Part shown: positions 1 through 64,000 of the stretch, one piece after another
How positions within the stretch are numbered: position 1 is the first letter of the stretch
How the letters are laid out: each line of letters starts with the position of its first letter
DNA from: Candidatus Alcyoniella australis
GTDB lineage: Bacteria; Lernaellota; Lernaellaia; JAVCCG01; Alcyoniellaceae
Direction: 5' to 3'
DNA: 64,000 bases
Assembly: GCA_030765605.1 (NCBI GenBank)
Contig: JAVCCG010000093.1
Span: 1 to 64,000 of the forward strand
Translations under genes and position numbers: made by a program
Notes under the pieces: generated by a model
The model's input: the letters and a program-made list of their open reading frames with translations, nothing else
Databases searched by the model: none
Told to the model about the DNA's origin: nothing

Positions 1-1629
1 CAGACCGACGAGGAGGCGCCCACGCGCCTGACCTTCTTCGATTCGGACACGGTCTTTATGGGCATGTTCGAGGCGGCGTTCCGTCCTCAGGAGGATCTTT
101 CTCCGCACCAACTGAACTCGATCGTACGCACGGCCAACCGCATCCAGGTCGACTATGATCGCGACTTCGACGTACTGCTCAACCTCGGCGATACATCCGA
201 CAACGGCCAGTTCAACGAGCTACTGGTCGAGGTCGACGTGCTCAGCGGCACCGGCTTCTCCAGCGGCATCGCGGGCTACGCCCGGGTCGATTCGGGCGAC
301 CTGGATATTGACCCCGCTGACGGCCTGAACCGCGGCGAGCGCAACTTCGGCACGCAGCAGTACGACGTCCAGGGCAAGGTGATCAACGCCTTCGCGCGTC
401 CGGGCTACCCTAACTCCAACGCCGACATGCCGGTCGAAGGCCTACGCCGCGCCGACGGCACGTCCGTGCCGTGGATGATGGCCGTGGGCAATCACGACGT
501 GCTCAACACCGGCAACTTCGACGTGTTCGGCGAGCTGAATTTCTTTACCGCCGAGGACTACACCTCTGACCTTGCCAAGTACGGCCTGATCCCCGGCCTG
601 GCGAACACGATCCGCTTTTGGATTATGCATCCCGATCAGCCGCTACGCATCGCGTCCGGGATTTTGGGCATCGACCTGAACTGGCCCGACCTGTTCGCGT
701 TGCTCGATCCGTTGGGCATGATTCCCGACGACTACGTGGACGACATTGACCCGCGCTTTGACCTGTTCGTGCTGCTCCACGACACGCTCGACGACCCGAC
801 CGACGACGGCGTGGTGATTGCGCCCGACGTGAACCGCGCATTTATGGCCCACGACGGCCTGCTGCCGGTGATCAACGAGCTGGGCCACGGATTTGCCGAC
901 AACAACAACGACGGCCTGGTCAACGAACTTGACGGCGGCTGGTACAGCATGGACTGGGACCAAATAGTCCCTGGCTCCCAAGCGCCGCTGCGGCTGCTGG
1001 TGCTTGATACTGCGGACGTGCCGAGCATGGCGGTCGGCGGGATCGGCGACGCCCAACTGGGTTGGATCGATCAGCAGCTCAAGCTGGCGATGGCCGACCG
1101 CGTGTTGGTGATCGTGGCCTCCCACCACTACGAGGGGGGCACCAGCACCGGGATCGAGGAGCTGCAGCAGTTGCTCAACAACTGCCCCAACGTGATCGCA
1201 CACCTCGATGGGCATGGGCACAAAAACGTGATCATCGCCCATCCCTCCGAGGACAACGACCCGCTACGCGGATATTGGGAGATCGAGACCCCCTCGACCT
1301 GCAGTTTCCCGCAGCAGGCGCGGATTCTCGAGGTCGTGGACAACCGCGACGGCACCGGCTCGCTGTTCGTCACGCTGTTCGACCACTGGACCACCGAGGG
1401 CGACGACGCGGATGTGCTGGCGCGTCTGGGCCGCGAGCTGGCGTTTGACGACGAGCTGACCGGTGGTCATAGCGGGGCGAACTCGTTTATGGGCATGGGC
1501 GAGGTCAACGACCGCAACTGCGAGCTGCTGTTCCAGATTCCGCCCGAGGTTGCGCAAGAACTGACCGCCGTGGACAACGGCAAACCGCTGACGTCGGTCG
1601 AGTCCCTGGGCCAACGCTACAAGCCCTGA
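1..1629 (+). CDS. Calcineurin-like metallophosphoesterase, 5' end outside the window
   Basis: The reading frame is open from the first base, so the true start lies upstream. In the roughly 540 visible codons the metallophosphoesterase motifs appear in order: LNLGDTSDNG near codon 60 (the GD motif), VGNHD near codon 163, a HH pair (VASHHYEGG) near codon 372 and DGHGHKN near codon 404. These residues bind the two metal ions in this family. The first DxH motif would lie in the missing N-terminal part. The spacing is long because of a large insertion between GNHD and the HH pair. Given the family and the exported proteins nearby, it probably acts on a phosphoester outside the cytoplasm, but the substrate cannot be read. 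Stop TGA at 1627-1629. Confidence 0.85.
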   Translation, partial: QTDEEAPTRLTFFDSDTVFMGMFEAAFRPQEDLSPHQLNSIVRTANRIQVDYDRDFDVLLNLGDTSDNGQFNELLVEVDVLSGTGFSSGIAGYARVDSGDLDIDPADGLNRGERNFGTQQYDVQGKVINAFARPGYPNSNADMPVEGLRRADGTSVPWMMAVGNHDVLNTGNFDVFGELNFFTAEDYTSDLAKYGLIPGLANTIRFWIMHPDQPLRIASGILGIDLNWPDLFALLDPLGMIPDDYVDDIDPRFDLFVLLHDTLDDPTDDGVVIAPDVNRAFMAHDGLLPVINELGHGFADNNNDGLVNELDGGWYSMDWDQIVPGSQAPLRLLVLDTADVPSMAVGGIGDAQLGWIDQQLKLAMADRVLVIVASHHYEGGTSTGIEELQQLLNNCPNVIAHLDGHGHKNVIIAHPSEDNDPLRGYWEIETPSTCSFPQQARILEVVDNRDGTGSLFVTLFDHWTTEGDDADVLARLGRELAFDDELTGGHSGANSFMGMGEVNDRNCELLFQIPPEVAQELTAVDNGKPLTSVESLGQRYKP

Positions 1630-1810
1630 GCGCGCACCGCCTCTGATCGACCGCGGGCCGACGTTGACTTTTCCCGGCACGATGTTCTACAAGAAACTGC
1701 TGTTAACAAATGTTATTCATTTAGCCCGAATTATTCATAAGGGTTCGTCCGCGAGGCGTGCTAAATGCCGCCGCAAGAACTTAATAAATAGTTCGGCTTA
1801 GGAGCGCCTG

Positions 1811-3616
<1,806 letters not shown>

Positions 3617-3628
3617 CGAACAACGCCC

Positions 3629-4177
3629 GTGCGGTCACCCCAGCCTAAGTTGCGAGCAATTCTCGGATCAGCGTTGCTCTGTTGCCTGCTGATCGCTACG
3701 CAGGCCGCGGGCCACGGCGACCACACCAAGCACGGCGGTATTCACGAGATCAAGCTGTGCATCCAAAGCGACCACGTGAGCGTGGATTATTTGATCGCGG
3801 GCAGGCGCAACCCGCGGCTGCGGGTGAACTACAACGCCCGAGGCCGCGAGCTGGCCCAGATGCAGCGGCTGTTGGTGGACGGCCAACAGCTCGAACTTAT
3901 TTTCGTCGAGGCATTGCCGGGCCGCGACGAGGTGCTTTACAAGTTTCACAGCGCGCCGGGCAGCCTGACGCCGGGCGAACACCGGGTGCGCTACGCGGCC
4001 CTGACCTTCGACCACGCCGAACAGATGCTGATCCGCGTGCGCTCGGGCAAGGGCGCGGCCCTGGTGATCGACAGCATGCGCAAGGTCAAAGAATACGAGC
4101 GCTCGTTTAAAGTATTGATAGACGAGCCGGAACAGCCAGCAAAAATTCCGCAGTCCGATCCGCCCCCGGAGCAGTAG
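3629..4177 (+). CDS. Exported protein of unknown function
   Basis: Starts with GTG, 12 bases after the acyl-CoA synthetase stop, so it may be co-transcribed with it. The N-terminus (about residues 8-27) is a signal peptide ending in a likely ATQAAG cleavage region, followed by a His-rich stretch GHGDHTKHGG that could bind metal. The remainder (about 150 residues) looks beta-rich, with a proline- and acid-rich C-terminus. I do not recognise the family. The protein is probably periplasmic. Confidence 0.7.
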   Translation: MRSPQPKLRAILGSALLCCLLIATQAAGHGDHTKHGGIHEIKLCIQSDHVSVDYLIAGRRNPRLRVNYNARGRELAQMQRLLVDGQQLELIFVEALPGRDEVLYKFHSAPGSLTPGEHRVRYAALTFDHAEQMLIRVRSGKGAALVIDSMRKVKEYERSFKVLIDEPEQPAKIPQSDPPPEQ

Positions 4178-4206
4178 ACGAAGGGGTGCGGGAATAACGA
4201 TCTTTC

Positions 4207-4335
4207 CCAACTATCCTGGCCCCCGTAGAGGTAATTGGATTCCACACCGGCGACGTGGGTGAGATCGACAGGGAAGGCTTCATCTACATCACCGCTGGCG
4301 GCAAGAACATCTCGCCGTAGAACATCGACAACCAT
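4207..4335. pseudogene. Chimeric scar: fragments of the TPR gene and of the acyl-CoA synthetase
   Basis: Bases 4237-4335 read FHTGDVGEIDREGF then IYITAGGKNISP, a close copy of the acyl-CoA synthetase at 3136-3260. Nine codons (DRKKDLIIT) are deleted between two ATCAC repeats, and a TAG replaces the following Gln codon. Immediately left, 4207-4240 on the minus strand reads ESNYLYGGQDSW, matching EPNYLYGGKDRFW of the TPR protein encoded at 4782-5606 (about 25 of 33 bases identical). Neither piece has a start or a complete domain. It is a recombination remnant between the two flanking genes. Confidence 0.7.
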
Positions 4336-4416
4336 CCCCTGCGGCTACACACGCGCGTTGTACAGTAATCAGCGGCAGTGCGGTCATGTATCGCAATCAC
4401 ATTCAGGGAGCTTGCG

Positions 4417-4647
4417 ATGCAAGGCAAGTGGCTGGTGCTGCTGCTGACAATTCCCGTGCTGTTTGCTCTGGCCTGCTCGTTGTCGGGCGACGGTGACGAC
4501 GACAGCGCGCCTCCTGAGTTTCCCGACGACATCATCTACGGCTTTACCGGACACCAGATCCAGGATGGCGTACTGACCTGTATGGGCATGGTCGATCTAC
4601 CAGAGGGCTGGACATCCTTCTCGCCGATGCGCTGCACGCGGCAGTAG
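4417..4647 (+). CDS. Small Asp-rich lipoprotein, probably a remnant
   Basis: A 76-residue product from ATG 4417, preceded by AGGGAG at 4405-4410. The hydrophobic N-terminus ends in a lipobox-like FALAC (Cys at about residue 20), followed by SLSGDGDDDS, a short form of the Asp-rich linker seen in other lipoproteins of this window. The rest (IYGFTGHQIQDGVLTCMGM) matches nothing I know. It lies beside a recombination scar and is much shorter than the other Asp-linker lipoproteins, so it may be a truncated gene. Confidence 0.5.
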   Translation: MQGKWLVLLLTIPVLFALACSLSGDGDDDSAPPEFPDDIIYGFTGHQIQDGVLTCMGMVDLPEGWTSFSPMRCTRQ

Positions 4648-4709
4648 GGGTGCGGCCTGGAGCCGGGGTAAATCTCACGACCGGACCTTAATCATTGTTC
4701 AACGTATTT

Positions 4710-4782
4710 CTCCGCGCCGCGGAGTTGGTCGTCGTTAAATGATGATTGTACTGCGCGAGTTTTGCGGCACCTCAAAAGTGCC
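4710..4782. repeat. Dispersed palindromic repeat, copy A
   Basis: Consists of a GC hairpin (CTCCGCG/CGCGGAG at 4710-4724), a spacer, the core TGCGCGAGTTTTGC and a second hairpin GGCAC-CTCAAAA-GTGCC (4766-4782). The last hairpin base is the first base of the TAG of the minus-strand TPR gene, so the element starts exactly at that gene's 3' end. Related copies lie at 23879, 29571, 40097, 42199, 50441, 57483 and 59064. Confidence 0.7.
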
Positions 4783-5606
4783 TAGCGTTGGGGGTAGGGT
4801 TTGCCTGTGAGGTTGAGCCAGGTGACTCGCGCGTTGCGTTGGGCCATGCGGTTGACCCCGGCCTGGCTGGGCAACGCGTCGGGGTCGTCCTCGATCGCCT
4901 TAGTTAGATAGTTCAGTGCGCGGTCGTGCTGATCGAGTTTGTAGAACACGCGTCCGGCGTAGTTGTAGTTGACCAGGTAGCGCGGTTCGCGCGCGATCTG
5001 CCCGTCGATCTTGGCCGCCACTTCCTCGGGCGGGTAGCCCATGCGATTGGAGAGCCATAGCGGCACGCGCACCAACACCTCGCACCAGAAGCGGTCCTTG
5101 CCGCCGTAGAGGTAGTTCGGCTCCATCTTCTCGACCTGCTCCATGTACTCGCGCATCTTGGGCAGCATCCACATGCTCGAGGACCAGCCGTGCATATCCG
5201 CGGCCGCTGACTCGTTGGTCGCCTTGAAGAAAAAGGCCTGCACGTTTTGCGGATTGACCGCGTATCCGCGCTCGCCCGCTGCGATGCCCTTTTCGAACCA
5301 GCCGATGCGCACTTTCTTTTGCTCGGAGGTTTTGCGCGGCAGGGCGTCGCCGTACTGCCAGTACAGCTCGCACAGCAGCGCCCAGGCCTGGTCGTGGTTT
5401 GGGCAGAGCTTGGTTGCCCGCTCCAGCTGGGGAATCGCGCGTTTCATATCGGCCATGGTGCGGTCGACCAGGTAGGTGCTCATCGCCTGCTCGTAGAGCT
5501 GGTCGGCCTCGGCCCGCGCCTGGTCGGAGCAGGTATCGGCCCAGGCCGCGCTCGCGGTCGTCAGGATTAGAATCGCACACAGCAAAACAGTCAGGCTTCT
5601 ATTCAT
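4782..5606 (-). CDS. Periplasmic TPR protein, TAtT-like (TRAP transporter-associated)
   Basis: 274 residues with a signal peptide (about residues 1-23, ending ASAAWA) and tetratricopeptide-like helices throughout. The segment around residue 160, MEPNYLYGGKDRFW, resembles the LYGG motif of the TAtT family, periplasmic TPR lipoproteins associated with TRAP transporters, but there is no lipobox and no TRAP transporter gene nearby. A final TPR-like pair occupies about residues 215-260 (YAGRVFYKLDQHDRALNYLTKAI). ATG at 5604-5606. A decayed copy of its LYGG segment is found at 4207-4240. Confidence 0.65.
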   Translation of the reverse strand: MNRSLTVLLCAILILTTASAAWADTCSDQARAEADQLYEQAMSTYLVDRTMADMKRAIPQLERATKLCPNHDQAWALLCELYWQYGDALPRKTSEQKKVRIGWFEKGIAAGERGYAVNPQNVQAFFFKATNESAAADMHGWSSSMWMLPKMREYMEQVEKMEPNYLYGGKDRFWCEVLVRVPLWLSNRMGYPPEEVAAKIDGQIAREPRYLVNYNYAGRVFYKLDQHDRALNYLTKAIEDDPDALPSQAGVNRMAQRNARVTWLNLTGKPYPQR

Positions 5607-5632
5607 TGTTCTATTGTGCCCGCGCCAAGGGA

Positions 5633-5662
5633 TAAAAAAAAGGGCGCGCCCTCCGACGCGCC
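5633..5662 (-). terminator. Rho-independent terminator of the TonB-receptor operon
   Basis: On the minus strand GGCGCG-TCGGAGGG-CGCGCC is followed by a run of eight T. It lies 30 bases past the stop of the lipoprotein gene at 5692 and just before the TPR gene, separating the two transcripts. Confidence 0.8.
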
Positions 5663-5691
5663 ATAAGGGGAATACATCAGTAGAAGGGACG

Positions 5692-6567
5692 CTATTTGGC
5701 GTCCTCTTCGTAAACTTCGTATCCGCAGTGCCCCTCGCCCGAGTGGCCCAGGGTGAACAGCGCGGCGATGAACGTGGTGTAGTCGTCGGTGCTCAGCTGC
5801 TCCGACATTTCGGTCTGGTCGATATCGAGCAGACCATCAACTGCCAGGTCGGCGAAGGGTTGGAATCCGGTGGCGCCGGGGTTGACGCTGTCCGGGTCGT
5901 CGATGGACTCGATGTCGCCGAACAAGTGGTCGGAGTGGAAGGTCAGCTCCATGCTGCCCGTGTCGCCGTCAGCGACCACGCCCGCGTACTCGTCGTCGGT
6001 CTCCTGGTGGCAGGCGTTGAACTTCATCTGCTCGTCGAGCTTGATCGTGAAGGCGACCGTTTCCTCGTCCTTGGTCGCCGTGCCGACCATCACGATCGAG
6101 TAGCCGCTGTAATCGCCCGTGTCGGTCTGGATCATATTGAAGTTGAGGTAATTATAGTTGCCGGCCACAGCGTCGGTCACCGTGCCCAGCAGCGCGCGGT
6201 CGTCCCCCTGGTGCAGGTCGACCCAGAATGGTCCGCCCTCGAGATAAGCATGCTCCGCGCCCTCGGGGATGTCGCCGTGATCGTGGCCCGCGTGGCACGG
6301 CGCGTTCTTCTCCTCAGCGACCTGGAAGGCGGTCACTCCGTCGAGGTTGACCCAGAAGTTGCTGAAGGCGATGTCCCAGCCGGTCTTGCCCACGAAGCCG
6401 TTGCGGATGAACTCCTCGCCGTTGGCGTAGAACTCCAACGTGCCAACGCCCACGTCGTCGTCATCGTCGTCGTCGCCGCCGCAGCCGGCCAGCAGCACGG
6501 TGGCGGCCAGGGCCGCTACCAGCGCCAATGCCACCAGGATTGAGATTCTTTTCAGGTCGGTCTTCAT
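5692..6567 (-). CDS. Asp-linker lipoprotein with HmuY/MbnP-like features, possibly metal-binding
   Basis: 291 residues. The signal peptide ends in a good lipobox LLAGC (Cys about 29), followed by GGDDDDDDD. The segment GWDIAFSNFWVNLDG resembles HmuY-type heme-binding proteins. Later segments HAGHDHGD and LTFHSDHLFGD are rich in His and Asp and look like metal ligands. A strong ribosome site AGGAG precedes ATG 6567. The gene follows the TonB receptor after 33 bases, so both belong to one operon. It may capture a metal or metal complex at the cell surface and pass it to the receptor. Exact family uncertain. Confidence 0.65.
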   Translation of the reverse strand: MKTDLKRISILVALALVAALAATVLLAGCGGDDDDDDDVGVGTLEFYANGEEFIRNGFVGKTGWDIAFSNFWVNLDGVTAFQVAEEKNAPCHAGHDHGDIPEGAEHAYLEGGPFWVDLHQGDDRALLGTVTDAVAGNYNYLNFNMIQTDTGDYSGYSIVMVGTATKDEETVAFTIKLDEQMKFNACHQETDDEYAGVVADGDTGSMELTFHSDHLFGDIESIDDPDSVNPGATGFQPFADLAVDGLLDIDQTEMSEQLSTDDYTTFIAALFTLGHSGEGHCGYEVYEEDAK

Positions 6568-6600
6568 CGTGGTTACTCCTTAGTATTCTTTTTCGGTCAT

Positions 6601-9210
6601 TTAAAATTTGGCGGTTACAGTGAATCGCGCCAGCAGCGGGGTGCCCGGCGTGAAGTGCAGGCCGGTGAGATCCTCGCCGTTGGGCTCGGGACGGGTGGTG
6701 TAGTAAAACACCGCGTCCTCCCACTGTGCGTCGAGCAGGTTGTCCACGGCCAGTTCCAAACCCCAGCGCGGCGTGTCGTATCCGGCCACCAAGTCCAGCA
6801 CGTAATAGGGGTCGACCCAGTGCTCGCCATCGAGCTCGCGCGGTCCCATGTAGCGGCCGCGCAGCATGCCGCGCAGGCCCAAGGGGTGGCTCCAACCCAG
6901 GCCGTTGGTCATCAGTGTGATCGGACCGTTGGTAATCCGCTCACCGGTTTCGGCGTACCGCGCATCGACCCAGGCGAAGTCCGTGGCCAGGTAGAGCCAG
7001 TTCAGGGGGCTGAGGCGCAGCTCGGCCTCGAGGCCGCGGCGCTCGGTCTCGTTTTTGGTCATCGACAGCCCGGTCAGCGGATCGAAGATCAGGTCCTGCT
7101 CCTTGTTGGCGAACCAGGCGGCCAGCGCGACGCTGATTCGCCTCTGCCACAGCCCGACCCGCGAGCCGACCTCGCCGCCGCGCACCTTGGGGATCTCGCG
7201 TTGGGGCTCGTTGGCCATCTGGCCGGTGGTGTTGGAGAAGAACCCTTCGCCGTAGTTGACGAAGATCGACCAGTCGCGCAGCGGTGTGACGATCAGCGAC
7301 GCCTTGGGGCTGATTGCGTAGGAGTACTCGTCCCAGTCGCGCTCCACGTCCTGCCGGGTGTCGGCCATATTGGTGTAGATGTTGAAGTAGCGCTCGTCCT
7401 GGGTCCCCTCGCCGCTGTAACCGATCAAGTCGAAACGCGCGCCGGGCACGATCCGCAGCCAATCGGTGAGCGCCAGGTCCTCGCGAAGCCAGACGCCCAG
7501 TGCGTTCTCGCGAAAGTCCAATGAGTTGATCACGTTGAAGCGCTCGCGTTCCACGGTGTTGGCCAGCACGTTGCGCACCATGTCCATTCGCCACTGCACG
7601 CCCACGCCGGTCTGCCAGAGGGTCGGGCCCCACTGGTCGAGGCGCGAGTAGCGCGCGTTGAGCCCGACCACGTTGCGCTGGTCGTACATCTCCTGCTGGT
7701 CGCCGCGCTCGGGGTTGTAGAAGTAGAAAGTGTAGTTGGACCAGATCGTGGTCCGTTTGTAGTCGTACCAGGGTTGTAAGCGCAGCTCGGACAGCCCTAG
7801 CTGATAGTCGGCGGTCAGGCCGACCAGATGGCGGTTGGAGCTGATGCGGTCCGACTCGTCGAGGCTGCCGTAGCGATCGACTACGCCGGACTCGATCAGC
7901 TCGTCGGGGATCACATCGGTGGCCGCGCTGCGCTGGCCGTAGTGGTGACTTTGCAGGTTCAGGGTCCAGGGGCCCAGCAGCGCGGTGTGCGACTGGTTGC
8001 CGCGTAGCGCATCGGCCCAGCCCGGGTCGGTGAAGCCGTCGGTGTGCTCGGTCTGCACTGCGGCCGAGGCCAGGTAGGGATCATACGACAGGCCGAACGT
8101 GCCCAGCACCTTAGCCGTGCCGTACATCCCGGCGGTGGAGCCGATGGAGCTGTGGTCCGCGCTGCGCCGCGGTTTGAAGTCGATGGCCCCGGCCGTGGCG
8201 AAGTTGCCGAACTCCGGATCGTAGGGCCCCTTGATAATGTGGATAGCGGCGATGGTCTCGGGAATCAGGAAGTGCAGGTCGAGGTAACCGTGACCGTGAA
8301 CCTGGCTGGGTTCGTTGAGCGGGATGCCGTCGAGGTACGCCGCCAGATCCTGGCCGTGCTCCGCGTCGAATCCGCGCAGGAAATACTGGTAGGCCTTGGC
8401 CCCGCCGGTGTGCTGAGAAACGTGCACCCCGGGGATCAGCCGCACGATGTCGCTCGGGTTCTGGTGCGGGAAACTGCAAAAGTCGCGGTCGCGCACCTGC
8501 TGGTCGGAAAACGACGTCAGCGGCCGCCGTTCGCTGACCACGACCTCCTCAAGCAACACGTCCGAGGGCGCGACTGGCTCCACCGGCTCGGTCTCGGGCT
8601 GCTTCGCGGGCTGTTCCGAAGGCTGGTCCATGCCTCGGCGCTGGTCAGGGAAGCCATCGCGGTCCAAGTCGGCCAGGATCAGCACGCTTTGCCCCCGGGC
8701 GTCGAAAAACACCCAGCGGTCGGCCCGGCCGTCGGCGTCCGTGTCGCGCTCGAGGCTTACCGGTTGGCCGTCGGTAAAGCGCAGCAGCTCGTCGTACAGG
8801 CCATCGGCGTCCGTGTCGCGGCGCTGCAGTGTTGGCCCTCCTACGGAGAACTCGGCGATTACGTCCACCGCGCCGTCGTGGTCCGAGTCCATGCGGCCCG
8901 TGGAGGGCTGCCCCAGCTCGTCGATATCGAGCCAGACGTCCACCGCGCCATCGAAGTTGCTGTCCTGCTCCTGGCGCGCCAGTTGACCCGCGCTGTAGAA
9001 GCTCCAGACGTCGACGGCTTCGTCGCCGTTGGTGTCAACCTCCACCCGCAGCAGGCGGCCCGCTCCATCGCGTACCACCAGCGTGCTCGGATTCTCGAGG
9101 TCCGGGTCCGCGGCCAAGCCGAAGCCGTGCCCGCCGTGGGCGCTGGCCAGGGCCGGCAGCAGCATCGCGGTCAAGATCACAGTGCGCAGGAATCGAATCA
9201 TCAATAGCAC
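6601..9210 (-). CDS. TonB-dependent outer-membrane receptor with N-terminal Asp-rich repeats
   Basis: About 869 residues. The signal peptide ends near ALASA, followed by HGGHGFG. Residues 59-189 hold six repeats about 24 residues apart (for example DTNGDEAVD, DSNFDGAVD, DTDADGRAD, DLDRDGFPD), like calcium-binding EF-hand or TSP3 loops. A Pro/Glu linker leads to a TonB-box-like LLEEVVVSERR (about 219-229), a plug domain (IVRLIPGVHVSQ, YLDGIPLNEPSQ, IIKGPYDPEFG) and a 22-strand-type barrel ending in LLARFTVTAKF with terminal Phe. The first codon is GTG 9210, four bases after AAGGA; ATG 9201 is an alternative. It is the first gene of a two-gene operon with the lipoprotein at 5692. Substrate unknown; a metal chelate is likely. 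Confidence 0.9.
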   Translation of the reverse strand: MLLMIRFLRTVILTAMLLPALASAHGGHGFGLAADPDLENPSTLVVRDGAGRLLRVEVDTNGDEAVDVWSFYSAGQLARQEQDSNFDGAVDVWLDIDELGQPSTGRMDSDHDGAVDVIAEFSVGGPTLQRRDTDADGLYDELLRFTDGQPVSLERDTDADGRADRWVFFDARGQSVLILADLDRDGFPDQRRGMDQPSEQPAKQPETEPVEPVAPSDVLLEEVVVSERRPLTSFSDQQVRDRDFCSFPHQNPSDIVRLIPGVHVSQHTGGAKAYQYFLRGFDAEHGQDLAAYLDGIPLNEPSQVHGHGYLDLHFLIPETIAAIHIIKGPYDPEFGNFATAGAIDFKPRRSADHSSIGSTAGMYGTAKVLGTFGLSYDPYLASAAVQTEHTDGFTDPGWADALRGNQSHTALLGPWTLNLQSHHYGQRSAATDVIPDELIESGVVDRYGSLDESDRISSNRHLVGLTADYQLGLSELRLQPWYDYKRTTIWSNYTFYFYNPERGDQQEMYDQRNVVGLNARYSRLDQWGPTLWQTGVGVQWRMDMVRNVLANTVERERFNVINSLDFRENALGVWLREDLALTDWLRIVPGARFDLIGYSGEGTQDERYFNIYTNMADTRQDVERDWDEYSYAISPKASLIVTPLRDWSIFVNYGEGFFSNTTGQMANEPQREIPKVRGGEVGSRVGLWQRRISVALAAWFANKEQDLIFDPLTGLSMTKNETERRGLEAELRLSPLNWLYLATDFAWVDARYAETGERITNGPITLMTNGLGWSHPLGLRGMLRGRYMGPRELDGEHWVDPYYVLDLVAGYDTPRWGLELAVDNLLDAQWEDAVFYYTTRPEPNGEDLTGLHFTPGTPLLARFTVTAKF

Positions 9211-9316
9211 GATTTCCTTTTTCGTATGCCAGTAATATGTATTAAATTATCGTGCTACGAAAGTCAAACGCCCAAGAGCCGATTTTCCACCTGCGCGATA
9301 TGCTACCTTTATATAG

Positions 9317-10027
9317 ATGTTTTACAGCACCTCTTTGCAGACCCGTTTTCCGCGACTGTACATCAATCACGATGCATACGAGCGGCACTTTTGGACCGCG
9401 CGACTGCTCGGCCCGGTGCGGCCGGGGCAGACCGTGCTCGACGTGGGCGGCGAAAAGGGCCTGGCGCGCTTCCTGCCCGGGCTGAAGGTGGTCGAATACA
9501 ATCCCAAAATCACCGAGACAACGGACCCCTCGCAACTGCCCGACGGCTCGTTTGACTACGCGGTGAGCATCGATACTCTCGAGCACGTCCCGCAGGACTC
9601 GCGACGTGAGCACCTCGAGCTGCTGTTGCGCCTGGCGCGGCAGCGGGTGGTGTTCTGCGCGCCCCTGGGCACTGAAATGCAAAACGAGTTTCAGCGCCGA
9701 CTACTTGCCGCCGAAACCCTCGACCCGGGCTCGCTGGAGTTCGTGCGAGAGCATCTGAAGTACGGCCTGCCCGATCCCGCGCAGGTCGAGCGGCTGCTGC
9801 CCGGCGTGCAAATCGACTGGCGTTTTTCGGGCGACGTGCGGCGCTACATGGTGCCCGCGCCGGCCCCGCGCTCGCGCGTTTTGCAGCTGGTCTACCTGGG
9901 AGTAGGCCTGTCGCTGAACTGGCTGATGAACGTCTGCTGGCTGCCGTTCAAGCTCGGGCCGCAAGCCCACGCATACACCAACCGCTTCTACGGCGTGATC
10001 AACGTGCCCGCTGATCGTTCCCGCTGA
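9317..10027 (+). CDS. Class I SAM-dependent methyltransferase
   Basis: 236 residues. Motif I is VLDVGGEKGLARF near residue 40 (SAM-binding glycine loop), and the following acidic strand DYAVSIDTLEHVP near residue 80 is typical of type-11/12 methyltransferases. The C-terminal part contains a hydrophobic stretch (LVYLGVGLSLNWLMNVCWLPF), so the protein may associate with the membrane. It is the first gene of a run of co-directional genes with a deacetylase, radical SAM enzymes and a glycosyltransferase, which suggests modification of a glycan or lipid. Divergent from the TonB-receptor gene. Confidence 0.8.
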   Translation: MFYSTSLQTRFPRLYINHDAYERHFWTARLLGPVRPGQTVLDVGGEKGLARFLPGLKVVEYNPKITETTDPSQLPDGSFDYAVSIDTLEHVPQDSRREHLELLLRLARQRVVFCAPLGTEMQNEFQRRLLAAETLDPGSLEFVREHLKYGLPDPAQVERLLPGVQIDWRFSGDVRRYMVPAPAPRSRVLQLVYLGVGLSLNWLMNVCWLPFKLGPQAHAYTNRFYGVINVPADRSR

Positions 10028-10098
10028 TCCAAGTGCGGGCTGGCCTAAGTTTTCAAGATAGTTAGAATGATCTGCACACTGAAAGCGGCGGGGCGCGG

Positions 10099-10935
10099 AT
10101 GAAGACCAAACGGCTGCTGATAACCTTTGACGTCGAGGAGTTCGACCTGCCGCAGGACCTCGGCCTGGAGCTCGACGAGCTCAAGGCGCAACAGATCGCC
10201 CGTGGCGGGGCCGAGATGCTGGCCGGGCTGATCCGCCGCACCGGGGTCGCGCCGACCTGCTTTGTCAGCGGCTCGTTCGCCAAGCAGCACGGCAGGGTGA
10301 TCAAACTGCTCTCGGGCCTGGGTTGCGAGATCGCCTGCCACGGCGCGCTGCACTCCCGGCGCCCGGCCGAGCAATCAACCGACGAGCTGACCGCGCAACT
10401 GACCGAGGCGCGTGCGGTTCTGGAAAAACTCAGCGGCCGTCCCGTAGCGGGCTTTCGCAGTCCGCGCTTTGAGCAGGTGCCGCTCGAGGCGCTACGGGAT
10501 GCGGGGTTTAGCTACGACAGCTCGATCCATCCGACCTGGGTTCCGGGTCGCTACAACCACCTGATCAAGGGCACACGGCCGCGGATTGAGAACGGCATCG
10601 TGCGCGTGCCGGTCTCTGTGACGCCGCTGCTTAGATTGCCCGCCTCGTGGGTCTGGTTTCGCAACTACCCCGGGGCGCTGCTCGAGATCGTGCGCCGCTC
10701 GCTCCCTCTGGGACGCGACGCGGTGGTGCTCTACTTCCACAATTGGGAGCTGGTCGACCTGGCGGCCCAGGCCCCGCAGCTGCCGAGCTACATCGTGCGT
10801 CGCACGGGGCACAGCTTCGTCCAGCGGCTGTCTCAGACCGTCGAGCGCTTTAAAAAGGCCGGTTTCGTACCGGGCACCATGATCGATTACGTGTCCAGCC
10901 GCTACAATATCGAGGCGATGAAAGAGAGCGGCTGA
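10099..10935 (+). CDS. Polysaccharide deacetylase (NodB homology domain)
   Basis: 278 residues. Motif 1 is ITFDVEEFDLP near the N-terminus, motif 2 ACHGALHSRR near residue 77 (metal-binding His pair), motif 3 GFRSPRFE near residue 117, and the last motif LYFHNWEL near residue 212. This arrangement matches the NodB/carbohydrate esterase 4 group that removes acetyl groups from N-acetyl sugars, especially the subgroup seen in exopolysaccharide loci. No signal peptide. Its stop overlaps the next gene's ATG by one base (TGATG), so translation is coupled. Confidence 0.85.
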   Translation: MKTKRLLITFDVEEFDLPQDLGLELDELKAQQIARGGAEMLAGLIRRTGVAPTCFVSGSFAKQHGRVIKLLSGLGCEIACHGALHSRRPAEQSTDELTAQLTEARAVLEKLSGRPVAGFRSPRFEQVPLEALRDAGFSYDSSIHPTWVPGRYNHLIKGTRPRIENGIVRVPVSVTPLLRLPASWVWFRNYPGALLEIVRRSLPLGRDAVVLYFHNWELVDLAAQAPQLPSYIVRRTGHSFVQRLSQTVERFKKAGFVPGTMIDYVSSRYNIEAMKESG

Positions 10936-12347
10936 TGCGACTGGCGCTGATCTACTCCGATTATACCCACAAGAGCTTTGAGGAGGACGTGGGCGTGGTC
11001 AGCGAGCAGTTCGGCACGTTTCCGCCCCTGGGCCTGTGCTACGCAGCGGCCATCGCCGAGAAAGCGGGGCACGAGACGCTGGTCGTCGACGCCCACGCCC
11101 AACGGCTTACGCCGCAGCAGGTGCTCGAGCGCATCCGACCGTTCGATCCGCAGATTCTCGGGTTTCTGCTCACCACCTACATGATCCACGACAACCTGAG
11201 CTACATCCGCTTTCTCAAGGCCGAGACCGGCCTGCCGGTGGTGGTGGGCAATGTACAGCTTGAGCTCTACCCGCACGAGACCATGAGCTACCCCGAGATC
11301 GACTACGGAATTATCGGCTCGGCCCAGCCGGTGCTGCCCGCGCTGCTCGACGCTCTGGAGCGCGGAGGGCCGGTGCCCGAGCTGCCCGGATTATGCCTGC
11401 GCCGCAACGGCGAGCTGATCGTTAATCAGCCCGCGACGCTGTGCGAGGATTTTGCCACGCTACCGTTTCCCAAACGCGACGGACTGCCCCACGAGCTCTA
11501 CCACTCGGTGATGACCCGGCGGCACAACGTCACGGCGATGATCACGGCCAAGGGCTGTCCCGGCGGCTGCACGTTCTGCCACATCCATCGCACGCCTTAC
11601 TCCTACCGCGATCCGCAGGGGGTTTGCGACGAGATCGAGCAGTGCATCGAGCGCCACTCAATCCGTGAGTTCGAGATCTTCGACCCTTCGTTCACCATTA
11701 ACCGCGAACGGATCGTGCAGATCTGCGACGAGATCGTGCGTCGCGGCCTGGACCTGGATTTTGCGGTGCGCGCGCGGGTCGACCAGGTCGATCCCGGGCT
11801 GTTGGCCAAGATGGCCGCTGCCGGCTGCCAACGCTTGCTCTACGGCATCGAGTCCGGCTCCGAGCAACAGTTGGCGCGGGTGCAAAAGGGGATCAGCCTC
11901 AAGCAGGTGCGCGACACGGTGAGCGCCACGCGCGACGCGGGGATCGAAGCGCTGGGATTTTTCCTGATCGGCTCCCAGGACGAGACGTTGGACGAGGTCG
12001 CACAGACCGTGCGCTTCGCCCGCAGCCTGGGACTGGACTACGCCCAGTTTCACCGCACCATGCCCAAGCCGCGCACTGTGCTGCACGAGATCGTCACCGA
12101 GCAATTGGGCTTTGATTACTGGCGCGAGTACACCCTGGGCAATCAGCCCGAGCGCCGTCTGCCCTCGCCGTGGACCGAGCTTAGTCAGGAGCAGATCGAA
12201 CACGAGACCTTTCGCGCCTACCGCCGATTTTACGTGCGCCCCTCGTTCGTGATGCGCAAGCTGCTGGGGATCCGCTCGCTGGACGAGTTCGCGCGCTACG
12301 CCCGCGGCGGACTGGGGCTGTTGCTGGCCAAGAGCGACCTGCAATGA
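10935..12347 (+). CDS. B12-binding domain radical SAM protein
   Basis: 470 residues. An N-terminal cobalamin-binding-like Rossmann domain (about 1-150) with PPLGLCYAAAIAEKAG is followed by a radical SAM core with the cluster motif CPGGCTFC (CxxxCxxC, about residues 208-215). The downstream segment YGIESGSEQQL is typical of the fold. Known relatives perform C-methylation or ring rearrangements, often on lipids or antibiotics. Overlaps the deacetylase by one base and the next gene by four, so it is part of a tight operon. Substrate not deducible. Confidence 0.85.
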   Translation: MRLALIYSDYTHKSFEEDVGVVSEQFGTFPPLGLCYAAAIAEKAGHETLVVDAHAQRLTPQQVLERIRPFDPQILGFLLTTYMIHDNLSYIRFLKAETGLPVVVGNVQLELYPHETMSYPEIDYGIIGSAQPVLPALLDALERGGPVPELPGLCLRRNGELIVNQPATLCEDFATLPFPKRDGLPHELYHSVMTRRHNVTAMITAKGCPGGCTFCHIHRTPYSYRDPQGVCDEIEQCIERHSIREFEIFDPSFTINRERIVQICDEIVRRGLDLDFAVRARVDQVDPGLLAKMAAAGCQRLLYGIESGSEQQLARVQKGISLKQVRDTVSATRDAGIEALGFFLIGSQDETLDEVAQTVRFARSLGLDYAQFHRTMPKPRTVLHEIVTEQLGFDYWREYTLGNQPERRLPSPWTELSQEQIEHETFRAYRRFYVRPSFVMRKLLGIRSLDEFARYARGGLGLLLAKSDLQ

Positions 12348-13834
12348 GCCGACCCAATGTGGTGTTCGTCCACGCCGCGTTCGAGCATCTGGGCGTGGAG
12401 CTGCTTTCGGCATACCTCAAACAGCACGACGTCGAGACCAGCCTGGCGTTCGACCCGCGGATGTTCGACGACTCGTTTGTCGACGTGCGCTTTCTGGCAA
12501 AGCTGTTCGATATCCGCGAGCGCCTGGCAGATCAGGTGGCGCAACGCGAGCCGGACCTGGTGGCGTTCTCCGTGCTGGCCGCGGACTATCGCTGGGCACT
12601 GGACATGGCCGCGCGCATCAAGCGCCGCTGCTCGGCGCCCGTGGTCTTCGGCGGAATCCACGCCACAAGCGCGCCCGAGGCGCTGCTTGAAAACGAACAG
12701 GTCGATTACTGCATTGTGGGCGAGGGCGAGCGCGCACTGCTCGAGCTGACCCGCGCGCTACACCAGGGGAGCGATCCGACCGGCGTGGACAACCTGTGCT
12801 TTCGCGCCGACGGTGCGGTCCGCTGCAATCCGCTGGGCCCGCTGATCCAAGATCTGGACGCGCTGCCGTTTGCGGACAAGCAACTGTTCTACGATCAAGT
12901 CCCGGGCTACGCGCGGCATTACACCCTGCTCACGCGGCGCGGCTGCATTAACCGCTGCTCGTATTGCCACAACACAATCTGGCGCAGGCTCTACCCCGAC
13001 CAGCCGCTGATCAGGCTGCGCAGCGTGGACAACGTGTTCCAGGAGCTGACCGCGGCCAAGGCGCGCTACGGATTTAATCGGCTGCGGATCAACGACGACC
13101 TGTTCTCCTACAATCGGGAATGGCTGCTCGAGTTTTGCAAGCGTTACCCGCATGAGGTGGGCGTGCCGTTCATGTGCTTCTGTTCGCCACTGGATCTCGA
13201 CGCCGAGTCCGTGGCCGCACTCAAGAACGCGGGCTGCTTTCAGGTCTGCGTGGGAGTGCAGGACGTGCACGAGCAGGTGCGCGCCGAGGTCTTCGACCGC
13301 CGCACGCCGCAAGCGGCGCTGGTGCGCTCGTTGGCCTGTCTGCGCAAACAGCGGCTGCGCGCCACGGTGGATAACATCCTGGGCTTTCCCGGTCAGACAG
13401 AGCAGCAGATCCAGGACGTGGCGCAGTTCTATTTGGACAACCCGGTCTATGGCCGCTTCACCGTGTTCTGGTTGATCTACTATGCGGGCACCGCGATCAC
13501 CGAGGCTGCGCACCAGCGCGGCGAGCTGAGCGATGAGCAGCTTGCGCAACTCCAGCGCGATCCGCCGCGCCGGGCCAACACCATGGTGCGCTCGGGTAGC
13601 CTCTCGCGGCGGCTGACCAAACTGCATCTGTTCCTGGTACTGATCCAGTGGCTGCCGCGATCGTGGTCGCGCCTGATGCTGCACAAACAGCTCTATCGCC
13701 TGCTGCCGCCGATCAATCCCAGCCTGATCGAGGGACTGTGGACGGTCTTCACCCGCGATCGGCTCGACCCGATCAGGCGGCGCTACTACATCAAGTATTT
13801 GCATTACGGCCTGCGCCGTTTTATAAGCCGCTGA
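12344..13834 (+). CDS. Second B12-binding domain radical SAM protein
   Basis: 496 residues, starting at ATGA overlapping the preceding stop. N-terminal cobalamin-binding-like domain (HLGVELLSAYLKQH; VVFGGIHATSAPEALL; YCIVGEGERALLEL), then radical SAM motif CINRCSYC (CxxxCxxC, about 201-208). The C-terminal 100 residues are basic and hydrophobic. The two radical SAM genes are clearly different in sequence, so they probably catalyse successive steps rather than the same one. Confidence 0.85.
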   Translation: MSRPNVVFVHAAFEHLGVELLSAYLKQHDVETSLAFDPRMFDDSFVDVRFLAKLFDIRERLADQVAQREPDLVAFSVLAADYRWALDMAARIKRRCSAPVVFGGIHATSAPEALLENEQVDYCIVGEGERALLELTRALHQGSDPTGVDNLCFRADGAVRCNPLGPLIQDLDALPFADKQLFYDQVPGYARHYTLLTRRGCINRCSYCHNTIWRRLYPDQPLIRLRSVDNVFQELTAAKARYGFNRLRINDDLFSYNREWLLEFCKRYPHEVGVPFMCFCSPLDLDAESVAALKNAGCFQVCVGVQDVHEQVRAEVFDRRTPQAALVRSLACLRKQRLRATVDNILGFPGQTEQQIQDVAQFYLDNPVYGRFTVFWLIYYAGTAITEAAHQRGELSDEQLAQLQRDPPRRANTMVRSGSLSRRLTKLHLFLVLIQWLPRSWSRLMLHKQLYRLLPPINPSLIEGLWTVFTRDRLDPIRRRYYIKYLHYGLRRFISR

Positions 13835-13881
13835 GAACACCAACATCGTCGAGAACCCGGTTGAACGAGCAACAATCCGTC

Positions 13882-14589
13882 ATGCACACCCATAGCGTCT
13901 GCCTGGTGATTCCGGCTGTGGACGAAGGTCCGCTGCTCGCGCGCGGCGTACCCGAGCTGCTCGACGCCCTCGGTCCGGTCCTGAGCGTGCGGATCGTGGT
14001 CAACGGCAGCAACAACAACACCCCGCAAATCGCTAGCGAGCTGGCCGCGAGTCACGGGCAGGTCAGCGTCGAGATCCATCAACAGCGATTGGGCAAGGGG
14101 CGCGCGATCGTTCAGGGGCTGCGCAACTGCGACAGTGCGATCGTTGGGTTCTATGACGCGGACTCGCCCTTTATGCCCGCGGACCTGGAGGCGATGATCC
14201 GCAAGATCGAGCAGGGCGAGGCGGACTGCGTGATTGCTTCCAAATGGCGCGGCCGCCGCTACTCCAACGTGACCGGCTATACCCTGTCCACCAAGAAACT
14301 ACTCAGCCGCGGGTTGAATCTGGTCACCCGCCTGCTGTTCGGTCTGCCGTTCGCCGACACCCAGGGCGGGGCCAAGATTTTGAGGCGTAACGCGTGGCAG
14401 GCCATCGACGGGCCGTTCGTCTGCTCCGGATTCGCCTTTGACGTTGAGCTGCTCTACCGCCTGCGACGCCAAGGATTCGAGATCAGCGAACGCTTCGCAC
14501 AACAGGTGCGCACCGCCCGCTCCACGTTTAATTGGCGCGAGCTGGCCAAGATGGCCTGGGAACTAATCCGTCTGCGACTGTCGCTATAG
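13882..14589 (+). CDS. Family 2 glycosyltransferase (dolichyl-phosphate mannose synthase-like)
   Basis: 235 residues from ATG 13882 (TTG 13861 is also possible; neither has a clear ribosome site). The GT2 elements are CLVIPAVDEG at the N-terminus, LGKGRAIVQGL near 72, VGFYDADSPFMPADLE near 88 (DAD metal and nucleotide site), and GGAKILRRNAW near 168. The usual DDGS motif is altered to VVNGSNNNT. It probably transfers a sugar from a nucleotide sugar to a polyprenyl phosphate or lipid. It follows the radical SAM genes in the same direction. Confidence 0.8.
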   Translation: MHTHSVCLVIPAVDEGPLLARGVPELLDALGPVLSVRIVVNGSNNNTPQIASELAASHGQVSVEIHQQRLGKGRAIVQGLRNCDSAIVGFYDADSPFMPADLEAMIRKIEQGEADCVIASKWRGRRYSNVTGYTLSTKKLLSRGLNLVTRLLFGLPFADTQGGAKILRRNAWQAIDGPFVCSGFAFDVELLYRLRRQGFEISERFAQQVRTARSTFNWRELAKMAWELIRLRLSL

Positions 14590-14625
14590 GGGTGGGAAAA
14601 TTATCTTTTAAACAAGATTAATTGA

Positions 14626-15789
14626 TCATCCCTCTTCAACGCGGAAGCGTTTGGTCGACAGTAATTTGGGCAGGGCGTTGAGCGCCACGTTGCGCAGCAT
14701 GGCGCGGCCGCGCGCGCCCAGCCGATCCTCCACCGGCCGACCCGCGGCCTGGGCCGCCAGCTCGAGCAGATGTTTGACCGGCGGGCCGGGCACGAACGGC
14801 CCGAGCATGCCCAGGGTCAAATAGCAGCCGGTGCAGTAGGTCAAGGTCTGATCGGCCCCGCTACGGCGGTAGTCCAGGTGCGCGCGGGCCGCTACCGAGG
14901 CAATGTCCAGCGGCGATTGCCGCGCGGCCCCGGCGGCGATGCCGCAGCACCAGCCCTCCTCGTGGGAGTGACGCGCCTCGCGCACCTGCGCGCCCATCAG
15001 CGCCAACAGCTCGCGCACGCGTTCCATAAATCCTACGCCGAGCACCCGCGCGTGACACGAGTCGTGCACCGTGACCGTGGAATTCAGCGGATGGTCGAAG
15101 TGCAGTGCGCCGGACTCGATTTGTTCCAGCAGGTAGTCGGTGATGAATACCTTTTCAAAGTCAAAGCGCGCGCCGAAACGCTGGGGCAGCACGTTACTGA
15201 ACATGTTGTAGCCAGCCGGGCAGACGAACACCATGCGCTCGATGGGCCGCCGCGCGTAGTAGTCGGTGAGCTTGCGCGCGATTGCCGCAGTCTGCTTGAG
15301 CAGGCCCATGCGGAAGTACATCTCGCCGCAGCACAGGTCGAGACTGCCGGCGATGCACAGTCCGTCGAGCAGGCCTGATTGAGTGAGGTACGGCGCGGTG
15401 ATCAGGTTGCAGCCCGGGTAGAGCACGTCGCCCGCGGGTTCGGCCGCGGCCCACTGCTGCGCCAGGGCGCGTTCGTCAGCGGGTAGCGCGGCCACGGTGT
15501 CGGTGCGGAACGAACGCGACTGGGTGGGCATCAGATAGCGCGCGCGCTCGGGCAGACCGCGCTGCTCATACTTCTGCTCAAAGCGCTTCAGGATCCGACC
15601 GTAGGGGTCGGCGTCGTTGGGGCAGAACGCGTTGCAGGCGAAGCACGAGACGCAGCTCTTGTCGATCAAAGGCGTGGGCTCGCCGCAATCCAGGCGGCGC
15701 ATCTCATCTGCGGCCCGCTGCGGGTCCAGGCGCAGGTAGATGCAGCGGCTGAGGCACTCGCCGCAATAGCGGCAGGCGTTCTCGGGCAT
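14626..15789 (-). CDS. Fe-S oxidoreductase with two CCG domains (GlpC/HdrB-like)
   Basis: 387 residues. Two N-terminal 4Fe-4S motifs (CRYCGECLSRC and CVSCFACNAFC, about residues 6-16 and 46-56) are followed by two cysteine-rich CCG domains ending LDLCCGEMYF (about 160) and EGWCCGIAAG (about 280). This is the layout of GlpC, lactate-oxidation LldE/LutA relatives and heterodisulfide reductase HdrB/D, which pass electrons in the cytoplasm or at the membrane. ATG 15789 follows GGAGAGG. No partner flavoprotein is adjacent, so the donor and acceptor are unknown. Confidence 0.85.
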   Translation of the reverse strand: MPENACRYCGECLSRCIYLRLDPQRAADEMRRLDCGEPTPLIDKSCVSCFACNAFCPNDADPYGRILKRFEQKYEQRGLPERARYLMPTQSRSFRTDTVAALPADERALAQQWAAAEPAGDVLYPGCNLITAPYLTQSGLLDGLCIAGSLDLCCGEMYFRMGLLKQTAAIARKLTDYYARRPIERMVFVCPAGYNMFSNVLPQRFGARFDFEKVFITDYLLEQIESGALHFDHPLNSTVTVHDSCHARVLGVGFMERVRELLALMGAQVREARHSHEEGWCCGIAAGAARQSPLDIASVAARAHLDYRRSGADQTLTYCTGCYLTLGMLGPFVPGPPVKHLLELAAQAAGRPVEDRLGARGRAMLRNVALNALPKLLSTKRFRVEEG

Positions 15790-15876
15790 GGTCCTCTCCG
15801 TAGTTGGAGCCTTCAGTATTTACATCACGGCCGATCGGTGCAACCGTTGGATGGATATCACGCAGGAGGTGAAGAG

Positions 15877-16413
15877 ATGCTCAAGGTCGGCGACAAGGCC
15901 CCCGCGTTCACTGCCCACGACGCTTTGGGCAACGAGCTGGGACTGGAAACGCTGCTGCAAAGCGGCCCGCTGGTGCTGATCTTCCGTCGCTACGTGGGCT
16001 GCCCGATTTGCCGCCAACGCTTTGCCGATCTCGGCGAGCACTACGACCGCTACAAGCGGCTGGGGGCCCAGGTCTACGCCGTGGTCGGCGGCGCACCGGC
16101 GCGCACTGCTGAGTTCATGCATTCGCGCAAACTGCCCAATGTCTTTTTGGTCGATCCGCGGCGGGAGCTGTACGACCTGTTCCAGGTCGGCCCCGGGCAA
16201 CTGCGCCACTTCCTGAGTTTGGGAACGATCGTCAGCGCGTCCAAGGCCGTGATCAAGGGACGGATGCAGGGTATGCCCGAGGGCAACCCGTACCAGCTTC
16301 CCGCGGACTTCATCGTGCGCCAAGACGGCAGCTTGGCCCTGGCGCACTACGGCGAGCACTTCGGCGACAGCCTGAACGACGCCCAACTACTCGACCGCCT
16401 GTCCATGCTTTAG
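15877..16413 (+). CDS. Peroxiredoxin-like protein (AhpC/TSA-2 type)
   Basis: 178 residues. ATG 15877 is chosen because a perfect AGGAGGT at 15864-15870 precedes it. The fold begins VGDKAPAFTAHDALGNEL. The active-site region is RRYVGCPICRQRF, a CxxC typical of the PRX-like2 / AhpC-TSA_2 group. The C-terminal half (LPADFIVRQDGSLALAHYG) is the usual thioredoxin-fold end. It likely reduces peroxides or disulfides in the cytoplasm. Divergent from the Fe-S protein gene. Confidence 0.8.
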   Translation: MLKVGDKAPAFTAHDALGNELGLETLLQSGPLVLIFRRYVGCPICRQRFADLGEHYDRYKRLGAQVYAVVGGAPARTAEFMHSRKLPNVFLVDPRRELYDLFQVGPGQLRHFLSLGTIVSASKAVIKGRMQGMPEGNPYQLPADFIVRQDGSLALAHYGEHFGDSLNDAQLLDRLSML

Positions 16414-16425
16414 CCCGTGGCTTGA

Positions 16426-17655
16426 TTACAGTTCCAATAGGGCGGCCAGCTCCAGGTGGTGGCTCTGGGGAAACATCTCCACCGGCTGCAAGCGCTTTAA
16501 TACGTAGCGCCCCTCGCCCACGATCCAGCCGATGTCGCGCAGTGCGGCCATCGGATGGCATGAGATGAGTACGATCCGTCGCGGTCTGCGCCGCAGAATC
16601 GCGGTCAGCAGTGGGCGGATGCCGGCGCGCGGCGGGTCGGCCAGCAACAGGTCCTGCTTCTCACCTTCGAGCAAGCGCCGCGCACTGAGCCGATCGGCCT
16701 CGACCAGCACCTCGACTTCGCTGCCCGCGAGGTTGCGCTCGAGCATCCGTACGGCCAGGGCGTCGGCCTCGGCCGCGCTGCCCGCTGCGAAGCGCTTTGC
16801 CAGGTGTACGCTGAAGTTGCCGGTCCCGGCGTAGATCTCGAAAAAGCTCTTACCTTGGCCCGCCATCTGCGACACCGCCTCGAGCAGCAGTTGGTTGGCC
16901 TCGCGGTTGGTCTGCACGAAGCAACCCGGCTCAAACAGCACGTCGAGATCCAGGCTGCGCTCGACCAGCGGTTCGCCGTGAAGCTCGCCGGAGCGACCCA
17001 CGCGCAGCGAGGCGATATTAAGTCCGCTGAGCAGCCCGGCCCAGTCGAGCTTATTCGCGTCGCGCCGCAGCACAAACGCGCCGCGCGCACCGCGGGCGTC
17101 CACGTAGAGCTCGATCTCCGCGTCGCCTTGGGGCGCGGTCTTCAAGACCTCGGTCAGCTCCAGGGCGAAGCGCTCGAGCTCGCACTCGAGAATCGGGCAG
17201 GCGCGTAACGGGATCACCCGTTTGCTCTGGCGTTGCATCGTGCCGAAATCCGCGCCGCGGCGGTGCAGCCGGGTACGCGTGCGAAACCCTAGTGCTTTGC
17301 CGTGGAGCATCGGCGCGAGCACGTCGGGCTCGAGGCCTTTCACCGCTCGATGCAGCTCGCGCTGGATGAGCAGCTTTTTCCAACCCAGCTGCGCCTGGTG
17401 CGTCGCGTGTTGCCACGAGCAGCCGCCGCACTCGCCGGCCACGGCGCAGGCCGGCTCGATCCGCTCGGGCGCGGGCTCGATGATCCGCGTGGCCGTTCCG
17501 CGCACGAACGAGTGCCGATCCTCATCAATGCGCATTTCGACCAGCTCGCCGGGAAGCCCATCGAGAACGAACGCCGCCTTGCCCGAGGCCAGCCGTCCGA
17601 TGGCCGCCGGGCCGAAGGTCGGGTCGGTCAGTCGAATTGTTTCGTTAGGTCTCAT
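16426..17655 (-). CDS. RNA m5U methyltransferase of the TrmA/RlmD (RumA) family
   Basis: 409 residues. An N-terminal TRAM-like domain (about 1-60) is followed by a 4Fe-4S motif with C70, C76, C79 (ECGGCSWQH) and a later Cys in RACPILECE. The methyltransferase domain has FFEIYAGTGNFSVHLA (SAM loop) and LLLADPPRAG. The catalytic motif LISCHPMAALRDI carries the nucleophilic Cys, and VEMFPQSHHLE the general base. Methylates a uridine C5 in 23S rRNA or tRNA; which position cannot be told. Stands alone, divergent from the acyl-CoA synthetase at 17755. Confidence 0.9.
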   Translation of the reverse strand: MRPNETIRLTDPTFGPAAIGRLASGKAAFVLDGLPGELVEMRIDEDRHSFVRGTATRIIEPAPERIEPACAVAGECGGCSWQHATHQAQLGWKKLLIQRELHRAVKGLEPDVLAPMLHGKALGFRTRTRLHRRGADFGTMQRQSKRVIPLRACPILECELERFALELTEVLKTAPQGDAEIELYVDARGARGAFVLRRDANKLDWAGLLSGLNIASLRVGRSGELHGEPLVERSLDLDVLFEPGCFVQTNREANQLLLEAVSQMAGQGKSFFEIYAGTGNFSVHLAKRFAAGSAAEADALAVRMLERNLAGSEVEVLVEADRLSARRLLEGEKQDLLLADPPRAGIRPLLTAILRRRPRRIVLISCHPMAALRDIGWIVGEGRYVLKRLQPVEMFPQSHHLELAALLEL

Positions 17656-17754
17656 CGGCTGATTATAGCCGCTTTGCGCAGGACTTGCGGAGCCGTAGGC
17701 CGCACTTCATAATCGAGGTCCGTTTGTATTGATCAGTACAGCCAGGAGGGACCA

Positions 17755-19497
17755 ATGGGGGAGTATCCCAAGCGTCATGGAGTGCCGCAGCTTACGCTGA
17801 AGGATTTTGAGACCGAGTACGCCGACCGCCATTTGCTGCACGGAGTGGTGGCCAAGTGGGCCGCGGAAAAACCCGAGGCCCTGGCGATCATCAACGCCGA
17901 CACCCGCGTCGAGGTCAGTTGGCAGCGCCTCGATCAAAGCGCCACGGCCCTGGCGTTGAAGCTGATCCAGATGGGCTTTAAAAAGGGCGACTTCTTCGCC
18001 ACCAGCCTGCCGCTGCTCACCGAGCACATTTTCCTCGAGTACGCCTGCTTTAAGATCGGCGTGGTTTTCGTGCCGCTGGACCTGCGGCTTAAAGGCCCCG
18101 AGGTGATCCGCAGCCTGGGCCTGGTCAAGGCCAAGGGCTACGCCTTTTTAGGCAAGACGCCCCACGCCGACTTCAGCGAGCTGGGCAAGGCGGTGCAGGC
18201 CAACTGCCCGTTCGTCAAACACCTGGTGCAGTTCGCCGACCCCTCCGAAACTATCGAGGGCGTGCTGAGCATCCACGACCTGGGCGCGGACGCCAAGCGG
18301 CTGGGCATGGAGGCGCTGGCCGATCCCTCGTCCTCCAAGCTGCTGGCCGATTACATGCAGATGACCAACGCCGTGAGCGAGGACGACGGCTGCCTGGTGA
18401 TCTTTACCACCGGCTCCACCGGCTATCCCAAGCCCGCGCTTTTAAGCCACCGCAGCATCACCTGCCAGAACATGTGTCTCGGCGCGGCGTTCGGTATCGA
18501 CGAGGACAATGCGCGGATGCTGGTCAACCTGCCGCCGTCCCACGTCGGCTGCCAGACCGAGCAGCTGATGACCGTAATGTTCGGCGGCGGCACAGCGGTG
18601 ATTCTGCACATCTTCGACCCGGCCAAATCGCTGAAGGCGATCCAGGATTACAAGATCAACAGCTTCGGCCAGATCCCGGCGCTGTTCGCCCTGCAGTGGC
18701 GGCTGCCGGACTACGATCAATTCGACCTCTCGAGCCTGAGCTTCGCGCTCTACGGCGGACAGCAGGTCTCGCGGCAGTTCCTCGAACGGCTCTCGCAGAT
18801 GGCCCCGGGGTTCGGCACCGGCTTGGGCCTGACCGAGACCGCGGGCTTCTGCACGTACTCGCCGCTGGACGGTACGGTGGACGACATCCTCGCCGGCGTG
18901 GGCTTCGACATGCCGGTCTACCCGTTGTCGATCCGCAAAGAGATGCGCTCCGACGGCTCGGCCGGGGACGAACTGCCCCAGGGCGAGGTGGGCAACATCT
19001 GTTTTACCGGCCCGCAGACCTTCCTGACGTACGTCAACAATCCCGAGGCCACGGCCAAGACCATCTCCAACGACGGCTTTCTCTACACCGGCGACCTGGG
19101 ATTTGTCGACGATAAGGGCCTGCACTTCGCCGGACGCGCCAAGCACGTAATCAAGCCCAAGGGCTATCAGGTATTCCCGGCCCAGATCGAGGATCACTTC
19201 TGCGAACTGCGCGAGAAGGTGGCGGCAGCGGGCGCCGTGGGCGTGGAGCACGAGGTGTTCTCCGAGGGGATCGTCTGCTTTGTTGAGAAGCAGCCCGACG
19301 TCGAGCTGACCGAGGCCGACCTGCACGAGCACGCCAGGGGCATGGCCTCGTACATGCGGCCGCTGCACTACGTGATCGTTGAGCACGGCCAGTTCCCGCT
19401 CAACCGCGTGGCCAAGACCGACTACCTGCTGATCAAGGCCCAGGCGGAAAAAGAGGTCGAGCAGCTACGCTCCAAGGGCAAGTGGGATAAGGAGTAG
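17755..19497 (+). CDS. AMP-dependent acyl-CoA synthetase/ligase
   Basis: 580 residues preceded by AGGAGG at about 17743. ANL-family motifs: FTTGSTGYPKPALLSH near residue 217 (normally PKG, here PKP), GLTETAGF near 357, YTGDLGFVDDKGLHFAGR near 444 and the C-terminal NRVAKTDYL holding the catalytic lysine. Only distantly similar to the synthetase at 1811. Probably activates a fatty or aromatic acid as a CoA thioester. No neighbouring catabolic genes define the substrate. Confidence 0.9.
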   Translation: MGEYPKRHGVPQLTLKDFETEYADRHLLHGVVAKWAAEKPEALAIINADTRVEVSWQRLDQSATALALKLIQMGFKKGDFFATSLPLLTEHIFLEYACFKIGVVFVPLDLRLKGPEVIRSLGLVKAKGYAFLGKTPHADFSELGKAVQANCPFVKHLVQFADPSETIEGVLSIHDLGADAKRLGMEALADPSSSKLLADYMQMTNAVSEDDGCLVIFTTGSTGYPKPALLSHRSITCQNMCLGAAFGIDEDNARMLVNLPPSHVGCQTEQLMTVMFGGGTAVILHIFDPAKSLKAIQDYKINSFGQIPALFALQWRLPDYDQFDLSSLSFALYGGQQVSRQFLERLSQMAPGFGTGLGLTETAGFCTYSPLDGTVDDILAGVGFDMPVYPLSIRKEMRSDGSAGDELPQGEVGNICFTGPQTFLTYVNNPEATAKTISNDGFLYTGDLGFVDDKGLHFAGRAKHVIKPKGYQVFPAQIEDHFCELREKVAAAGAVGVEHEVFSEGIVCFVEKQPDVELTEADLHEHARGMASYMRPLHYVIVEHGQFPLNRVAKTDYLLIKAQAEKEVEQLRSKGKWDKE

Positions 19498-19499
19498 CG

Positions 19500-21059
19500 T
19501 CAGCCGCCGCTGACGCGCGCGGCCAGGCGCAGCAGTTCCAATGTCAGGTCGGTGAGCATCGAGCCGTTGTGCTCGCCTTTGATGCGCGAATAATCCACGC
19601 TCCACAAACCGTGATCGCGGGTGGTGATGTACAGCCGCTCGTGCTCTTGATCCGCGAACATCCCGCGCTGCCACCCTGGAACGCTCAGACGCGCCACGCG
19701 CGCAAGGCTCGGCAGCTCAAGCACGTCGAGGTAGGGCGAGAACCCACCGCAGAACAGTAGGCCGCGTTGCTCGTCCAATGCCAGCACGCGCACGCCCGGC
19801 GCGACCTTGCCGCGGCCCGCGAACTCGAAACGCGTCAGGTCCACCGGCCGCACTTCGCCCAGCCTGGGATAACAGGTCCAAAGGGTCGAGCCCTGCTCGT
19901 CCAGCGCCATGTGCCCGGCCTGAGGCGGGCAGGCCAGGCGAGCCGCGATCTTCAGAGTCGCGCCGCCCAGGGCCAGCAGCTCGGAGCGCGAATGCGGCGC
20001 GATGTAGAGCCGATCGCGTTGCGCGTCCCACGCGGCAAAGGCCGTGGTTCCCAAATCCGCATTGCGCTGCAACACCTCGCCCTCGGGCTTTATTAGCAGC
20101 GCGCCCTGGGTCTCGGAGCTGATCAACAGTCGCGCGAAACCGTCGATCCAGATCGGAAAGACCTGGGTCTTGTCGAGCTTGACCAACAGCGGCAGGCGCT
20201 CGACGCGCGAGGGGTCGTCCATCTGGATCAGCAGCAGCTCGCGTAGTCCCGGCGGGAGGTGATAGGCGATGCGCCGCGCCGGGTCGAACCCCACGTACTG
20301 AAATTGCGATGAGTCGATAGGTTGGACTGCGTATGCCGCGGGATCGTCCAGGGGCAACAAGTACAGCGTGTGCTTGTCGTCGGTGATCCACAGCCTGCGC
20401 TCCAGCGGGTCCAGGGCGCACTGGTAGAGGCCGACCTCGGCGATCAGCTGTTGCGCCTGGGGGCTGACCCGCGGCAGGCTCTGGCGCGGCGCGGGGCATA
20501 AAAACAGCGCGAGCACGGGCAACGCCAGGGGGATCAACAGGCTCAACGGCTTGAACGCCGCAAGCACGCGGCTGCGCCCAGCGTAGCTGCGCCACAGCGG
20601 CAGGGGCAGCAGCAGGTCGCTTAGCAGCGGCAGGTAACGTAGCGCCTTGGCCTCCAGCGGCGTGAGCAGCGCGCCCAGCGCCAGCGGCGTCAGGGCGGCC
20701 AGAGCAGCCAAGGGGATGTAATCGTCTCGAGCCAAACACAGCGCCACAACCGCGGGTGCTGTACTGAGTATGGCGAGCAGCAATCCAAGCCCGGCGCGAT
20801 AGCCGGTGCCCCGCTGTTTGGTCAGCCTGGCCAGCGGAACCACGCATAGCAGCAGCCCGGCCCAGAGCAGCCACGGGACCAGCGCCGCGTAAAGGTCGAG
20901 CTGGGTCAGCCGTATTGCCAACGCGTCGTGGGGCGCATTGCCCAGCTGCCGCGCCACCAGCTTCCAGGCCAGCCACAGGAACGCCGCCGCGCCCAGCGCC
21001 CAACGCGCTGAATAGACCAAGCCGTTTAAGTGGTTTGGGCGCTTGTGCTGTTCGCCCAT
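19500..21059 (-). CDS. Membrane protein with C-terminal YVTN/NHL-type beta-propeller
   Basis: 519 residues from ATG 21059. The frame is also open further upstream, but this ATG overlaps the preceding gene's TGA (TGATG) and defines the likely start. Residues 1-190 carry about six hydrophobic segments with basic loops. Residues 200-500 are a beta-propeller with repeated blades such as LDPLERRLWITDDKHTLY and LDEQRGLLFCGGFSPYLDV. It is paralogous to the protein at 26789-28213 (GFSPYLDV against GFSPLLEV; YITTRDHGLWSVD against YITFLPSGLWELD). The propeller probably faces the periplasm. Function unknown; linked to two membrane glycosyltransferases. Confidence 0.7.
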   Translation of the reverse strand: MGEQHKRPNHLNGLVYSARWALGAAAFLWLAWKLVARQLGNAPHDALAIRLTQLDLYAALVPWLLWAGLLLCVVPLARLTKQRGTGYRAGLGLLLAILSTAPAVVALCLARDDYIPLAALAALTPLALGALLTPLEAKALRYLPLLSDLLLPLPLWRSYAGRSRVLAAFKPLSLLIPLALPVLALFLCPAPRQSLPRVSPQAQQLIAEVGLYQCALDPLERRLWITDDKHTLYLLPLDDPAAYAVQPIDSSQFQYVGFDPARRIAYHLPPGLRELLLIQMDDPSRVERLPLLVKLDKTQVFPIWIDGFARLLISSETQGALLIKPEGEVLQRNADLGTTAFAAWDAQRDRLYIAPHSRSELLALGGATLKIAARLACPPQAGHMALDEQGSTLWTCYPRLGEVRPVDLTRFEFAGRGKVAPGVRVLALDEQRGLLFCGGFSPYLDVLELPSLARVARLSVPGWQRGMFADQEHERLYITTRDHGLWSVDYSRIKGEHNGSMLTDLTLELLRLAARVSGG

Positions 21060-22645
21060 CAGTTGTTCAGCCGATAGACCACCATTGTGTCGCCCAGGGT
21101 GATCAGCGGATCGTCGAGTTGGACGCGGAAGACCTCGCGCTCGGAGTAGCGCCGGGCCAGGCTCGGGTAGTGCTGCGGGTAGATGATCAGCAGGTCGGCC
21201 AGCCCTTCGAGGCGATGGCAGTAGCTTTCGAACCACTGCAGGTCGGCCGCGGCGTGGGCCTCGTCGAACACCTCGTAGCGCGAGTTGTTCAGCCCGCCGA
21301 TGTCGATTGCCGTGGAGTCGACCAAATAGGCGATGGCGCCCGCGTCGTACAGCGCCAGGGTCGGCTCGTTCGGGTAATGCTCGTTGATCCAGCGACCGAT
21401 GCGCAGGTGCATGAGTTCGAGGTTCTGCGCCGAGAGTGTGAATTCGCGGGTCAGCTCGCGCCAACGCTGGATGGTATGCCCCGGCGGCGCGAACAGGCCG
21501 CAGACCACGACCAGGGCCGCAATCCAGGCCGCGATTGCCGAGCGCTTGAGCTTCAGCCGTTGGGCCAACGCCTCGGAGATCAGGTGCGCAGGATAGAGCG
21601 CCCAGATCACCATCAGCGCGAAAACCGGGATCACATAGCGGTTGCCGGTGAAGCTGCCGCCTATCAGGTTGATCACCCGGCCGCCGAGCAGCGCCAAATA
21701 GCACAGCGGCACCAGAACCAACAGCAGCCGGACCCAATCGCGGCGGCGCGGCGCCAGGGCCCAGATGCAAAGCGCCAGCGCGCCGATCCCGGCCCAGGCC
21801 AGTTTGAGCGGGCCGGAGAACAGCGGCGAGCCGTCGGTCATCTCTGCGAGTACGATCCGCGCCGAGTCCAGGCTCAGCAGCTGCGCGGCCATGCCCTGGC
21901 CGCGGATGTAATAGGTCGCGGGCAGCCAACGGCCTGTGGCCCAATAACAGAACCCGCCCCAGGCCAGGGCGGCCAGGGCCGGGCCCACGGCGAAGATCAA
22001 TACCGCGCGCCAGGGGATTGCCCGCTGCGAGCGTTTGCCCTCGAGCGCGGCCAGGGCCAGCAGCGGCACGGCGATCAGGGCCACGATCAACGTATCGGGC
22101 CTCGCCCAGACGGCCAGGGCGCCCAGCAGCGAGGCCGCGGCCCAGCGCCGCTCGAGCAACATCGCGATCGTGCCGACCATCAGCGCCGAGGCTATCAGCA
22201 CCTCCATGCCCGAGAGCTTGGCAAAGCCGAACAGCGGATCGAGCAGCAGCAACGTTGCGGCGGCCACTGCAAACGGCAGCGACATCAAGCGGCCGGCGAT
22301 GCGCGCGGCGAGCAGGGCCAGTGCCGCGGCTGCGATAATTCCCAGCACCTTGGAGGCAAAAGTCGGGGCGATGCCGAACCAGAGGAACGGCGCAATCAGC
22401 GCGCACCACAGCGGACTGGTGGTGCCGGTCTCGGGCTGGCCGGGGTTGTACCAGAACGGTTGGAGGCGCGATAAGCTGCGCGCGTAGATAAAATGGATCC
22501 AGGAGTCGTCGAGGGTCACCGCGGAAAAGCGGGTGTCAAAGCCGTCCACGCGGTTATACTCAAAGGGTATGGACAGCAGCAGTTGCAGCAACAGTAGGGC
22601 CGCCGCGGCCGCCAAAATCAGGTGAGCGCCCCGGCGCCGCGCCAC
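21059..22645 (-). CDS. GT-C family membrane glycosyltransferase
   Basis: 528 residues with about ten to twelve transmembrane segments. The first loop has LDDSWIHFIYARSL then FWYNPGQPETGTTSPLW, the acidic DD-type active-site loop and YNPG-TxPLW pattern typical of GT-C enzymes using polyprenyl-phosphate sugars. The C-terminal 130 residues form a soluble domain. Starts at GTG 22645 after GAGGG; this start overlaps the divergent gene at 22622 by 24 bases, so one of the two starts may be too far upstream. Translationally coupled to the propeller gene. Confidence 0.75.
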   Translation of the reverse strand: MARRRGAHLILAAAAALLLLQLLLSIPFEYNRVDGFDTRFSAVTLDDSWIHFIYARSLSRLQPFWYNPGQPETGTTSPLWCALIAPFLWFGIAPTFASKVLGIIAAAALALLAARIAGRLMSLPFAVAAATLLLLDPLFGFAKLSGMEVLIASALMVGTIAMLLERRWAAASLLGALAVWARPDTLIVALIAVPLLALAALEGKRSQRAIPWRAVLIFAVGPALAALAWGGFCYWATGRWLPATYYIRGQGMAAQLLSLDSARIVLAEMTDGSPLFSGPLKLAWAGIGALALCIWALAPRRRDWVRLLLVLVPLCYLALLGGRVINLIGGSFTGNRYVIPVFALMVIWALYPAHLISEALAQRLKLKRSAIAAWIAALVVVCGLFAPPGHTIQRWRELTREFTLSAQNLELMHLRIGRWINEHYPNEPTLALYDAGAIAYLVDSTAIDIGGLNNSRYEVFDEAHAAADLQWFESYCHRLEGLADLLIIYPQHYPSLARRYSEREVFRVQLDDPLITLGDTMVVYRLNN

Positions 22646-23860
22646 GGATCAACCCTCGGCCGCGCGCTGATCGCGCTGGGCTTGGCAGTGCACCTGCTGT
22701 TCCTGGCCAGCCTCAGCCTGGGCTGGCTCGACGATCTGGCCCACGATCCGCGCCACGTCCGGCAGCACGGAGCCGACCTGTTCGCGGTCTACTCCGCCGG
22801 GTCCAACCTGCGGGGCGGCGTCTCGATCTACAGCCCGCCTGAGGATCCGCAGATCCCGTACCGCTACGCCTTTCGCTATTCGCCGTTGGCCGCGCTGCTG
22901 ATCGGCATGCCGCTGAGCCTGCTGCGCCCGCTGGCAGCCTATGCGCTGTGGGTCGGGTTTCTCGAGGCGCTGCTGGCCTGGTTTGTGGTAGCGCTGTGGC
23001 GGCGCGGAAGAGGACGTCGCGCGGTCTACCCGGCGATCGCCCTGACCCTGGCCTTCTATCCGTACTACCTCGAGCTGTACATCGGCCAATATAGCTGGCT
23101 GCAGGCAGTGTTGTTCTTCGCGACCTGCATCGGGTTGGCCCAGCGCAAGACCCTGAGCGCGGGACTGGCCTTTGCGGCGAGCTTGGCGTGGAAAGGCAAC
23201 ACCCTGCTGCTGCTGCCCGCGCTGTGGCGCGGACGCCGCACCAGACTGGCGCTGCTGTGTCTGGCGGCGGTTGTTTTGTTCTGCGCTCCGTACTTCGCTA
23301 TGCACCCCCAAACCCTAGCAGAATTCGGACGCAACTTCGCCTCTGATTATCCCGCCGGATTCACCCGCGGCAACCTGGGAATGCAGCGCCTGGCCGACCG
23401 CGCCCTGGACCAGTTCGGCACGCCGGTGCTCGACGAGCAAAACCACGCGCAGCAAGAGATCGGCGTTGGCCACTATGTCAGCCCCGAACATCGCGGCCGG
23501 ACCCTGAGCGCGTTGGCCGCTGCCGTGGCTGCGCTCACGCTGCTGATCACCCTACGCTCGCGGCCCGAACGGATCGTCGAGCTGTGCTGCCTGTGGATGG
23601 CGAGCTACTTCCTGGTCTACAAGCACGTCTGGGAGCACCAGTACGTGATGCTGCTGCCGGTGCTGGCGCTGTTGGCGCTGCAGCGGCCCTCCAAGCTGCT
23701 GTGGCTGAGCTGGATCTGGCTGGCCCTGCCTACCCCCTACGCGCTGCTCGAGCCGGCGATCGTCAATCAGCAGCCGCTGGAGCTTTGCTATTACGCTTTC
23801 AAAGTGTTGCCCGCGGCCCTGGTCTGGGGGCTGTGCGCGGCATGGAGCCTGCGACGCTGA
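22622..23860 (+). CDS. GT87/DUF2029-type membrane glycosyltransferase
   Basis: 412 residues, mostly hydrophobic, about ten transmembrane segments. GADLFAVYSAGSNLRGG, then IPYRYAFRYSPLAALL and LYIGQYSWLQAVLFF resemble the DUF2029 (GT87) family of polyprenyl-dependent mannosyltransferases. The GTG start at 22622 has no clear ribosome site; GTG near 22688 is an alternative that would avoid overlap with the divergent gene. Likely works with the GT-C gene on a cell-envelope glycan. Confidence 0.7.
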   Translation: MSAPAPRHGSTLGRALIALGLAVHLLFLASLSLGWLDDLAHDPRHVRQHGADLFAVYSAGSNLRGGVSIYSPPEDPQIPYRYAFRYSPLAALLIGMPLSLLRPLAAYALWVGFLEALLAWFVVALWRRGRGRRAVYPAIALTLAFYPYYLELYIGQYSWLQAVLFFATCIGLAQRKTLSAGLAFAASLAWKGNTLLLLPALWRGRRTRLALLCLAAVVLFCAPYFAMHPQTLAEFGRNFASDYPAGFTRGNLGMQRLADRALDQFGTPVLDEQNHAQQEIGVGHYVSPEHRGRTLSALAAAVAALTLLITLRSRPERIVELCCLWMASYFLVYKHVWEHQYVMLLPVLALLALQRPSKLLWLSWIWLALPTPYALLEPAIVNQQPLELCYYAFKVLPAALVWGLCAAWSLRR

Positions 23861-23878
23861 TGACGGGCGGGCGGTCCT

Positions 23879-23977
23879 ATGCGAGTGTTGCTGGCACCTC
23901 CAAGGTGCCGTCGCGGGGAGGGTCGTTGCCATACGATCAGCGGTCTGCGCGAGTTTTGCAGTGCCTCAAAGGCACCC
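23879..23977. repeat. Dispersed palindromic repeat, double copy B
   Basis: Two units in tandem. The first is TGCGAGTGTTGCT with hairpin GGCACCT-CCA-AGGTGCC (23893-23909). The second begins CGCGGGGAGGGTCGTTG, continues to TGCGCGAGTTTTGCA and has hairpin GTGCCT-CAA-AGGCAC (23961-23975). The second hairpin contains the TGA stop of rimO (23966-23968), so the element encodes the last residues of RimO. Confidence 0.75.
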
Positions 23978-25315
23978 GAAGTCGTCGGATCCGCTGAAGC
24001 CCTCAAGCTTTGCTAATACGAGCGTGCCGGGCTCGAGCGCCGCGCCGCGAAGGTAGGTTACGCCGTCGACCTCGGGCGCTTGGGATTGGGAGCGTCCGAT
24101 CAGCGGGTAGTCCTCAAGGCCGCTGGGCCCCTCGATCAGCACCTCGACTTGGCTGCCCACGCGTTCAATCCGTGCGGGCTCGGCCGCCTCTTCGGCCACG
24201 GCCAGTAGTTCGGCCAAGCGCGCTTGGACCAGCTCGTCAGGTACGCGGCCGGGTAGATCAAAGGCCCGGGTGCCGCTCATCGGCGAGTAGCTGAACGCGC
24301 CGAGCAGGTCGAAACGCGCCTGCTGCACGAACGTCAGCAGCTCCTCAAAATGCCGGTCGGTTTCACCGGGGAAGCCGATGATCATCGTGGTGCGCAAGGT
24401 CAGCCCGGGGATTGCGGCGCGCAGCCGCTGGATCAGATCCAACGATTGTTCGGCGTTGATGCGCCGTCCCATGGCCGCGAGGATTTCGTCGGAGCCGTGT
24501 TGCAGCGGCAGGTCGATGTAGGACAGGGCGTGCTCGGCCAGGGCCGGCAGCAGCCGCTGCGCGCGCTCGAGCAACGATGCGGGATGGGCGTACATCAGCC
24601 GCAGCCAGCAGCCGGGCGCGGCGCGGGCCAGGCGCGGCAGCAGGTCGGCCAGGTCCACTCCGGCCTCGAGGTCCATGCCGTAGGCCGCGCTGTCTTGGCC
24701 GATCAGCGTCAGCTCGACCACTCCGGCCTGGGCCAGCGCGTGCGCCTCGTCCTCGATCAGCTCGGCCGGACGCGAGCGGAACGCGCCGCGCAGGTTTGGG
24801 ATCACGCAGTAGGCGCAGCGATTGGAGCAGCCCTCGGACAGCCGCAGGTAGGCCTGGATCGCGTTGTGGTCGATCATTCGCGGCAGCTGCTCGTCGAGGG
24901 AATGTGAGCCCAGCGCTGCAATCAGTCGCGCGGGTCGTGCCTTACCCTCGAGCATTTCGCGGATCAGTTGCGGTGCGCGGGCCACGTCCGAGGTGCCGAT
25001 CAGCAGATCGACCTGCGGCACCTTGCTTTGGATCAACCCGGCGTAGCCCTGGGACAGGCAGCCGGCGGCCACCAGCCGTTGCGGCCCGTGGTCCGTTCCT
25101 TTGAGCCGGGCGTAATGTTCGAGGGTCTGCAGCGCCTCGAGTTGAGCCTCGGCAATGAATCCGCAGGTGTTGACGATCACGATCTGCGCCGGCGGGTCGT
25201 CGGGCTCGGGCTCGCCGTGCCAGACCTCGAATCCCTCGTCGGCAAGCAGTGCGGCGAGCTGTTCGCTGTCCACGCGGTTCTTGGCGCAGCCCAGGGTGAC
25301 GATGCGTATGTTCAT
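23966..25315 (-). CDS. rimO: Ribosomal protein S12 methylthiotransferase RimO
   Basis: 449 residues. N-terminal UPF0004 domain with the cluster cysteines in TLGCAKNRVDSE, VNTCGF and AAGCLSQ. The radical SAM domain has CSNRCAYC near residue 153. The MIIGFPGETDRHFEEL segment and the C-terminal TRAM domain are typical. RimO attaches a methylthio group to an aspartate of ribosomal protein S12; CAKNRVDSE is a RimO rather than MiaB signature. ATG 25315 is chosen because the family begins exactly there and it overlaps the previous stop (ATGA), although the frame is open much further upstream. The last codons come from a dispersed repeat. Confidence 0.92.
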   Translation of the reverse strand: MNIRIVTLGCAKNRVDSEQLAALLADEGFEVWHGEPEPDDPPAQIVIVNTCGFIAEAQLEALQTLEHYARLKGTDHGPQRLVAAGCLSQGYAGLIQSKVPQVDLLIGTSDVARAPQLIREMLEGKARPARLIAALGSHSLDEQLPRMIDHNAIQAYLRLSEGCSNRCAYCVIPNLRGAFRSRPAELIEDEAHALAQAGVVELTLIGQDSAAYGMDLEAGVDLADLLPRLARAAPGCWLRLMYAHPASLLERAQRLLPALAEHALSYIDLPLQHGSDEILAAMGRRINAEQSLDLIQRLRAAIPGLTLRTTMIIGFPGETDRHFEELLTFVQQARFDLLGAFSYSPMSGTRAFDLPGRVPDELVQARLAELLAVAEEAAEPARIERVGSQVEVLIEGPSGLEDYPLIGRSQSQAPEVDGVTYLRGAALEPGTLVLAKLEGFSGSDDFGCL

Positions 25316-26310
25316 AGTTGGCGCTCCTGGCTGATGCGTTCGATGAACGCTTGCAGCCGCGTGCGGGTGCGCTCGTCCGTGGGGCCCGGCTCGTCGCCCT
25401 CGAGCAGCAGCACGGGCACGGGCGAACGCTCGCGCAGCACAGCGTGCTCGATTCCGTGGAAACAGAACGCCTGGACGTAGTGCACCACACCGTGCAGCCC
25501 GCGCAGCTGGACCTGCTCGAGTACGTCGCGCAGCCGTAGCGGCAGGGGGTAGGGGTAGGTGTAGCGCGCGTACTGCTCGGCCAGATTTTGGACTTGGTAG
25601 GGCATGCTGAACTGGCGCGGCGACTCGTGGAACAGCACATCGGCGCCCAAGGTTTCGAGCACATCGCAGAGGTCGGTGATCGCCGGCGGCACGCCGCTGA
25701 TTCCGAGTCTGATTCGCGGTGCTCGCGGTTTGCGCGCGGCGGCCTGCTCGATAAAGCTCGCCAGCTCGCGTCCGAAGCTCTCGGGGTCGGAACGAAAGTC
25801 GCTGGAAGCCACCTGCCAGTTGAAGCATTCGCCGCCGCTGACCCGGCCCTCGCGCCAGCACAGCTCGTCGAGGGTCGCCAGGTCGCGCCGGATCGGCATC
25901 AGGCGCTCGCGCCAGCGCTCGGCGCTTGGCAAATCGGTTTGCAGCTCGCGGCACAGCTCTTGGATCGCCTCGGCGACCTGCGCGCGATCGGGCTGCAGCG
26001 GATAGGCGAAGCGTACGACATCCTTGCCCCGATGACGCCACAGCTCGGCCAGCGCCTCGGCGTTGGTGCAATCGCCGCGCACTACTGCTGCCAGCCGCTG
26101 GATTCCGGCGTCGTCCGCCGCAGCGTAGATCCCGCGGATCCAGGCGCAGACCTGGCGCGGCAAGCCCTGGACCTCGGCGAGCTGGAGCAGTCGTGCGCTG
26201 TGTGGGTGGGCCACGAACAGGTTGTTGAGATCCACCGGCTTTAAGCCCGCGGCGAGCACGACTTCTACCGGAATCGTGGCCGTCAGGCCGATTCTGCGGT
26301 CTTCACTCAT
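25312..26310 (-). CDS. 2-hydroxyacyl-CoA dehydratase D-component-like protein
   Basis: 332 residues with no signal peptide. The C-terminal half carries LGISGVPPAITDLCDVLE, GADVLFHESPRQFSMPYQ, and VPVLLLEGDEPGPTDER then TRLQAFIERI, matching the HgdB/HgdC 2-hydroxyglutaryl-CoA dehydratase family. Conserved Cys (VRGDCTNAEAL, GECFNWQ, AFCFHGIE) would bind a 4Fe-4S cluster. It lacks an adjacent partner subunit and an ATPase activator, so it is an orphan member of unknown substrate. Overlaps rimO by four bases, suggesting co-translation. Confidence 0.75.
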   Translation of the reverse strand: MSEDRRIGLTATIPVEVVLAAGLKPVDLNNLFVAHPHSARLLQLAEVQGLPRQVCAWIRGIYAAADDAGIQRLAAVVRGDCTNAEALAELWRHRGKDVVRFAYPLQPDRAQVAEAIQELCRELQTDLPSAERWRERLMPIRRDLATLDELCWREGRVSGGECFNWQVASSDFRSDPESFGRELASFIEQAAARKPRAPRIRLGISGVPPAITDLCDVLETLGADVLFHESPRQFSMPYQVQNLAEQYARYTYPYPLPLRLRDVLEQVQLRGLHGVVHYVQAFCFHGIEHAVLRERSPVPVLLLEGDEPGPTDERTRTRLQAFIERISQERQL

Positions 26311-26326
26311 CGTCTTCGGAGTACGG

Positions 26327-26689
26327 TCAGTCCTTGATGATCAGCATGTAGATCACAACGATCACCACCACGAATACGCCGCCGGTCGACAGGGCGATTT
26401 GCCCGGCGGAGGAGACCATGGCGTCGGGATCACCTCCCGGCGAGAGCTGGCCGACCTTGGTCATATGCATCAGCAGCCCGATGGCGTAGACCGCGAGGGT
26501 GAGTACGACCGGCGCCTTGCTCTTGCGCAGAAATCCGACGATCAGCCATGCTGCGAACAGCGCCAGCACCGGCCATTGCAACAGGAACTGAAAGAACTGG
26601 CCGTTGTCGATCAGCTCCTTTGAATGGGTCAGGAAGCCGTCGATCACCGAGGGCAGGGACACGACCATCAGAATCGGCAGGGTCTCCAT
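26327..26689 (-). CDS. Small membrane protein of unknown function
   Basis: 120 residues with three predicted transmembrane helices (about residues 38-54, 61-78 and 98-117). ATG 26689 follows GGAGT. It ends 16 bases before the dehydratase-like gene and may be the first gene of a rimO-containing operon. I do not recognise a family. Confidence 0.6.
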   Translation of the reverse strand: METLPILMVVSLPSVIDGFLTHSKELIDNGQFFQFLLQWPVLALFAAWLIVGFLRKSKAPVVLTLAVYAIGLLMHMTKVGQLSPGGDPDAMVSSAGQIALSTGGVFVVVIVVIYMLIIKD

Positions 26690-26788
26690 TGTGGACTCCG
26701 GTTATACAGTTGATGCGACTATATCATGCACGGCAGTCGTTGCACGCAGACTTCGCCATGCATGAGGTATGGGATCGAAGCGTCCGCG

Positions 26789-28213
26789 TTAATCCGCGTC
26801 GATGGTCCAATCGCCCTGCGGACATTGCCCGGGATCGATCAGCCTGGTCAAGGGCTGATGATCCTCGACGACATCCGATTGGGTGGTCGTAATGATCCGC
26901 GGCACGATCAACTCGTGATCCAGCAAACTCAGCAGGGTATAGAACGGGTCGATCCGCTGCCAGCTTAGACGCTTTGAGCGGGCCTCGAGCGCGTTCAAGT
27001 CCAGCTCCCACAGGCCGCTGGGCAGAAACGTGATATAGGCCTTGCCCCGTTGCTCGTCCACGGCGATCCAGCGGGCCCAGGTGGGCGCGGTGATGCGCGC
27101 GATCAAAGAATAATCGTCCAGCGAGTAGACCTCGAGCAGCGGCGAGAAACCGGCCGCGATCAGCCAACGACGCTTGTGATCCACAGCCGCGACCCTGACC
27201 CCTGGAAACGAGCGGATCTCCTGGATCACCTTGTATGTATTCAAATCGACCTTTATCAGCGATCCGCTGATCGGTTGTGTGACGTAGATGCAATCAGCAA
27301 CAGCGTCCAGTGCCAACCGAGCGGGAATCATCCCCAGGTTTAGGCGGCGCACAACCTCCAGGGTGTCGGTGTTCAGGGAGACCAGCTCGGAAGTGAGGAT
27401 CATGTGCAGCTCGTCGCGGGCCGGATCGAGCTGGGCTGCGCGCCGGGTGCCCATGTAGTAAACGGCGATCACGGTCCGGGCGTCGGGACAGAGCCGGACC
27501 TGGAAAATGTCGCTCGAGGCGATCAGGATCCGGCGCGGCGCATCCCAGATCATGCGAAATTTGTTGAACGTCCAGTTGTTGAGGTCTCTGGGCGGGAGAT
27601 AACTGTGCGGCAATAAATCCAGTATCTCCAGACTATCGGCATCGAGCACGAGCGTCTTAAAATCGGTGGTGGCGCCGATCAACCGGCGCGAGGGCGCATC
27701 CAACGCCAAGCCCTGCACCTCGTAAAAGCGCTCGGATTGGCTGACCAGCAATTCGCCGTCAACCGGATTGAAACGGCTGATCGAGTCGACCTCTGAGGTT
27801 AAATAAAGCGCTTGATCGGACGGGTCGAGCAGCGCTTGATAGTACGCCGAATCGAACAGTTTGTTAAAAGCAGAGTCAGGTTCGATCGTGTGATAAATCC
27901 CTTGAGGCCTGACCGCGATCAGCGGCGCGATCGGGATCAGACACATCAATCCCACCGCCGGGATGCGCAGCGGCGCGAGGAGTCGGGGAAACCGATTTTG
28001 ATGTGCCGACCACAGCAACGGGGCGAAAAACAGGTCGGCAATCCCCAGCGAAAAAATTGCACACAGACGCGAGGTGGGCGACCAGCGATCGCCGAAATGA
28101 AACCAGACCATCAGCGCGATGTTCAGGCTGACGATTATCGCGGCCAGGTCCCGCAGATCATAGGTGAAACGATTCGACCTGGTCGCAAAGGGGAGGCTTT
28201 GCAATAACCACAT
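26789..28213 (-). CDS. Membrane protein with beta-propeller, paralog of the 19500-21059 gene
   Basis: 474 residues from ATG 28213. About three transmembrane helices (residues 22-110) precede a propeller of about 300 residues with blades such as LDAPSRRLIGATTDFKTLVL and VDHKRRWLIAAGFSPLLEV. The C-terminal part aligns with the paralog at 19500 (GVRVAAVDHKRRWLIAAGFS against GVRVLALDEQRGLLFCGGFS). The start is suspicious: the missing N-terminal helix appears just upstream in another frame (28158-28352), as if a frameshift or small deletion had split the gene. It may therefore be a pseudogene or a truncated functional form. Confidence 0.6.
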   Translation of the reverse strand: MWLLQSLPFATRSNRFTYDLRDLAAIIVSLNIALMVWFHFGDRWSPTSRLCAIFSLGIADLFFAPLLWSAHQNRFPRLLAPLRIPAVGLMCLIPIAPLIAVRPQGIYHTIEPDSAFNKLFDSAYYQALLDPSDQALYLTSEVDSISRFNPVDGELLVSQSERFYEVQGLALDAPSRRLIGATTDFKTLVLDADSLEILDLLPHSYLPPRDLNNWTFNKFRMIWDAPRRILIASSDIFQVRLCPDARTVIAVYYMGTRRAAQLDPARDELHMILTSELVSLNTDTLEVVRRLNLGMIPARLALDAVADCIYVTQPISGSLIKVDLNTYKVIQEIRSFPGVRVAAVDHKRRWLIAAGFSPLLEVYSLDDYSLIARITAPTWARWIAVDEQRGKAYITFLPSGLWELDLNALEARSKRLSWQRIDPFYTLLSLLDHELIVPRIITTTQSDVVEDHQPLTRLIDPGQCPQGDWTIDAD

Positions 28214-28352
28214 CGAGCTGCCCTATGTAATGTAGAAAAATATCCATTTGCGGGGCGTCGGTGGTGGACAGCCACCATTTGGTCAACACAAACGTCCCTG
28301 CTAACGCGGCGCACAGTCGCAGTAAATACGAAATAGCAGCCAAAGCCTTCAA
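28158..28352 (-). pseudogene. Out-of-frame N-terminal fragment of the propeller membrane gene
   Basis: A short frame (TTG start, no ribosome site) encodes a hydrophobic helix followed by DAPQMDIFLHYIGQLD. This lines up with NAPHDALAIRLTQLD in the N-terminal region of the paralog at 19500-21059, where it precedes the segments found in the frame beginning at 28213. The two frames meet around 28210 (GATG), consistent with a frameshift and a loss of roughly a dozen codons. Confidence 0.5.
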
Positions 28353-28481
28353 TGCTATTTTTGCCCAGTCAACGGCTACGGCCTATTTTTTGATAACAAT
28401 CGAGGATGGGGTATTCATTTGGGACTTCCGACATTTGGTTCGAGCGACTATAGCATGCAGCGCAGGCCGGCCCACATTGGT

Positions 28482-28511
28482 TTGCCCGGCGCAATGCGAT
28501 GGTCCTATAAT
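28482..28511 (+). promoter_or_regulatory. Sigma-70-like promoter
   Basis: TTGCCC (28482-28487), 18 bases, then a perfect TATAAT (28506-28511), 51 bases upstream of the ATG of the exported-protein gene at 28562. Confidence 0.6.
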
Positions 28512-28561
28512 TAAATGATAGAACCAGAGTCGAGCACAGTCGATAGCGAATGGAGTCTGCC

Positions 28562-29206
28562 ATGACGAGAAATTCGTATCCGGTGCTCTTGGCGGTCGTG
28601 ATCCTGACTGTAGCGCTGCCCGCGTTCGGTTTTGCCGCCGACAAGTTCCCCGAGACGTTCGTCGAATGGGCCTGCAACGTGGTCATCGTGCGCGGCGAGA
28701 CCGAGCTGATGCCCACGGACCTGAACTACCCGCGCTACCTGGAGCAGGGCGACGTGCTGCGCATCCCTGCGGACCAGGATCGCTGCAAGCTGGGGATGAG
28801 CAAGGTCAGGCCGGGAATGATGCTCGAGGTAAAAGGGCTGGGTCGAGTGATGTTTCAGGCGCCGATCAAGACCGCTGCCCAGGCAACGGTGGGCATGCGC
28901 GAGAGTTGCCTGCTGCTTTCGCCGGACAAGATGATCGCGGTCTGGACCGACTGCAGCAACGGCGGGATGTTGATCGCGGCCGGACGCGCGTTGGTCCGCT
29001 GCCAGGGAACGGTCAAGGTCGAGCACACCGGCGCCGGTGTCGAGATCTGGGTGACGCGCGGCTCGGCCCAGGTCACGATCGATTCGACCGGCGACCCGAT
29101 CAACGTTGGTTTTAGCCAGGCGCTGATCGTGCCCGACCAGGGCGAAGTTGCCGGCCCGGACTCGCTGCCCCTGGGCGCCAAAGCACCGATGGAGCTGCGG
29201 CGCTGA
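28562..29206 (+). CDS. Exported protein, possibly FecR-like
   Basis: 214 residues from ATG 28562, chosen because GGAG lies six bases before it (ATG 28550 in the same frame has none). The signal peptide ends near FGFAAD. The mature part is beta-rich, with a FecR-like flavour in YLEQGDVLRIPADQD and AAGRALVRCQGTVKVEHTGAG. Three or four Cys residues could form disulfides. Stands alone behind its own promoter. No firm family assignment. Confidence 0.65.
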   Translation: MTRNSYPVLLAVVILTVALPAFGFAADKFPETFVEWACNVVIVRGETELMPTDLNYPRYLEQGDVLRIPADQDRCKLGMSKVRPGMMLEVKGLGRVMFQAPIKTAAQATVGMRESCLLLSPDKMIAVWTDCSNGGMLIAAGRALVRCQGTVKVEHTGAGVEIWVTRGSAQVTIDSTGDPINVGFSQALIVPDQGEVAGPDSLPLGAKAPMELRR

Positions 29207-29405
29207 AGGGTCGAGCAAGGCACGCGAACAAACCTCGGTCGAAATGCCACGAGCCACCCGGCGAACGCTGTCCAAGTATTGCGTTCACAATATTACGCAC
29301 TTCTCTGGCCACGGGATCGGGTGGGCGGAGTTGCCGCCCTCTGAGGCCACGTGCAATAATTCGCCGCGTCCGGATGAATAATCCGGGCTGGTCTGCATTG
29401 CTAAA

Positions 29406-29493
29406 GGAGGGATGGCCGAGCGGCCGAAGGCGCCGGTCTTGAAAACCGGAGAACCGCAAGGTTCCGTGGGTTCGAATCCCACTCCCTCCGCCA
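29406..29493 (+). tRNA. tRNA-Ser (UGA anticodon)
   Basis: Acceptor GGAGGGA pairs with TCCCTCC, discriminator G and an encoded CCA. D arm GCCGAGCGGCCGAAGGC, anticodon stem CCGGT/ACCGG with loop CTTGAAA (anticodon TGA), a long variable arm typical of serine (AGAACCGCAAGGTTC), and T arm GTGGG-TTCGAAT-CCCAC. Confidence 0.95.
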
Positions 29494-29570
29494 TCGTCTG
29501 AATCATGTGGGTTAGCCATTGATCCACATACCAATCCCGCGGCGCGGCAAGCGTCGCTGAGTCAAGTGTT

Positions 29571-29608
29571 TGGTTCGCTCGCGGGTTTTGCAGCAGCTCC
29601 GAGCTGCT
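29571..29608. repeat. Dispersed palindromic repeat, copy E
   Basis: Core CGCTCGCGGGTTTTGC followed by a perfect seven-base-pair hairpin AGCAGCT-CCG-AGCTGCT (29592-29608). It touches the TAG (29607-29609) of the minus-strand DUF2804 gene. Confidence 0.65.
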
Positions 29609-30662
29609 ACCAGGTCGAGGCGTGTTTCTCGGTGCAGCCGAACTGGTTTTTGATCTCGCGGCGCACGCCTTGCTCGTCGACGATGAACCCGTTGAACAGG
29701 CCGAAGGGCTGGAAATACTCCGAGATGATCGGTCCGACCCGGATCGACTCGGAGCGCTGCCCTTGGGGTTCGAACTCGAGCTCGCAACGGCCGTCCAAGG
29801 TGGAGAGCTTCCAGCGATCGAGGGTGTCCTTTGGCACCTCAAAGCGCACTTGGGGCAGCAGCGCGATGGTGTTGCCGCTCCACAGGCAGTTCTCGGTGTG
29901 CTCCCGGCCGTCAAAGGCCGTGCCCTGGGTGAACGAGGCGCCGATCAGCCCGCCCTTTTCATCACGGCCGGCGAAGGTCGCCCAGTTCCAGTAGGTGCGG
30001 AACGGGTAGAACGCCTTGTGCACGTCGAACAGCGCCACGTCGCGCCCACGCTCGAAGGTCAGCTTGCGCTCACCCACGGTCAGCTCGCCCTCGATCGGCG
30101 TGGGCACCTTGTGGGTATAGAACGTGCGGCCCGAGGACATCGGCAACAGTGGGATCAGCGGCTGGACCTCGTCCGGATCCTCGTAGGCGATCACTCGGCC
30201 GGCGAACGCGGGCAGCTTTTTTGTGGCGGCGATGTCGATCTCGATCACGTGCCGCCCCTGGGCGAGTTGATTGTGGATGCGCACCCCATAGCCGGGCAGT
30301 ACGAACGAGCAGGTGTCGTTCCACAGTTCGCGCGGCACACGTACGGCGCCGGGCCGGGCGTTGTGCTTGTGCTCGATCAGCTCACCTGATTCGCGGTCGA
30401 ACACGTAGCACCAGCTGACGTTGAGGTACTGGGCGTTGACCATCGAGAGGCTGACCCAGTGCGTGGGGCTGATCAGCGCCACGTGCTGCCATTCCTTGAG
30501 CCGCAGCTTGCGTATCAGCCGCGGTTCGCGGCTGCCGCGGCCATCGAGCGGGGCGTCGAGCAGGTTGAGTTCGGCGAACTCGCCGAGGTAATAGCCGTAG
30601 TTGACCTGGCCCCCTTGCTCCACGGCCCTTTTCGGAGCAGGCTTGAGCTTTGGTTCGATCAT
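29607..30662 (-). CDS. DUF2804 family protein
   Basis: 351 residues from ATG 30662 (MIEPK), preceded by AAGGGG; an upstream in-frame ATG has no ribosome site. WQHVALISPTHWVSLSMVNA, FYPFRTYWNWATFAG, GLIGASFTQGTAFDG and ENCLWSGNTIALLP match the DUF2804 family, proteins of lipocalin-like fold related to CrtC/AttH hydratases. No signal peptide. The gene at 32590 encodes another protein of this broad fold, with a PATAN-TPR gene between them. Function unknown. Confidence 0.75.
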   Translation of the reverse strand: MIEPKLKPAPKRAVEQGGQVNYGYYLGEFAELNLLDAPLDGRGSREPRLIRKLRLKEWQHVALISPTHWVSLSMVNAQYLNVSWCYVFDRESGELIEHKHNARPGAVRVPRELWNDTCSFVLPGYGVRIHNQLAQGRHVIEIDIAATKKLPAFAGRVIAYEDPDEVQPLIPLLPMSSGRTFYTHKVPTPIEGELTVGERKLTFERGRDVALFDVHKAFYPFRTYWNWATFAGRDEKGGLIGASFTQGTAFDGREHTENCLWSGNTIALLPQVRFEVPKDTLDRWKLSTLDGRCELEFEPQGQRSESIRVGPIISEYFQPFGLFNGFIVDEQGVRREIKNQFGCTEKHASTW

Positions 30663-30737
30663 GGCGACGCCCCTTATTCCCGCATCCGGCGGCAACATTT
30701 TCAAACAATCATGCTCTAACGTCGAATCGGTGTCGCG

Positions 30738-32372
30738 TCAGTTCTTTTTCTTTTTACCCAGCGTATCGACACGTTCGTCCCACTCTTTATCGCGGTCGGA
30801 TCGACGATCGAGGAACTCAGCCAGCGCCTTGTTGCGATCCTCGTCGGATTCCCCGGTCTCGATCGTCCTGATCTCCGACTTGGCGAAGAGGCTCTTGGGA
30901 TTGAACTCCAGCGCCTTGTTTAGCGCCTCGAGCGCCTGTCCCTTTTTACCACCGGCCTTGTACATTAGTCCCAGGCAGATGTAACTCGACTCAGAGCGCG
31001 GGCGCATGATGATGCCCTTCTTGATCAGATCGCGGCCGTGCTTCATCTTTTCGCTATCGCGGCGCTGGTGCTTCAGGAATATTGCCAGACCCAGGGTCGC
31101 GTAATACTCGCCCTCGCTGTCGAAGACCTCGATCGCGCTGTGTAGTTCTTCGATCGCCTTGTCGTACTCAGACTTTGTAAACAGCAGGCCCTCGCCCTTT
31201 TGGCGGAAGATGTCGGAGTTGACTTCGAGGAAGAACTCGTCGAACACCTTGGTTCGGTACTCTTTGCGCTTTTCCGTATCGCGCAAGGTCTGGTAGGCCT
31301 GCTTGGACAGTTTGTAGATCTGTTTATGCAGATGCTGCTCGATCCCCTCGGTGGTTTTCGCGTTTTGCTCGCGCTGGGGTTTGAGCTTGGCCCAGGCCTT
31401 TTCCACCATCTGCGAGTCGGCCGACCAGTGGATGCGCAGCCGTTCAAATCGGTTGAATTTCTCGATGTCCTTGAGATGCTCCCGAAGCTTCTCCATGCGG
31501 ATCGCGTCGGTGTCCTGCCGTGGTTTGTCCAACACTATCAGCGAGCCGGTAAGCAATAGGGCCCAGACCGCGCTGTAGGTTTGGGACTCCTTGAGGTTGG
31601 AGATAATCAGCAGCCGCTGCCATTCCTGGTCGCGATTGAGGATCTCATCCCAGAACTTTTGCATCCCCGTCCCGAAGCCGTAGTCGGAGCTTTTGTACAG
31701 CCGTTTCTCGGCGCGGCCAATGTATTTGGATGAGATCGGCTCAAAGCGCTTGCGCAGTTCCTTCATCGGGTAACGCTTCCAGGCCAGCTGCATTATCAGC
31801 CAAGGGAGCTTGACGTTGGACATCGCCAGCCCGCCGGGCAGCCGCTCGCGATCCTGGAACTCGAAGTCGATACGGTTCCACTCGAACAACGGATAGAGCT
31901 TGGTTTCGATCTGCGCCTTAAGCGTACGGTTGAGCAGCTCCTTGTTCAGCAGCCCGAGCGTGATCAGCGCCTCGCCCTGGCGCAGCTTGCTGCCCGAGGC
32001 CTTTTTCAACGAATTGATCACGTCCTTTTGTTCGACGAACCCGGCCCGCTGTAACACGCGCCCCAGGCACTCTGAGGGGTCGAAGGGGTCGGAGCGCACG
32101 TCGACCAGCCTGCCTTGGACCAGGTATAGGTCGCGCCCCCGATCACCGCAGCGCAGGCGCAGTACGCCGGTGCGCTCCTCGCGGTGGATCACGTTAAACA
32201 TGCGGAAGATGTCGTCGAGCTCCGCTCGGCCGTGCAGTTGTGTGCGAATGCCGACCGATGTTTGCAACGGATCTTGCGCCTGGGGGATTGTGGGCTCGGG
32301 CTGCGACTCGACGGTGATCAGCGAGCGTTCGTCGACAACCCGGCTATCAGGCTTAAATTCGTCGTTAGTCAT
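30738..32372 (-). CDS. PATAN (DUF4388) domain protein with DnaJ-like and TPR regions
   Basis: 544 residues. Residues about 45-200 form a PATAN/DUF4388-like domain (GRAELDDIFRMFNVIHREER; GVLRLRCGDRGRDLYLVQGR). A charged helical middle part (RFERLRIHWSADSQMVEKAW; YQTLRDTEKRKEYRTKVFDE) resembles a J-domain or a linker. The C-terminal 150 residues contain TPR-type repeats (GQALEALNKALEFNPKSLFA). PATAN domains are linked to gliding motility and signalling in Myxococcota-type bacteria. Cytoplasmic, probably a scaffold in a signalling complex. Confidence 0.75.
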   Translation of the reverse strand: MTNDEFKPDSRVVDERSLITVESQPEPTIPQAQDPLQTSVGIRTQLHGRAELDDIFRMFNVIHREERTGVLRLRCGDRGRDLYLVQGRLVDVRSDPFDPSECLGRVLQRAGFVEQKDVINSLKKASGSKLRQGEALITLGLLNKELLNRTLKAQIETKLYPLFEWNRIDFEFQDRERLPGGLAMSNVKLPWLIMQLAWKRYPMKELRKRFEPISSKYIGRAEKRLYKSSDYGFGTGMQKFWDEILNRDQEWQRLLIISNLKESQTYSAVWALLLTGSLIVLDKPRQDTDAIRMEKLREHLKDIEKFNRFERLRIHWSADSQMVEKAWAKLKPQREQNAKTTEGIEQHLHKQIYKLSKQAYQTLRDTEKRKEYRTKVFDEFFLEVNSDIFRQKGEGLLFTKSEYDKAIEELHSAIEVFDSEGEYYATLGLAIFLKHQRRDSEKMKHGRDLIKKGIIMRPRSESSYICLGLMYKAGGKKGQALEALNKALEFNPKSLFAKSEIRTIETGESDEDRNKALAEFLDRRSDRDKEWDERVDTLGKKKKN

Positions 32373-32589
32373 GAAGAGTAAGTCTCCGGTGCCGCCGGCT
32401 GAATGTATATTTCATTGTTCTCTAAACACTATTTTAACCGATCCTCGCGTGTCAACAGAAAACGGAGCAGATCGACCTGGCAAAGTTCGGGTTGTTTCTG
32501 ATTTAATCAAGATCGACTTTTGCCCGGATCGACAACGGAGGCCGGTCGACCAGCGTGCGGGCTGCAACCCGTTTCCCAGGAGCGTGATC

Positions 32590-33603
32590 ATGATCGCCGG
32601 AGAAAAGGAACGAGCCAATCTGCTGCGTTGGGACGGAGAGTCCCGTGGCGCGTACGAGGTCTACTACCTGAAGTTCAATCATCCGCAGAGCCGCACGGCC
32701 TATTGGCTGCGCTATACGCTGACCAGCCCGCTGACCGCTGTGGGCGAGCCGTACTGCGAGCTGTGGGGGATCTTCTTCAACGCCGCCGACCCTTCCAACA
32801 ACTTCGCGCTCAAGGATCGCTTCGCCATCGACCGGCTGCGCTGGGAGCGTGACCGCCTCGATCTGCGGATGGCCGATGCCCAGCTCACGGGCAATTCGTG
32901 CAGCGGCGAACTGGTCCGCGCGGAGCAGGGGCTCTCGCTGCGCTGGAACCTGCGCTTCGACTCGGCGCTGCCCGCGTTTCGGCATTTTCCCACGGAGCTG
33001 ATGTACCGCGCCAAACTGCCCAAGACCAAGGTGATCGCGCCTCACGAGCATGCGCTGTTCCGCGGCTGGATCGAGGTTTGCGGCCGCCGGATCGAGCTCG
33101 ACGGGGTCCCGGGCCAGCAGACCCACATCTGGGGCAGCCAACACGGCCTGCGCTGGGCTTGGGGGCACTGCAACATGTTCGACCAGGATCCCGATGCAAT
33201 CTGGGAGGGACTGCACGCCCAGGTTAAGCTCGGGACGCTGACCAGCCCGCCGATGAAGCTGTTCTACGTGCGCTGCAACGGCCGCGACTACAAGTTCAAC
33301 AGTCTGCGGCAACTGGTGAGCAACGACAGCCGCTGGGAGCTGGGCAAGTGGAGCTTCGAGGCCCGCGGCCCCGAGGCCGTAGCCCGCGGTGAGATTACCT
33401 CGCGCTTCGAGGACCTGATCTGCGTGACCTACATGGACCCCGACGGCTCGAACCTGTGGTGCAACAACAGCAAGGTGGCGCGCATCGATCTCGAGCTGAA
33501 AACGCCGCACGGCGAGCGCATCGCCGAGCTGAGTTCTGACTGGGGCGCGGCAGTGGAGTTCGTCGACCGCCGGATCTATCCCGAAGTCGAGCCCAGTATC
33601 TAA
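32590..33603 (+). CDS. CrtC/AttH-like (tocopherol cyclase-type) lipocalin-fold protein
   Basis: 337 residues from ATG 32590, eight bases after AGGAG (32577-32581). It has paired beta-sheet motifs such as GAYEVYYLKFNHPQSRTAYW, TAVGEPYCELWGIFFN, QQTHIWGSQHGLRWAWGHCN and NGRDYKFNSLRQ, typical of the CrtC/AttH/tocopherol cyclase superfamily. Known members hydrate or cyclise carotenoids, but many are uncharacterised. The frame is open far upstream on paper, but this start fits the family. The fold recalls the DUF2804 protein encoded at 29607. Confidence 0.65.
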   Translation: MIAGEKERANLLRWDGESRGAYEVYYLKFNHPQSRTAYWLRYTLTSPLTAVGEPYCELWGIFFNAADPSNNFALKDRFAIDRLRWERDRLDLRMADAQLTGNSCSGELVRAEQGLSLRWNLRFDSALPAFRHFPTELMYRAKLPKTKVIAPHEHALFRGWIEVCGRRIELDGVPGQQTHIWGSQHGLRWAWGHCNMFDQDPDAIWEGLHAQVKLGTLTSPPMKLFYVRCNGRDYKFNSLRQLVSNDSRWELGKWSFEARGPEAVARGEITSRFEDLICVTYMDPDGSNLWCNNSKVARIDLELKTPHGERIAELSSDWGAAVEFVDRRIYPEVEPSI

Positions 33604-33624
33604 TTCATAAGAGCTTGCGACGGC

Positions 33625-34026
33625 CTATAGCAGGTGCTTGTCGAGCTTGGCTTTGAACAGCTCGAAGTCAAAGGGCTTGAACAGGCAGTCCACGTCCTCC
33701 ATCTCGAGCACCTCGAGCCTGCCGCGGGCAAAGCCGGTGATGAAGATCACCTTGCCCTGCAACTCGGGGTACTTGTCGCAGATCTGCTTGTACAGGTCGA
33801 TGCCCGATTCGCCCTGGAGCGTGACGTCGAGGATCAGCAGGTCGTAGGGTATGCGGCCGTTGTCCTGACGGGCGACGAAGCGCAGGTTGGCCAGCGCATC
33901 TCCGATGTCGGCCGCGGTATGCACCTCGTGCTCGACATCGGTCTTGCTCAGGTAGAGCTTGATGAACTCAGCGGCGATACGGCGTACCGCCGGATCGTTG
34001 TCCACGATCAGGACGCGTTTTTTCAT
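33625..34026 (-). CDS. Single-domain response regulator (CheY-like receiver)
   Basis: 133 residues from ATG 34026 (MKKRVLIVDNDPAVRR). Receiver features: acidic pocket VDNDP, phospho-accepting Asp in YDLLILDVTLQGESG (about residue 72), Thr in VIFITGFARG and Lys in DCLFKPFDFELF. There is no output domain, so it probably signals by protein contact. No histidine kinase is adjacent. It is next to the PATAN protein, a family often found in two-component pathways. Confidence 0.9.
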   Translation of the reverse strand: MKKRVLIVDNDPAVRRIAAEFIKLYLSKTDVEHEVHTAADIGDALANLRFVARQDNGRIPYDLLILDVTLQGESGIDLYKQICDKYPELQGKVIFITGFARGRLEVLEMEDVDCLFKPFDFELFKAKLDKHLL

Positions 34027-34180
34027 TACCAATTATCCGCAAGTACCGCAGGTTCACGCCTACTTGTCTTAATACCCAAATGTTCGGTCGACTGCAAGAT
34101 TAAACTGCGCGGGAGCCGTAGCGCTTCACCCGGATAAGAAAACCGGATACCCTGAGCTGTACTTAAAAGAGAGGTTTTCG

Positions 34181-35167
34181 ATGAAGATCACGCGCAAGCT
34201 GTGTTGGATCGCAGTCCTGGCTGCCGTGATGCTGATCATCGCGCTGGCCGCAGCCTGCGATTCCGGCGATGACGACGACGATACAGATGACGATGTCGCG
34301 GATGACGATACGGCTGACGACGACGACGCGGCCGGAGATGACGACAGCGACGACGACGCGGACCCGCCACCGGGGTGCGACACGCTGCAGGCCGGCTGGA
34401 ACACCGGCTTCATGGTCGACGGCATTGAGCGTTCGTTTTACATCGACCTGCCCAACGGCGTGGAAGAGAGCTGGCCGTGGCCCGTGGTCTTCAACTGGCA
34501 CGGCTATGGCGATACGGCGACCAACATGCGGCGTCTGGTCAGCGGCCAGGTGAACAACGTTGCCATGCCGTTTATCGCCGTGACCCCCGAAAACAGCAAG
34601 GGCATGATCTTTGACTGGGATCTGTTCGACGCCTCAAATCCCGCCAACCGCGAGGTGCGGCTGTTCGACGATCTGCTGGCCCAGATCGACAAGTGCTGGG
34701 GCGTGGACTACGACCACGTGCACACCATGGGCTTCTCGTTCGGCGACGCCGTCTCGTGCATGCTGATGGTCACCCGCGGCGACGTGATCGCCTCGACCGG
34801 CGGCTACTCAGGCGTCTACGCCTCGAATTCGGCCAACACCATAATGTACGCGATGTCCAACTGGCCGGAGCTGACCACGACCAACCAGTATGCCGAGCTG
34901 CGGATCCACGGTGGCATAATGGATATCAACGTGCTGCCGTTTGGCAAGTACGCGGAGAACGACCGGCAATACCTCAACGCGCGCGGCCACGACGTGATCA
35001 TCTGCAACCACGGCAGCCTTCACAACATGGGCCCGAGCAAGATGTCGTCGAGCACAATCATCGAGTTTTTCGCCGACCATCCATTAGGAACCTACAGCTC
35101 GCCCTACGCCGCGGGACTGCCCGCCGACTACCCGGCGTTCTGCGAGTTCAGCCCCAAGACGCCCTAA
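34181..35167 (+). CDS. Poly-Asp lipoprotein esterase (PHB depolymerase/feruloyl esterase-like)
   Basis: 328 residues. The signal peptide ends ALAAAC (Cys about 26), followed by a 35-residue linker almost entirely of Asp, Ala and Thr. The alpha/beta-hydrolase domain begins near residue 66: VVFNWHGYGDTATNMRRLVS gives the oxyanion region, THTMGFSFGDAVS-like GFSFG near residue 185 is the nucleophile elbow, and CNHGSLHNM near 280 holds a possible catalytic His. Similar to polyhydroxybutyrate depolymerase and feruloyl esterase families. Probably surface-anchored. Seventeen bases upstream of the next lipoprotein gene, so the two share an operon. Confidence 0.8.
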   Translation: MKITRKLCWIAVLAAVMLIIALAAACDSGDDDDDTDDDVADDDTADDDDAAGDDDSDDDADPPPGCDTLQAGWNTGFMVDGIERSFYIDLPNGVEESWPWPVVFNWHGYGDTATNMRRLVSGQVNNVAMPFIAVTPENSKGMIFDWDLFDASNPANREVRLFDDLLAQIDKCWGVDYDHVHTMGFSFGDAVSCMLMVTRGDVIASTGGYSGVYASNSANTIMYAMSNWPELTTTNQYAELRIHGGIMDINVLPFGKYAENDRQYLNARGHDVIICNHGSLHNMGPSKMSSSTIIEFFADHPLGTYSSPYAAGLPADYPAFCEFSPKTP

Positions 35168-35183
35168 CTCGGAGGAGGGTGCG

Positions 35184-36149
35184 ATGAAGCGCCGCGGACT
35201 CGTTTGGTTGCTGCTGGTCGCGCTGCTGATTCCGGCGCTGATCATCGCCTGCGCAGTTGAAGACAACGACGATGGCGGTGACGATCCGATCGACGACGAC
35301 GCGGATGGCGACGATGCAGCGGACGACGACGACCTCGACGATGACGACGACATCGAGCCTCCCGATCGCACGATCAGCGTGCTGACGATCAACCTGCAGA
35401 ACGCCTGGTTCAACCCGCGCGAGATCGACCGTCGCGCCGGGTTCGTGGCCGAACTGATGCTCGAACGTGAGGTCGACTTCGTGACGCTGCAGGAGGTGGT
35501 GCAGTTCGGCGACGTGCAGAACCGCGCGCAATACATCGCCGGGCTTGCGGGCTATGAGTACGTCTGGCTGCGCACGCACAACGTGCCGCTGATTTTTGAG
35601 GAAGGCGTGGCCGTGCTCAGCCGTTGGCCGATCGTCTCCAGCGACTCGGTCGAGCTGCCGCATCCCGAGCTGGGCGGAATTTTCACCCGCGCGGTGCTCG
35701 GCGTGATCGCCGACACGCCCCAAGGCGAGCTGGCCTGCTCCTGCTCGCACATGACCACCGCGGACGACGAGGATAAAAAGGCCGACCAGGCGTTGGCCGC
35801 CTACGAGTTCGTCGATAGCCAGCGCAACGGGCTGCCCGGCTGGTTCGCCGGAGACCTCAACGCCGAGCCCGAGACCCTGGCCATGCGCTTTTTGCGCGGC
35901 GAGGCCCAGTATGAGGGGCAGAGCGGCGATCTGCTCGACTCCTGGTCCCAGATCAACCCCGACGATCCGGGCTACAGCTTCCCGGCCGAAGACCCGGACC
36001 GCCGCATCGACTACATCTACCTGGTGCCCTCGGCGGAAGCGCCGACCACGGTGGTGAGCTGCGAGATCGTGTTCGACGAACCGATCGAGAGCCTATGGGT
36101 CTCGGACCACGCGGGCGTGCTCTGCCAGTTCGAGCTGCCCACTTTCTGA
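35184..36149 (+). CDS. Poly-Asp lipoprotein endonuclease/exonuclease/phosphatase family protein
   Basis: 321 residues, ATG after GGAGGAGG. The signal peptide ends LIIAC (Cys about 23), followed by about 35 Asp-rich residues. The EEP domain shows VLTINLQNAW (N-terminal Asn), DFVTLQEVVQFG (Glu), EGVAVLSRWPI, FAGDLNAEPETL (Asp-Leu-Asn), RRIDYIYL and SDHAGVLCQF (final Asp-His). This is the full set of metal and catalytic residues of DNase I-like hydrolases; substrates could be nucleic acid or phospholipid. Surface-anchored. Same operon as the esterase upstream. Confidence 0.85.
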   Translation: MKRRGLVWLLLVALLIPALIIACAVEDNDDGGDDPIDDDADGDDAADDDDLDDDDDIEPPDRTISVLTINLQNAWFNPREIDRRAGFVAELMLEREVDFVTLQEVVQFGDVQNRAQYIAGLAGYEYVWLRTHNVPLIFEEGVAVLSRWPIVSSDSVELPHPELGGIFTRAVLGVIADTPQGELACSCSHMTTADDEDKKADQALAAYEFVDSQRNGLPGWFAGDLNAEPETLAMRFLRGEAQYEGQSGDLLDSWSQINPDDPGYSFPAEDPDRRIDYIYLVPSAEAPTTVVSCEIVFDEPIESLWVSDHAGVLCQFELPTF

Positions 36150-36204
36150 GCGGTCCCAGCCTGGGTTAGACTGTTCCCCACTTTCAACGTACAGGAGTAA
36201 GCGG

Positions 36205-37620
36205 ATGCCGGAATCCCAGCCTCGGATCGACGCCCAGCGCAAGAAGCAGATTGAGAAGGTATTCGGCAGGCACGTCAACCTCGGCCAGGTCAAGTACCTC
36301 AAGGCCGGGCACCTCGACGTGTTGGAGACCCAGCGCAAGGGGGTCAACTTCACCGACCCGCTGACCGGTCGCGAGTTCATCGACTGCTTTACCTCGGCCG
36401 GCTGCTTTAACGTCGGTCGCCACAACGAAGAGGTGATGCGCGCGTTGGACGCGGCGTTGGACGAGCTGGACATGGGCTCGTTCTACCTGCCCAGCGAGGC
36501 CAAGCTGGAGTTGGCCAGGCGGCTGGTCGAGCTGGCGCCGGGTGATCTGAGCCGCGTACTGTTCGCCGCGGGCGGCGGCGACGCGGTGGACTGCGCGATC
36601 AAGCTCGCGCGCGGGGCCACGGGCCGCCCCGAGGTGATTTCGACGATCAAGGGCTATCACGGGCACACCGGGTTCGCCCTTTCGGCCAACGGCAAAGAGC
36701 ACTATCGCGACTACTGCGAGCCGCTGATTCCGGGCTTCAAGTTTGCGCCGTTCAACAACCTGGCCGCAATCAAGGCCCTGGTCGGCAAGCAGACCGCGGC
36801 GATCATCGTCGAGCCGATTCAGGGCGAGGCCGGGATCTTCGTGGGCGACGATCAATATTTGCGCGGCCTGCGCAGGCTGTGCGACGAGCACGGCTGCCTG
36901 CTGATCTTCGACGAGATCCAGACCGGGTTCGGCCGCACGGGCAAGCTCTGGGCCTGCGAGCACTCCGGCGTGATTCCCGACGTGATGACCCTGGCCAAGT
37001 CGATCGGCGCGGGGCTTTACCCCAACGCGGCGGTGCTCTATCGCCCGCGCGAAAATCTTGCGGCCTACGTCGAGGGCAACCCGCAGTTCCACATCAGCTA
37101 CTCCGGCGGCACCGACCTGGGCTGCCGCGTATCGCTGGCCGTGATCGACTTCATCGTGCGCGAGCGGCTGTGGGAGAACGCCGAGCGCCAGGGAGCTAAG
37201 CTGCGCGAGGTTTTGGAACAACTGATGGCCGAGAATCCGAAGATCATCAAACAGGTGCGCGGCAAGGGGCTGATGATCGGCATCGAGTACATCCACGAGT
37301 TCCTCGGGCCGATGATGTCCGACGCCCTGGCGCAGAACGGCGTGTTCGCGGCCTACTCGGGCAACGCGCCCCAGGTGATGCGCTTTATGGCGCCGATCGT
37401 GATCAACGATGAGCAGCTCGAACGCTTGATCGTTGCGATTCGCAACTCGATTGACTCGATGAAGAAGCTGCTGCCGCTGGCGCTGCCCGCAGCGCGCGTG
37501 CCCGCGTTGCTGCGAATGCTCAACAACGAGCAGGCGCAGATCGTGCTCTTTGGCCTGATCCGACGCGTCGAGGACGCGGCTGCGGCTGCATCGTCCGCGT
37601 TTAAAGGGGGTGAGCGATGA
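36205..37620 (+). CDS. Class III PLP-dependent aminotransferase
   Basis: 471 residues. DVLETQRKGVNFTDPLTGRE, FDEIQTGFGRTGKLWACEHS and PDVMTLAKSIGAG show the fold-type I class III (OAT/GABA-T) signature. The Schiff-base Lys is K265 in LAKSIGAG, and the PLP-stacking motif KGYHGHTGF (about 148-156) is intact. The C-terminal 45 residues are extra. It transfers amino groups, probably from an omega-amine, to a keto acid; the substrate is unknown. Four-base overlap (ATGA) with the next gene. Confidence 0.9.
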   Translation: MPESQPRIDAQRKKQIEKVFGRHVNLGQVKYLKAGHLDVLETQRKGVNFTDPLTGREFIDCFTSAGCFNVGRHNEEVMRALDAALDELDMGSFYLPSEAKLELARRLVELAPGDLSRVLFAAGGGDAVDCAIKLARGATGRPEVISTIKGYHGHTGFALSANGKEHYRDYCEPLIPGFKFAPFNNLAAIKALVGKQTAAIIVEPIQGEAGIFVGDDQYLRGLRRLCDEHGCLLIFDEIQTGFGRTGKLWACEHSGVIPDVMTLAKSIGAGLYPNAAVLYRPRENLAAYVEGNPQFHISYSGGTDLGCRVSLAVIDFIVRERLWENAERQGAKLREVLEQLMAENPKIIKQVRGKGLMIGIEYIHEFLGPMMSDALAQNGVFAAYSGNAPQVMRFMAPIVINDEQLERLIVAIRNSIDSMKKLLPLALPAARVPALLRMLNNEQAQIVLFGLIRRVEDAAAAASSAFKGGER

Positions 37621-38846
37621 GCGCCCGCACTGATAGGCAACGGCTGCTCAAAGGCTGGGCCGAGGTCTTCGGACCGGCGCAGGTCGAGAGCCTCAAGGCG
37701 CTGGGACACGATCTGTTCGAGGGGGCGCGCGGCGGATCGCACGTCGCGTCAAGCCACGGCGCGCGCTACATCGACTGCGTGAGCGGAGCCGGCGCGTACA
37801 ACCTGGGCCGACGCCATCCGGCGCTGGTCGCCGCGGTGCGTGAAGCCATGGCACAGACCGATCAGGGCAACTTCCCGATGATCTCCGAGGAGAAGGGCAA
37901 GCTGGCCCAGGCCCTGGCGCAGTTCGCGCCGGGCGATCTGGAGTGCTCGATGTTCAGCGTCATGCGCGGCGAGGCGTTCGACTTCGCCTGCAAGCTGGCC
38001 CGCGGATTTACCGGGCGGCCAGGACTGGTCGCGCCCCAGGGCTCGTGCTTTGGCCAGACCGGGTTCGCCTTGGCGCTATCGGCTCGCGAGGACGCCGATG
38101 ACTTCGCGCCTGCCATGCCCCAGTGCGCGACCTTTACTTGGGGCGATCTCGAGGCCGCGAAAAGGGCGATTGACGAGCGCACGGCCGCGCTGTTGATCGA
38201 GCCGATCCAGGTCGAGAACGGCTGCCGCGAGGCTGACGCCGAGCAGCTGCGCGAGCTGCAACGGATCTGCCGCAGCCGCGGCGCGTTGTTTGTGATCGAC
38301 GAAACCCAGAGCGGGTTCGGCCGCTGCGGCGCGCGTTTCGCATTCGAGGAGGCGGGGCTGGAGCCCGACGTGCTGATCGTGGGCGAGGCGTTGGGCGGCG
38401 GCCTGTTCCCCATCGCGGCCACGCTGTTTACACAGCGCGTCAACAGCTTTATGAACGACCACCCGTTGATCCACCTTTCGACCTTCGGCGGATCGGACCT
38501 GGGCTGTCTGGTCGCGCGCCGGGCGCTGGAGATCTATCAGGCCCAGCAGCCCTGGCACAACGCGCGCGCAATGGGCGATCGTCTGCGCACGGCGTGCGAG
38601 GAGCTCGCTGCCAAACACGGCAACAAGCTGCACAAGGTGCAGGGAAGCGGCCTGTTGATCAGCCTGTGCCTAAGCAGCAAGGCCCGCGCGCGTAAACTAT
38701 GCAAACTTTTAGCGGTCCACGGCGTGCTGTCTCTGCCCGCCGAGGTCGACCGGCGTTGCGTGCTGTTGCGGCCCAGCCTGCTGCTGAGCACCCTCGATGC
38801 CGACGATATCCAGAGCGCGGTCGCCGCGGCCCTGGAAACACTGTAG
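37617..38846 (+). CDS. Class III aminotransferase homolog lacking the PLP lysine
   Basis: 409 residues, overlapping the functional aminotransferase by four bases. The fold is the same (GARYIDCVSGAGAYNLGRRH; IDETQSGFGRCGARFAFEE), but the Schiff-base position is PDVLIVGEALGGG: GAG codon 257 gives Glu instead of Lys. The PLP-stacking YHG motif is CFG (about 144-146). Thus it should not form the internal aldimine. The frame is otherwise intact, which argues for selection, perhaps as a partner subunit of the first protein or as a binding protein. A sequencing error at one base cannot be excluded, but two separate motifs are changed. Confidence 0.85.
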   Translation: MSARTDRQRLLKGWAEVFGPAQVESLKALGHDLFEGARGGSHVASSHGARYIDCVSGAGAYNLGRRHPALVAAVREAMAQTDQGNFPMISEEKGKLAQALAQFAPGDLECSMFSVMRGEAFDFACKLARGFTGRPGLVAPQGSCFGQTGFALALSAREDADDFAPAMPQCATFTWGDLEAAKRAIDERTAALLIEPIQVENGCREADAEQLRELQRICRSRGALFVIDETQSGFGRCGARFAFEEAGLEPDVLIVGEALGGGLFPIAATLFTQRVNSFMNDHPLIHLSTFGGSDLGCLVARRALEIYQAQQPWHNARAMGDRLRTACEELAAKHGNKLHKVQGSGLLISLCLSSKARARKLCKLLAVHGVLSLPAEVDRRCVLLRPSLLLSTLDADDIQSAVAAALETL

Positions 38847-40046
38847 ATGCGCGCGCTGTTTTTCGACAACGACATCCGGCGCATCCTGGCGGTCAAGGCG
38901 CTGTCCAAGGTCGACAAACTGGCCGCGTTGCGCCGCTTTGCCCCGGTGCGCTACGCCGTGGTCCCGGAGCCCGAGTTGCCCAATGGGCGCTGGCTGAAAG
39001 TGCGCAATAAAAGCTGCGGCCTGTGCGGCACGGACATCCACCTGATCCTGATGGATCTCGATCCGCTGAGCTTCCCCGCGGCGCTGCCGGGATTGCAGCG
39101 CAAGTTCTTGGGCCACGAGCTGCTGGGCGAGGTGCTTGAGGTTGGCGACGATGTCGGCGATTTCGCGCCGGGCCAGCGCGTGGTGCAGCGCATCGACTGG
39201 CCCTCGTGCTTTCAGCTCGAGATCGATCCGCCCTGTGCGCGTTGCGCCGAGGGCAGCTACATGCTGTGCGAGAACCTGGGCAAGCGGCCGATGCCGATCG
39301 TCAACGTTGGCGGCGGATTTTCACCACGGATGGTGATGCACCGCTCCCAGCCGTTCAAGGTCCCCGACGAGCTGTCCGACGAGCGCGCGCAGTTGATCGA
39401 GCCTACGGCCAGCGCGCTGCACGGCGTACTGCGACGGCCGCCGCGGCCGGGCGAAAAACTGCTGGTGATCGGCGCGGGAACCATCGGCCTGCTGTGCCTA
39501 GCCTGCGCCCGCGCCCTGGAGCCCGAGGCCGAGGTCTACGTGCTGGCGCGCCACAAGTTCCAGCGCGAGGCAGCCCGGCGCATGGGAGCGACCGCAGTGC
39601 TGAGCGACGACAACGGCCTGCTGCGCAAGGCAGCCGGACTTACCGACGGCGCGCACCATCGCGGGATGTTCGGCAACCAGATTTTGCTCGGCGGATTCGA
39701 CGCGGTCTACGATTCGGTGGGCAACGACCACACATTGCAAAGCTCGCTGCGACTGGCGCGCGCGGGCGGCGACGTGGTGCTGGTGGGAATCAACATGACA
39801 CCGGGCAAGTTCGACTACACGCCGATCTGGAACCAGGAGATCACGCTGCACGGGATCAACAGCCACGCGGTGGAGGCCGACGGCCGCAACACCTTTGAGC
39901 GCGCGGCCGAGCTGTTGGCCGACCCGCGCTTCCCGGCCGAGGGACTTATCACCCACCGCCTGCCGATGAAGCGCTGGAGCGACGCGGTCAAGCTGTTTCT
40001 GGACAAGGGCCGCTCAGGCGCGATCAAGATCGTGTTGGAACACTGA
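38847..40046 (+). CDS. Zinc-dependent alcohol dehydrogenase (MDR family)
   Basis: 399 residues, starting directly after the stop of the lysine-less aminotransferase gene. Catalytic zinc ligands: CGLCGTDIH and KFLGHELLGE. A structural-zinc-like loop PPCARCAEGSYMLCEN follows near residue 130. The NAD(P)-binding motif is VIGAGTIGLLCLACARA near 209. It resembles threonine/sorbitol dehydrogenase relatives. The three-gene operon (two aminotransferases and a dehydrogenase) suggests conversion of an amino alcohol or amino sugar, with the dehydrogenase making or removing the carbonyl. Confidence 0.9.
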   Translation: MRALFFDNDIRRILAVKALSKVDKLAALRRFAPVRYAVVPEPELPNGRWLKVRNKSCGLCGTDIHLILMDLDPLSFPAALPGLQRKFLGHELLGEVLEVGDDVGDFAPGQRVVQRIDWPSCFQLEIDPPCARCAEGSYMLCENLGKRPMPIVNVGGGFSPRMVMHRSQPFKVPDELSDERAQLIEPTASALHGVLRRPPRPGEKLLVIGAGTIGLLCLACARALEPEAEVYVLARHKFQREAARRMGATAVLSDDNGLLRKAAGLTDGAHHRGMFGNQILLGGFDAVYDSVGNDHTLQSSLRLARAGGDVVLVGINMTPGKFDYTPIWNQEITLHGINSHAVEADGRNTFERAAELLADPRFPAEGLITHRLPMKRWSDAVKLFLDKGRSGAIKIVLEH

Positions 40047-40096
40047 CCGGCAACCGCCCGGCTCGCGCAGTTCCCTGTTTGTAGTAGAAGCACCCA

Positions 40097-40160
40097 CTCC
40101 GCGTCGCGGAGAGTTCCGTTGAACTACGCGCCTGGTCCGCTCGCGAGTTGTACGGTGCCT
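40097..40160. repeat. Dispersed palindromic repeat, copy G (degenerate)
   Basis: Hairpin CTCCGC-GTC-GCGGAG (40097-40111), then AGAGTTCCGTTGAACTACG, a diverged spacer and CCGCTCGCGAGTTGTACGGTGCC. The right end meets the TAG of the minus-strand PhoU-like gene (40159-40161). The second hairpin is decayed. Confidence 0.5.
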
Positions 40161-40884
40161 ATTCGTCGTCCTCGTTTTCGGGCCCCGAGGCATAGCCGAA
40201 GATCGACTCGAGTTCCTCGGCCTTGGTCGCCTTGAGCGGGTAGAAGCCGATGCGGTCGAACGGATTGAGGGCGATCGAGGCGATGTTCATCAGGTGGGCG
40301 CTGGTGCGCTTGAGGTAGCGCGAGTACAGCACGCACATCACGGCTTCCTTGGCGTTCCCCACGCCGCTCTTGGCATAGTTGCCGACGATCTGGTCGCAGG
40401 CCTGGGAGATCGAGCGGTGCATGACCAGCACGGTCTGGGCGTCATCCCGCAGCTCGTGCTTGATCGCCCTGGTGGTCAGCCCGAACTCGCTGAGCACCTT
40501 CTTGGTCTGCTCGACCAGGTCGGTGGCGCACGGCGCGCCATCGAACGATTCAGGGTAGAGAGAGGCCAGCTCGTAGATGTTTTTGGAGTAATCGCCCAGG
40601 CGTTCGACCGAGACGATCATCGTGGTCAGGGTCAGCGAGGCGACAATGTCCTGCTTGGGGTACAGCGAGAGGTGCTCAAGTACTTTCTTGCGTACCTCCA
40701 TCTCCATCCGGTTGATCTCTTGGTCCTGGCGGTAGATGTCGTACAGCAGCGGCTTGCGGTAGAGCAGCAGGTCGGTGACCGCGATGAACATCTCCTCTGA
40801 GATTTGCAGCATGGAGTTGGCCTGCTTCAGGGCGCTTTGCAATAAATCGCCCGTGCTCAGAGCCCTGAAGAATCTCGTGAACAT
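40159..40884 (-). CDS. PhoU domain protein
   Basis: 241 residues, all alpha-helical. Heptads such as QEINRMEMEVRKKVLEHL and TMIVSVERLGDYSKNIYELA carry the metal-binding ExxxD pattern of PhoU. A single PhoU-like repeat with an extra acidic C-terminus (PENEDDE). The start is ATG 40884 after GGGAGAG. It follows the Na/Pi transporter gene after 30 bases and likely controls that transporter's activity. Confidence 0.85.
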   Translation of the reverse strand: MFTRFFRALSTGDLLQSALKQANSMLQISEEMFIAVTDLLLYRKPLLYDIYRQDQEINRMEMEVRKKVLEHLSLYPKQDIVASLTLTTMIVSVERLGDYSKNIYELASLYPESFDGAPCATDLVEQTKKVLSEFGLTTRAIKHELRDDAQTVLVMHRSISQACDQIVGNYAKSGVGNAKEAVMCVLYSRYLKRTSAHLMNIASIALNPFDRIGFYPLKATKAEELESIFGYASGPENEDDE

Positions 40885-40914
40885 ACTTTCTCTCCCTTTC
40901 TCAAACCCGACAGG

Positions 40915-42027
40915 CTAATCAAAGATGAGGATGCACGCTATGGGTATTACAAAAAATACTAGCAAAACGTAAAGGAAGGCGAAGATCCTGCCCTTGTCGA
41001 CCAGTCGCCCAAGCAGCTTGGCCACACCGATGGGAATCCTGCGCAGTGGTACGAACACCACAGCTCCACAGATGTTGAACAACAGGTGGGACAACGCCAC
41101 GGCCAGCGGAGTTGCCTGGCCGGTGACCAACGAGGCCAGCAGGGCGGTGACGGTCGTGCCGATGTTCGCGCCCACGGTAAAGGGGAAGACCGCCTCAAGC
41201 GAGAGAATCCCGGCGCCCATCAGCGGAACAACCAGCGAGGTGGTGATCGAGCTGGATTGGATCAGCGCGGTGATCGCCGCTCCGATCACCAATGCGCGCA
41301 AGGTGCTCTTGAACAGGTAGTCGTGCATGATCGACTCGACCCGGCCGAAGATCAGTTTCTTCATCGTGCCGACCATCAGCTTGAGGCTGAGGAACAGCAG
41401 GAGCAGGGCGAAGATCAGCATCAGTACCGCCGCCGTGGTCGTCGATTCGCCGCCGATCCAGACGAACAGCTCCCTGGCCAGCTTTACCACCGGCGAGACG
41501 ATCAGCTTCAACGGGCTGACGAACTTTAGTCCACCGGCCCCCTCGAGGGTCAGGGCGATGAACATCGAGCTGCGCGCCAGAAAGTGGGTCGAGATCTCAA
41601 GCGGCAGGACGATGATCACGGCCATGATGTTGAACATGTCGTGCATCGTTGCGCCGATAAACGCGCGCCTGAACTCGGCCTTGCGCGTGATGTGCCCCAA
41701 CGAGACCAGCACCGCGGTTACGCTGGTGCCGATGTTGGCGCCCATTACCATCGGGATCGCGCCCTCGAGGGTCAGCGAGCCGCAGGCGACCATACCGACG
41801 ATAATCGAGGTCGTGGACGACGAACTCTGGATGATGCTCGTGGCCAACAGGCCCATCAGCAGGCCAACGAACGGGTTGGTCGTGGCCTGCATCAGGCTTT
41901 CGGCGAACCCGCGGCCGAAGAGCTTGAGCGCCCCGCCCATCGATTCGATGCTGATGAAGAATAGGTACAATACGAAAAGGAAGAACAGCACCCTGAGGTA
42001 CTTTTTCCACCTGGGCTCTTCCGCCAA
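40915..42027 (-). CDS. Na+/phosphate symporter (NptA/PNaS family)
   Basis: 370 residues with about eight to ten membrane helices in two inverted halves. Each half has the QSSS signature (SIIQSSSSTTS about 64-74 and ALIQSSSITTS about 258). MGANIGTSVTAVL and VGANIGTTVTALL are the paired GANIGT motifs. Starts at TTG 42027, six bases after GGAG. Imports phosphate with sodium. Coupled with the PhoU gene downstream, as in many bacteria. Confidence 0.9.
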   Translation of the reverse strand: MAEEPRWKKYLRVLFFLFVLYLFFISIESMGGALKLFGRGFAESLMQATTNPFVGLLMGLLATSIIQSSSSTTSIIVGMVACGSLTLEGAIPMVMGANIGTSVTAVLVSLGHITRKAEFRRAFIGATMHDMFNIMAVIIVLPLEISTHFLARSSMFIALTLEGAGGLKFVSPLKLIVSPVVKLARELFVWIGGESTTTAAVLMLIFALLLLFLSLKLMVGTMKKLIFGRVESIMHDYLFKSTLRALVIGAAITALIQSSSITTSLVVPLMGAGILSLEAVFPFTVGANIGTTVTALLASLVTGQATPLAVALSHLLFNICGAVVFVPLRRIPIGVAKLLGRLVDKGRIFAFLYVLLVFFVIPIACILIFD

Positions 42028-42439
42028 AATCCGCTCCGTAGATTTTTAAATCTTTTATGTGGGCGAGGTCGGACGCTCGATAAGCCGAGCAGAAACTAAC
42101 ATATATCAAGCACGGGTTAAATACGAAATTAACCTAACGCTACCACTTACCCTCAGGGGAGGAGTGGATATGGGGAAGACAATATTGCGGTAAACGCTCG
42201 CCGTTGGATTACGACTATGGTTGTTCGCGTGTTTGCAGCGGCTCTAAGCCGCCGCCGCGGGGAGGATCGTTGGATTACGACTATGGTTGTTCGCGAGTTT
42301 TGCAGCGGCTCTAGGCCGCCTCCAAGCCGCCTGGATTATTTAAGAGGGTTCGTCAACGAAGTTTGCCCCTACGCGGAGAGGATTTATCGGTGAACGACTA
42401 TGGGAGTATGCGAGTTTTGCAGCGGCTCCAAGCCGCCGC
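42028..42439. repeat. Intergenic region with three copies (C1-C3) of the dispersed repeat
   Basis: No gene is visible in these 412 bases. C1 (42203-42253) and C2 (42269-42320) are near-identical direct repeats: GTTGGATTACGACTATGG, TTGTTCGCG, GTTT(T)GCAGCGGCTCTA, then GCCGCC. C3 (42390-42438) ends TATGCGAGTTTTGCAGCGG then CTCCAAGCCGCCG, two bases before the TAA of the anti-sigma gene at 42440. The hairpin stems are GCGGCT/AGCCGC types. The left 160 bases (42028-42190) lie upstream of the Na/Pi transporter and presumably hold its promoter. Confidence 0.75.
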
Positions 42440-43939
42440 TTAGTGCAGGACGAACTCGACTACCACGTCGCGGCCGATAGTGACGTCGGTTCCCGGCACC
42501 TGTCTGGGCAGGATCACAACGTGGTACGGCTGGGTTAAAGCCAGGGTCACGGCGCTGTTCGGGTCGGGCAGCGATTGATTGACGTAAACCACCAGCCGGT
42601 CGGTGCTCCAAAGCACGTTTTCGATTCGCACCTTGAATCCGCCGGACGCGCGTTCGCCCAGGAACGCAGCCACGGCGAAGTTGTGCTCGAAGTCCACCGG
42701 CGGCACATCGGGTAGAGGTACGGTGATGCCGAAGATTTTATTCCACAGCGCTGCGAAGCTGCCTGCGTCGTGCAGCACCAGCTGGCTGCGGGTCGTCACG
42801 CCGCTGTAGACCCCCGAGTACTGCTCGATGAACGGCAGTTCGACGCCCGCGAGCGGCTTGTCGACGTCCAGAGCTTCTTCCTCTGATTCACCGCGCTCGG
42901 ACGGGACTGCGCCGAACAGCGGCGGTGAGGGCTGCTGCGCCTCGGGCTTGGGCGCCATCCTTTCGCGCAGCCGTTCGCCGAACAGCCGCGAGGGCCAGAC
43001 CGGCTCGGAGTCGGAGCGGGGCGTGCGCGAGCTGGTGTACTCCACGCCGCCCACCGGAGTCGGTGAGGCCTCCAGCGCGCCCCAGGGCATGGCGGGCTGT
43101 TCGATTGTCGATGTTGCGGCAAGTTCCTTGTCATCGGGCTCGTCGGGCGAGAGGGCCACACTCTTGTGCTCTTGGGCAGGCGGCGCCGGGGCCAGCGCAC
43201 CGCCCGCGGTCCCGGTTACAACGCTGGATTCGCGCGCTTCTACTGGTTGCATCGCGCGTGATTCGTCAACCATGTTGCCTAGGCCCGAGGACTCGATCGA
43301 TCGGGCCCGCTCTTCGGTTCGCGACGGATGCCCGCCCAGGGCCACGGCGTCCAGCCCCGCTGTTGCATCCGATTCTTCGACCTGGGCCAGGCGGTCCACA
43401 GCGTCGTCGAGCATCCCGGCAGACGTCTCGCCTTCGGCTACCAGCGCGACGGTCTCGAGTTCATCGTGCGCAGCCTCGAGCTCGGCAAGTTCGATTGGCG
43501 CGTCGACCGGCGGCACCGCAGGCGCGGGCTGGGACTTGTTGGCGTCGACCATCACCCGGCCGCTTTGTATGTAGTTGTCTTGGAACGAGCCAAAGGGGAA
43601 TTGGACCAGCACCACTCCGAGGAAGACCGCCAGGAACACGTAGGCCAGGGCGCGCGCAGGAACGTAGCGCCCCTCGCCCAGCAGCGCCCGGCTGACCTTG
43701 CGCCACCATGGATCGTGCTCGATGCGCTCCATCACCCTGGCGCGCAACGCGGCCGGGACCGGCTCTTCGCCCAAAGCGCCGAGCAGCTTGACGGTTCGCG
43801 ACATCAGCTCGAGCTCGCGCCGGCAATCGGCGCAGCCCGCGAGATGCTCGTCAAACGCCGCGGATCGTGCGTTGTCCAGCTCGCCCTCGAAATACTCGGA
43901 GAGTTGCGCGAGGACCTGTTCGTGCGTGATTTTACTCAT
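42440..43939 (-). CDS. Anti-sigma factor with C-terminal PrcB-like domain
   Basis: 499 residues. The zinc-finger anti-sigma motif HxxxCxxC (H32, C36, C39 in EHLAGCADCRREL) is followed by one transmembrane helix (about 92-112, LAYVFLAVFLGVVLV). A long disordered, Pro/Glu/Ser-rich linker covers about 120-350. The last 130 residues (FAALWNKIFG, NFAVAAFLGERASGGFKVRI, QPYHVVILPRQVPGTDV) match the PrcB C-terminal domain. The cytoplasmic finger would hold the ECF sigma factor encoded ten bases upstream; the PrcB-like domain outside could sense a protease or misfolded ligand. ATG 43939. Confidence 0.85.
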   Translation of the reverse strand: MSKITHEQVLAQLSEYFEGELDNARSAAFDEHLAGCADCRRELELMSRTVKLLGALGEEPVPAALRARVMERIEHDPWWRKVSRALLGEGRYVPARALAYVFLAVFLGVVLVQFPFGSFQDNYIQSGRVMVDANKSQPAPAVPPVDAPIELAELEAAHDELETVALVAEGETSAGMLDDAVDRLAQVEESDATAGLDAVALGGHPSRTEERARSIESSGLGNMVDESRAMQPVEARESSVVTGTAGGALAPAPPAQEHKSVALSPDEPDDKELAATSTIEQPAMPWGALEASPTPVGGVEYTSSRTPRSDSEPVWPSRLFGERLRERMAPKPEAQQPSPPLFGAVPSERGESEEEALDVDKPLAGVELPFIEQYSGVYSGVTTRSQLVLHDAGSFAALWNKIFGITVPLPDVPPVDFEHNFAVAAFLGERASGGFKVRIENVLWSTDRLVVYVNQSLPDPNSAVTLALTQPYHVVILPRQVPGTDVTIGRDVVVEFVLH

Positions 43940-43949
43940 GGCTCCCGGT

Positions 43950-44558
43950 CTATATCCCCTCGCTGAGCACCGTGCGCAGGCTCTCCTTGAGCATGTTGCG
44001 CGCCCGGTGCAATCTGCTTTTAATGGTGCCCTCCACCGCTCCGGTGACCTTGGCGATCTCCTCGTAGCTCAGTCCCTGGATGTCGCGCAGCAGGATCACC
44101 AATCGATAATCCTCGGGAAGATCAGCGATTTTGGACTGTACTATCCCGCGAATCTCCGCGCTGCCCGCCATTTTCTCAGGATCGAAGGTATCGTCCGCCA
44201 CCTGGCGCGGCATTTCACCGTCCTGGGTTTCCAGCGGCTGATCCAACGATTGAGTCCGGAAGTAGGCGCGGCGCTTGAGGTATTTAAGCTTGTTGCGAGT
44301 GTGGTTCGCCGATACCTGGTACAGCCAGGTCGAGAACATTGCCTCGCCGCGAAAACTTCCGATCTTCTGATAAACTTTCAAGAAGATCTCCTGCGTCAAC
44401 TCCTCTGCAAGGTGATGGTTGGACACCATTCTCAGGGTCAGGCTGTAGACCCGGCCCTGATACTTCACCACCAGGGTATTGAATGCCGATTTATCCCCTG
44501 TTTTGACCCGTTTGATCAGCTCAACGTCTGGGTCCGGTTTCCGGGGCCTATCGGACAT
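43950..44558 (-). CDS. ECF sigma factor (RpoE-type)
   Basis: 202 residues. Region 2: DKSAFNTLVVKYQGRVYSLT, ELTQEIFLKVYQKIGSFRG and FSTWLYQVSANHTRNKLK. Region 4: LPEDYRLVILLRDIQGLSYE followed by EIAKVTGAVEGTIKSRLHRA. It directs RNA polymerase to envelope-stress-type promoters. The gene begins at ATG 44558 and lies directly upstream of its anti-sigma factor gene, with which it is co-transcribed, so it is presumably autoregulated and inactive until the anti-sigma factor is inactivated. Confidence 0.93.
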   Translation of the reverse strand: MSDRPRKPDPDVELIKRVKTGDKSAFNTLVVKYQGRVYSLTLRMVSNHHLAEELTQEIFLKVYQKIGSFRGEAMFSTWLYQVSANHTRNKLKYLKRRAYFRTQSLDQPLETQDGEMPRQVADDTFDPEKMAGSAEIRGIVQSKIADLPEDYRLVILLRDIQGLSYEEIAKVTGAVEGTIKSRLHRARNMLKESLRTVLSEGI

Positions 44559-44640
44559 CCATCAGCTTTCTATGACAGCAGTGTGTGTAAAAGGTTTCAC
44601 AACGAGCATCTTAGCAATACCAGCACGGGTTGCCCATGCA

Positions 44641-45072
44641 TCAATTGCCGGTGATCGAGTCGATCAGCAGATACAGCGCTGTTTCGACCAGCATGCCGCC
44701 TGCGCGTTGGTAGGCGTGTGTGCGCAGAAACTCGGGCTCAAACGGGTCGTCGAACCCATCGCGGTAGATCAGCCGACCGCGCGAGTCGAAATCGAGCAGC
44801 AACGGTCCGGCAATCGGCTGCTCGGGGGGCGTATAGCGCGGCGTCAATGAGGCCTCAAGGCCCATTGAATTGAGGTCGAACGCCTCGATCGGCGGACGCG
44901 GGCCCGCATAGGCCGGGGCGAGAGTGCGGTAATCAAGGTATCCCAGGTAGACCGGCGAGAGCCCGAGCTCTTGAACGCCGTCTGTCTGCGCAACCTGGTC
45001 GTCGGCCCACGCGCTCAAGCTCGGCGCGACTATCAGCAGCACGGCGAGCAGACTAGCCGCAGCAAACCGCAT
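44641..45072 (-). CDS. Exported protein of unknown function
   Basis: 143 residues from ATG 45072. The signal peptide ends LSAWADD. The mature part is proline-rich with SPVYLGYLDYRTLAP, PLLLDFDSRGRLIYRDGF and ends in a helix. It overlaps the 3' end of the FG-GAP gene by 20 bases in another frame, so the two are translated together. No family recognised. Confidence 0.6.
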   Translation of the reverse strand: MRFAAASLLAVLLIVAPSLSAWADDQVAQTDGVQELGLSPVYLGYLDYRTLAPAYAGPRPPIEAFDLNSMGLEASLTPRYTPPEQPIAGPLLLDFDSRGRLIYRDGFDDPFEPEFLRTHAYQRAGGMLVETALYLLIDSITGN

Positions 45073-46564
45073 CGTCGCCTGTGTCGTCGTCGCCCGGGCA
45101 ATCATCGTCGTCACCTCCACCCGCGTCATCGTCGTCCGCATCGTCGTCATCGCCCGTGTCGTCGTCGTCATCGTCGGGCAGATATGGATTATACATCCCG
45201 CTGCGGCGATTGTCGGCCTGGGACGTGGCCCAGTGGACCATGCCCGGGCCAAAACTCCAGTCCGCGCAGGTGTAGACGTTGACCGAGCCCTGGCTTTGCT
45301 CAAGATACGATCCGAGCACCACAAGCTCGGGGCTGCCGTCGCGGTCCAGGTCGGCCAGGGTCGGGCCGTTGAGGTAGACGATGCCGTAGGGCCGCAGGGG
45401 GAAGCCGGGCAGGGCCGCGCCCTGGGCGTCCACGCCGAACACAAAGCCGTAGTCGCCGTCGCGCAGATTGTTGGTGAAGATAATCTCCAGCCGCGAGTCG
45501 CCGCTGATGTCTGCCAGCACAATGTTGCCCTCGACCCCGCCGGTGATCAACAGCGGGAAGCCGGGGAATGCCGAACCGTCGTGCTCGATCACGAAAAGGT
45601 TGTCGGCCTCGTACAGTCCTCCCGCGCGGCCCACGACAACCTCCGGATTGCCGTCCTGGTCAATGTCGCCCACTGCCGGCGGACAGTAGCTCCAGGCGTC
45701 GCCCAGATCAAAAGGCCAGCCCTCAAGCTCCGCGCCGTCGATGTCCGTGGCGTGCACGCGGTTGAGATCGCCGTGGGTCACGCTGAGGATCTCCAGCGTG
45801 CCGTCGCCGTCCAGGTCGACCAGCGCCGGGCTGCCGTAGCTGTAGGTCTCATCGGCGATGGTCCGCGGAAAACCGTCCATCAGCGCGCCGTCGCGCTCGA
45901 ACAAGTACAGGCTGCGAAAGGAGCAGATCGCGATTTCGGGTTGGCCGTCGTTGTCCACATCGCCCACTGCCGCGGAGGTGGCGGGCACGTGATCCAGGGC
46001 CACGGGCCAGGGACCGGCCGCCGCGCTCAGGTCGCCGTTATAGGCGTAGAGGTAACCCACGCCGCTGCCGTGTTCACCGACGATGATCTCGAGTTTGCCG
46101 TCACCGTCCAGGTCGGCCAGGGTCGGCTCGTTGTACATTGCGCCCGAGTGCGGCAGGGCCGTGGAGTTCAGCAATGCGCCGCTGCCGGAGAACACGTGCA
46201 GCTTGGGCTGAGGATTGCCCCCGGTGAGGTCGCGGGTGTTGACTACGATCTCCGGGGACGAGTCGCCCAGCACGTCGCCCACGGCCGCGGGGGTCGCGGC
46301 CAGGCCGCTGAGCGCCACGTTGAACAGCTCGGTTCCGTCCGGATCCCAGGCGATCAGCCGCTGACCCATGGTGGCGGCGATCAGCTCGAGTTGCGGATCA
46401 CCGTCGATGTCCGCGACCGTCAGGCCGTGCTGGCCCCAGAACATGCTGTTGAGCGCCACGGTCTGGGGAAAACCGGGCAACTGTTCGATCTGTGCTGCTG
46501 CGGACGCGGTAAAAATAATCGCCAGGGCCAGCGTAACAACCGTCCGTCTGAAGATGCGTCTCAT
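45053..46564 (-). CDS. Secreted FG-GAP/VCBS repeat protein with poly-Asp CCG tail
   Basis: 503 residues with a signal peptide ending ASAAA. About seven FG-GAP/VCBS-type blades with the calcium-binding DxDGDxxxE pattern: VADIDGDPQLELIAA, LADLDGDGKLEIIVGEHGSG, VGDVDNDGQPEIAICS, VDLDGDGTLEILSVT, VGDIDQDGNPEVVVGRAGG, LADLDRDGSPELVVLG. They form an integrin-like beta-propeller. The last 40 residues are almost entirely Asp with Gly and Ala, ending AVCCG. The amidase at 46592 ends with the same kind of tail (NECCG), so the tail may be a sorting signal. ATG 46564 follows GAGG. Confidence 0.85.
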   Translation of the reverse strand: MRRIFRRTVVTLALAIIFTASAAAQIEQLPGFPQTVALNSMFWGQHGLTVADIDGDPQLELIAATMGQRLIAWDPDGTELFNVALSGLAATPAAVGDVLGDSSPEIVVNTRDLTGGNPQPKLHVFSGSGALLNSTALPHSGAMYNEPTLADLDGDGKLEIIVGEHGSGVGYLYAYNGDLSAAAGPWPVALDHVPATSAAVGDVDNDGQPEIAICSFRSLYLFERDGALMDGFPRTIADETYSYGSPALVDLDGDGTLEILSVTHGDLNRVHATDIDGAELEGWPFDLGDAWSYCPPAVGDIDQDGNPEVVVGRAGGLYEADNLFVIEHDGSAFPGFPLLITGGVEGNIVLADISGDSRLEIIFTNNLRDGDYGFVFGVDAQGAALPGFPLRPYGIVYLNGPTLADLDRDGSPELVVLGSYLEQSQGSVNVYTCADWSFGPGMVHWATSQADNRRSGMYNPYLPDDDDDDTGDDDDADDDDAGGGDDDDCPGDDDTGDDAVCCG

Positions 46565-46591
46565 TGATCAATCCTCAATTGTTGCACGGTG

Positions 46592-49279
46592 TCATCCACA
46601 ACATTCGTTGTCGTCATCGTCGTCCTCGCCCGTGTCGTCGTCATCGTCAATCATATCGTCGTCGTCATCGTCGCTCGCATCGTCGTCGTCGTCCAGATCG
46701 GGCACCAGATAATCGACGGCCGCGGCGATCAGCTCGGCGCGCACGTCCGCGGAGAGCACGGTCTCCAAGGGAAAGGCCAGATAGACCACGCGGTACGTGT
46801 CCGCCTCATGGGTAATCGCGGCCGCGTGGTCGCCGTCGCGGTAGAGCAGCGCCACGTCCGACCCTGGCAACGGATCGATGGCGTCGGGCCAGTCGGCGGC
46901 GTAGATTGCGGCCTGGTCGTAGTCGAACTCGAAGGGCCCGATTCCGGCGAAAATCCCAAAGCTCGGATCGATCACGCTGCCGGTTCCCGCGTCGTCGGCC
47001 TGGTAGCTCGCACCCAGGTAATCGGCGTAGAACGTCTGGTCCGCCTGCGAGCCGTTGGCCGCCAAGTCCCAACCGATCTCGCTGCCCGAGATGAACAATG
47101 ATGGTCCATAGCGCGAAAACAACTGTTGCTCGACCAGTGAGAGGGTCTCGTCCTGGGTTGACTCCTCGCCCAAAATCCAGAACAGCGCGTCATAGTGATT
47201 GAGGTCGACCCGACCATCGATCAGGGCGTTGTGGGATGCGCAGTCGAAACCGACCCCGGCCTGGGCCAGGGCCTGGGCGTAGGCGATGGTGTAGTCAAAG
47301 CTGTTCATATGTTCCAGGTACATGCGCTCGATCTCGCCGCCGCCGTAGTAGGGCTCGATCACGTTCTGCCCGCTGTCGAGTCGGTCGAATCCCGAGACCA
47401 GCAGCACTTGTCGATGGTCGTCGCCCGGGTAGACGGCCAGGGTCTCGCTGGGGAAGCTCTCGCCGCCGGCGTTGGTGGCGCTGACCCGCAAGTACAGCGG
47501 ACCGTCGACGGTTGGCTCAATCGACGTGTATTCGTCCGGCACCTGTGCGGCAACGCTGAAGCCGCGGCCGTTTTCGCTGACGTAAACCGTGTAGAACTCG
47601 GCCGGATCGCCGTAGATCCCGCCGTTGTCAGAAGAGGGCTCCTGCCAGTGGATATAAACATCCTGGTTCCCTTCGTAGGTAACGCTCAGGTCCGTGGGCG
47701 GCTGGGGCAGGAAGTGCGGCTCGATCCCGTCGCGCACTGCAAAGTAGCGCACGATCGCCTGATAGATCGAGCGCGCGGCCAGCTCGCGGAACGCCGGTTC
47801 CTTGAGCGCCGCGGCGTCGGCCGGAGTGTCGTGGAACGCCAGCTCGAGCAGTGCGCCGGGCATCTCGTCGTTGTAGTTCGGGTTGATCTCGCCGTACCAA
47901 TTGGTGTGCTCGCCGCGATCGGTCCAGTCCGCATCCCAGCCCGCGCGCAGGTCGGCGATCAGCTCGTCGTGAATCGCCGCGCGTAGCTCCAGCGATCCGG
48001 CTACGCCGTCGAACGGTCCGTCCCAGCCTGCCGAGGAGTAGGCGAAGACGCTGGTGCCGCGCCCCGGGTCCGGGGCGTTGGTGTGAAACGAGACGTAGAT
48101 CGAATCTTCCCAGGCCTCGTTCTCCCACTTGGCATAGCGCGGCATGCTGGTCACGGTGTTCGAGGCGCACTCGGGGCAGCCCATCAGCGGCGCGTAGTAC
48201 AGGCCGGATTCCTCCCAACGCGGCTTCTGCGATTCCGAACCCATGCCGCCGCCAAAGCGCACCGCGTCGGCGATCACGTAGCGGCCGGCATCCGTACCCA
48301 TGTTGCTCACCACCACCGAGCGGCGCTCGGGCGGATCGTCGGCAATGAAGTAGTAACGGCCCAGGTTGTTAAACGTGAACCCGTCGCGCTGCTGGTCGAT
48401 GGTGTGCACGGTCTGGCCGCCGCTGTGGCCCACCACCACCCGCGCGTCCGTGGAGCGGTTGGCGCCGCCGTTGTACCACAGGCCCACGTGGTAATAGCCG
48501 TCCGCGGGCAGCTCGGCCGTAAATTGCGCCAGCGCGGTCTCGACCAGCGACACCGGGGTGTAGCAATAGTCCGCGCCGTAATAGCCCGGGGTGGTTGTGG
48601 AGCATTGCCACGGGCCGCTGAGCGTGCAGGCCTCGTCGTTGTTGTCGATCACCAGTTCCCGGGTCTGCATGTCGCGCTCGCGCGTGGTGTAGACCCCGGC
48701 ACCGGCGTTGTACAGGTAGCGCGCTAGGTATTGGTCCACGGTCTCGGCCGTGAGGAAATCCTCGACCAGGCCGTTGGTGTTGCCGCGCTGGGTAATCCAG
48801 CCGTAGGTCTCGTGCAAGTACCAGCCGTGCCCCGCGCTAAGAAAGATCGAGCGGCCGCTGAGAAAGCCCGCGGGCTGCGGCTGGCCGGGATGGGGCAATG
48901 ACTTGGACCCATGCGCCTCGAACGGCTTTTGCGGCACAGGCTCGCCGGGGTCGATCAACTTGCCCAAGGGCCGAAAGTCCTCGACTCCGGGGCCGCGGCC
49001 GAACACCAGGCAGGCCGTGCCCGCCGGGGTATCGACCATGCTCGTTGCCAGGGCCTGGGCCAGCAGCTCGGCCGCAAGCTGGTCGATGGTCGGCTGCGGC
49101 AGGCTGAGGTAAATGTGATAGTCGCCGTCGAGCTGCTCGACCCGCTCGATGGCCGCACCCGGAGGCAGGCTGTTTTTCAGCGTTGCGAAGCCCGGTTGGC
49201 TGGCCTGCGCCGTCGGGCCGAGGAACAGCACAAGTAGGATCAACCACGTTGCGGACCGCGGGCCGACCATGGGAGACAT
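46592..49279 (-). CDS. Secreted N-acetylmuramoyl-L-alanine amidase with inserted beta domain and poly-Asp CCG tail
   Basis: 895 residues. The signal peptide ends TAQAS. The amidase_3-type catalytic domain is split: RSIFLSAGHGWYLHETYG (about 143, first zinc His), ETVDQYLARYLYNAGAGVYT, then later VSFHTNAP (His) and LLELAFHDTPADA (Glu). Between them lies a golvesin/Xly-like beta domain (YYHVGLWYNGGANRSTDARV; GRYVIADAVRFGG). After the amidase comes an FnIII-like domain (PPTDLSVTYEGNQDVYIHW), and a domain of about 220 residues (QVLLVSGFDRLDSGQNVIEP; EIGWDLAANGSQ). The end is poly-Asp then NECCG. It hydrolyses peptidoglycan cross-links or stems outside the cell. Neighbour of the FG-GAP protein with the same tail. 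Confidence 0.85.
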   Translation of the reverse strand: MSPMVGPRSATWLILLVLFLGPTAQASQPGFATLKNSLPPGAAIERVEQLDGDYHIYLSLPQPTIDQLAAELLAQALATSMVDTPAGTACLVFGRGPGVEDFRPLGKLIDPGEPVPQKPFEAHGSKSLPHPGQPQPAGFLSGRSIFLSAGHGWYLHETYGWITQRGNTNGLVEDFLTAETVDQYLARYLYNAGAGVYTTRERDMQTRELVIDNNDEACTLSGPWQCSTTTPGYYGADYCYTPVSLVETALAQFTAELPADGYYHVGLWYNGGANRSTDARVVVGHSGGQTVHTIDQQRDGFTFNNLGRYYFIADDPPERRSVVVSNMGTDAGRYVIADAVRFGGGMGSESQKPRWEESGLYYAPLMGCPECASNTVTSMPRYAKWENEAWEDSIYVSFHTNAPDPGRGTSVFAYSSAGWDGPFDGVAGSLELRAAIHDELIADLRAGWDADWTDRGEHTNWYGEINPNYNDEMPGALLELAFHDTPADAAALKEPAFRELAARSIYQAIVRYFAVRDGIEPHFLPQPPTDLSVTYEGNQDVYIHWQEPSSDNGGIYGDPAEFYTVYVSENGRGFSVAAQVPDEYTSIEPTVDGPLYLRVSATNAGGESFPSETLAVYPGDDHRQVLLVSGFDRLDSGQNVIEPYYGGGEIERMYLEHMNSFDYTIAYAQALAQAGVGFDCASHNALIDGRVDLNHYDALFWILGEESTQDETLSLVEQQLFSRYGPSLFISGSEIGWDLAANGSQADQTFYADYLGASYQADDAGTGSVIDPSFGIFAGIGPFEFDYDQAAIYAADWPDAIDPLPGSDVALLYRDGDHAAAITHEADTYRVVYLAFPLETVLSADVRAELIAAAVDYLVPDLDDDDDASDDDDDDMIDDDDDTGEDDDDDNECCG

Positions 49280-49326
49280 TGTAGTTTATCGAAAAGGGCG
49301 CGCCGGATTAATTGGCCGGGCCATGT

Positions 49327-49686
49327 TTAGTATGAGTGGTCGGTGATCACGTAGCGCTCAGTTCCCAAGTCGTGCCAGACGGTGAAGGTGAAGCCGAACT
49401 TGTTGCTTGCGCCGAAGTCCCAGCTGATGTCCGGGTCGTCGTCGAGCTCCTCGTTGAGCGAGATCAGATTGGAGATCGAGCTTGTGTAGGAGCCGGAGAG
49501 CACGCCGCCGGCGCTCTGGAAATAGATCTCCTCGGCCAGGGCGGCGGTGCGCCCCAGGTTCTCGGCCGCGGCATCGCGCGCACGGGCTCTGAGGCTCAAG
49601 AACGAGGGAATGGCGATCATCGCCAGGATGCCGATGATGCTGATTACAATCAGCAGCTCAATCAGCGTGAACCCTTTACGCTTCAT
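49327..49686 (-). CDS. Type IV pilin-like protein
   Basis: 119 residues from ATG 49686, six bases after GGAGG. Class III signal: MKRKG then FTLIELLIVISIIGILAMIA with Glu5 of the mature protein, and the helix SLRARARDAAAENLGRTAAL. The globular part is short (about 75 residues) and ends near DLGTERYVITDHSY. It is either a major pilin of small size or a minor pseudopilin. No other pilus genes are nearby. Confidence 0.9.
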   Translation of the reverse strand: MKRKGFTLIELLIVISIIGILAMIAIPSFLSLRARARDAAAENLGRTAALAEEIYFQSAGGVLSGSYTSSISNLISLNEELDDDPDISWDFGASNKFGFTFTVWHDLGTERYVITDHSY

Positions 49687-49873
49687 CAGCCCGCCTCCAT
49701 AAGTCTTTCGCCTTTCAGCATTATCCGAGCGGTACTGCCGTGTCAACCGGCATGGATTACCAATGTGCACCCGGTTGTGTCGTGCGTTCTATTGTGTTCG
49801 GCAGACGCCCGAAGCATTATCCCGATGAGTCCGGCGCACTTCACGGGCCGGACCGGGACTGCGGAGGTCCGAG

Positions 49874-50395
49874 ATGGCGGCGATTCTGGGCGGACTGTTG
49901 ATTTTCTTGTGTCGCTTGACAGACGTGACTATGGGCACGATGCGGATACTGCTGATGATCCGCGGACGCAAGGTGATTGCCGGGGTGATCGGTTTTTTCG
50001 AGGTGGCCGTGTTTCTGTTCGCCATCAGCCAGGTGGTGAACAACATGGACAGCGTTTGGAAGTTCCTGGGTTACTGCGGCGGGTTCACCGCGGGTACGAT
50101 CCTCGGCGGACACATCGATCAGCGGCTGGCGATGGGCAACCAGGTGTTGACGGTTTTCGCGCCCAAGACCTGGAACCTGATCGCGGGCGAGCTGCGCGAC
50201 GCGGGGTTCGGCGTGACCGAGTTCGACGGCTGGGGCAAGGACGGGGCCGTGACCATGGTCCGCGCGGTGGTCAAACGCCGCTTTCTGCCCCACGCCCTGG
50301 ACATCATCAACAAGCTGGAGCCCGACGCCTTTGTCACCGCCTCCGAGATCAGCACGGCACGGCACGGCTACCTCTCGCACGTCAAACGCAAGTAG
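49874..50395 (+). CDS. UPF0316 (DUF5698/DUF2179) membrane protein
   Basis: 173 residues with three transmembrane helices in the first 85 residues (LGGLLIFLCRLTDVTMGTMR, GVIGFFEVAVFLFAISQVV, FLGYCGGFTAGTILG) and a C-terminal DUF2179 domain (GVTEFDGWGKDGAVTMVRAV). Matches the UPF0316/YebE-like family, related by its C-terminus to YitT proteins. Function unknown. Confidence 0.85.
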   Translation: MAAILGGLLIFLCRLTDVTMGTMRILLMIRGRKVIAGVIGFFEVAVFLFAISQVVNNMDSVWKFLGYCGGFTAGTILGGHIDQRLAMGNQVLTVFAPKTWNLIAGELRDAGFGVTEFDGWGKDGAVTMVRAVVKRRFLPHALDIINKLEPDAFVTASEISTARHGYLSHVKRK

Positions 50396-50400
50396 GGGCT

Positions 50401-50438
50401 GGTGGGTAATTACCCCACCCCCCACGTGGCGGGGTGGG
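50401..50438 (+). terminator. Overlapping alternative hairpins after the UPF0316 gene
   Basis: CCCACCCC-CCAC/GTGG-C-GGGGTGGG (50414-50438) forms a near-perfect long stem. An alternative stem GGTGGG-TAATTA-CCCACC (50401-50419) shares its left arm. There is no strong T run, so termination is uncertain; it could be a bidirectional barrier between convergent genes. Confidence 0.4.
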
Positions 50439-50440
50439 CC

Positions 50441-50494
50441 GTTGGATTACAACCGGCGTTCTGCGCGAGTTTTGTGGCAGCTTAAAGGTGCCGT
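50441..50494. repeat. Dispersed palindromic repeat, copy D
   Basis: GTTGGATTACAACCGGC, then CTGCGCGAGTTTTGT and hairpin GGCA-G-CTTAAAG-G-TGCC (50476-50492) with one G/G mismatch. It ends three bases before the TAG of the minus-strand ParA gene (50497). Confidence 0.65.
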
Positions 50495-50496
50495 TG

Positions 50497-51306
50497 CTAG
50501 GCGGCGCCTCCACCGGCTTTATCGACCTTGATCTGGTCCTGGTACTTCTTGTAGACCTCCGAGGCCAGCTGCAGATAGGCGCGGGAGACCTCGCTCTTGG
50601 GGTCCTGAAGGATCAGCGGCTTGCCGATGGCGAAGATCGTCGAGTACTCCTCCATCCGCGGGATCACGGTCTTGAATACCACCTCCTCGGGGAAAGTGGC
50701 CCAGACCTGCTGCACCACCTCGCGCGCGATGCGGTAGTTCTCGTCGTACATCGTCAGCAGCAGCCCCTCGATCACCAGCTCGGGATTCACGTTGTGGCGG
50801 ATCTTGCGGATGATCTTGAGGATCTGCGTCAGGGTCTTGAGGCTCAGCGGCTCGCACTGCATCGGCACCAGCACCGAGTCCGAGGCTGACAGCGCGTAGA
50901 TCGTCATCTCGCCCATGCCCGGCGGGCAGTCGATGAGGATGAAGTCGCACGAGCGGCGGATGGCCTCGATGTACTTCTTAAGCAGCGGCGCGCTGCCGCG
51001 CTGCTTGACGAACTTCTCGAACTCCTCGGCCATGGTGCCGCGGCCGTAGGGAATCGCCTTGAGCCATTTAAGTCCCGTAGGCTGGATGATCTCGGCCAGC
51101 TTGCGCTTGCCCATGAACACGTCGTAGATCCCGCGCTCCATTTGCGAGCGCGAGAGCCCCAGGCCGAGCCCCACGGCGTTCTGCTCGTCCAGGTCGATCA
51201 CCACGGTGCGGCATTTCATTGAGGCCAACGAGGCGGCCAGGTTGATGGTCGACGTGGTCTTGCCAACGCCTCCCTTCTGGCTGGCGACGGCGATCACTTT
51301 TCCCAT
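50497..51306 (-). CDS. ParA/MinD-type ATPase
   Basis: 269 residues with the deviant Walker A motif QKGGVGKTTS at residues 10-19, Walker A' TVVIDLDEQN and Walker B DFILIDCPPGMG. It resembles chromosome or plasmid partition ParA and Soj proteins. No ParB gene is adjacent, so it may be an orphan used for positioning of other complexes. The C-terminus is disordered (KVDKAGGGAA). Confidence 0.9.
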   Translation of the reverse strand: MGKVIAVASQKGGVGKTTSTINLAASLASMKCRTVVIDLDEQNAVGLGLGLSRSQMERGIYDVFMGKRKLAEIIQPTGLKWLKAIPYGRGTMAEEFEKFVKQRGSAPLLKKYIEAIRRSCDFILIDCPPGMGEMTIYALSASDSVLVPMQCEPLSLKTLTQILKIIRKIRHNVNPELVIEGLLLTMYDENYRIAREVVQQVWATFPEEVVFKTVIPRMEEYSTIFAIGKPLILQDPKSEVSRAYLQLASEVYKKYQDQIKVDKAGGGAA

Positions 51307-51560
51307 CTGGCAATCCCCCAGGTCTGCTGTGGACCCCTGGAAACGGTATTCTTCTTCATACTGTGCGCCTTGCTCGTTACGGTAAAAGCGCAGACAAAAA
51401 CGCGCAGATAGCTCCTTTTTAGGCTAGCAGCGGCTTTAACGGGTGTCAACACGGCGCGTGGCAAATCCCAAATCTGCGTAAAGCGTACGGGCAAGTTGCG
51501 GCTGGTCTTGTAATCAACGTCGATATATACTTCTGTGTCGATATCCCGGAGGAGATTGCG

Positions 51561-52781
51561 ATGCTGAAAAACCGTTACTTTGTGAGCCTGTTTACCCTGT
51601 TGCTGGCCTTTTGCCTGTGCTTTGCGGTCCTCTCGTGCGAGGAGGAGGACGACCCGGGGAGCGCCTCCATCGGCGACGACGATGACGATGATTTGGTCGA
51701 CGACGACGATGATGATCTCGACGACGACGACGACGATGATCTCGACGACGACGACGACGACGATGATGATGATGACGACGATTACGCCAACGCGCTGATC
51801 GCCGGGGACAAGAACCTGGTGTTGACCAAGCTCTACTCGGGCAGCGCCGACTCGTGGAGTGGGCTGGAGAGCTTCGCGATGACTCCCACCGACCTGGTGC
51901 GCATGGCCGCGGACGAGATCTACATCAGCGGCATGGTCGCGGCCAGCGATACCCTGGAAGGCTCGATCTACAAGTACGAGGGCACGACCTGGACCGAGCA
52001 GACACTGCCCTCCCAGGCCGAGGACTGGAGCATGCAGGGCATGGCGTTCAGCGGCGCAGGCGCGGGCTGGGCCGTGGGCGCAGCGGCTGACGGCGGGGAT
52101 ACCGACGGCCTGATATTGCAGCTCGACTCGGGCACTTGGACCGACGTTTCGCCCGTTGCGGCGCAGGACGTGACCTTACTCGACGTTGACGCGCTGGCCT
52201 CGGGCGAGGCCTGGGCCGTGGGCCAGAATCTGGTCAGTGGTGCGCCGGTGGTATTGAGCTACGGCCCGACCAAGGGAACCTGGTCCGCCGAAACTTTGCC
52301 GGCGATCGGCTACGACGCCTGGCTGCGCAGCGTGTCCGTGGTTTCGGCCACCGAGATTTACGTAGGCGGCGGCGAGAGCGCGGCCGGCGCCGGGGGCGCC
52401 CCGTTTGTGCTGAGCTACGACGGTTCGACCTGGTCGGCGTTGACAATCCCGGCCAAGATCGCCCACGGCCAGGTCAACTGCGTGGACGCGATCTCCGGGC
52501 TGCTGCTGGTCGCGGGCTTTGACAACGATGCGGAGGACGGCTTCGTCTGGTACAAGGGCGGGGCCGGGCTGACCGATGCTACACCGACTACAACCCTCGA
52601 CGACGAGAACTACCTGGGCTGCTCCCTGGCCGGTTTGACCACGGGCTACGTGGTGGGCGAGGGGCTCGACTCCGCGCTACGCCAGCCGCTGGTCTACGCC
52701 TGGACCGGCAGCGCGTTGACCCTGGTGGGCGGGCCGGACCCGGACAATGTTTCGGGCCTGAGCAACGTCGTCGCCTACTGA
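51561..52781 (+). CDS. Poly-Asp lipoprotein with propeller-like domain
   Basis: 406 residues, ATG after GGAGGAG. The signal peptide ends FAVLSC, followed by a linker of about 50 residues that is nearly all Asp with Leu and Val (codon tandem repeats). The rest (about residues 75-406) is a beta-propeller-like repeat domain: EIYISGMVAASDTLEGS, GWAVGAAADGGDTDGL, EAWAVGQNLVSGAPVVLSYG, EIYVGGGESAAGAGGAPF. Such photosynthesis-system-assembly or BNR-like repeats bind ligands. Surface-anchored; substrate unknown. Confidence 0.75.
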   Translation: MLKNRYFVSLFTLLLAFCLCFAVLSCEEEDDPGSASIGDDDDDDLVDDDDDDLDDDDDDDLDDDDDDDDDDDDDYANALIAGDKNLVLTKLYSGSADSWSGLESFAMTPTDLVRMAADEIYISGMVAASDTLEGSIYKYEGTTWTEQTLPSQAEDWSMQGMAFSGAGAGWAVGAAADGGDTDGLILQLDSGTWTDVSPVAAQDVTLLDVDALASGEAWAVGQNLVSGAPVVLSYGPTKGTWSAETLPAIGYDAWLRSVSVVSATEIYVGGGESAAGAGGAPFVLSYDGSTWSALTIPAKIAHGQVNCVDAISGLLLVAGFDNDAEDGFVWYKGGAGLTDATPTTTLDDENYLGCSLAGLTTGYVVGEGLDSALRQPLVYAWTGSALTLVGGPDPDNVSGLSNVVAY

Positions 52782-52838
52782 CGACCACCCGGCCGTACGC
52801 TGCTGCTGCGGCCACGGTAGATACGACACGGAGTGAAG

Positions 52839-53351
52839 ATGACACCGATTGCCAAGGCCCTGCCCGTTGCGCTGATCTGCGCCCTGTTGTTCGTTCCCGT
52901 CGCTGCCCAAGGGTTGGGCGAGGAGGCCGTGGACTTCGGCCTGAAGAGCCTCGAGGGGCGCACCGTCTACCTCTCCGACTTTCTGGGCGAGAAGGTGATC
53001 CTGGTCAGCTTTTTCGTCACCTGGTGCAAGCCCTGCGAGCGCGAGTATCCTCAGCTCGAGAAGCTCTACCAGCAATATAAGGACCAGGGCTTGGTGGTGC
53101 TCGGGATCTCGGCCGACAACTCAAGCTCCGTGGCCCAGGTCGGACCGACCATGCGGCGCTCCAAGGTGAGCTACCCGGTGCTGCTGGACCAGGACAACCA
53201 GGTGCTGGCTCAATACAATCCCAACAGCAAGTTTCCCTACACCCTGATTATCGCCAAGGACAAGACGATCCAGTATGTGCACGAGGGATTCTCACCCGGA
53301 GACGAGCAGGCGCTGGAGACTAAAATCAAGCAGTTGCTGGAGGCCCAATAA
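52839..53351 (+). CDS. TlpA-like thiol-disulfide oxidoreductase
   Basis: 170 residues from ATG 52839 with GGAG five bases before. Signal peptide (about 1-24, ending VAAQG). The thioredoxin active site is FFVTWCKPCERE (C63, C66), followed by VVLGISADNS and FPYTLIIAKD (cis-Pro region). A periplasmic reductase or oxidase. Its stop overlaps the ATG of the beta-barrel gene downstream, so the pair works together, perhaps in disulfide handling of the partner or its ligand. Confidence 0.9.
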   Translation: MTPIAKALPVALICALLFVPVAAQGLGEEAVDFGLKSLEGRTVYLSDFLGEKVILVSFFVTWCKPCEREYPQLEKLYQQYKDQGLVVLGISADNSSSVAQVGPTMRRSKVSYPVLLDQDNQVLAQYNPNSKFPYTLIIAKDKTIQYVHEGFSPGDEQALETKIKQLLEAQ

Positions 53352-55000
53352 TGCGCCTGCGCAGCGCGGCGCTGATTGCGGTCCTGGCGTTGCTGTTGGC
53401 CGCGGCCCCGGCCCAGGCATTCAAGTTCAAGACCCCGGTGACCGACGCGGTCAACATCAACAACAACCTCAAGCTGGTGCACGACCAGACAACCGCAGAC
53501 CTTGACCAGCACTTCTGGGCGCTGATCAACCGGCTGAACTTGCAAGTGAAGAAGGGCGCGCTGTTGGTGGGCCTGCGCTACGACGTGGAGACGTTCCTGG
53601 TCGGCGAGGAGACCGAGTTCCAGGGGCGCTACACCGTGCGCAAGTTTTTCATCGAGGCCAACAAACGGCCGGTGCGCGTGCGACTGGGCGACTCGTTCGT
53701 GCAGGAGGGGCGGGGGCTGGCGTTCGCGCTGAAAAAGGTCGACGAGTTCGGCGAGGACACCACGTTGCAAGGCGCGTTGCTCGAGGTGAACAACGACTGG
53801 TTCAACTACGGATCTTTCGCCGGCAGTATCAACCCGCTGGACGAGGACGAGGTGCGGCCCAACTTCGAATTCCAGGGCGTGGGCGAGCCGCCCAAGCTCG
53901 GTGATCTCGAGGACTCGCCGCCGGACTGGCCCGACCGCGACCTGGCCTGGGGCGGCCACACCGGATTGAGCCTGCCCGGCTGGTTCACTGCCGCGGGGCA
54001 CTACGCCGCTGTCTACGAGCGGATTGACCCCGAGGTCGATCCGGTCGACTTCGAGGCCGACGACACCTGGCAGACCCTTTCGTTGAGCCTGGACATGCCG
54101 AACATATTGCGGCACGGCGCGTTCTACGCCGAGTACGCCTGGCTCGAGCTGCGCGACCGTAAACGGCCGATTCCCGACGAGCTGAGCGAGGGGCGCGGCG
54201 GCTACGCCTCGGCCGTGGGCTACGCCGGTCCGCTGACCATGACCTTTGAGTACAAGGACTACTTCCTGTTCGAGCACCCGTACTCCGAGCCGCCGAGCCT
54301 GGAGAACCCCAAGGTCGCCTTTGGCGAGACTCCGCATTACGACGACGAGATCGGCGGCCGCCTCGGCGCGCAGTACGACATCCCGCTGATCGACGTGAAC
54401 GGCAGCCTGAGCTATCTGCACGTGTTCAGCCACGAGGAGCTGCCCGCCGACCTTCAGGCGCACTACGACTTGTCGAAGCGCGTGATCGAGCACGAGACCA
54501 AGCACGTCTGGGGCGGCCTGGACAAGACTTTCGACAACGCCGCGTTCGTCTTTGCCCACGGCGGGTACCGCGAGAAGCCCGATGGCCGCTGGGTTCACGG
54601 CGAGCTCGACGGCGGCGCGCCGATTTACGGCCCGCACTCGTTCACTGCCGCGTTCCACGTCAAGACCTTTTACGGCTGGGGACTGCAAAGCGACACCGAG
54701 TACGGCTCGGAACTCTACCAACTGGGCTACGCCTTCAGCCCCTACGTCTCGCTCACCGGCAGCTACGAGCGCTCGGACGAGCCCCAGGCCTCGGCCGGAT
54801 CAGGCGGCGCGCAGCAGATCGGCTCGGAGGAGCCGGACGAGAACTTCTGGTCAATCGAGGCGTTGGTGCAGCCGCTGAGCCAGGCCAGCGTCAAGCTGTT
54901 CTACGGCAGGCAGAAGGGCGGCGTGGCCTGCTCGGCCGGGATGTGCCGCGAGGTGCCGAGCTTCGAGGGCTTCAAGATGGAGCTGGCCCTGCGCTTCTGA
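53351..55000 (+). CDS. Outer-membrane beta-barrel-like protein (DUF6029-like)
   Basis: 549 residues. The signal peptide ends PAQAF. The mature part is rich in alternating beta strands (LINRLNLQVKKGALLVGLRY, FYAEYAWLELRDRKRPI, GPLTMTFEYKDYFLFEH, ASVKLFYGRQKGGVAC) and ends FKMELALRF with the terminal Phe of outer-membrane barrels. VRVRLGDSFVQEGRGLAFAL resembles a conserved motif in DUF6029 proteins found downstream of TlpA-like thioredoxins. Probably a porin or receptor. Coupled to the TlpA-like gene. Confidence 0.7.
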   Translation: MRLRSAALIAVLALLLAAAPAQAFKFKTPVTDAVNINNNLKLVHDQTTADLDQHFWALINRLNLQVKKGALLVGLRYDVETFLVGEETEFQGRYTVRKFFIEANKRPVRVRLGDSFVQEGRGLAFALKKVDEFGEDTTLQGALLEVNNDWFNYGSFAGSINPLDEDEVRPNFEFQGVGEPPKLGDLEDSPPDWPDRDLAWGGHTGLSLPGWFTAAGHYAAVYERIDPEVDPVDFEADDTWQTLSLSLDMPNILRHGAFYAEYAWLELRDRKRPIPDELSEGRGGYASAVGYAGPLTMTFEYKDYFLFEHPYSEPPSLENPKVAFGETPHYDDEIGGRLGAQYDIPLIDVNGSLSYLHVFSHEELPADLQAHYDLSKRVIEHETKHVWGGLDKTFDNAAFVFAHGGYREKPDGRWVHGELDGGAPIYGPHSFTAAFHVKTFYGWGLQSDTEYGSELYQLGYAFSPYVSLTGSYERSDEPQASAGSGGAQQIGSEEPDENFWSIEALVQPLSQASVKLFYGRQKGGVACSAGMCREVPSFEGFKMELALRF

Positions 55001-55041
55001 TCCGGCCGCAGACAACGACATTATGTTTCAAGGAGGATCCG

Positions 55042-55803
55042 ATGATCGATAGATTCAAAATCGAGGGCAAAGTCGCATTGGTGACCGGCGCCAGCCGTGG
55101 AATCGGCGAGGCGATCGCTTTGGCGCTGGCCGAGGCCGGGGCCGATGTAGTGCTCTCCTCGCGCAAGGCCGAGGCTCTGGAACAGGTCAAGGTCAAGGTC
55201 GAGCAGCTCGGCCGCAAGGCGCTGGTGGTGCCGGCCCACGTGGGCAAGCTCGAGGACGTGCAGCGCTTGGCCGACACCGCAATCAGCGAGATGGGCCAGG
55301 TCGACGTGCTGGTCAACAACGCGGGGACCAACCCGGTATTCGGGCCCTCGCAGTTCGTGGAGGAGTCGGCCTGGGACAAGATCATGGCCGTCAACTTCAA
55401 GGGGCCGTTCTTCCTGAGCAAGCTGCTGGCCGAGGGCATGCGCCAGCGCGGCAACGGCTCGATCGTCAACGTGGTGAGCACCGCGGCGTTCCGCAACGCG
55501 CCGGGCCTGGGGGTCTACGGCATGAGCAAAGCCGGGCTGATGCAGATGACCCGCGTGCTGGCCTGGGAGTGGGGCGGCGACGGCGTGCGCGTCAATGCCA
55601 TTGCGCCGGGGCTGATCAAGACCAAGTTCTCCGCCGCGCTGTGGGGCAGCGACGAGATTCTGGACAAGGTGCTGGAGATGCAGCCGATCAAACGCATCGG
55701 CGAGCCCGACGAGATCGCGGGCATGGCCGTGTACCTGGCTTCGGACGCCGCGTCGTTCGTCACCGGCCAGGTGATGGTGGTCGACGGCGGGAGCACCGCT
55801 TGA
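55042..55803 (+). CDS. Short-chain dehydrogenase/reductase (FabG-like)
   Basis: 253 residues from ATG 55042, preceded by AGGAGG. TGASRGIGEAIA (NAD(P) loop), VLVNNAGTNPVFG, VNVVSTAAF with the catalytic Ser, and GVYGMSKAG with Tyr and Lys. The C-terminal FVTGQVMVVDGGSTA is typical. Reduces or oxidises a 3-oxoacyl or secondary alcohol substrate. Its stop overlaps the TTG start of the metallopeptidase. Confidence 0.92.
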   Translation: MIDRFKIEGKVALVTGASRGIGEAIALALAEAGADVVLSSRKAEALEQVKVKVEQLGRKALVVPAHVGKLEDVQRLADTAISEMGQVDVLVNNAGTNPVFGPSQFVEESAWDKIMAVNFKGPFFLSKLLAEGMRQRGNGSIVNVVSTAAFRNAPGLGVYGMSKAGLMQMTRVLAWEWGGDGVRVNAIAPGLIKTKFSAALWGSDEILDKVLEMQPIKRIGEPDEIAGMAVYLASDAASFVTGQVMVVDGGSTA

Positions 55804-57479
55804 GAACCGCGCTGGTCGCGCTGCTGGCGCTGCTGCTGTGCTGCGCGGGTTGCGCGGGCAAAAGCGCGGCGCAGCAGTCTGCGGACGACGCGGCAATCGC
55901 GGCGAACATTGCGGTCGAGCAGTCGGCCGCGCAATACACACCGCTGAGTGCAGAGGAGAGAGCAATGCTCGACGCGTTTCGCGCCGAGGCTGAGGAGCTG
56001 ATCTACGAGCAGATGCAGATGGGCTGGCGCGCGCGGGTCTTTGGCGAGCCGGTGGACTTCGCCTCGACCTACGCGGGGCACGACGCGCTGTTCTCCGAAG
56101 CCACGGTGGAGCTGGCGCGCCGCGCCATTGCCACCGAGACCGACCCCGAGACGGCGCGGGCCCTGGAGTACTTCCGCGTCTACCTGCTCTCCGAGATCAT
56201 CTCCAAGCGCACGGTGCAGATCGACGATCACGTGACCAACGGTCAGATCGAGGCCGTAATCACGGTCGACGGCGAACAGTTCGCCTACTTTGAGTATTCG
56301 CGACTGCTGCGCAACGAGGTTGACTACGACCGGCGCGGCCGGATCTCCAACGCGGTGCTGCCGGTCTACGCGCAGCTCGAGCCGCTGCTGCTCGAAAAGG
56401 AGCGCGTGGCGCGCGAGCTGGCGCAACGCCTGGGATACGCGGGCTACGTCGAACTCTCGGGCGATCTGCGCGATGCGGACCTCGAGCTGCTCGCCGTGCG
56501 TTGCGAGAGTTTCCTCACCGAGACCGACTATCTCTACATCGACCTGCTGCGTCGCGTGAGTCCCAAGCAGATGGGATTTCCGGCCGAGCATCTGCGGCGT
56601 TGCGACATCGGTCGGCTGCTGCAGAACGCCAAGTACGAGCACTACTTCCCGGTCGAGCAGATGATGCCGCTGATGCGGCGCACCCTGCTGGGGATGGGCA
56701 TCGACCTGCTTGCGATGTCCAACGTCACGGTGGACGACGAGGCGCGCGAAAAGAAGAATCCGCGCGCCGCGTGCTACCCGATGCGCGTACCCCAAGATGT
56801 ACGGCTGACCATCAAGCCCGCGGGCGGCGACTCGGATTACAAGACGCTGTTCCACGAGATGGGGCACACCCAGCACTACGCCTGGACCACTGCAAAGCGT
56901 TTCGAATTTCAGCAGCTGGGCCCCTACACCGTGACCGAGACCTACGCCTTCTTGTTCGACTCGCTGTTCGAATACCCGTACTTCGTGCGCGATGAGCTGG
57001 GGATTACCGGCGCCGACCTGGCGCACTACCTGCAATTCGCGGCGTTCGAAAAGCTGATGATGGCCCGGCGCTATGCGGCCAAGGTGATCTACGAGGTCGA
57101 GCTGCACCGCGGCGTTGACAATCCGCAGCTGCGCTACCGCGAGCTGTTAGGCCGCGCCTACGGCATCGAGCTCGACGCGGGCGACGGCGAGCGCTACATG
57201 ATCGACCTGGACGACTACTTCTACTCCGCGGACTATCTGCGCGCCTGGTGGCTTGAGGCGATGCTGGGCCAGCGGCTGCGCGAGCGCTTCGGCGACAAGT
57301 GGTATCGCAGCCCCGAGGCCGGGGCCTATCTGCAATCGCTGTGGTCGTCAGGCAACCGCATGAGCGGCGAGGAGCTGGCGCGCGAACTGGGGTACGAGCG
57401 AATCGATCCCGCGGCCCTGCTGGACAAGTTGGGCTGGGTCCTGAGCTTCCGCGAGCTCGACCCGCCCCCGGCGCAGTAG
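55800..57479 (+). CDS. Lipoprotein zinc metallopeptidase (M2/M3-like)
   Basis: 559 residues. The TTG start at 55800 overlaps the SDR stop (TTGA) and has GGGAG seven bases upstream. The signal peptide ends in lipobox CCAGC. The zinc motif HEMGH (H352-H356 in LFHEMGHTQHYAW) and a downstream Glu in YTVTETYAFLFDSLF fit gluzincins of the M2/M3 type. The C-terminal part is mainly helical (FYSADYLRAWWLEAMLGQRL). An outer-surface or periplasmic oligopeptidase. It is longer-range related to oligoendopeptidase F. Co-transcribed with the SDR gene. Confidence 0.8.
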   Translation: MRTALVALLALLLCCAGCAGKSAAQQSADDAAIAANIAVEQSAAQYTPLSAEERAMLDAFRAEAEELIYEQMQMGWRARVFGEPVDFASTYAGHDALFSEATVELARRAIATETDPETARALEYFRVYLLSEIISKRTVQIDDHVTNGQIEAVITVDGEQFAYFEYSRLLRNEVDYDRRGRISNAVLPVYAQLEPLLLEKERVARELAQRLGYAGYVELSGDLRDADLELLAVRCESFLTETDYLYIDLLRRVSPKQMGFPAEHLRRCDIGRLLQNAKYEHYFPVEQMMPLMRRTLLGMGIDLLAMSNVTVDDEAREKKNPRAACYPMRVPQDVRLTIKPAGGDSDYKTLFHEMGHTQHYAWTTAKRFEFQQLGPYTVTETYAFLFDSLFEYPYFVRDELGITGADLAHYLQFAAFEKLMMARRYAAKVIYEVELHRGVDNPQLRYRELLGRAYGIELDAGDGERYMIDLDDYFYSADYLRAWWLEAMLGQRLRERFGDKWYRSPEAGAYLQSLWSSGNRMSGEELARELGYERIDPAALLDKLGWVLSFRELDPPPAQ

Positions 57480-57482
57480 ACG

Positions 57483-57553
57483 CGGCAGGGGGCACCTCAA
57501 AGGTGCCGTCGCAGCAAGGCACGCTGTATTTAAGCCGTAGTGATTCGCGGCTA
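57483..57553. repeat. Dispersed palindromic repeat, copy F (partial)
   Basis: Hairpin GGCACCT-CAA-AGGTGCC (57491-57507), then GTCGCAGCAAGGC and a diverged spacer up to the TAG at 57554 of the minus-strand barrel gene. The GCGAGTTTTGC core is not recognisable here. Confidence 0.5.
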
Positions 57554-58213
57554 CTAGAAGTGGATCCCCACGTGGAACAGGGCTGAGATCGGCACGTAAT
57601 CCATGCGGACCTCGATGTTCCCCTCGCCGTACTGCGCCAGGTTGTAGACGTACTCGGCTCGCAGTGTGCCGCCGATGCTCACCCGCTTCTTGACCATGTA
57701 GTCCAGGCCGGCGGCCGCAAAGAACGGCAGGTTGTTGCCCTCGAGGGAGGCGCGGTGGTCCTCGTCGTCGTAGACCATCCGCAGGCTGCTCAGCGCATAG
57801 CCCATGCCGCCGTAGACGTAGGGCCTGATGTCGCGGTTGAGGAACTGCCAGCCGAAGAAGAACTCGATGCTGGTGTTCTGCACCGAGATCTCTTTGTCGC
57901 GGAGCGTGTCCTTGATGTCGTATTCCAGGTCCACCGTGCCGCGGGCCGAGCGGTAGTGACCGGCCAAGCCGAAGAACGCATTTTTGCCCGAGGTGATCCG
58001 GATCGAGGCGCCGCCGCGAACATTGTATAGGCTGCCGTTGGAGAACTCGGCGTCGTCCAGCGTCTCGTTGTTGTCGATGCGCCCCGAGGCGATGAAACCG
58101 TAGCCGCCGCCGACCTGCAGGTGCACCGCGTTGAGGTACTTGGATTTCGCCGTGGCGGGCGAGGCGCAAACCATCAGTAAAACAGCGACCAATACGGGCA
58201 AGTATCTTCTCAT
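57554..58213 (-). CDS. Outer-membrane beta-barrel protein (OmpA/OprF-like fold)
   Basis: 219 residues from ATG 58213, five bases after GGGGGG. The signal peptide ends PATAK. The mature part has eight-strand-type beta segments: LQVGGGYGFIASGR, GASIRITSGKNAFFGLAGHY, SIEFFFGWQFLNRDIRPYVY, FFAAAGLDYMVKKRVSIGGT, ending ISALFHVGIHF with terminal Phe. A small porin-like or adhesin-like barrel. Function unknown. Confidence 0.75.
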   Translation of the reverse strand: MRRYLPVLVAVLLMVCASPATAKSKYLNAVHLQVGGGYGFIASGRIDNNETLDDAEFSNGSLYNVRGGASIRITSGKNAFFGLAGHYRSARGTVDLEYDIKDTLRDKEISVQNTSIEFFFGWQFLNRDIRPYVYGGMGYALSSLRMVYDDEDHRASLEGNNLPFFAAAGLDYMVKKRVSIGGTLRAEYVYNLAQYGEGNIEVRMDYVPISALFHVGIHF

Positions 58214-58291
58214 CGATCCCCCCTGACCGCTCAAACTAGCGGCGCTCCCGCACCCTGTCAAGATACTGGCCGGATATGCAAATATAGAGCG

Positions 58292-59017
58292 ATGAAGAGC
58301 GTGGTTCTGACACTGATCGCATTGCTGGTCTGCGCCGCAGCTCCGGCCGGAGTTCCCGACCTGACGCCCGAGGCTGTGTTGCAAGGGAGGCTGGCCGGGG
58401 ACGCGGTGCTGACCAACGTTCAGATCGAGCTGTGGAGCTTGGCGCTGGCCGGCTGCGGCTGCGAGTCGACCGGCGCAAACGAGCTGCTGTTCGGCCGCGA
58501 GATGCCGCTGGCCGCTGCGCGTTGCAACGCGCCCGCCGCGCCGCCGGCGCAGCCCGACCGAACCCTGGCCCTGGCATTGCCAGAGCGCGAGGATGACGCG
58601 GCCGATCTGATCCGCAAGCTTTGGGTGCGCACGCTGTTTCGGATGCAACTGCTGCGCGCGGTGGCCGTCCACCGCCAGACCGACGGACTGATGCTCGACG
58701 ACGCGCTACTCCAGGTGCGCGCGGCCAACCGCGCCGACCTGGCCTGTGCCGACAGCCTGGACACGGCCAATCGCTTTCGCACCGGACATACGATTCGCGC
58801 CTTTGCCGTAGTGCGCTCGGGCCTGGATCGACCGGCGCAGCTCGATCCGCTGGACAGCACAACGCAGCAGGTCTCGTTGCGCGGCGACGAGCGATTGGAG
58901 TTGATCAGGCTGCGCGGGCTGTACGTCGAGGTCCGCCTCGAGGGCCGCCGCTACGCGGCCGACCCGCGGCTGTTCGTCGGGGTTGTGACTGAAATAGAGG
59001 GCAACTTAGAAAGGTGA
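58292..59017 (+). CDS. Exported protein of unknown function
   Basis: 241 residues from ATG 58292. The signal peptide ends PAGVP. The mature protein has Cys pairs (LAGCGCEST), a helical middle (ADLIRKLWVRTLFRMQLLRA) and a mixed C-terminus. Not recognised. It is divergent from the barrel gene at 57554. Periplasmic location is predicted. Confidence 0.6.
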   Translation: MKSVVLTLIALLVCAAAPAGVPDLTPEAVLQGRLAGDAVLTNVQIELWSLALAGCGCESTGANELLFGREMPLAAARCNAPAAPPAQPDRTLALALPEREDDAADLIRKLWVRTLFRMQLLRAVAVHRQTDGLMLDDALLQVRAANRADLACADSLDTANRFRTGHTIRAFAVVRSGLDRPAQLDPLDSTTQQVSLRGDERLELIRLRGLYVEVRLEGRRYAADPRLFVGVVTEIEGNLER

Positions 59018-59063
59018 TAAAACATGCTAACGCACCAAGCACGTGGTGCAATGATACATGCTG

Positions 59064-59110
59064 CGACGCGGAGAGGATCGTTGATAAACGAAAAGGGGAA
59101 TACGCGGTTG
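59064..59110. repeat. Dispersed palindromic repeat, copy H (left part only)
   Basis: CGACGCGGAGAGGATCGTTG followed by ATAAACGA matches the left half of the repeat (compare CGCGGGGAGGATCGTTGGAT in copy C2). The core and second hairpin are missing where the minus-strand PilZ gene ends at 59111. Confidence 0.45.
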
Positions 59111-59893
59111 TTATAGATTGTCGGTGCCGACCTCGACCTCGGAGGGCTGGACCCCTTCGGGCGCCTTGCCGTCGGGCCAATGGAACTTGTACAGCTCTTC
59201 GAGCTGTTTGATGTACTGGCTGAAGCGCCCGGCGCTCTCCTTGGAAAACGAGATGATCCGCACTCCCGCGCCGTAGGGATGGTCGAGGTTGTCGTCCTGG
59301 CAGGTGAAGCTGTTGGCGATCTCGACTAGACAGGTAATCGGGTCGGCCAGATCGGAGCCGATCAGCTGCATCTCGATCTGCTGACCGCGCACCAACAGCC
59401 TGCTGGTTCGGACGTAGAGCCCCTTGGCCGAGACGTCGGACGTGGCCGCGTCGAGCAGGTCGAGCACGTCGTCGCTCTTGATCACCAGCATATCCGAATA
59501 GCGCGGATGGCTGCGGCGCTCGTACTCGTAGCGCAACAGCTCCTCGACGTACTCCGAATAATCCTCGGGCGGATTGGGAACCTTGATGCCGTAGATGTAC
59601 TTATTGCGGGCGATCACCGGCAGGTCGCGGATCCAGACCGGGTAGCCCAAGATCTCGATGTTCTTGCGGTTGGGAACGTTGACCGTGATCTCAAGCTTGG
59701 TGTTGATCCCGAGATCGCGGTTGCACGTCATGCCGATGCCGCCCGTGGCTACGTCCTGCACATAGGCGAAAAAAGATCCTTGTTCGGTCTTGACCTTGGC
59801 CAACAGGTACTTGCTGACGCGCATCTGAACACGGTGTTCCTGTTCCACTTGCCCACCCCTCGGATTGCGGTTGTAACTTTCGAAATCTATCAC
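59111..59893 (-). CDS. Protein with two PilZ domains
   Basis: 260 residues. The first PilZ domain (about 20-110) has FFAYVQDVATGGIGMTC; the second (about 125-240) has RRSHPRYSDM, then TSDVSAKGLYVRTSR, the RxxxR plus D/NxSxxG signature that binds cyclic di-GMP. The first domain lacks a clear RxxxR and may serve for dimerisation. The GTG start has a weak ribosome site. Cytoplasmic receptor or effector for cyclic di-GMP. Confidence 0.85.
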   Translation of the reverse strand: MIDFESYNRNPRGGQVEQEHRVQMRVSKYLLAKVKTEQGSFFAYVQDVATGGIGMTCNRDLGINTKLEITVNVPNRKNIEILGYPVWIRDLPVIARNKYIYGIKVPNPPEDYSEYVEELLRYEYERRSHPRYSDMLVIKSDDVLDLLDAATSDVSAKGLYVRTSRLLVRGQQIEMQLIGSDLADPITCLVEIANSFTCQDDNLDHPYGAGVRIISFSKESAGRFSQYIKQLEELYKFHWPDGKAPEGVQPSEVEVGTDNL

Positions 59894-59929
59894 GCCGTGC
59901 TTCGGCGGGGCAACAAAGACTTAGCCTTT

Positions 59930-59967
59930 GAAAAACAGAAGCCCGGCCCCACGGATGGAACCGGGCT
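59930..59967 (-). terminator. Probable terminator downstream of a small ORF
   Basis: AGCCCGG/CCGGGCT hairpin (arms 59961-59967 and 59940-59946) followed on the minus strand by TCTGTTTTTC. It lies 20 bases after the stop of the small ORF at 59987. Confidence 0.55.
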
Positions 59968-59986
59968 ATTGTAATCAACGGGCCGT

Positions 59987-60061
59987 TTAACGTCCTGCCC
60001 AGGACCGCGGTCTACAGCCCTCGGAACAGTGGGCGGCCCGCGGGACGGTATAGCGTTTCAT
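59987..60061 (-). CDS. Candidate small ORF of 24 residues with perfect ribosome-binding site
   Basis: ATG 60061 is preceded by GGGAGGTGAGACC, whose GGAGGTGA is fully complementary to the 3' end of 16S rRNA. The product begins MKRYTVPRAAHCSEGC and continues RPRSWAGR before TAA. It contains two Cys and no hydrophobic segment. A T-rich terminator follows (59930-59967), and rnpB lies 136 bases upstream. The 304 bases between the PilZ gene and rnpB hold only this ORF. It may encode a small protein or a leader peptide; no family is known to me. Confidence 0.45.
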   Translation of the reverse strand: MKRYTVPRAAHCSEGCRPRSWAGR

Positions 60062-60196
60062 GGTCTCACCTCCCTATGGGTTTGCTTAATCATGGATGTA
60101 TCAAAACACATTTTGGCTGCACAGGATCTGATGTAGATCATGCTCCGCGAAAATAGATCAAGGCGTGTTCGGACCTCGTGGGATCACGGAGGAGAG

Positions 60197-60563
60197 GCGA
60201 CGGGGGCCTGTAAGCCGGGTTCTGTTCCTGCCAAAGGCAGGTGACGGCCATTCATCTAGGGGGCCCATTACTGGGACCCTCAAGCGGTCTACCCGGGAAC
60301 ATCGAGACGGGCCGCCTCACGTTCCCCTATTTGACCTCGCTCCGGGTGGGGTTTGCCGCACCGCCGGTTACCCGGCTGTCGTGGGTGCGCTCTTACCGCA
60401 CCATTTCACCATTGCCGGACCCCGAAAGGTCTTAGGCTGTGTAATTTCTGTGGCACTTTCCGTGGGATTGCTCCCCCTGGGCGTTACCCAGCACCCTGCC
60501 CTGTGGAGCCCGGACTTTCCTCCCGCGGCACTAGTCCGCCGGCGACCGTCCAGCCCCCGTCGC
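60197..60563 (-). ncRNA. rnpB: RNase P RNA (bacterial type A)
   Basis: About 367 bases. P1 is formed by the terminal GCGACGGGGGC and GCCCCCGTCGC. The 5' part contains the conserved GAGGAAAGTCCGGGCTCC and ACAGGGCAGGGTGCTGGGTA (CR-I and P3-P4 region). The 3' end has GAACAGAACCCGGCTTACAG. This is the catalytic RNA that trims tRNA 5' ends. It lies between RNase H and the small ORF. Ends are approximate. Confidence 0.95.
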
Positions 60564-60597
60564 TGTCATTGTATTGTTGTAGCTCGACAGCGGTCAA

Positions 60598-61014
60598 TCA
60601 GCGTTTAGCGAAGTGCTCGTCGATCGCCAAGTTGGCCAGCCGGTCGGCCTCGCTGTTTTTTTCGCGCGGCCCGTGTTCGACCCTCACCCGCTCGAAGTGC
60701 GCCATCAGCTCGCGCGCGCGTTGATAAAGCGGAATCAGATTGGCGGCCTTGACTTTGTAGCGCCCCTCGATCTGGCGCACGATCAACTGGGAGTCGGCGC
60801 GGATCACCAGCCTGCGGACGCCGTGCTCGCGCGCCAGTTTCAGCGCCAACAGCAGGCCGTTGTATTCGGCGTAGTTGTTGGTGTTCTCTCCCAAATATTT
60901 ACCGGCCCGGGCCAACACCCGGCCCGTGCCGTCGTAGAGCACGGCTCCGGCGCTGGCCGGTCCGGGATTGCCGCGGCTGGCGCCGTCGAAGTTGGCGTAG
61001 AGCGTGTCCATCAT
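60598..61014 (-). CDS. Ribonuclease HI family protein
   Basis: 138 residues. The active-site acidic residues are in ANFDGASRGNPGPASAG (Asp), NNYAEYNGLLLALK (Glu), LVIRADSQLIVRQ (Asp) and KNSEADRLANLA (Asp). This matches RNase HI proteins of the archaeal/Bacillus type that cut the RNA strand of RNA-DNA hybrids. The start overlaps the stop of the zinc-ribbon gene (ATGA), a gene order common in many bacteria. Confidence 0.93.
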   Translation of the reverse strand: MMDTLYANFDGASRGNPGPASAGAVLYDGTGRVLARAGKYLGENTNNYAEYNGLLLALKLAREHGVRRLVIRADSQLIVRQIEGRYKVKAANLIPLYQRARELMAHFERVRVEHGPREKNSEADRLANLAIDEHFAKR

Positions 61015-61745
61015 CCCTCGGAGAAGTAGAGGATGCGGTGGCAGTTGGGGCAGGTGATGATCTCCTCGTTGCGGATTACCAGGTTGTAGACCTGGGGCGG
61101 GAGCTTCATGTGGCAGCCCTGGCAGGTGCCCTTGATCGCGGGCACCACGGCCACGCCGCGGCGCAGCTTGCGCACGTGCAGGTAGCGCTGGATCAGCGCG
61201 GGGTCGATGCGGCCCGCGATCTCGTCGTACTTGTCGACCAGCTCCTCGAGGTTGTCGTCGATGGCCGCCATCTGCTTCTCGAGCTTGTCGACCTCGACCT
61301 GGTTCTTGTTGCGGTTCTGCTCGAAGCGCTCGCGGGCGCGCCGCACCTCGTGCTCGGACTCCTCGATGGTCTCCATCATCTTGAGGATCTCGGTCTCCAG
61401 CTCGTCGTAGTCCGCGCGCTGGTTCTCGATCTGCTTCTGCATCGCGTGGTATTCCTTGTTGGTCTTGACCCCCATCAGCTTGACGCGGTCGGCCGCGACC
61501 CGCTCTTCGATCTGTTGCAGATCCAGCTCTTTGGTGCGCCGCTGCTTCATCAGTGCGTTGTGCGTGCTCTCGACCAGTTGGAAATCGTCCTGGCTCGCCT
61601 GGATCTGCGCACGGTAGCGTTCGATCTGTTTTGGATATTCGTCCTGATTGCGTTTGACCTCGTCGATGCGCAGGTCAATCTCCTGAAGTTGCTCGAGCGT
61701 CTTTAGTTGTTCGATCACTGGGTGCTCCTGACCTGGAGTAGTCAT
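61011..61745 (-). CDS. Coiled-coil protein with C4 zinc ribbon (CT398/YbeZ-type)
   Basis: 244 residues. About 170 residues of long heptad-rich coiled coil (EEILKMMETIEESEHEVRRA-like stretch, MKQRRTKELDLQQIEERVAA) are followed by a C-terminal zinc ribbon with CQGCHMKLPPQ and CPNCHRILYF. This layout matches the zf-RING_7/CT398 family, proteins of unclear role (linked to sigma factor or nucleic-acid binding). It is adjacent to the Nif3-like and RNase H genes, an arrangement found in many bacteria. Confidence 0.85.
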   Translation of the reverse strand: MTTPGQEHPVIEQLKTLEQLQEIDLRIDEVKRNQDEYPKQIERYRAQIQASQDDFQLVESTHNALMKQRRTKELDLQQIEERVAADRVKLMGVKTNKEYHAMQKQIENQRADYDELETEILKMMETIEESEHEVRRARERFEQNRNKNQVEVDKLEKQMAAIDDNLEELVDKYDEIAGRIDPALIQRYLHVRKLRRGVAVVPAIKGTCQGCHMKLPPQVYNLVIRNEEIITCPNCHRILYFSEG

Positions 61746-61760
61746 GATTCCTAATCCAGG

Positions 61761-62876
61761 CTAAATCATGATCGCCGGTTCCCGCTCCAGGGCGATGCGC
61801 ACGATCGGCACCTCCGGGATCGATCGGGAAAGGGTGTCGGCCATCATTTCGATGAAAATCCGTTCCGAACCAAAATGCCCTGCCTCCAGGGCACACATTT
61901 CCAATTGCTCCACGCGCCGCTGGTCGTGATAGCCCAGCTCGCCGGTGACGAACAACGTTCCGGGCTTTGCCGCCACGTGTCCGATCAGCGAACGGCCCGA
62001 GCCGGTGCAGACTGCCACGTGCTTGACGCGGCGCGGCGCGCGACCCACGCGGCGTAAGTGTTTCAAGCCCAGCGCGTGTTTGAGCGACTCAGTGAACTGC
62101 CGAAAGCTCACTGCGGAGGGCAGCTGCGCCCAGCGTCCCAATCCCGCGCCGGGATGCATGCGCTCGAGAGGATAGACGTCGTAGGCCGGTTCCTCGTAGG
62201 GGTGGGCCGCGACCAACGCCGCGATGCAGGCCGGCAGCTTGGCGCGGGGCGCCAGCACCTCGATCCGCAGCTCGGGCTCGCGGCTCTGGGCCCCGACACG
62301 GCCGCTGTATGGGTCGGCCCCCTTCAGCGGCAGGTAGCTTCCCAGGCCCGGGCTGCGGAAGCCGCAGCGGGCATAGTCGCCGATCACTCCGCCGCCGCTG
62401 TTGAAGATCGCGTCGGCCACAACGTCGGCGTGCTCGGACGGGACAAAGGTCGTCAACTTGTAGTCGCCGCGCGCGCTCAACGGCTCGATCGCCGCCCCGA
62501 TTTCGAGGCCCAGCAACTCGCACAGCCGGTCGCTCAGTCCGCCGGGTGCGCAGTCGACGTTGGTGTGCGCAGCCAGCAGGTCTATGCCGTAGCGTGACGC
62601 GCTTAGCGCGACATCGCTTGCCGGGTCGCCCGCGCGCAGGCTGCGCAACGGCGTGAAGAAAGGCGGATGATGTACCAGCAGCACGCTGGCCCCGGCGTCG
62701 GCAGCGGCCTCGATCGTGCGCGGCGTGGCCTCCAGCGCCACTGCCGCTCCCTCCAGCGGCCGACGCTCGTCGACTACCGCCCAGCCCGAGGGATCGTCGG
62801 CCAGGGTATAGGCAAAGGGAAAGGCGCTGTCCACGATCTGTCGAAAATCGGCGTGGGTCAGTCCGGGGTTACTCAT
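61761..62876 (-). CDS. Nif3/YbgI family protein (GTP cyclohydrolase I type 2 homolog)
   Basis: 371 residues from ATG 62876. The two metal-binding halves are SVLLVHHPPFFTPL and LLAAHTNVDCAPGGL near the N-terminus, and TGELGYHDQRR and EAGHFGSERIFIE near the C-terminus. Between them lies an inserted PII-like domain (RIEVLAPRAKLPACIAALVA, HPYEEPAYDVYPLE), as in the YqfO type. It is thought to be a hexameric dinuclear metal hydrolase. A terminator-like hairpin lies just upstream of its ATG. Confidence 0.92.
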   Translation of the reverse strand: MSNPGLTHADFRQIVDSAFPFAYTLADDPSGWAVVDERRPLEGAAVALEATPRTIEAAADAGASVLLVHHPPFFTPLRSLRAGDPASDVALSASRYGIDLLAAHTNVDCAPGGLSDRLCELLGLEIGAAIEPLSARGDYKLTTFVPSEHADVVADAIFNSGGGVIGDYARCGFRSPGLGSYLPLKGADPYSGRVGAQSREPELRIEVLAPRAKLPACIAALVAAHPYEEPAYDVYPLERMHPGAGLGRWAQLPSAVSFRQFTESLKHALGLKHLRRVGRAPRRVKHVAVCTGSGRSLIGHVAAKPGTLFVTGELGYHDQRRVEQLEMCALEAGHFGSERIFIEMMADTLSRSIPEVPIVRIALEREPAIMI

Positions 62877-62885
62877 TGCGCAATA

Positions 62886-62914
62886 AAAAAAGGGCACCCG
62901 TTTGGGGTACCCTG
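62886..62914 (-). terminator. Terminator hairpin upstream of the Nif3-like gene
   Basis: On the minus strand GGGTACCC-CAAAC-GGGTGCCC followed by seven T. The hairpin ends about ten bases upstream of the Nif3-like ATG, so it either ends the upstream tRNA transcript or acts as an attenuator. Confidence 0.65.
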
Positions 62915-63004
62915 GCCTGTGCGGCGGAGTTGGTGGTCGTCCCGCCGAGAAATGCGCCATGTAAGGCGCGCTTAGGTGGAGTTTTCAAATTGCTCATTGC
63001 GCAA
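62915..63004 (-). promoter_or_regulatory. Structured leader or possible small RNA upstream of the Nif3-like gene
   Basis: Between the tRNA and the terminator hairpin lie two more hairpins: GCGCC-TTACAT-GGCGC and GGCGG...CCGCC. CTCATTGCGCAA occurs at both ends of the segment (62873-62884 and 62992-63003). A TTGACA lies upstream at about 63036. The segment could be a small RNA with its own terminator, or the 5' leader of the Nif3-like gene. No known RNA family was identified. Confidence 0.35.
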
Positions 63005-63048
63005 AAACTTTGTTCCTGTGCAGTCCTCTTTTGTCAATCAGCTTGTAA

Positions 63049-63121
63049 TGGGCCCACCAGGATTCGAACCTGGGACCGACCGGTTATGAGCCGGTGGCTC
63101 TAGCCGCTGAGCTATGGGCCC
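63049..63121 (-). tRNA. tRNA with CAU anticodon (Met or Ile2)
   Basis: Acceptor GGGCCCA pairs with TGGGCCC, discriminator A. D stem GCTC/GAGC, anticodon stem ACCGG/CCGGT with loop CTCATAA, T arm CCAGG-TTCGAAT-CCTGG. CCA is not encoded. CAU may decode AUG (elongator Met) or, after lysidine modification, AUA (Ile2); sequence alone does not decide. Confidence 0.9.
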
Positions 63122-63201
63122 AAGTGGCCTGAACCAGCGCCTGAAAAAGCGCTCTATTATCCTTCCCGTGGCCGTGTTGTCAAGCCTGTCAGGCTGCCGT
63201 A

Positions 63202-64000
<799 letters not shown>

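Follow-up and report, generated by a model that had tools for sequence, protein, structure and literature searches.

The REP and BIME sequences of bacteria are short, extragenic, high-copy palindromes that occur singly, in pairs or in arrays, frequently touch or provide a stop codon and have a REP-associated tyrosine transposase (RAYT) gene in their genome (PMC3733652, PMC2817692). Published REPs lie preferentially in convergent or unidirectional gaps and often provide a gene with its TAG stop (PMC3733652). Members of the GTAG-tagged super-family carry GTAG (or GYRG) at the foot of the hairpin, in more than 90% of members in most families, while the CGTC-tagged super-family has CGTC beside a stem of 8-9 bp that begins with AT pairs (PMC3733652, PMC2817692). 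REPINs are made of two inverted units that move together as a single element of some 100-125 bp (PMC3116915). E. coli REPs lying up to 15 nt from a stop codon are reported to stall ribosomes and lower translation (cited in PMC12306157).

The repeat described here, from the genome of Candidatus Alcyoniella australis, is a lineage-specific, non-coding, REP/BIME/REPIN-like family, and represents a new variant rather than a new type of element. The original prediction had proposed a REP/BIME-like element from one stretch of DNA, and this is supported: the repeat is palindromic, extragenic and abundant, forms inverted pairs and tandem arrays, sits at gene 3' ends and co-occurs with a RAYT gene. Like REPs and BIMEs, it also has stem sub-families with alternative paired residues. 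In contrast to REPs and BIMEs, the unit combines hairpin, tail and core (about 70 nt) and has exchangeable stems, its hairpins form the two outer edges of a locus rather than alternating through it, and copies of the repeat do not flank the RAYT gene.

The repeat unit and its copies

Each unit has a hairpin with a 7-bp stem and a TNG loop, and is completed by the tail GCAAAACTCGCG and a core some 37 nt long. A covariance-model search of the genome (an assembly of 157 unordered contigs), the follow-up suggested beforehand for the copies in the 64,000-nt stretch analysed in full (the window), returned at least 150 units, with E-values of 1e-25 to 6e-12 among the matches listed. The family thus extends far beyond the window. 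As the model (R1) was built partly from window copies, the genome-wide controls carry more weight: the tail CGCGAGTTTTGC, with up to one mismatch, lies at 206 places against 38 for the reversed control, and the combined tail and hairpin pattern gave 54 matches against none. The loop frame of the unit is fitted by 190 hairpins, where control loops give 1-9, and sampled genome stretches contained 221 units in 122 loci. Within the window, CGCGGAGAGGATCGTTG occurs six times with up to three mismatches (chance expectation 0.6), four of these inside the repeat.

Outside this genome, six relatives of the same class gave no convincing copy in the covariance-model search, and the tail and hairpin pattern had isolated matches only in 60 related genomes. 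When 84,980 species were scanned, the same pattern yielded 38 single matches in unrelated genomes, which we read as chance; viral contigs gave two single matches and plasmids none. Among Rfam families, the repeat had no match in the window over any gathering score, the only hits being RNase P and two tRNAs.

Neither REP tag is conserved. Of 150 units, 40 have GTAG after the tail and 30 have GCAG there, several bases from any stem, and the outer hairpin of copies not beside a stop has no tag. The stems start with G/C pairs, and CGTC occurs only within the central CCGCGTCGCGG of some copies. A conserved 12-mer at some 200 places and at gene ends could suggest a DNA-uptake signal like those often paired at gene ends in Neisseria and Haemophilus, with GCAAAACTCGCG itself as the functional sequence. 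We consider this very improbable: in the window the exact 12-mer is confined to repeat units, where it lies outside the stems as part of a longer conserved core, and known uptake signals are far more numerous.

The motif predicted at eight coordinates of the window is present at all eight. Locus A holds a full plus-strand unit (4701-4786; R1 E 3e-22), with tail CGCGAGTTTTGC at 4754-4765 and a hairpin at 4766-4782 that touches the stop codon of minus-strand gene 4782-5606; the minus strand also carries a decayed half unit in inverted orientation (4647-4733; R1 44.8 bits). Locus B comprises two plus-strand units: a partial one recognised by sequence, with a tail carrying two mismatches and hairpin GGCACCTCCAAGGTGCC (23880-23909), and a full one (23895-23980; R1 E 5e-25) that, as predicted, supplies the stop codon of rimO (RimO assigned by TIGR01125), a TGA that is the complement of 23966-23968 within the hairpin loop. 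The plus-strand unit of locus C (29526-29612; R1 E 6e-17) lies between tRNA-Ser and a DUF2804 gene ending at 29607. At locus D, the plus-strand unit (40088-40174; R1 E 4e-15) retains a single hairpin arm (GGTGCC) and so no hairpin; the stop TAG of a PhoU-domain gene is at 40159, and a decayed inverted half unit occupies the minus strand (40058-40120; R1 24.2 bits, E 3e-6).

Locus E carries three plus-strand units, at 42193-42255 (from alignment A1), 42252-42324 (R1 E 2e-19) and 42355-42441 (R1 E 2e-16), the hairpin of the third adjoining the stop codon with which minus-strand gene 42440-43939 ends. The plus-strand unit of locus F (50411-50496; R1 E 4e-20) occupies most of a 101-nt convergent gap preceding a ParA-like gene (50497-51306). 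Loci G and H had been taken for decayed copies. Locus G is a lone plus-strand hairpin, GGCACCTCAAAGGTGCC, recognised by sequence in a convergent gap (57491-57507), and it scores only R1 E 0.012 (57493-57569) because the hairpin has been kept and the core is unrecognisable. Locus H has a plus-strand core without a hairpin (59050-59115; R1 E 8e-10) and an inverted remnant on the minus strand (58996-59082; R1 E 2e-4). A paired hairpin at every locus, as originally predicted, therefore does not hold for D and H. The single fixed orientation predicted at minus-strand stops does not strictly hold, since A, D and H also carry inverted half units on the other strand. Furthermore, convergent genes flank seven of the eight loci (all except E), and these seven therefore adjoin plus-strand genes at their 3' ends as well.

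Placement between genes and at stop codons

The preference for convergent gaps was also seen in an unbiased 313-kb sample, in which 14 of 20 convergent gaps of at least 60 nt were occupied, compared with 1 of 63 tandem and 0 of 34 divergent gaps. None of the 122 loci checked against genes lay inside one. Orientation relative to the upstream gene is largely consistent: of 65 copies no more than 10 nt from the 3' end of a gene, 59 are hairpin-first, and the stem usually starts 0-5 nt past the stop codon. This orientation can largely be attributed to the presence of hairpins at both ends of the paired element described below. The stop beside a hairpin is TAG in 34 of 64 cases, against 130 of 415 elsewhere (Fisher p 0.001), an excess explained in part by the first G of the stem completing the TAG. 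TAG as a target preference was rejected, as copies not beside a stop have no TAG there.

The view that the hairpin is not a classical terminator was confirmed, since in the sense of the gene it is followed by the tail and not by a U tract. Intrinsic terminators were found at 12 of 475 gene ends in the genome and at 3 of 133 gene ends beside elements, and Rho is present.

Stem classes and covariation

Covariation in the stems is stronger than in any of 500 shuffles or any slid control, so the excess of paired substitutions on which the original prediction relied is real. Its reading as compensatory change, and thus as a sign of a selected fold, is weakened because the stems form four discrete classes, with whole-class switches between copies whose cores are only 2-4% apart, and because G:U and A:C mismatches are equally frequent (14:16 and 24:26). 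Equal mismatches suit a palindrome at the DNA level, and the paired changes look like swaps of whole hairpins. Covariation by itself is therefore no proof of selection on an RNA fold. Two further structures are not claimed: a CGCG/CGCG closing helix proposed by RNAalifold, with no two-sided change and a G:U excess mostly in one column (31/39), and a conserved core hairpin GGTCGT/ACGACC, which pairs in just 75% of cells.

These results bear on whether the repeat is a 3'-UTR RNA element, in which a folded RNA at gene ends, acting as terminator or stabiliser, is maintained by compensatory mutation. Exact abutment to stop codons, the hairpin-first orientation, the covariation and the scarcity of intrinsic terminators beside Rho all speak for it. 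It is nevertheless unlikely, given the mismatch ratios, the class differences between near-identical cores, the many hairpins that sit within arrays and not beside stop codons, and an orientation that the double-ended element already explains.

Paired elements, arrays and probable mobility

Two units frequently join at CCGCGTCGCGG in head-to-head orientation to form a palindromic element of about 125 bp with a hairpin at both ends; sampled stretches contained 42 such pairs of identical geometry. Near-identical pairs at separate loci match over their whole span, terminal hairpins included, and have unlike flanks; for this reason the pair seems to be what moves, with transposition as its presumed mode of spread. 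The likeness to REPINs lies in this paired organisation; in contrast, the terminal stems of the two arms are usually unlike here (in class, in 22 of 24 pairs), there is no tag, and association with a RAYT is putative. Tandem arrays are also present, with F-type arrays spaced at 13 and 50 nt.

Bacterial MITEs are likewise short, non-coding inverted-repeat elements beside genes, and mobilisation by a DDE transposase would be compatible with the inverted arms and defined ends of the pair and with recent copies that are nearly identical. We regard this as quite unlikely, as each end here is a complete, exchangeable hairpin and not a plain inverted repeat, the stem class usually changes from one end to the other, and the modular arrays are unlike MITEs. 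Single-strand hairpins at gene 3' ends, with stems that vary within a constant frame, also recall the attC sites of a chromosomal integron. Such an origin is extremely improbable: no integron integrase scored over the curated cut-off in the genome (TIGR02249), copies are scattered among ordinary genes such as rimO, and they occur in both orientations and in tandem with no genes between.

For the proposed movement by a TnpA-REP-type transposase, a candidate gene is present. The genome encodes one RAYT (NF047646, 146 bits against a cut-off of 80), by which we infer the elements to be mobilised. However, its 3.4-kb locus contains no repeat unit (a best match of 5.5 bits was not accepted as a decayed one), and the flanks of the gene have no inverted repeat, scoring the same as shuffles. 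By contrast, several RAYT genes in relatives of the class are flanked by a repeat or an inverted repeat.

We consider it likely that this REP/BIME/REPIN-like family, with hairpin ends at stop codons, owes its distribution to movement of the pair, as one piece and via single-stranded DNA, by a RAYT-type enzyme. The terminal hairpins would be the recognition target of this trans-acting Y1/HUH enzyme, and copies would survive only where no gene or promoter is broken, which would account for their placement in tail-to-tail gaps. Recombination or template switching between hairpins may have produced both the tandem arrays and the hairpin swaps.

A hairpin directly after a stop codon would come first among the structures of the 3' UTR. 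By analogy with E. coli REPs, it probably shields mRNA 3' ends or curbs read-through, a presumed role set in a genome with Rho and few U-tract terminators. The resemblance to the stop-proximal E. coli REPs cited in PMC12306157 is the hairpin right after the stop; sequence and architecture differ, and the effect here is putative. A stronger version, in which the elements are mobile transcript-end modules that spread by transposition, took over convergent gaps and replace intrinsic terminators with a hairpin after each stop, their stems swapped blockwise by single-strand recombination, seems to us rather unlikely.

The repeat adds to REP/BIME-like sequences an untagged member, with exchangeable terminal hairpins and a palindromic pair as its unit, from a sparsely sequenced lineage. 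If the proposed role at mRNA 3' ends is true, a mobile repeat would act as an end structure shared by convergent genes, in a genome where U-tract terminators are few.

The repeat in the window and across the genome

A repeat copy or remnant was recovered at all eight sites (loci A to H) named in the original prediction. The covariance model of this stop-codon-abutting, REP/BIME-like repeat, R1, was built from 39 copies and scores the window copies at E = 5e-25 to 8e-10; at locus G the hairpin alone is kept (R1 E = 0.012), and at locus D, where a hairpin had also been claimed, one stem arm alone is left. Seven of the eight loci, described at first as lying at the 3′ ends of minus-strand genes, sit between convergent genes, and the proposed single orientation fails at A, D and H, where an inverted half unit is also present on the opposite strand. 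Within the window, every convergent gap of at least 60 nt holds a copy or remnant (7/7), against none of the four shorter ones.

The genome (4.29 Mb in 157 contigs) contains at least 150 R1 matches (E = 1.5e-25 to 6e-12), 150 being the maximum scored. This is a lower bound on copy number; R1 and hit-centred stretches favour well-kept copies. Genome-wide, CGCGAGTTTTGC occurs within one mismatch at 206 places compared with 38 for the reversed control, and the combined tail and hairpin pattern gives 54 matches compared with 0. The window and the stretches fetched around copies (624 kb) together hold 221 units in 122 loci. A search of six other genomes of the class found no repeat except for one weak match (E = 2e-4), and a scan of 60 relatives and 84,980 species returned isolated matches only. 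As far as sampled, the repeat family is specific to this lineage.

Elsewhere in the window (regions 1811-3616 and 3674-4333), two segments of an AMP-binding enzyme gene, 3140-3199 and 3214-3260, have second copies of 88-89% identity at 4240-4299 and 4287-4333. An in-frame TAG (CCGTAGAAC) in the second copy makes it look like a decayed duplicate. At 34264-35356, 45053-46715 and 51647-51808, long runs of GAC/GAT, on either strand, fall in open frames whose predicted products would have Asp-rich stretches, and a class A RNase P RNA lies on the minus strand at 60195-60561 (304 bits).

Unit architecture and placement

Followed in the direction of the gene that runs into the repeat, a unit opens with a hairpin, continues through the tail GCAAAACTCGCG and a ~37-nt core, and closes with CCGCG. 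The hairpin, of the GGCACCTTTGAGGTGCC type, has a seven-pair stem, a TNG loop and a folding energy of -10.5 to -12 kcal/mol. Arrays string together modules of hairpin and tail, with or without the core, and successive hairpins are spaced about 13 or 50 nt apart. The 42 head-to-head pairs share the same geometry around CCGCGTCGCGG, and hairpin ends are outermost on both sides in 45 of the 48 loci with both orientations. Near-identical copies occur at separate places, some with cores only 0-2% different. These copies match over the whole span between and including their terminal hairpins and mostly differ beyond that, so the pair of about 125 bp is the natural unit of copying; some also have further repeated modules in common past the hairpin. 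Judged from sequence, the repeat has probably moved by transposition.

Repeated modules, for example AAAGATCGTTAAAACGATCTTTGTGTGTAGGCTCGCC and GCGTTCTCAAAGAAG...TGTTCATCGA, adjoin terminal hairpins in several sampled stretches (L135, 3559-3628; L164, 3088-3157; L165, 37-106; flanks of L157 and L160), and these intergenic regions are therefore mosaics of several modules joined at hairpins. A second dispersed intergenic family, containing sequence such as TGAATTATTCATGAAGCTTCTGCTGCG, has 19 segments in 15 intergenic stretches, with members in L154, L156, L181, L183, L185 and L188. In the window, the sequence that separates units E2 and E3 of locus E (42323-42362) resembles a fragment of this second family.

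Placement was assessed in an unbiased 313-kb sample (the window and the first 20 kb, or less, of every eighth contig), with gene ends taken from our own codon-based gene caller and no curated annotation. Gaps of at least 60 nt are occupied in 14/20 convergent, 1/63 tandem and 0/34 divergent cases (convergent versus other gaps, Fisher p = 1e-12). The larger, hit-chosen set of loci comprises 52 convergent, 37 tandem and 8 divergent cases and 25 at stretch ends, with none inside genes. Of the units within 10 nt of a gene 3′ end, 59 present the hairpin first and 6 the core first, and gene starts have no unit that close. The hairpin end is the closer to the stop in 29 of 30 single-orientation convergent loci (p = 6e-8), most often at 0-5 nt, and in a minority of cases, such as rimO, the stop codon is inside the hairpin loop. 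Element-free convergent gaps have a median of 10 nt. Most of this pattern can thus be accounted for, with no selection for orientation, by an element with a hairpin at either end inserting into short spacers between gene tails.

Covariation of the hairpin stem

The predicted covariation of stem pairing was borne out, with paired changes exceeding those in 500/500 shuffles and in all slid controls. The further proposal, that compensatory change reveals a selected fold, is unsupported at the RNA level given discrete stem classes, class switches and equal G:U and A:C mismatches. Stems fall into four classes (GCACC, 66; GCGGC, 62; CCGGC, 43; GCAGC, 23) within a constant loop frame (190 hairpins, versus 1-9 for control loops). 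Among copies with a core difference of at most 12%, 23 of 74 nearest neighbours differ in stem class. Loci L165 and L168 have their left part in common and diverge from the right-hand hairpin onwards. G:U and A:C mismatches stand at 14:16 in one count and 24:26 in another, a test on 30-50 mismatches that rules out strong bias only. The stem classes and equal mismatches fit whole-hairpin exchange at the DNA level.

Relation to REP systems and a possible 3′-end function

The anticipated likeness to REP/BIME elements holds in the broad sense. REPs favour convergent and unidirectional gaps and donate TAG stops (PMC3733652), and both traits are seen here. The two REP super-families are defined by a GTAG or CGTC tag, which is not a conserved feature of this repeat. 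It works in the manner of REP/BIME elements or REPINs and is classed with them as a new variant, outside the tagged super-families.

A TnpA-REP-type transposase had been suggested as the mobiliser. The single Y1 transposase gene of the genome does encode a REP-associated tyrosine transposase (RAYT; NCBIfam NF047646, 146 bits, cut-off 80), but its flanks contain neither a repeat copy nor an inverted repeat, a further difference from REP-RAYT systems. Mobilisation by this RAYT is only plausible.

Members of the NF047646 family are encoded in 6/6 class relatives, with 16 family matches in G005. Several RAYT genes in G001, G003, G004 and G005 (L211, L212, L213, L214, L217 and L219) carry their own flanking inverted hairpins, of sequence unrelated to the studied repeat, and REP-RAYT systems therefore seem to operate in the class.

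By a simple scan of all gene ends, U-tract intrinsic terminators are rare, occurring at 12/475, and Rho is encoded in the genome. REPs of E. coli that lie no more than 15 nt from a stop reportedly stall ribosomes, and REPs have been credited with functions in termination and in the stability of mRNA (PMC12306157, PMC3733652). In a 3′ UTR, a hairpin straight after the stop codon is the structure that comes first, and by analogy with E. coli REPs the stop-abutting hairpin may exert a similar effect in this organism.
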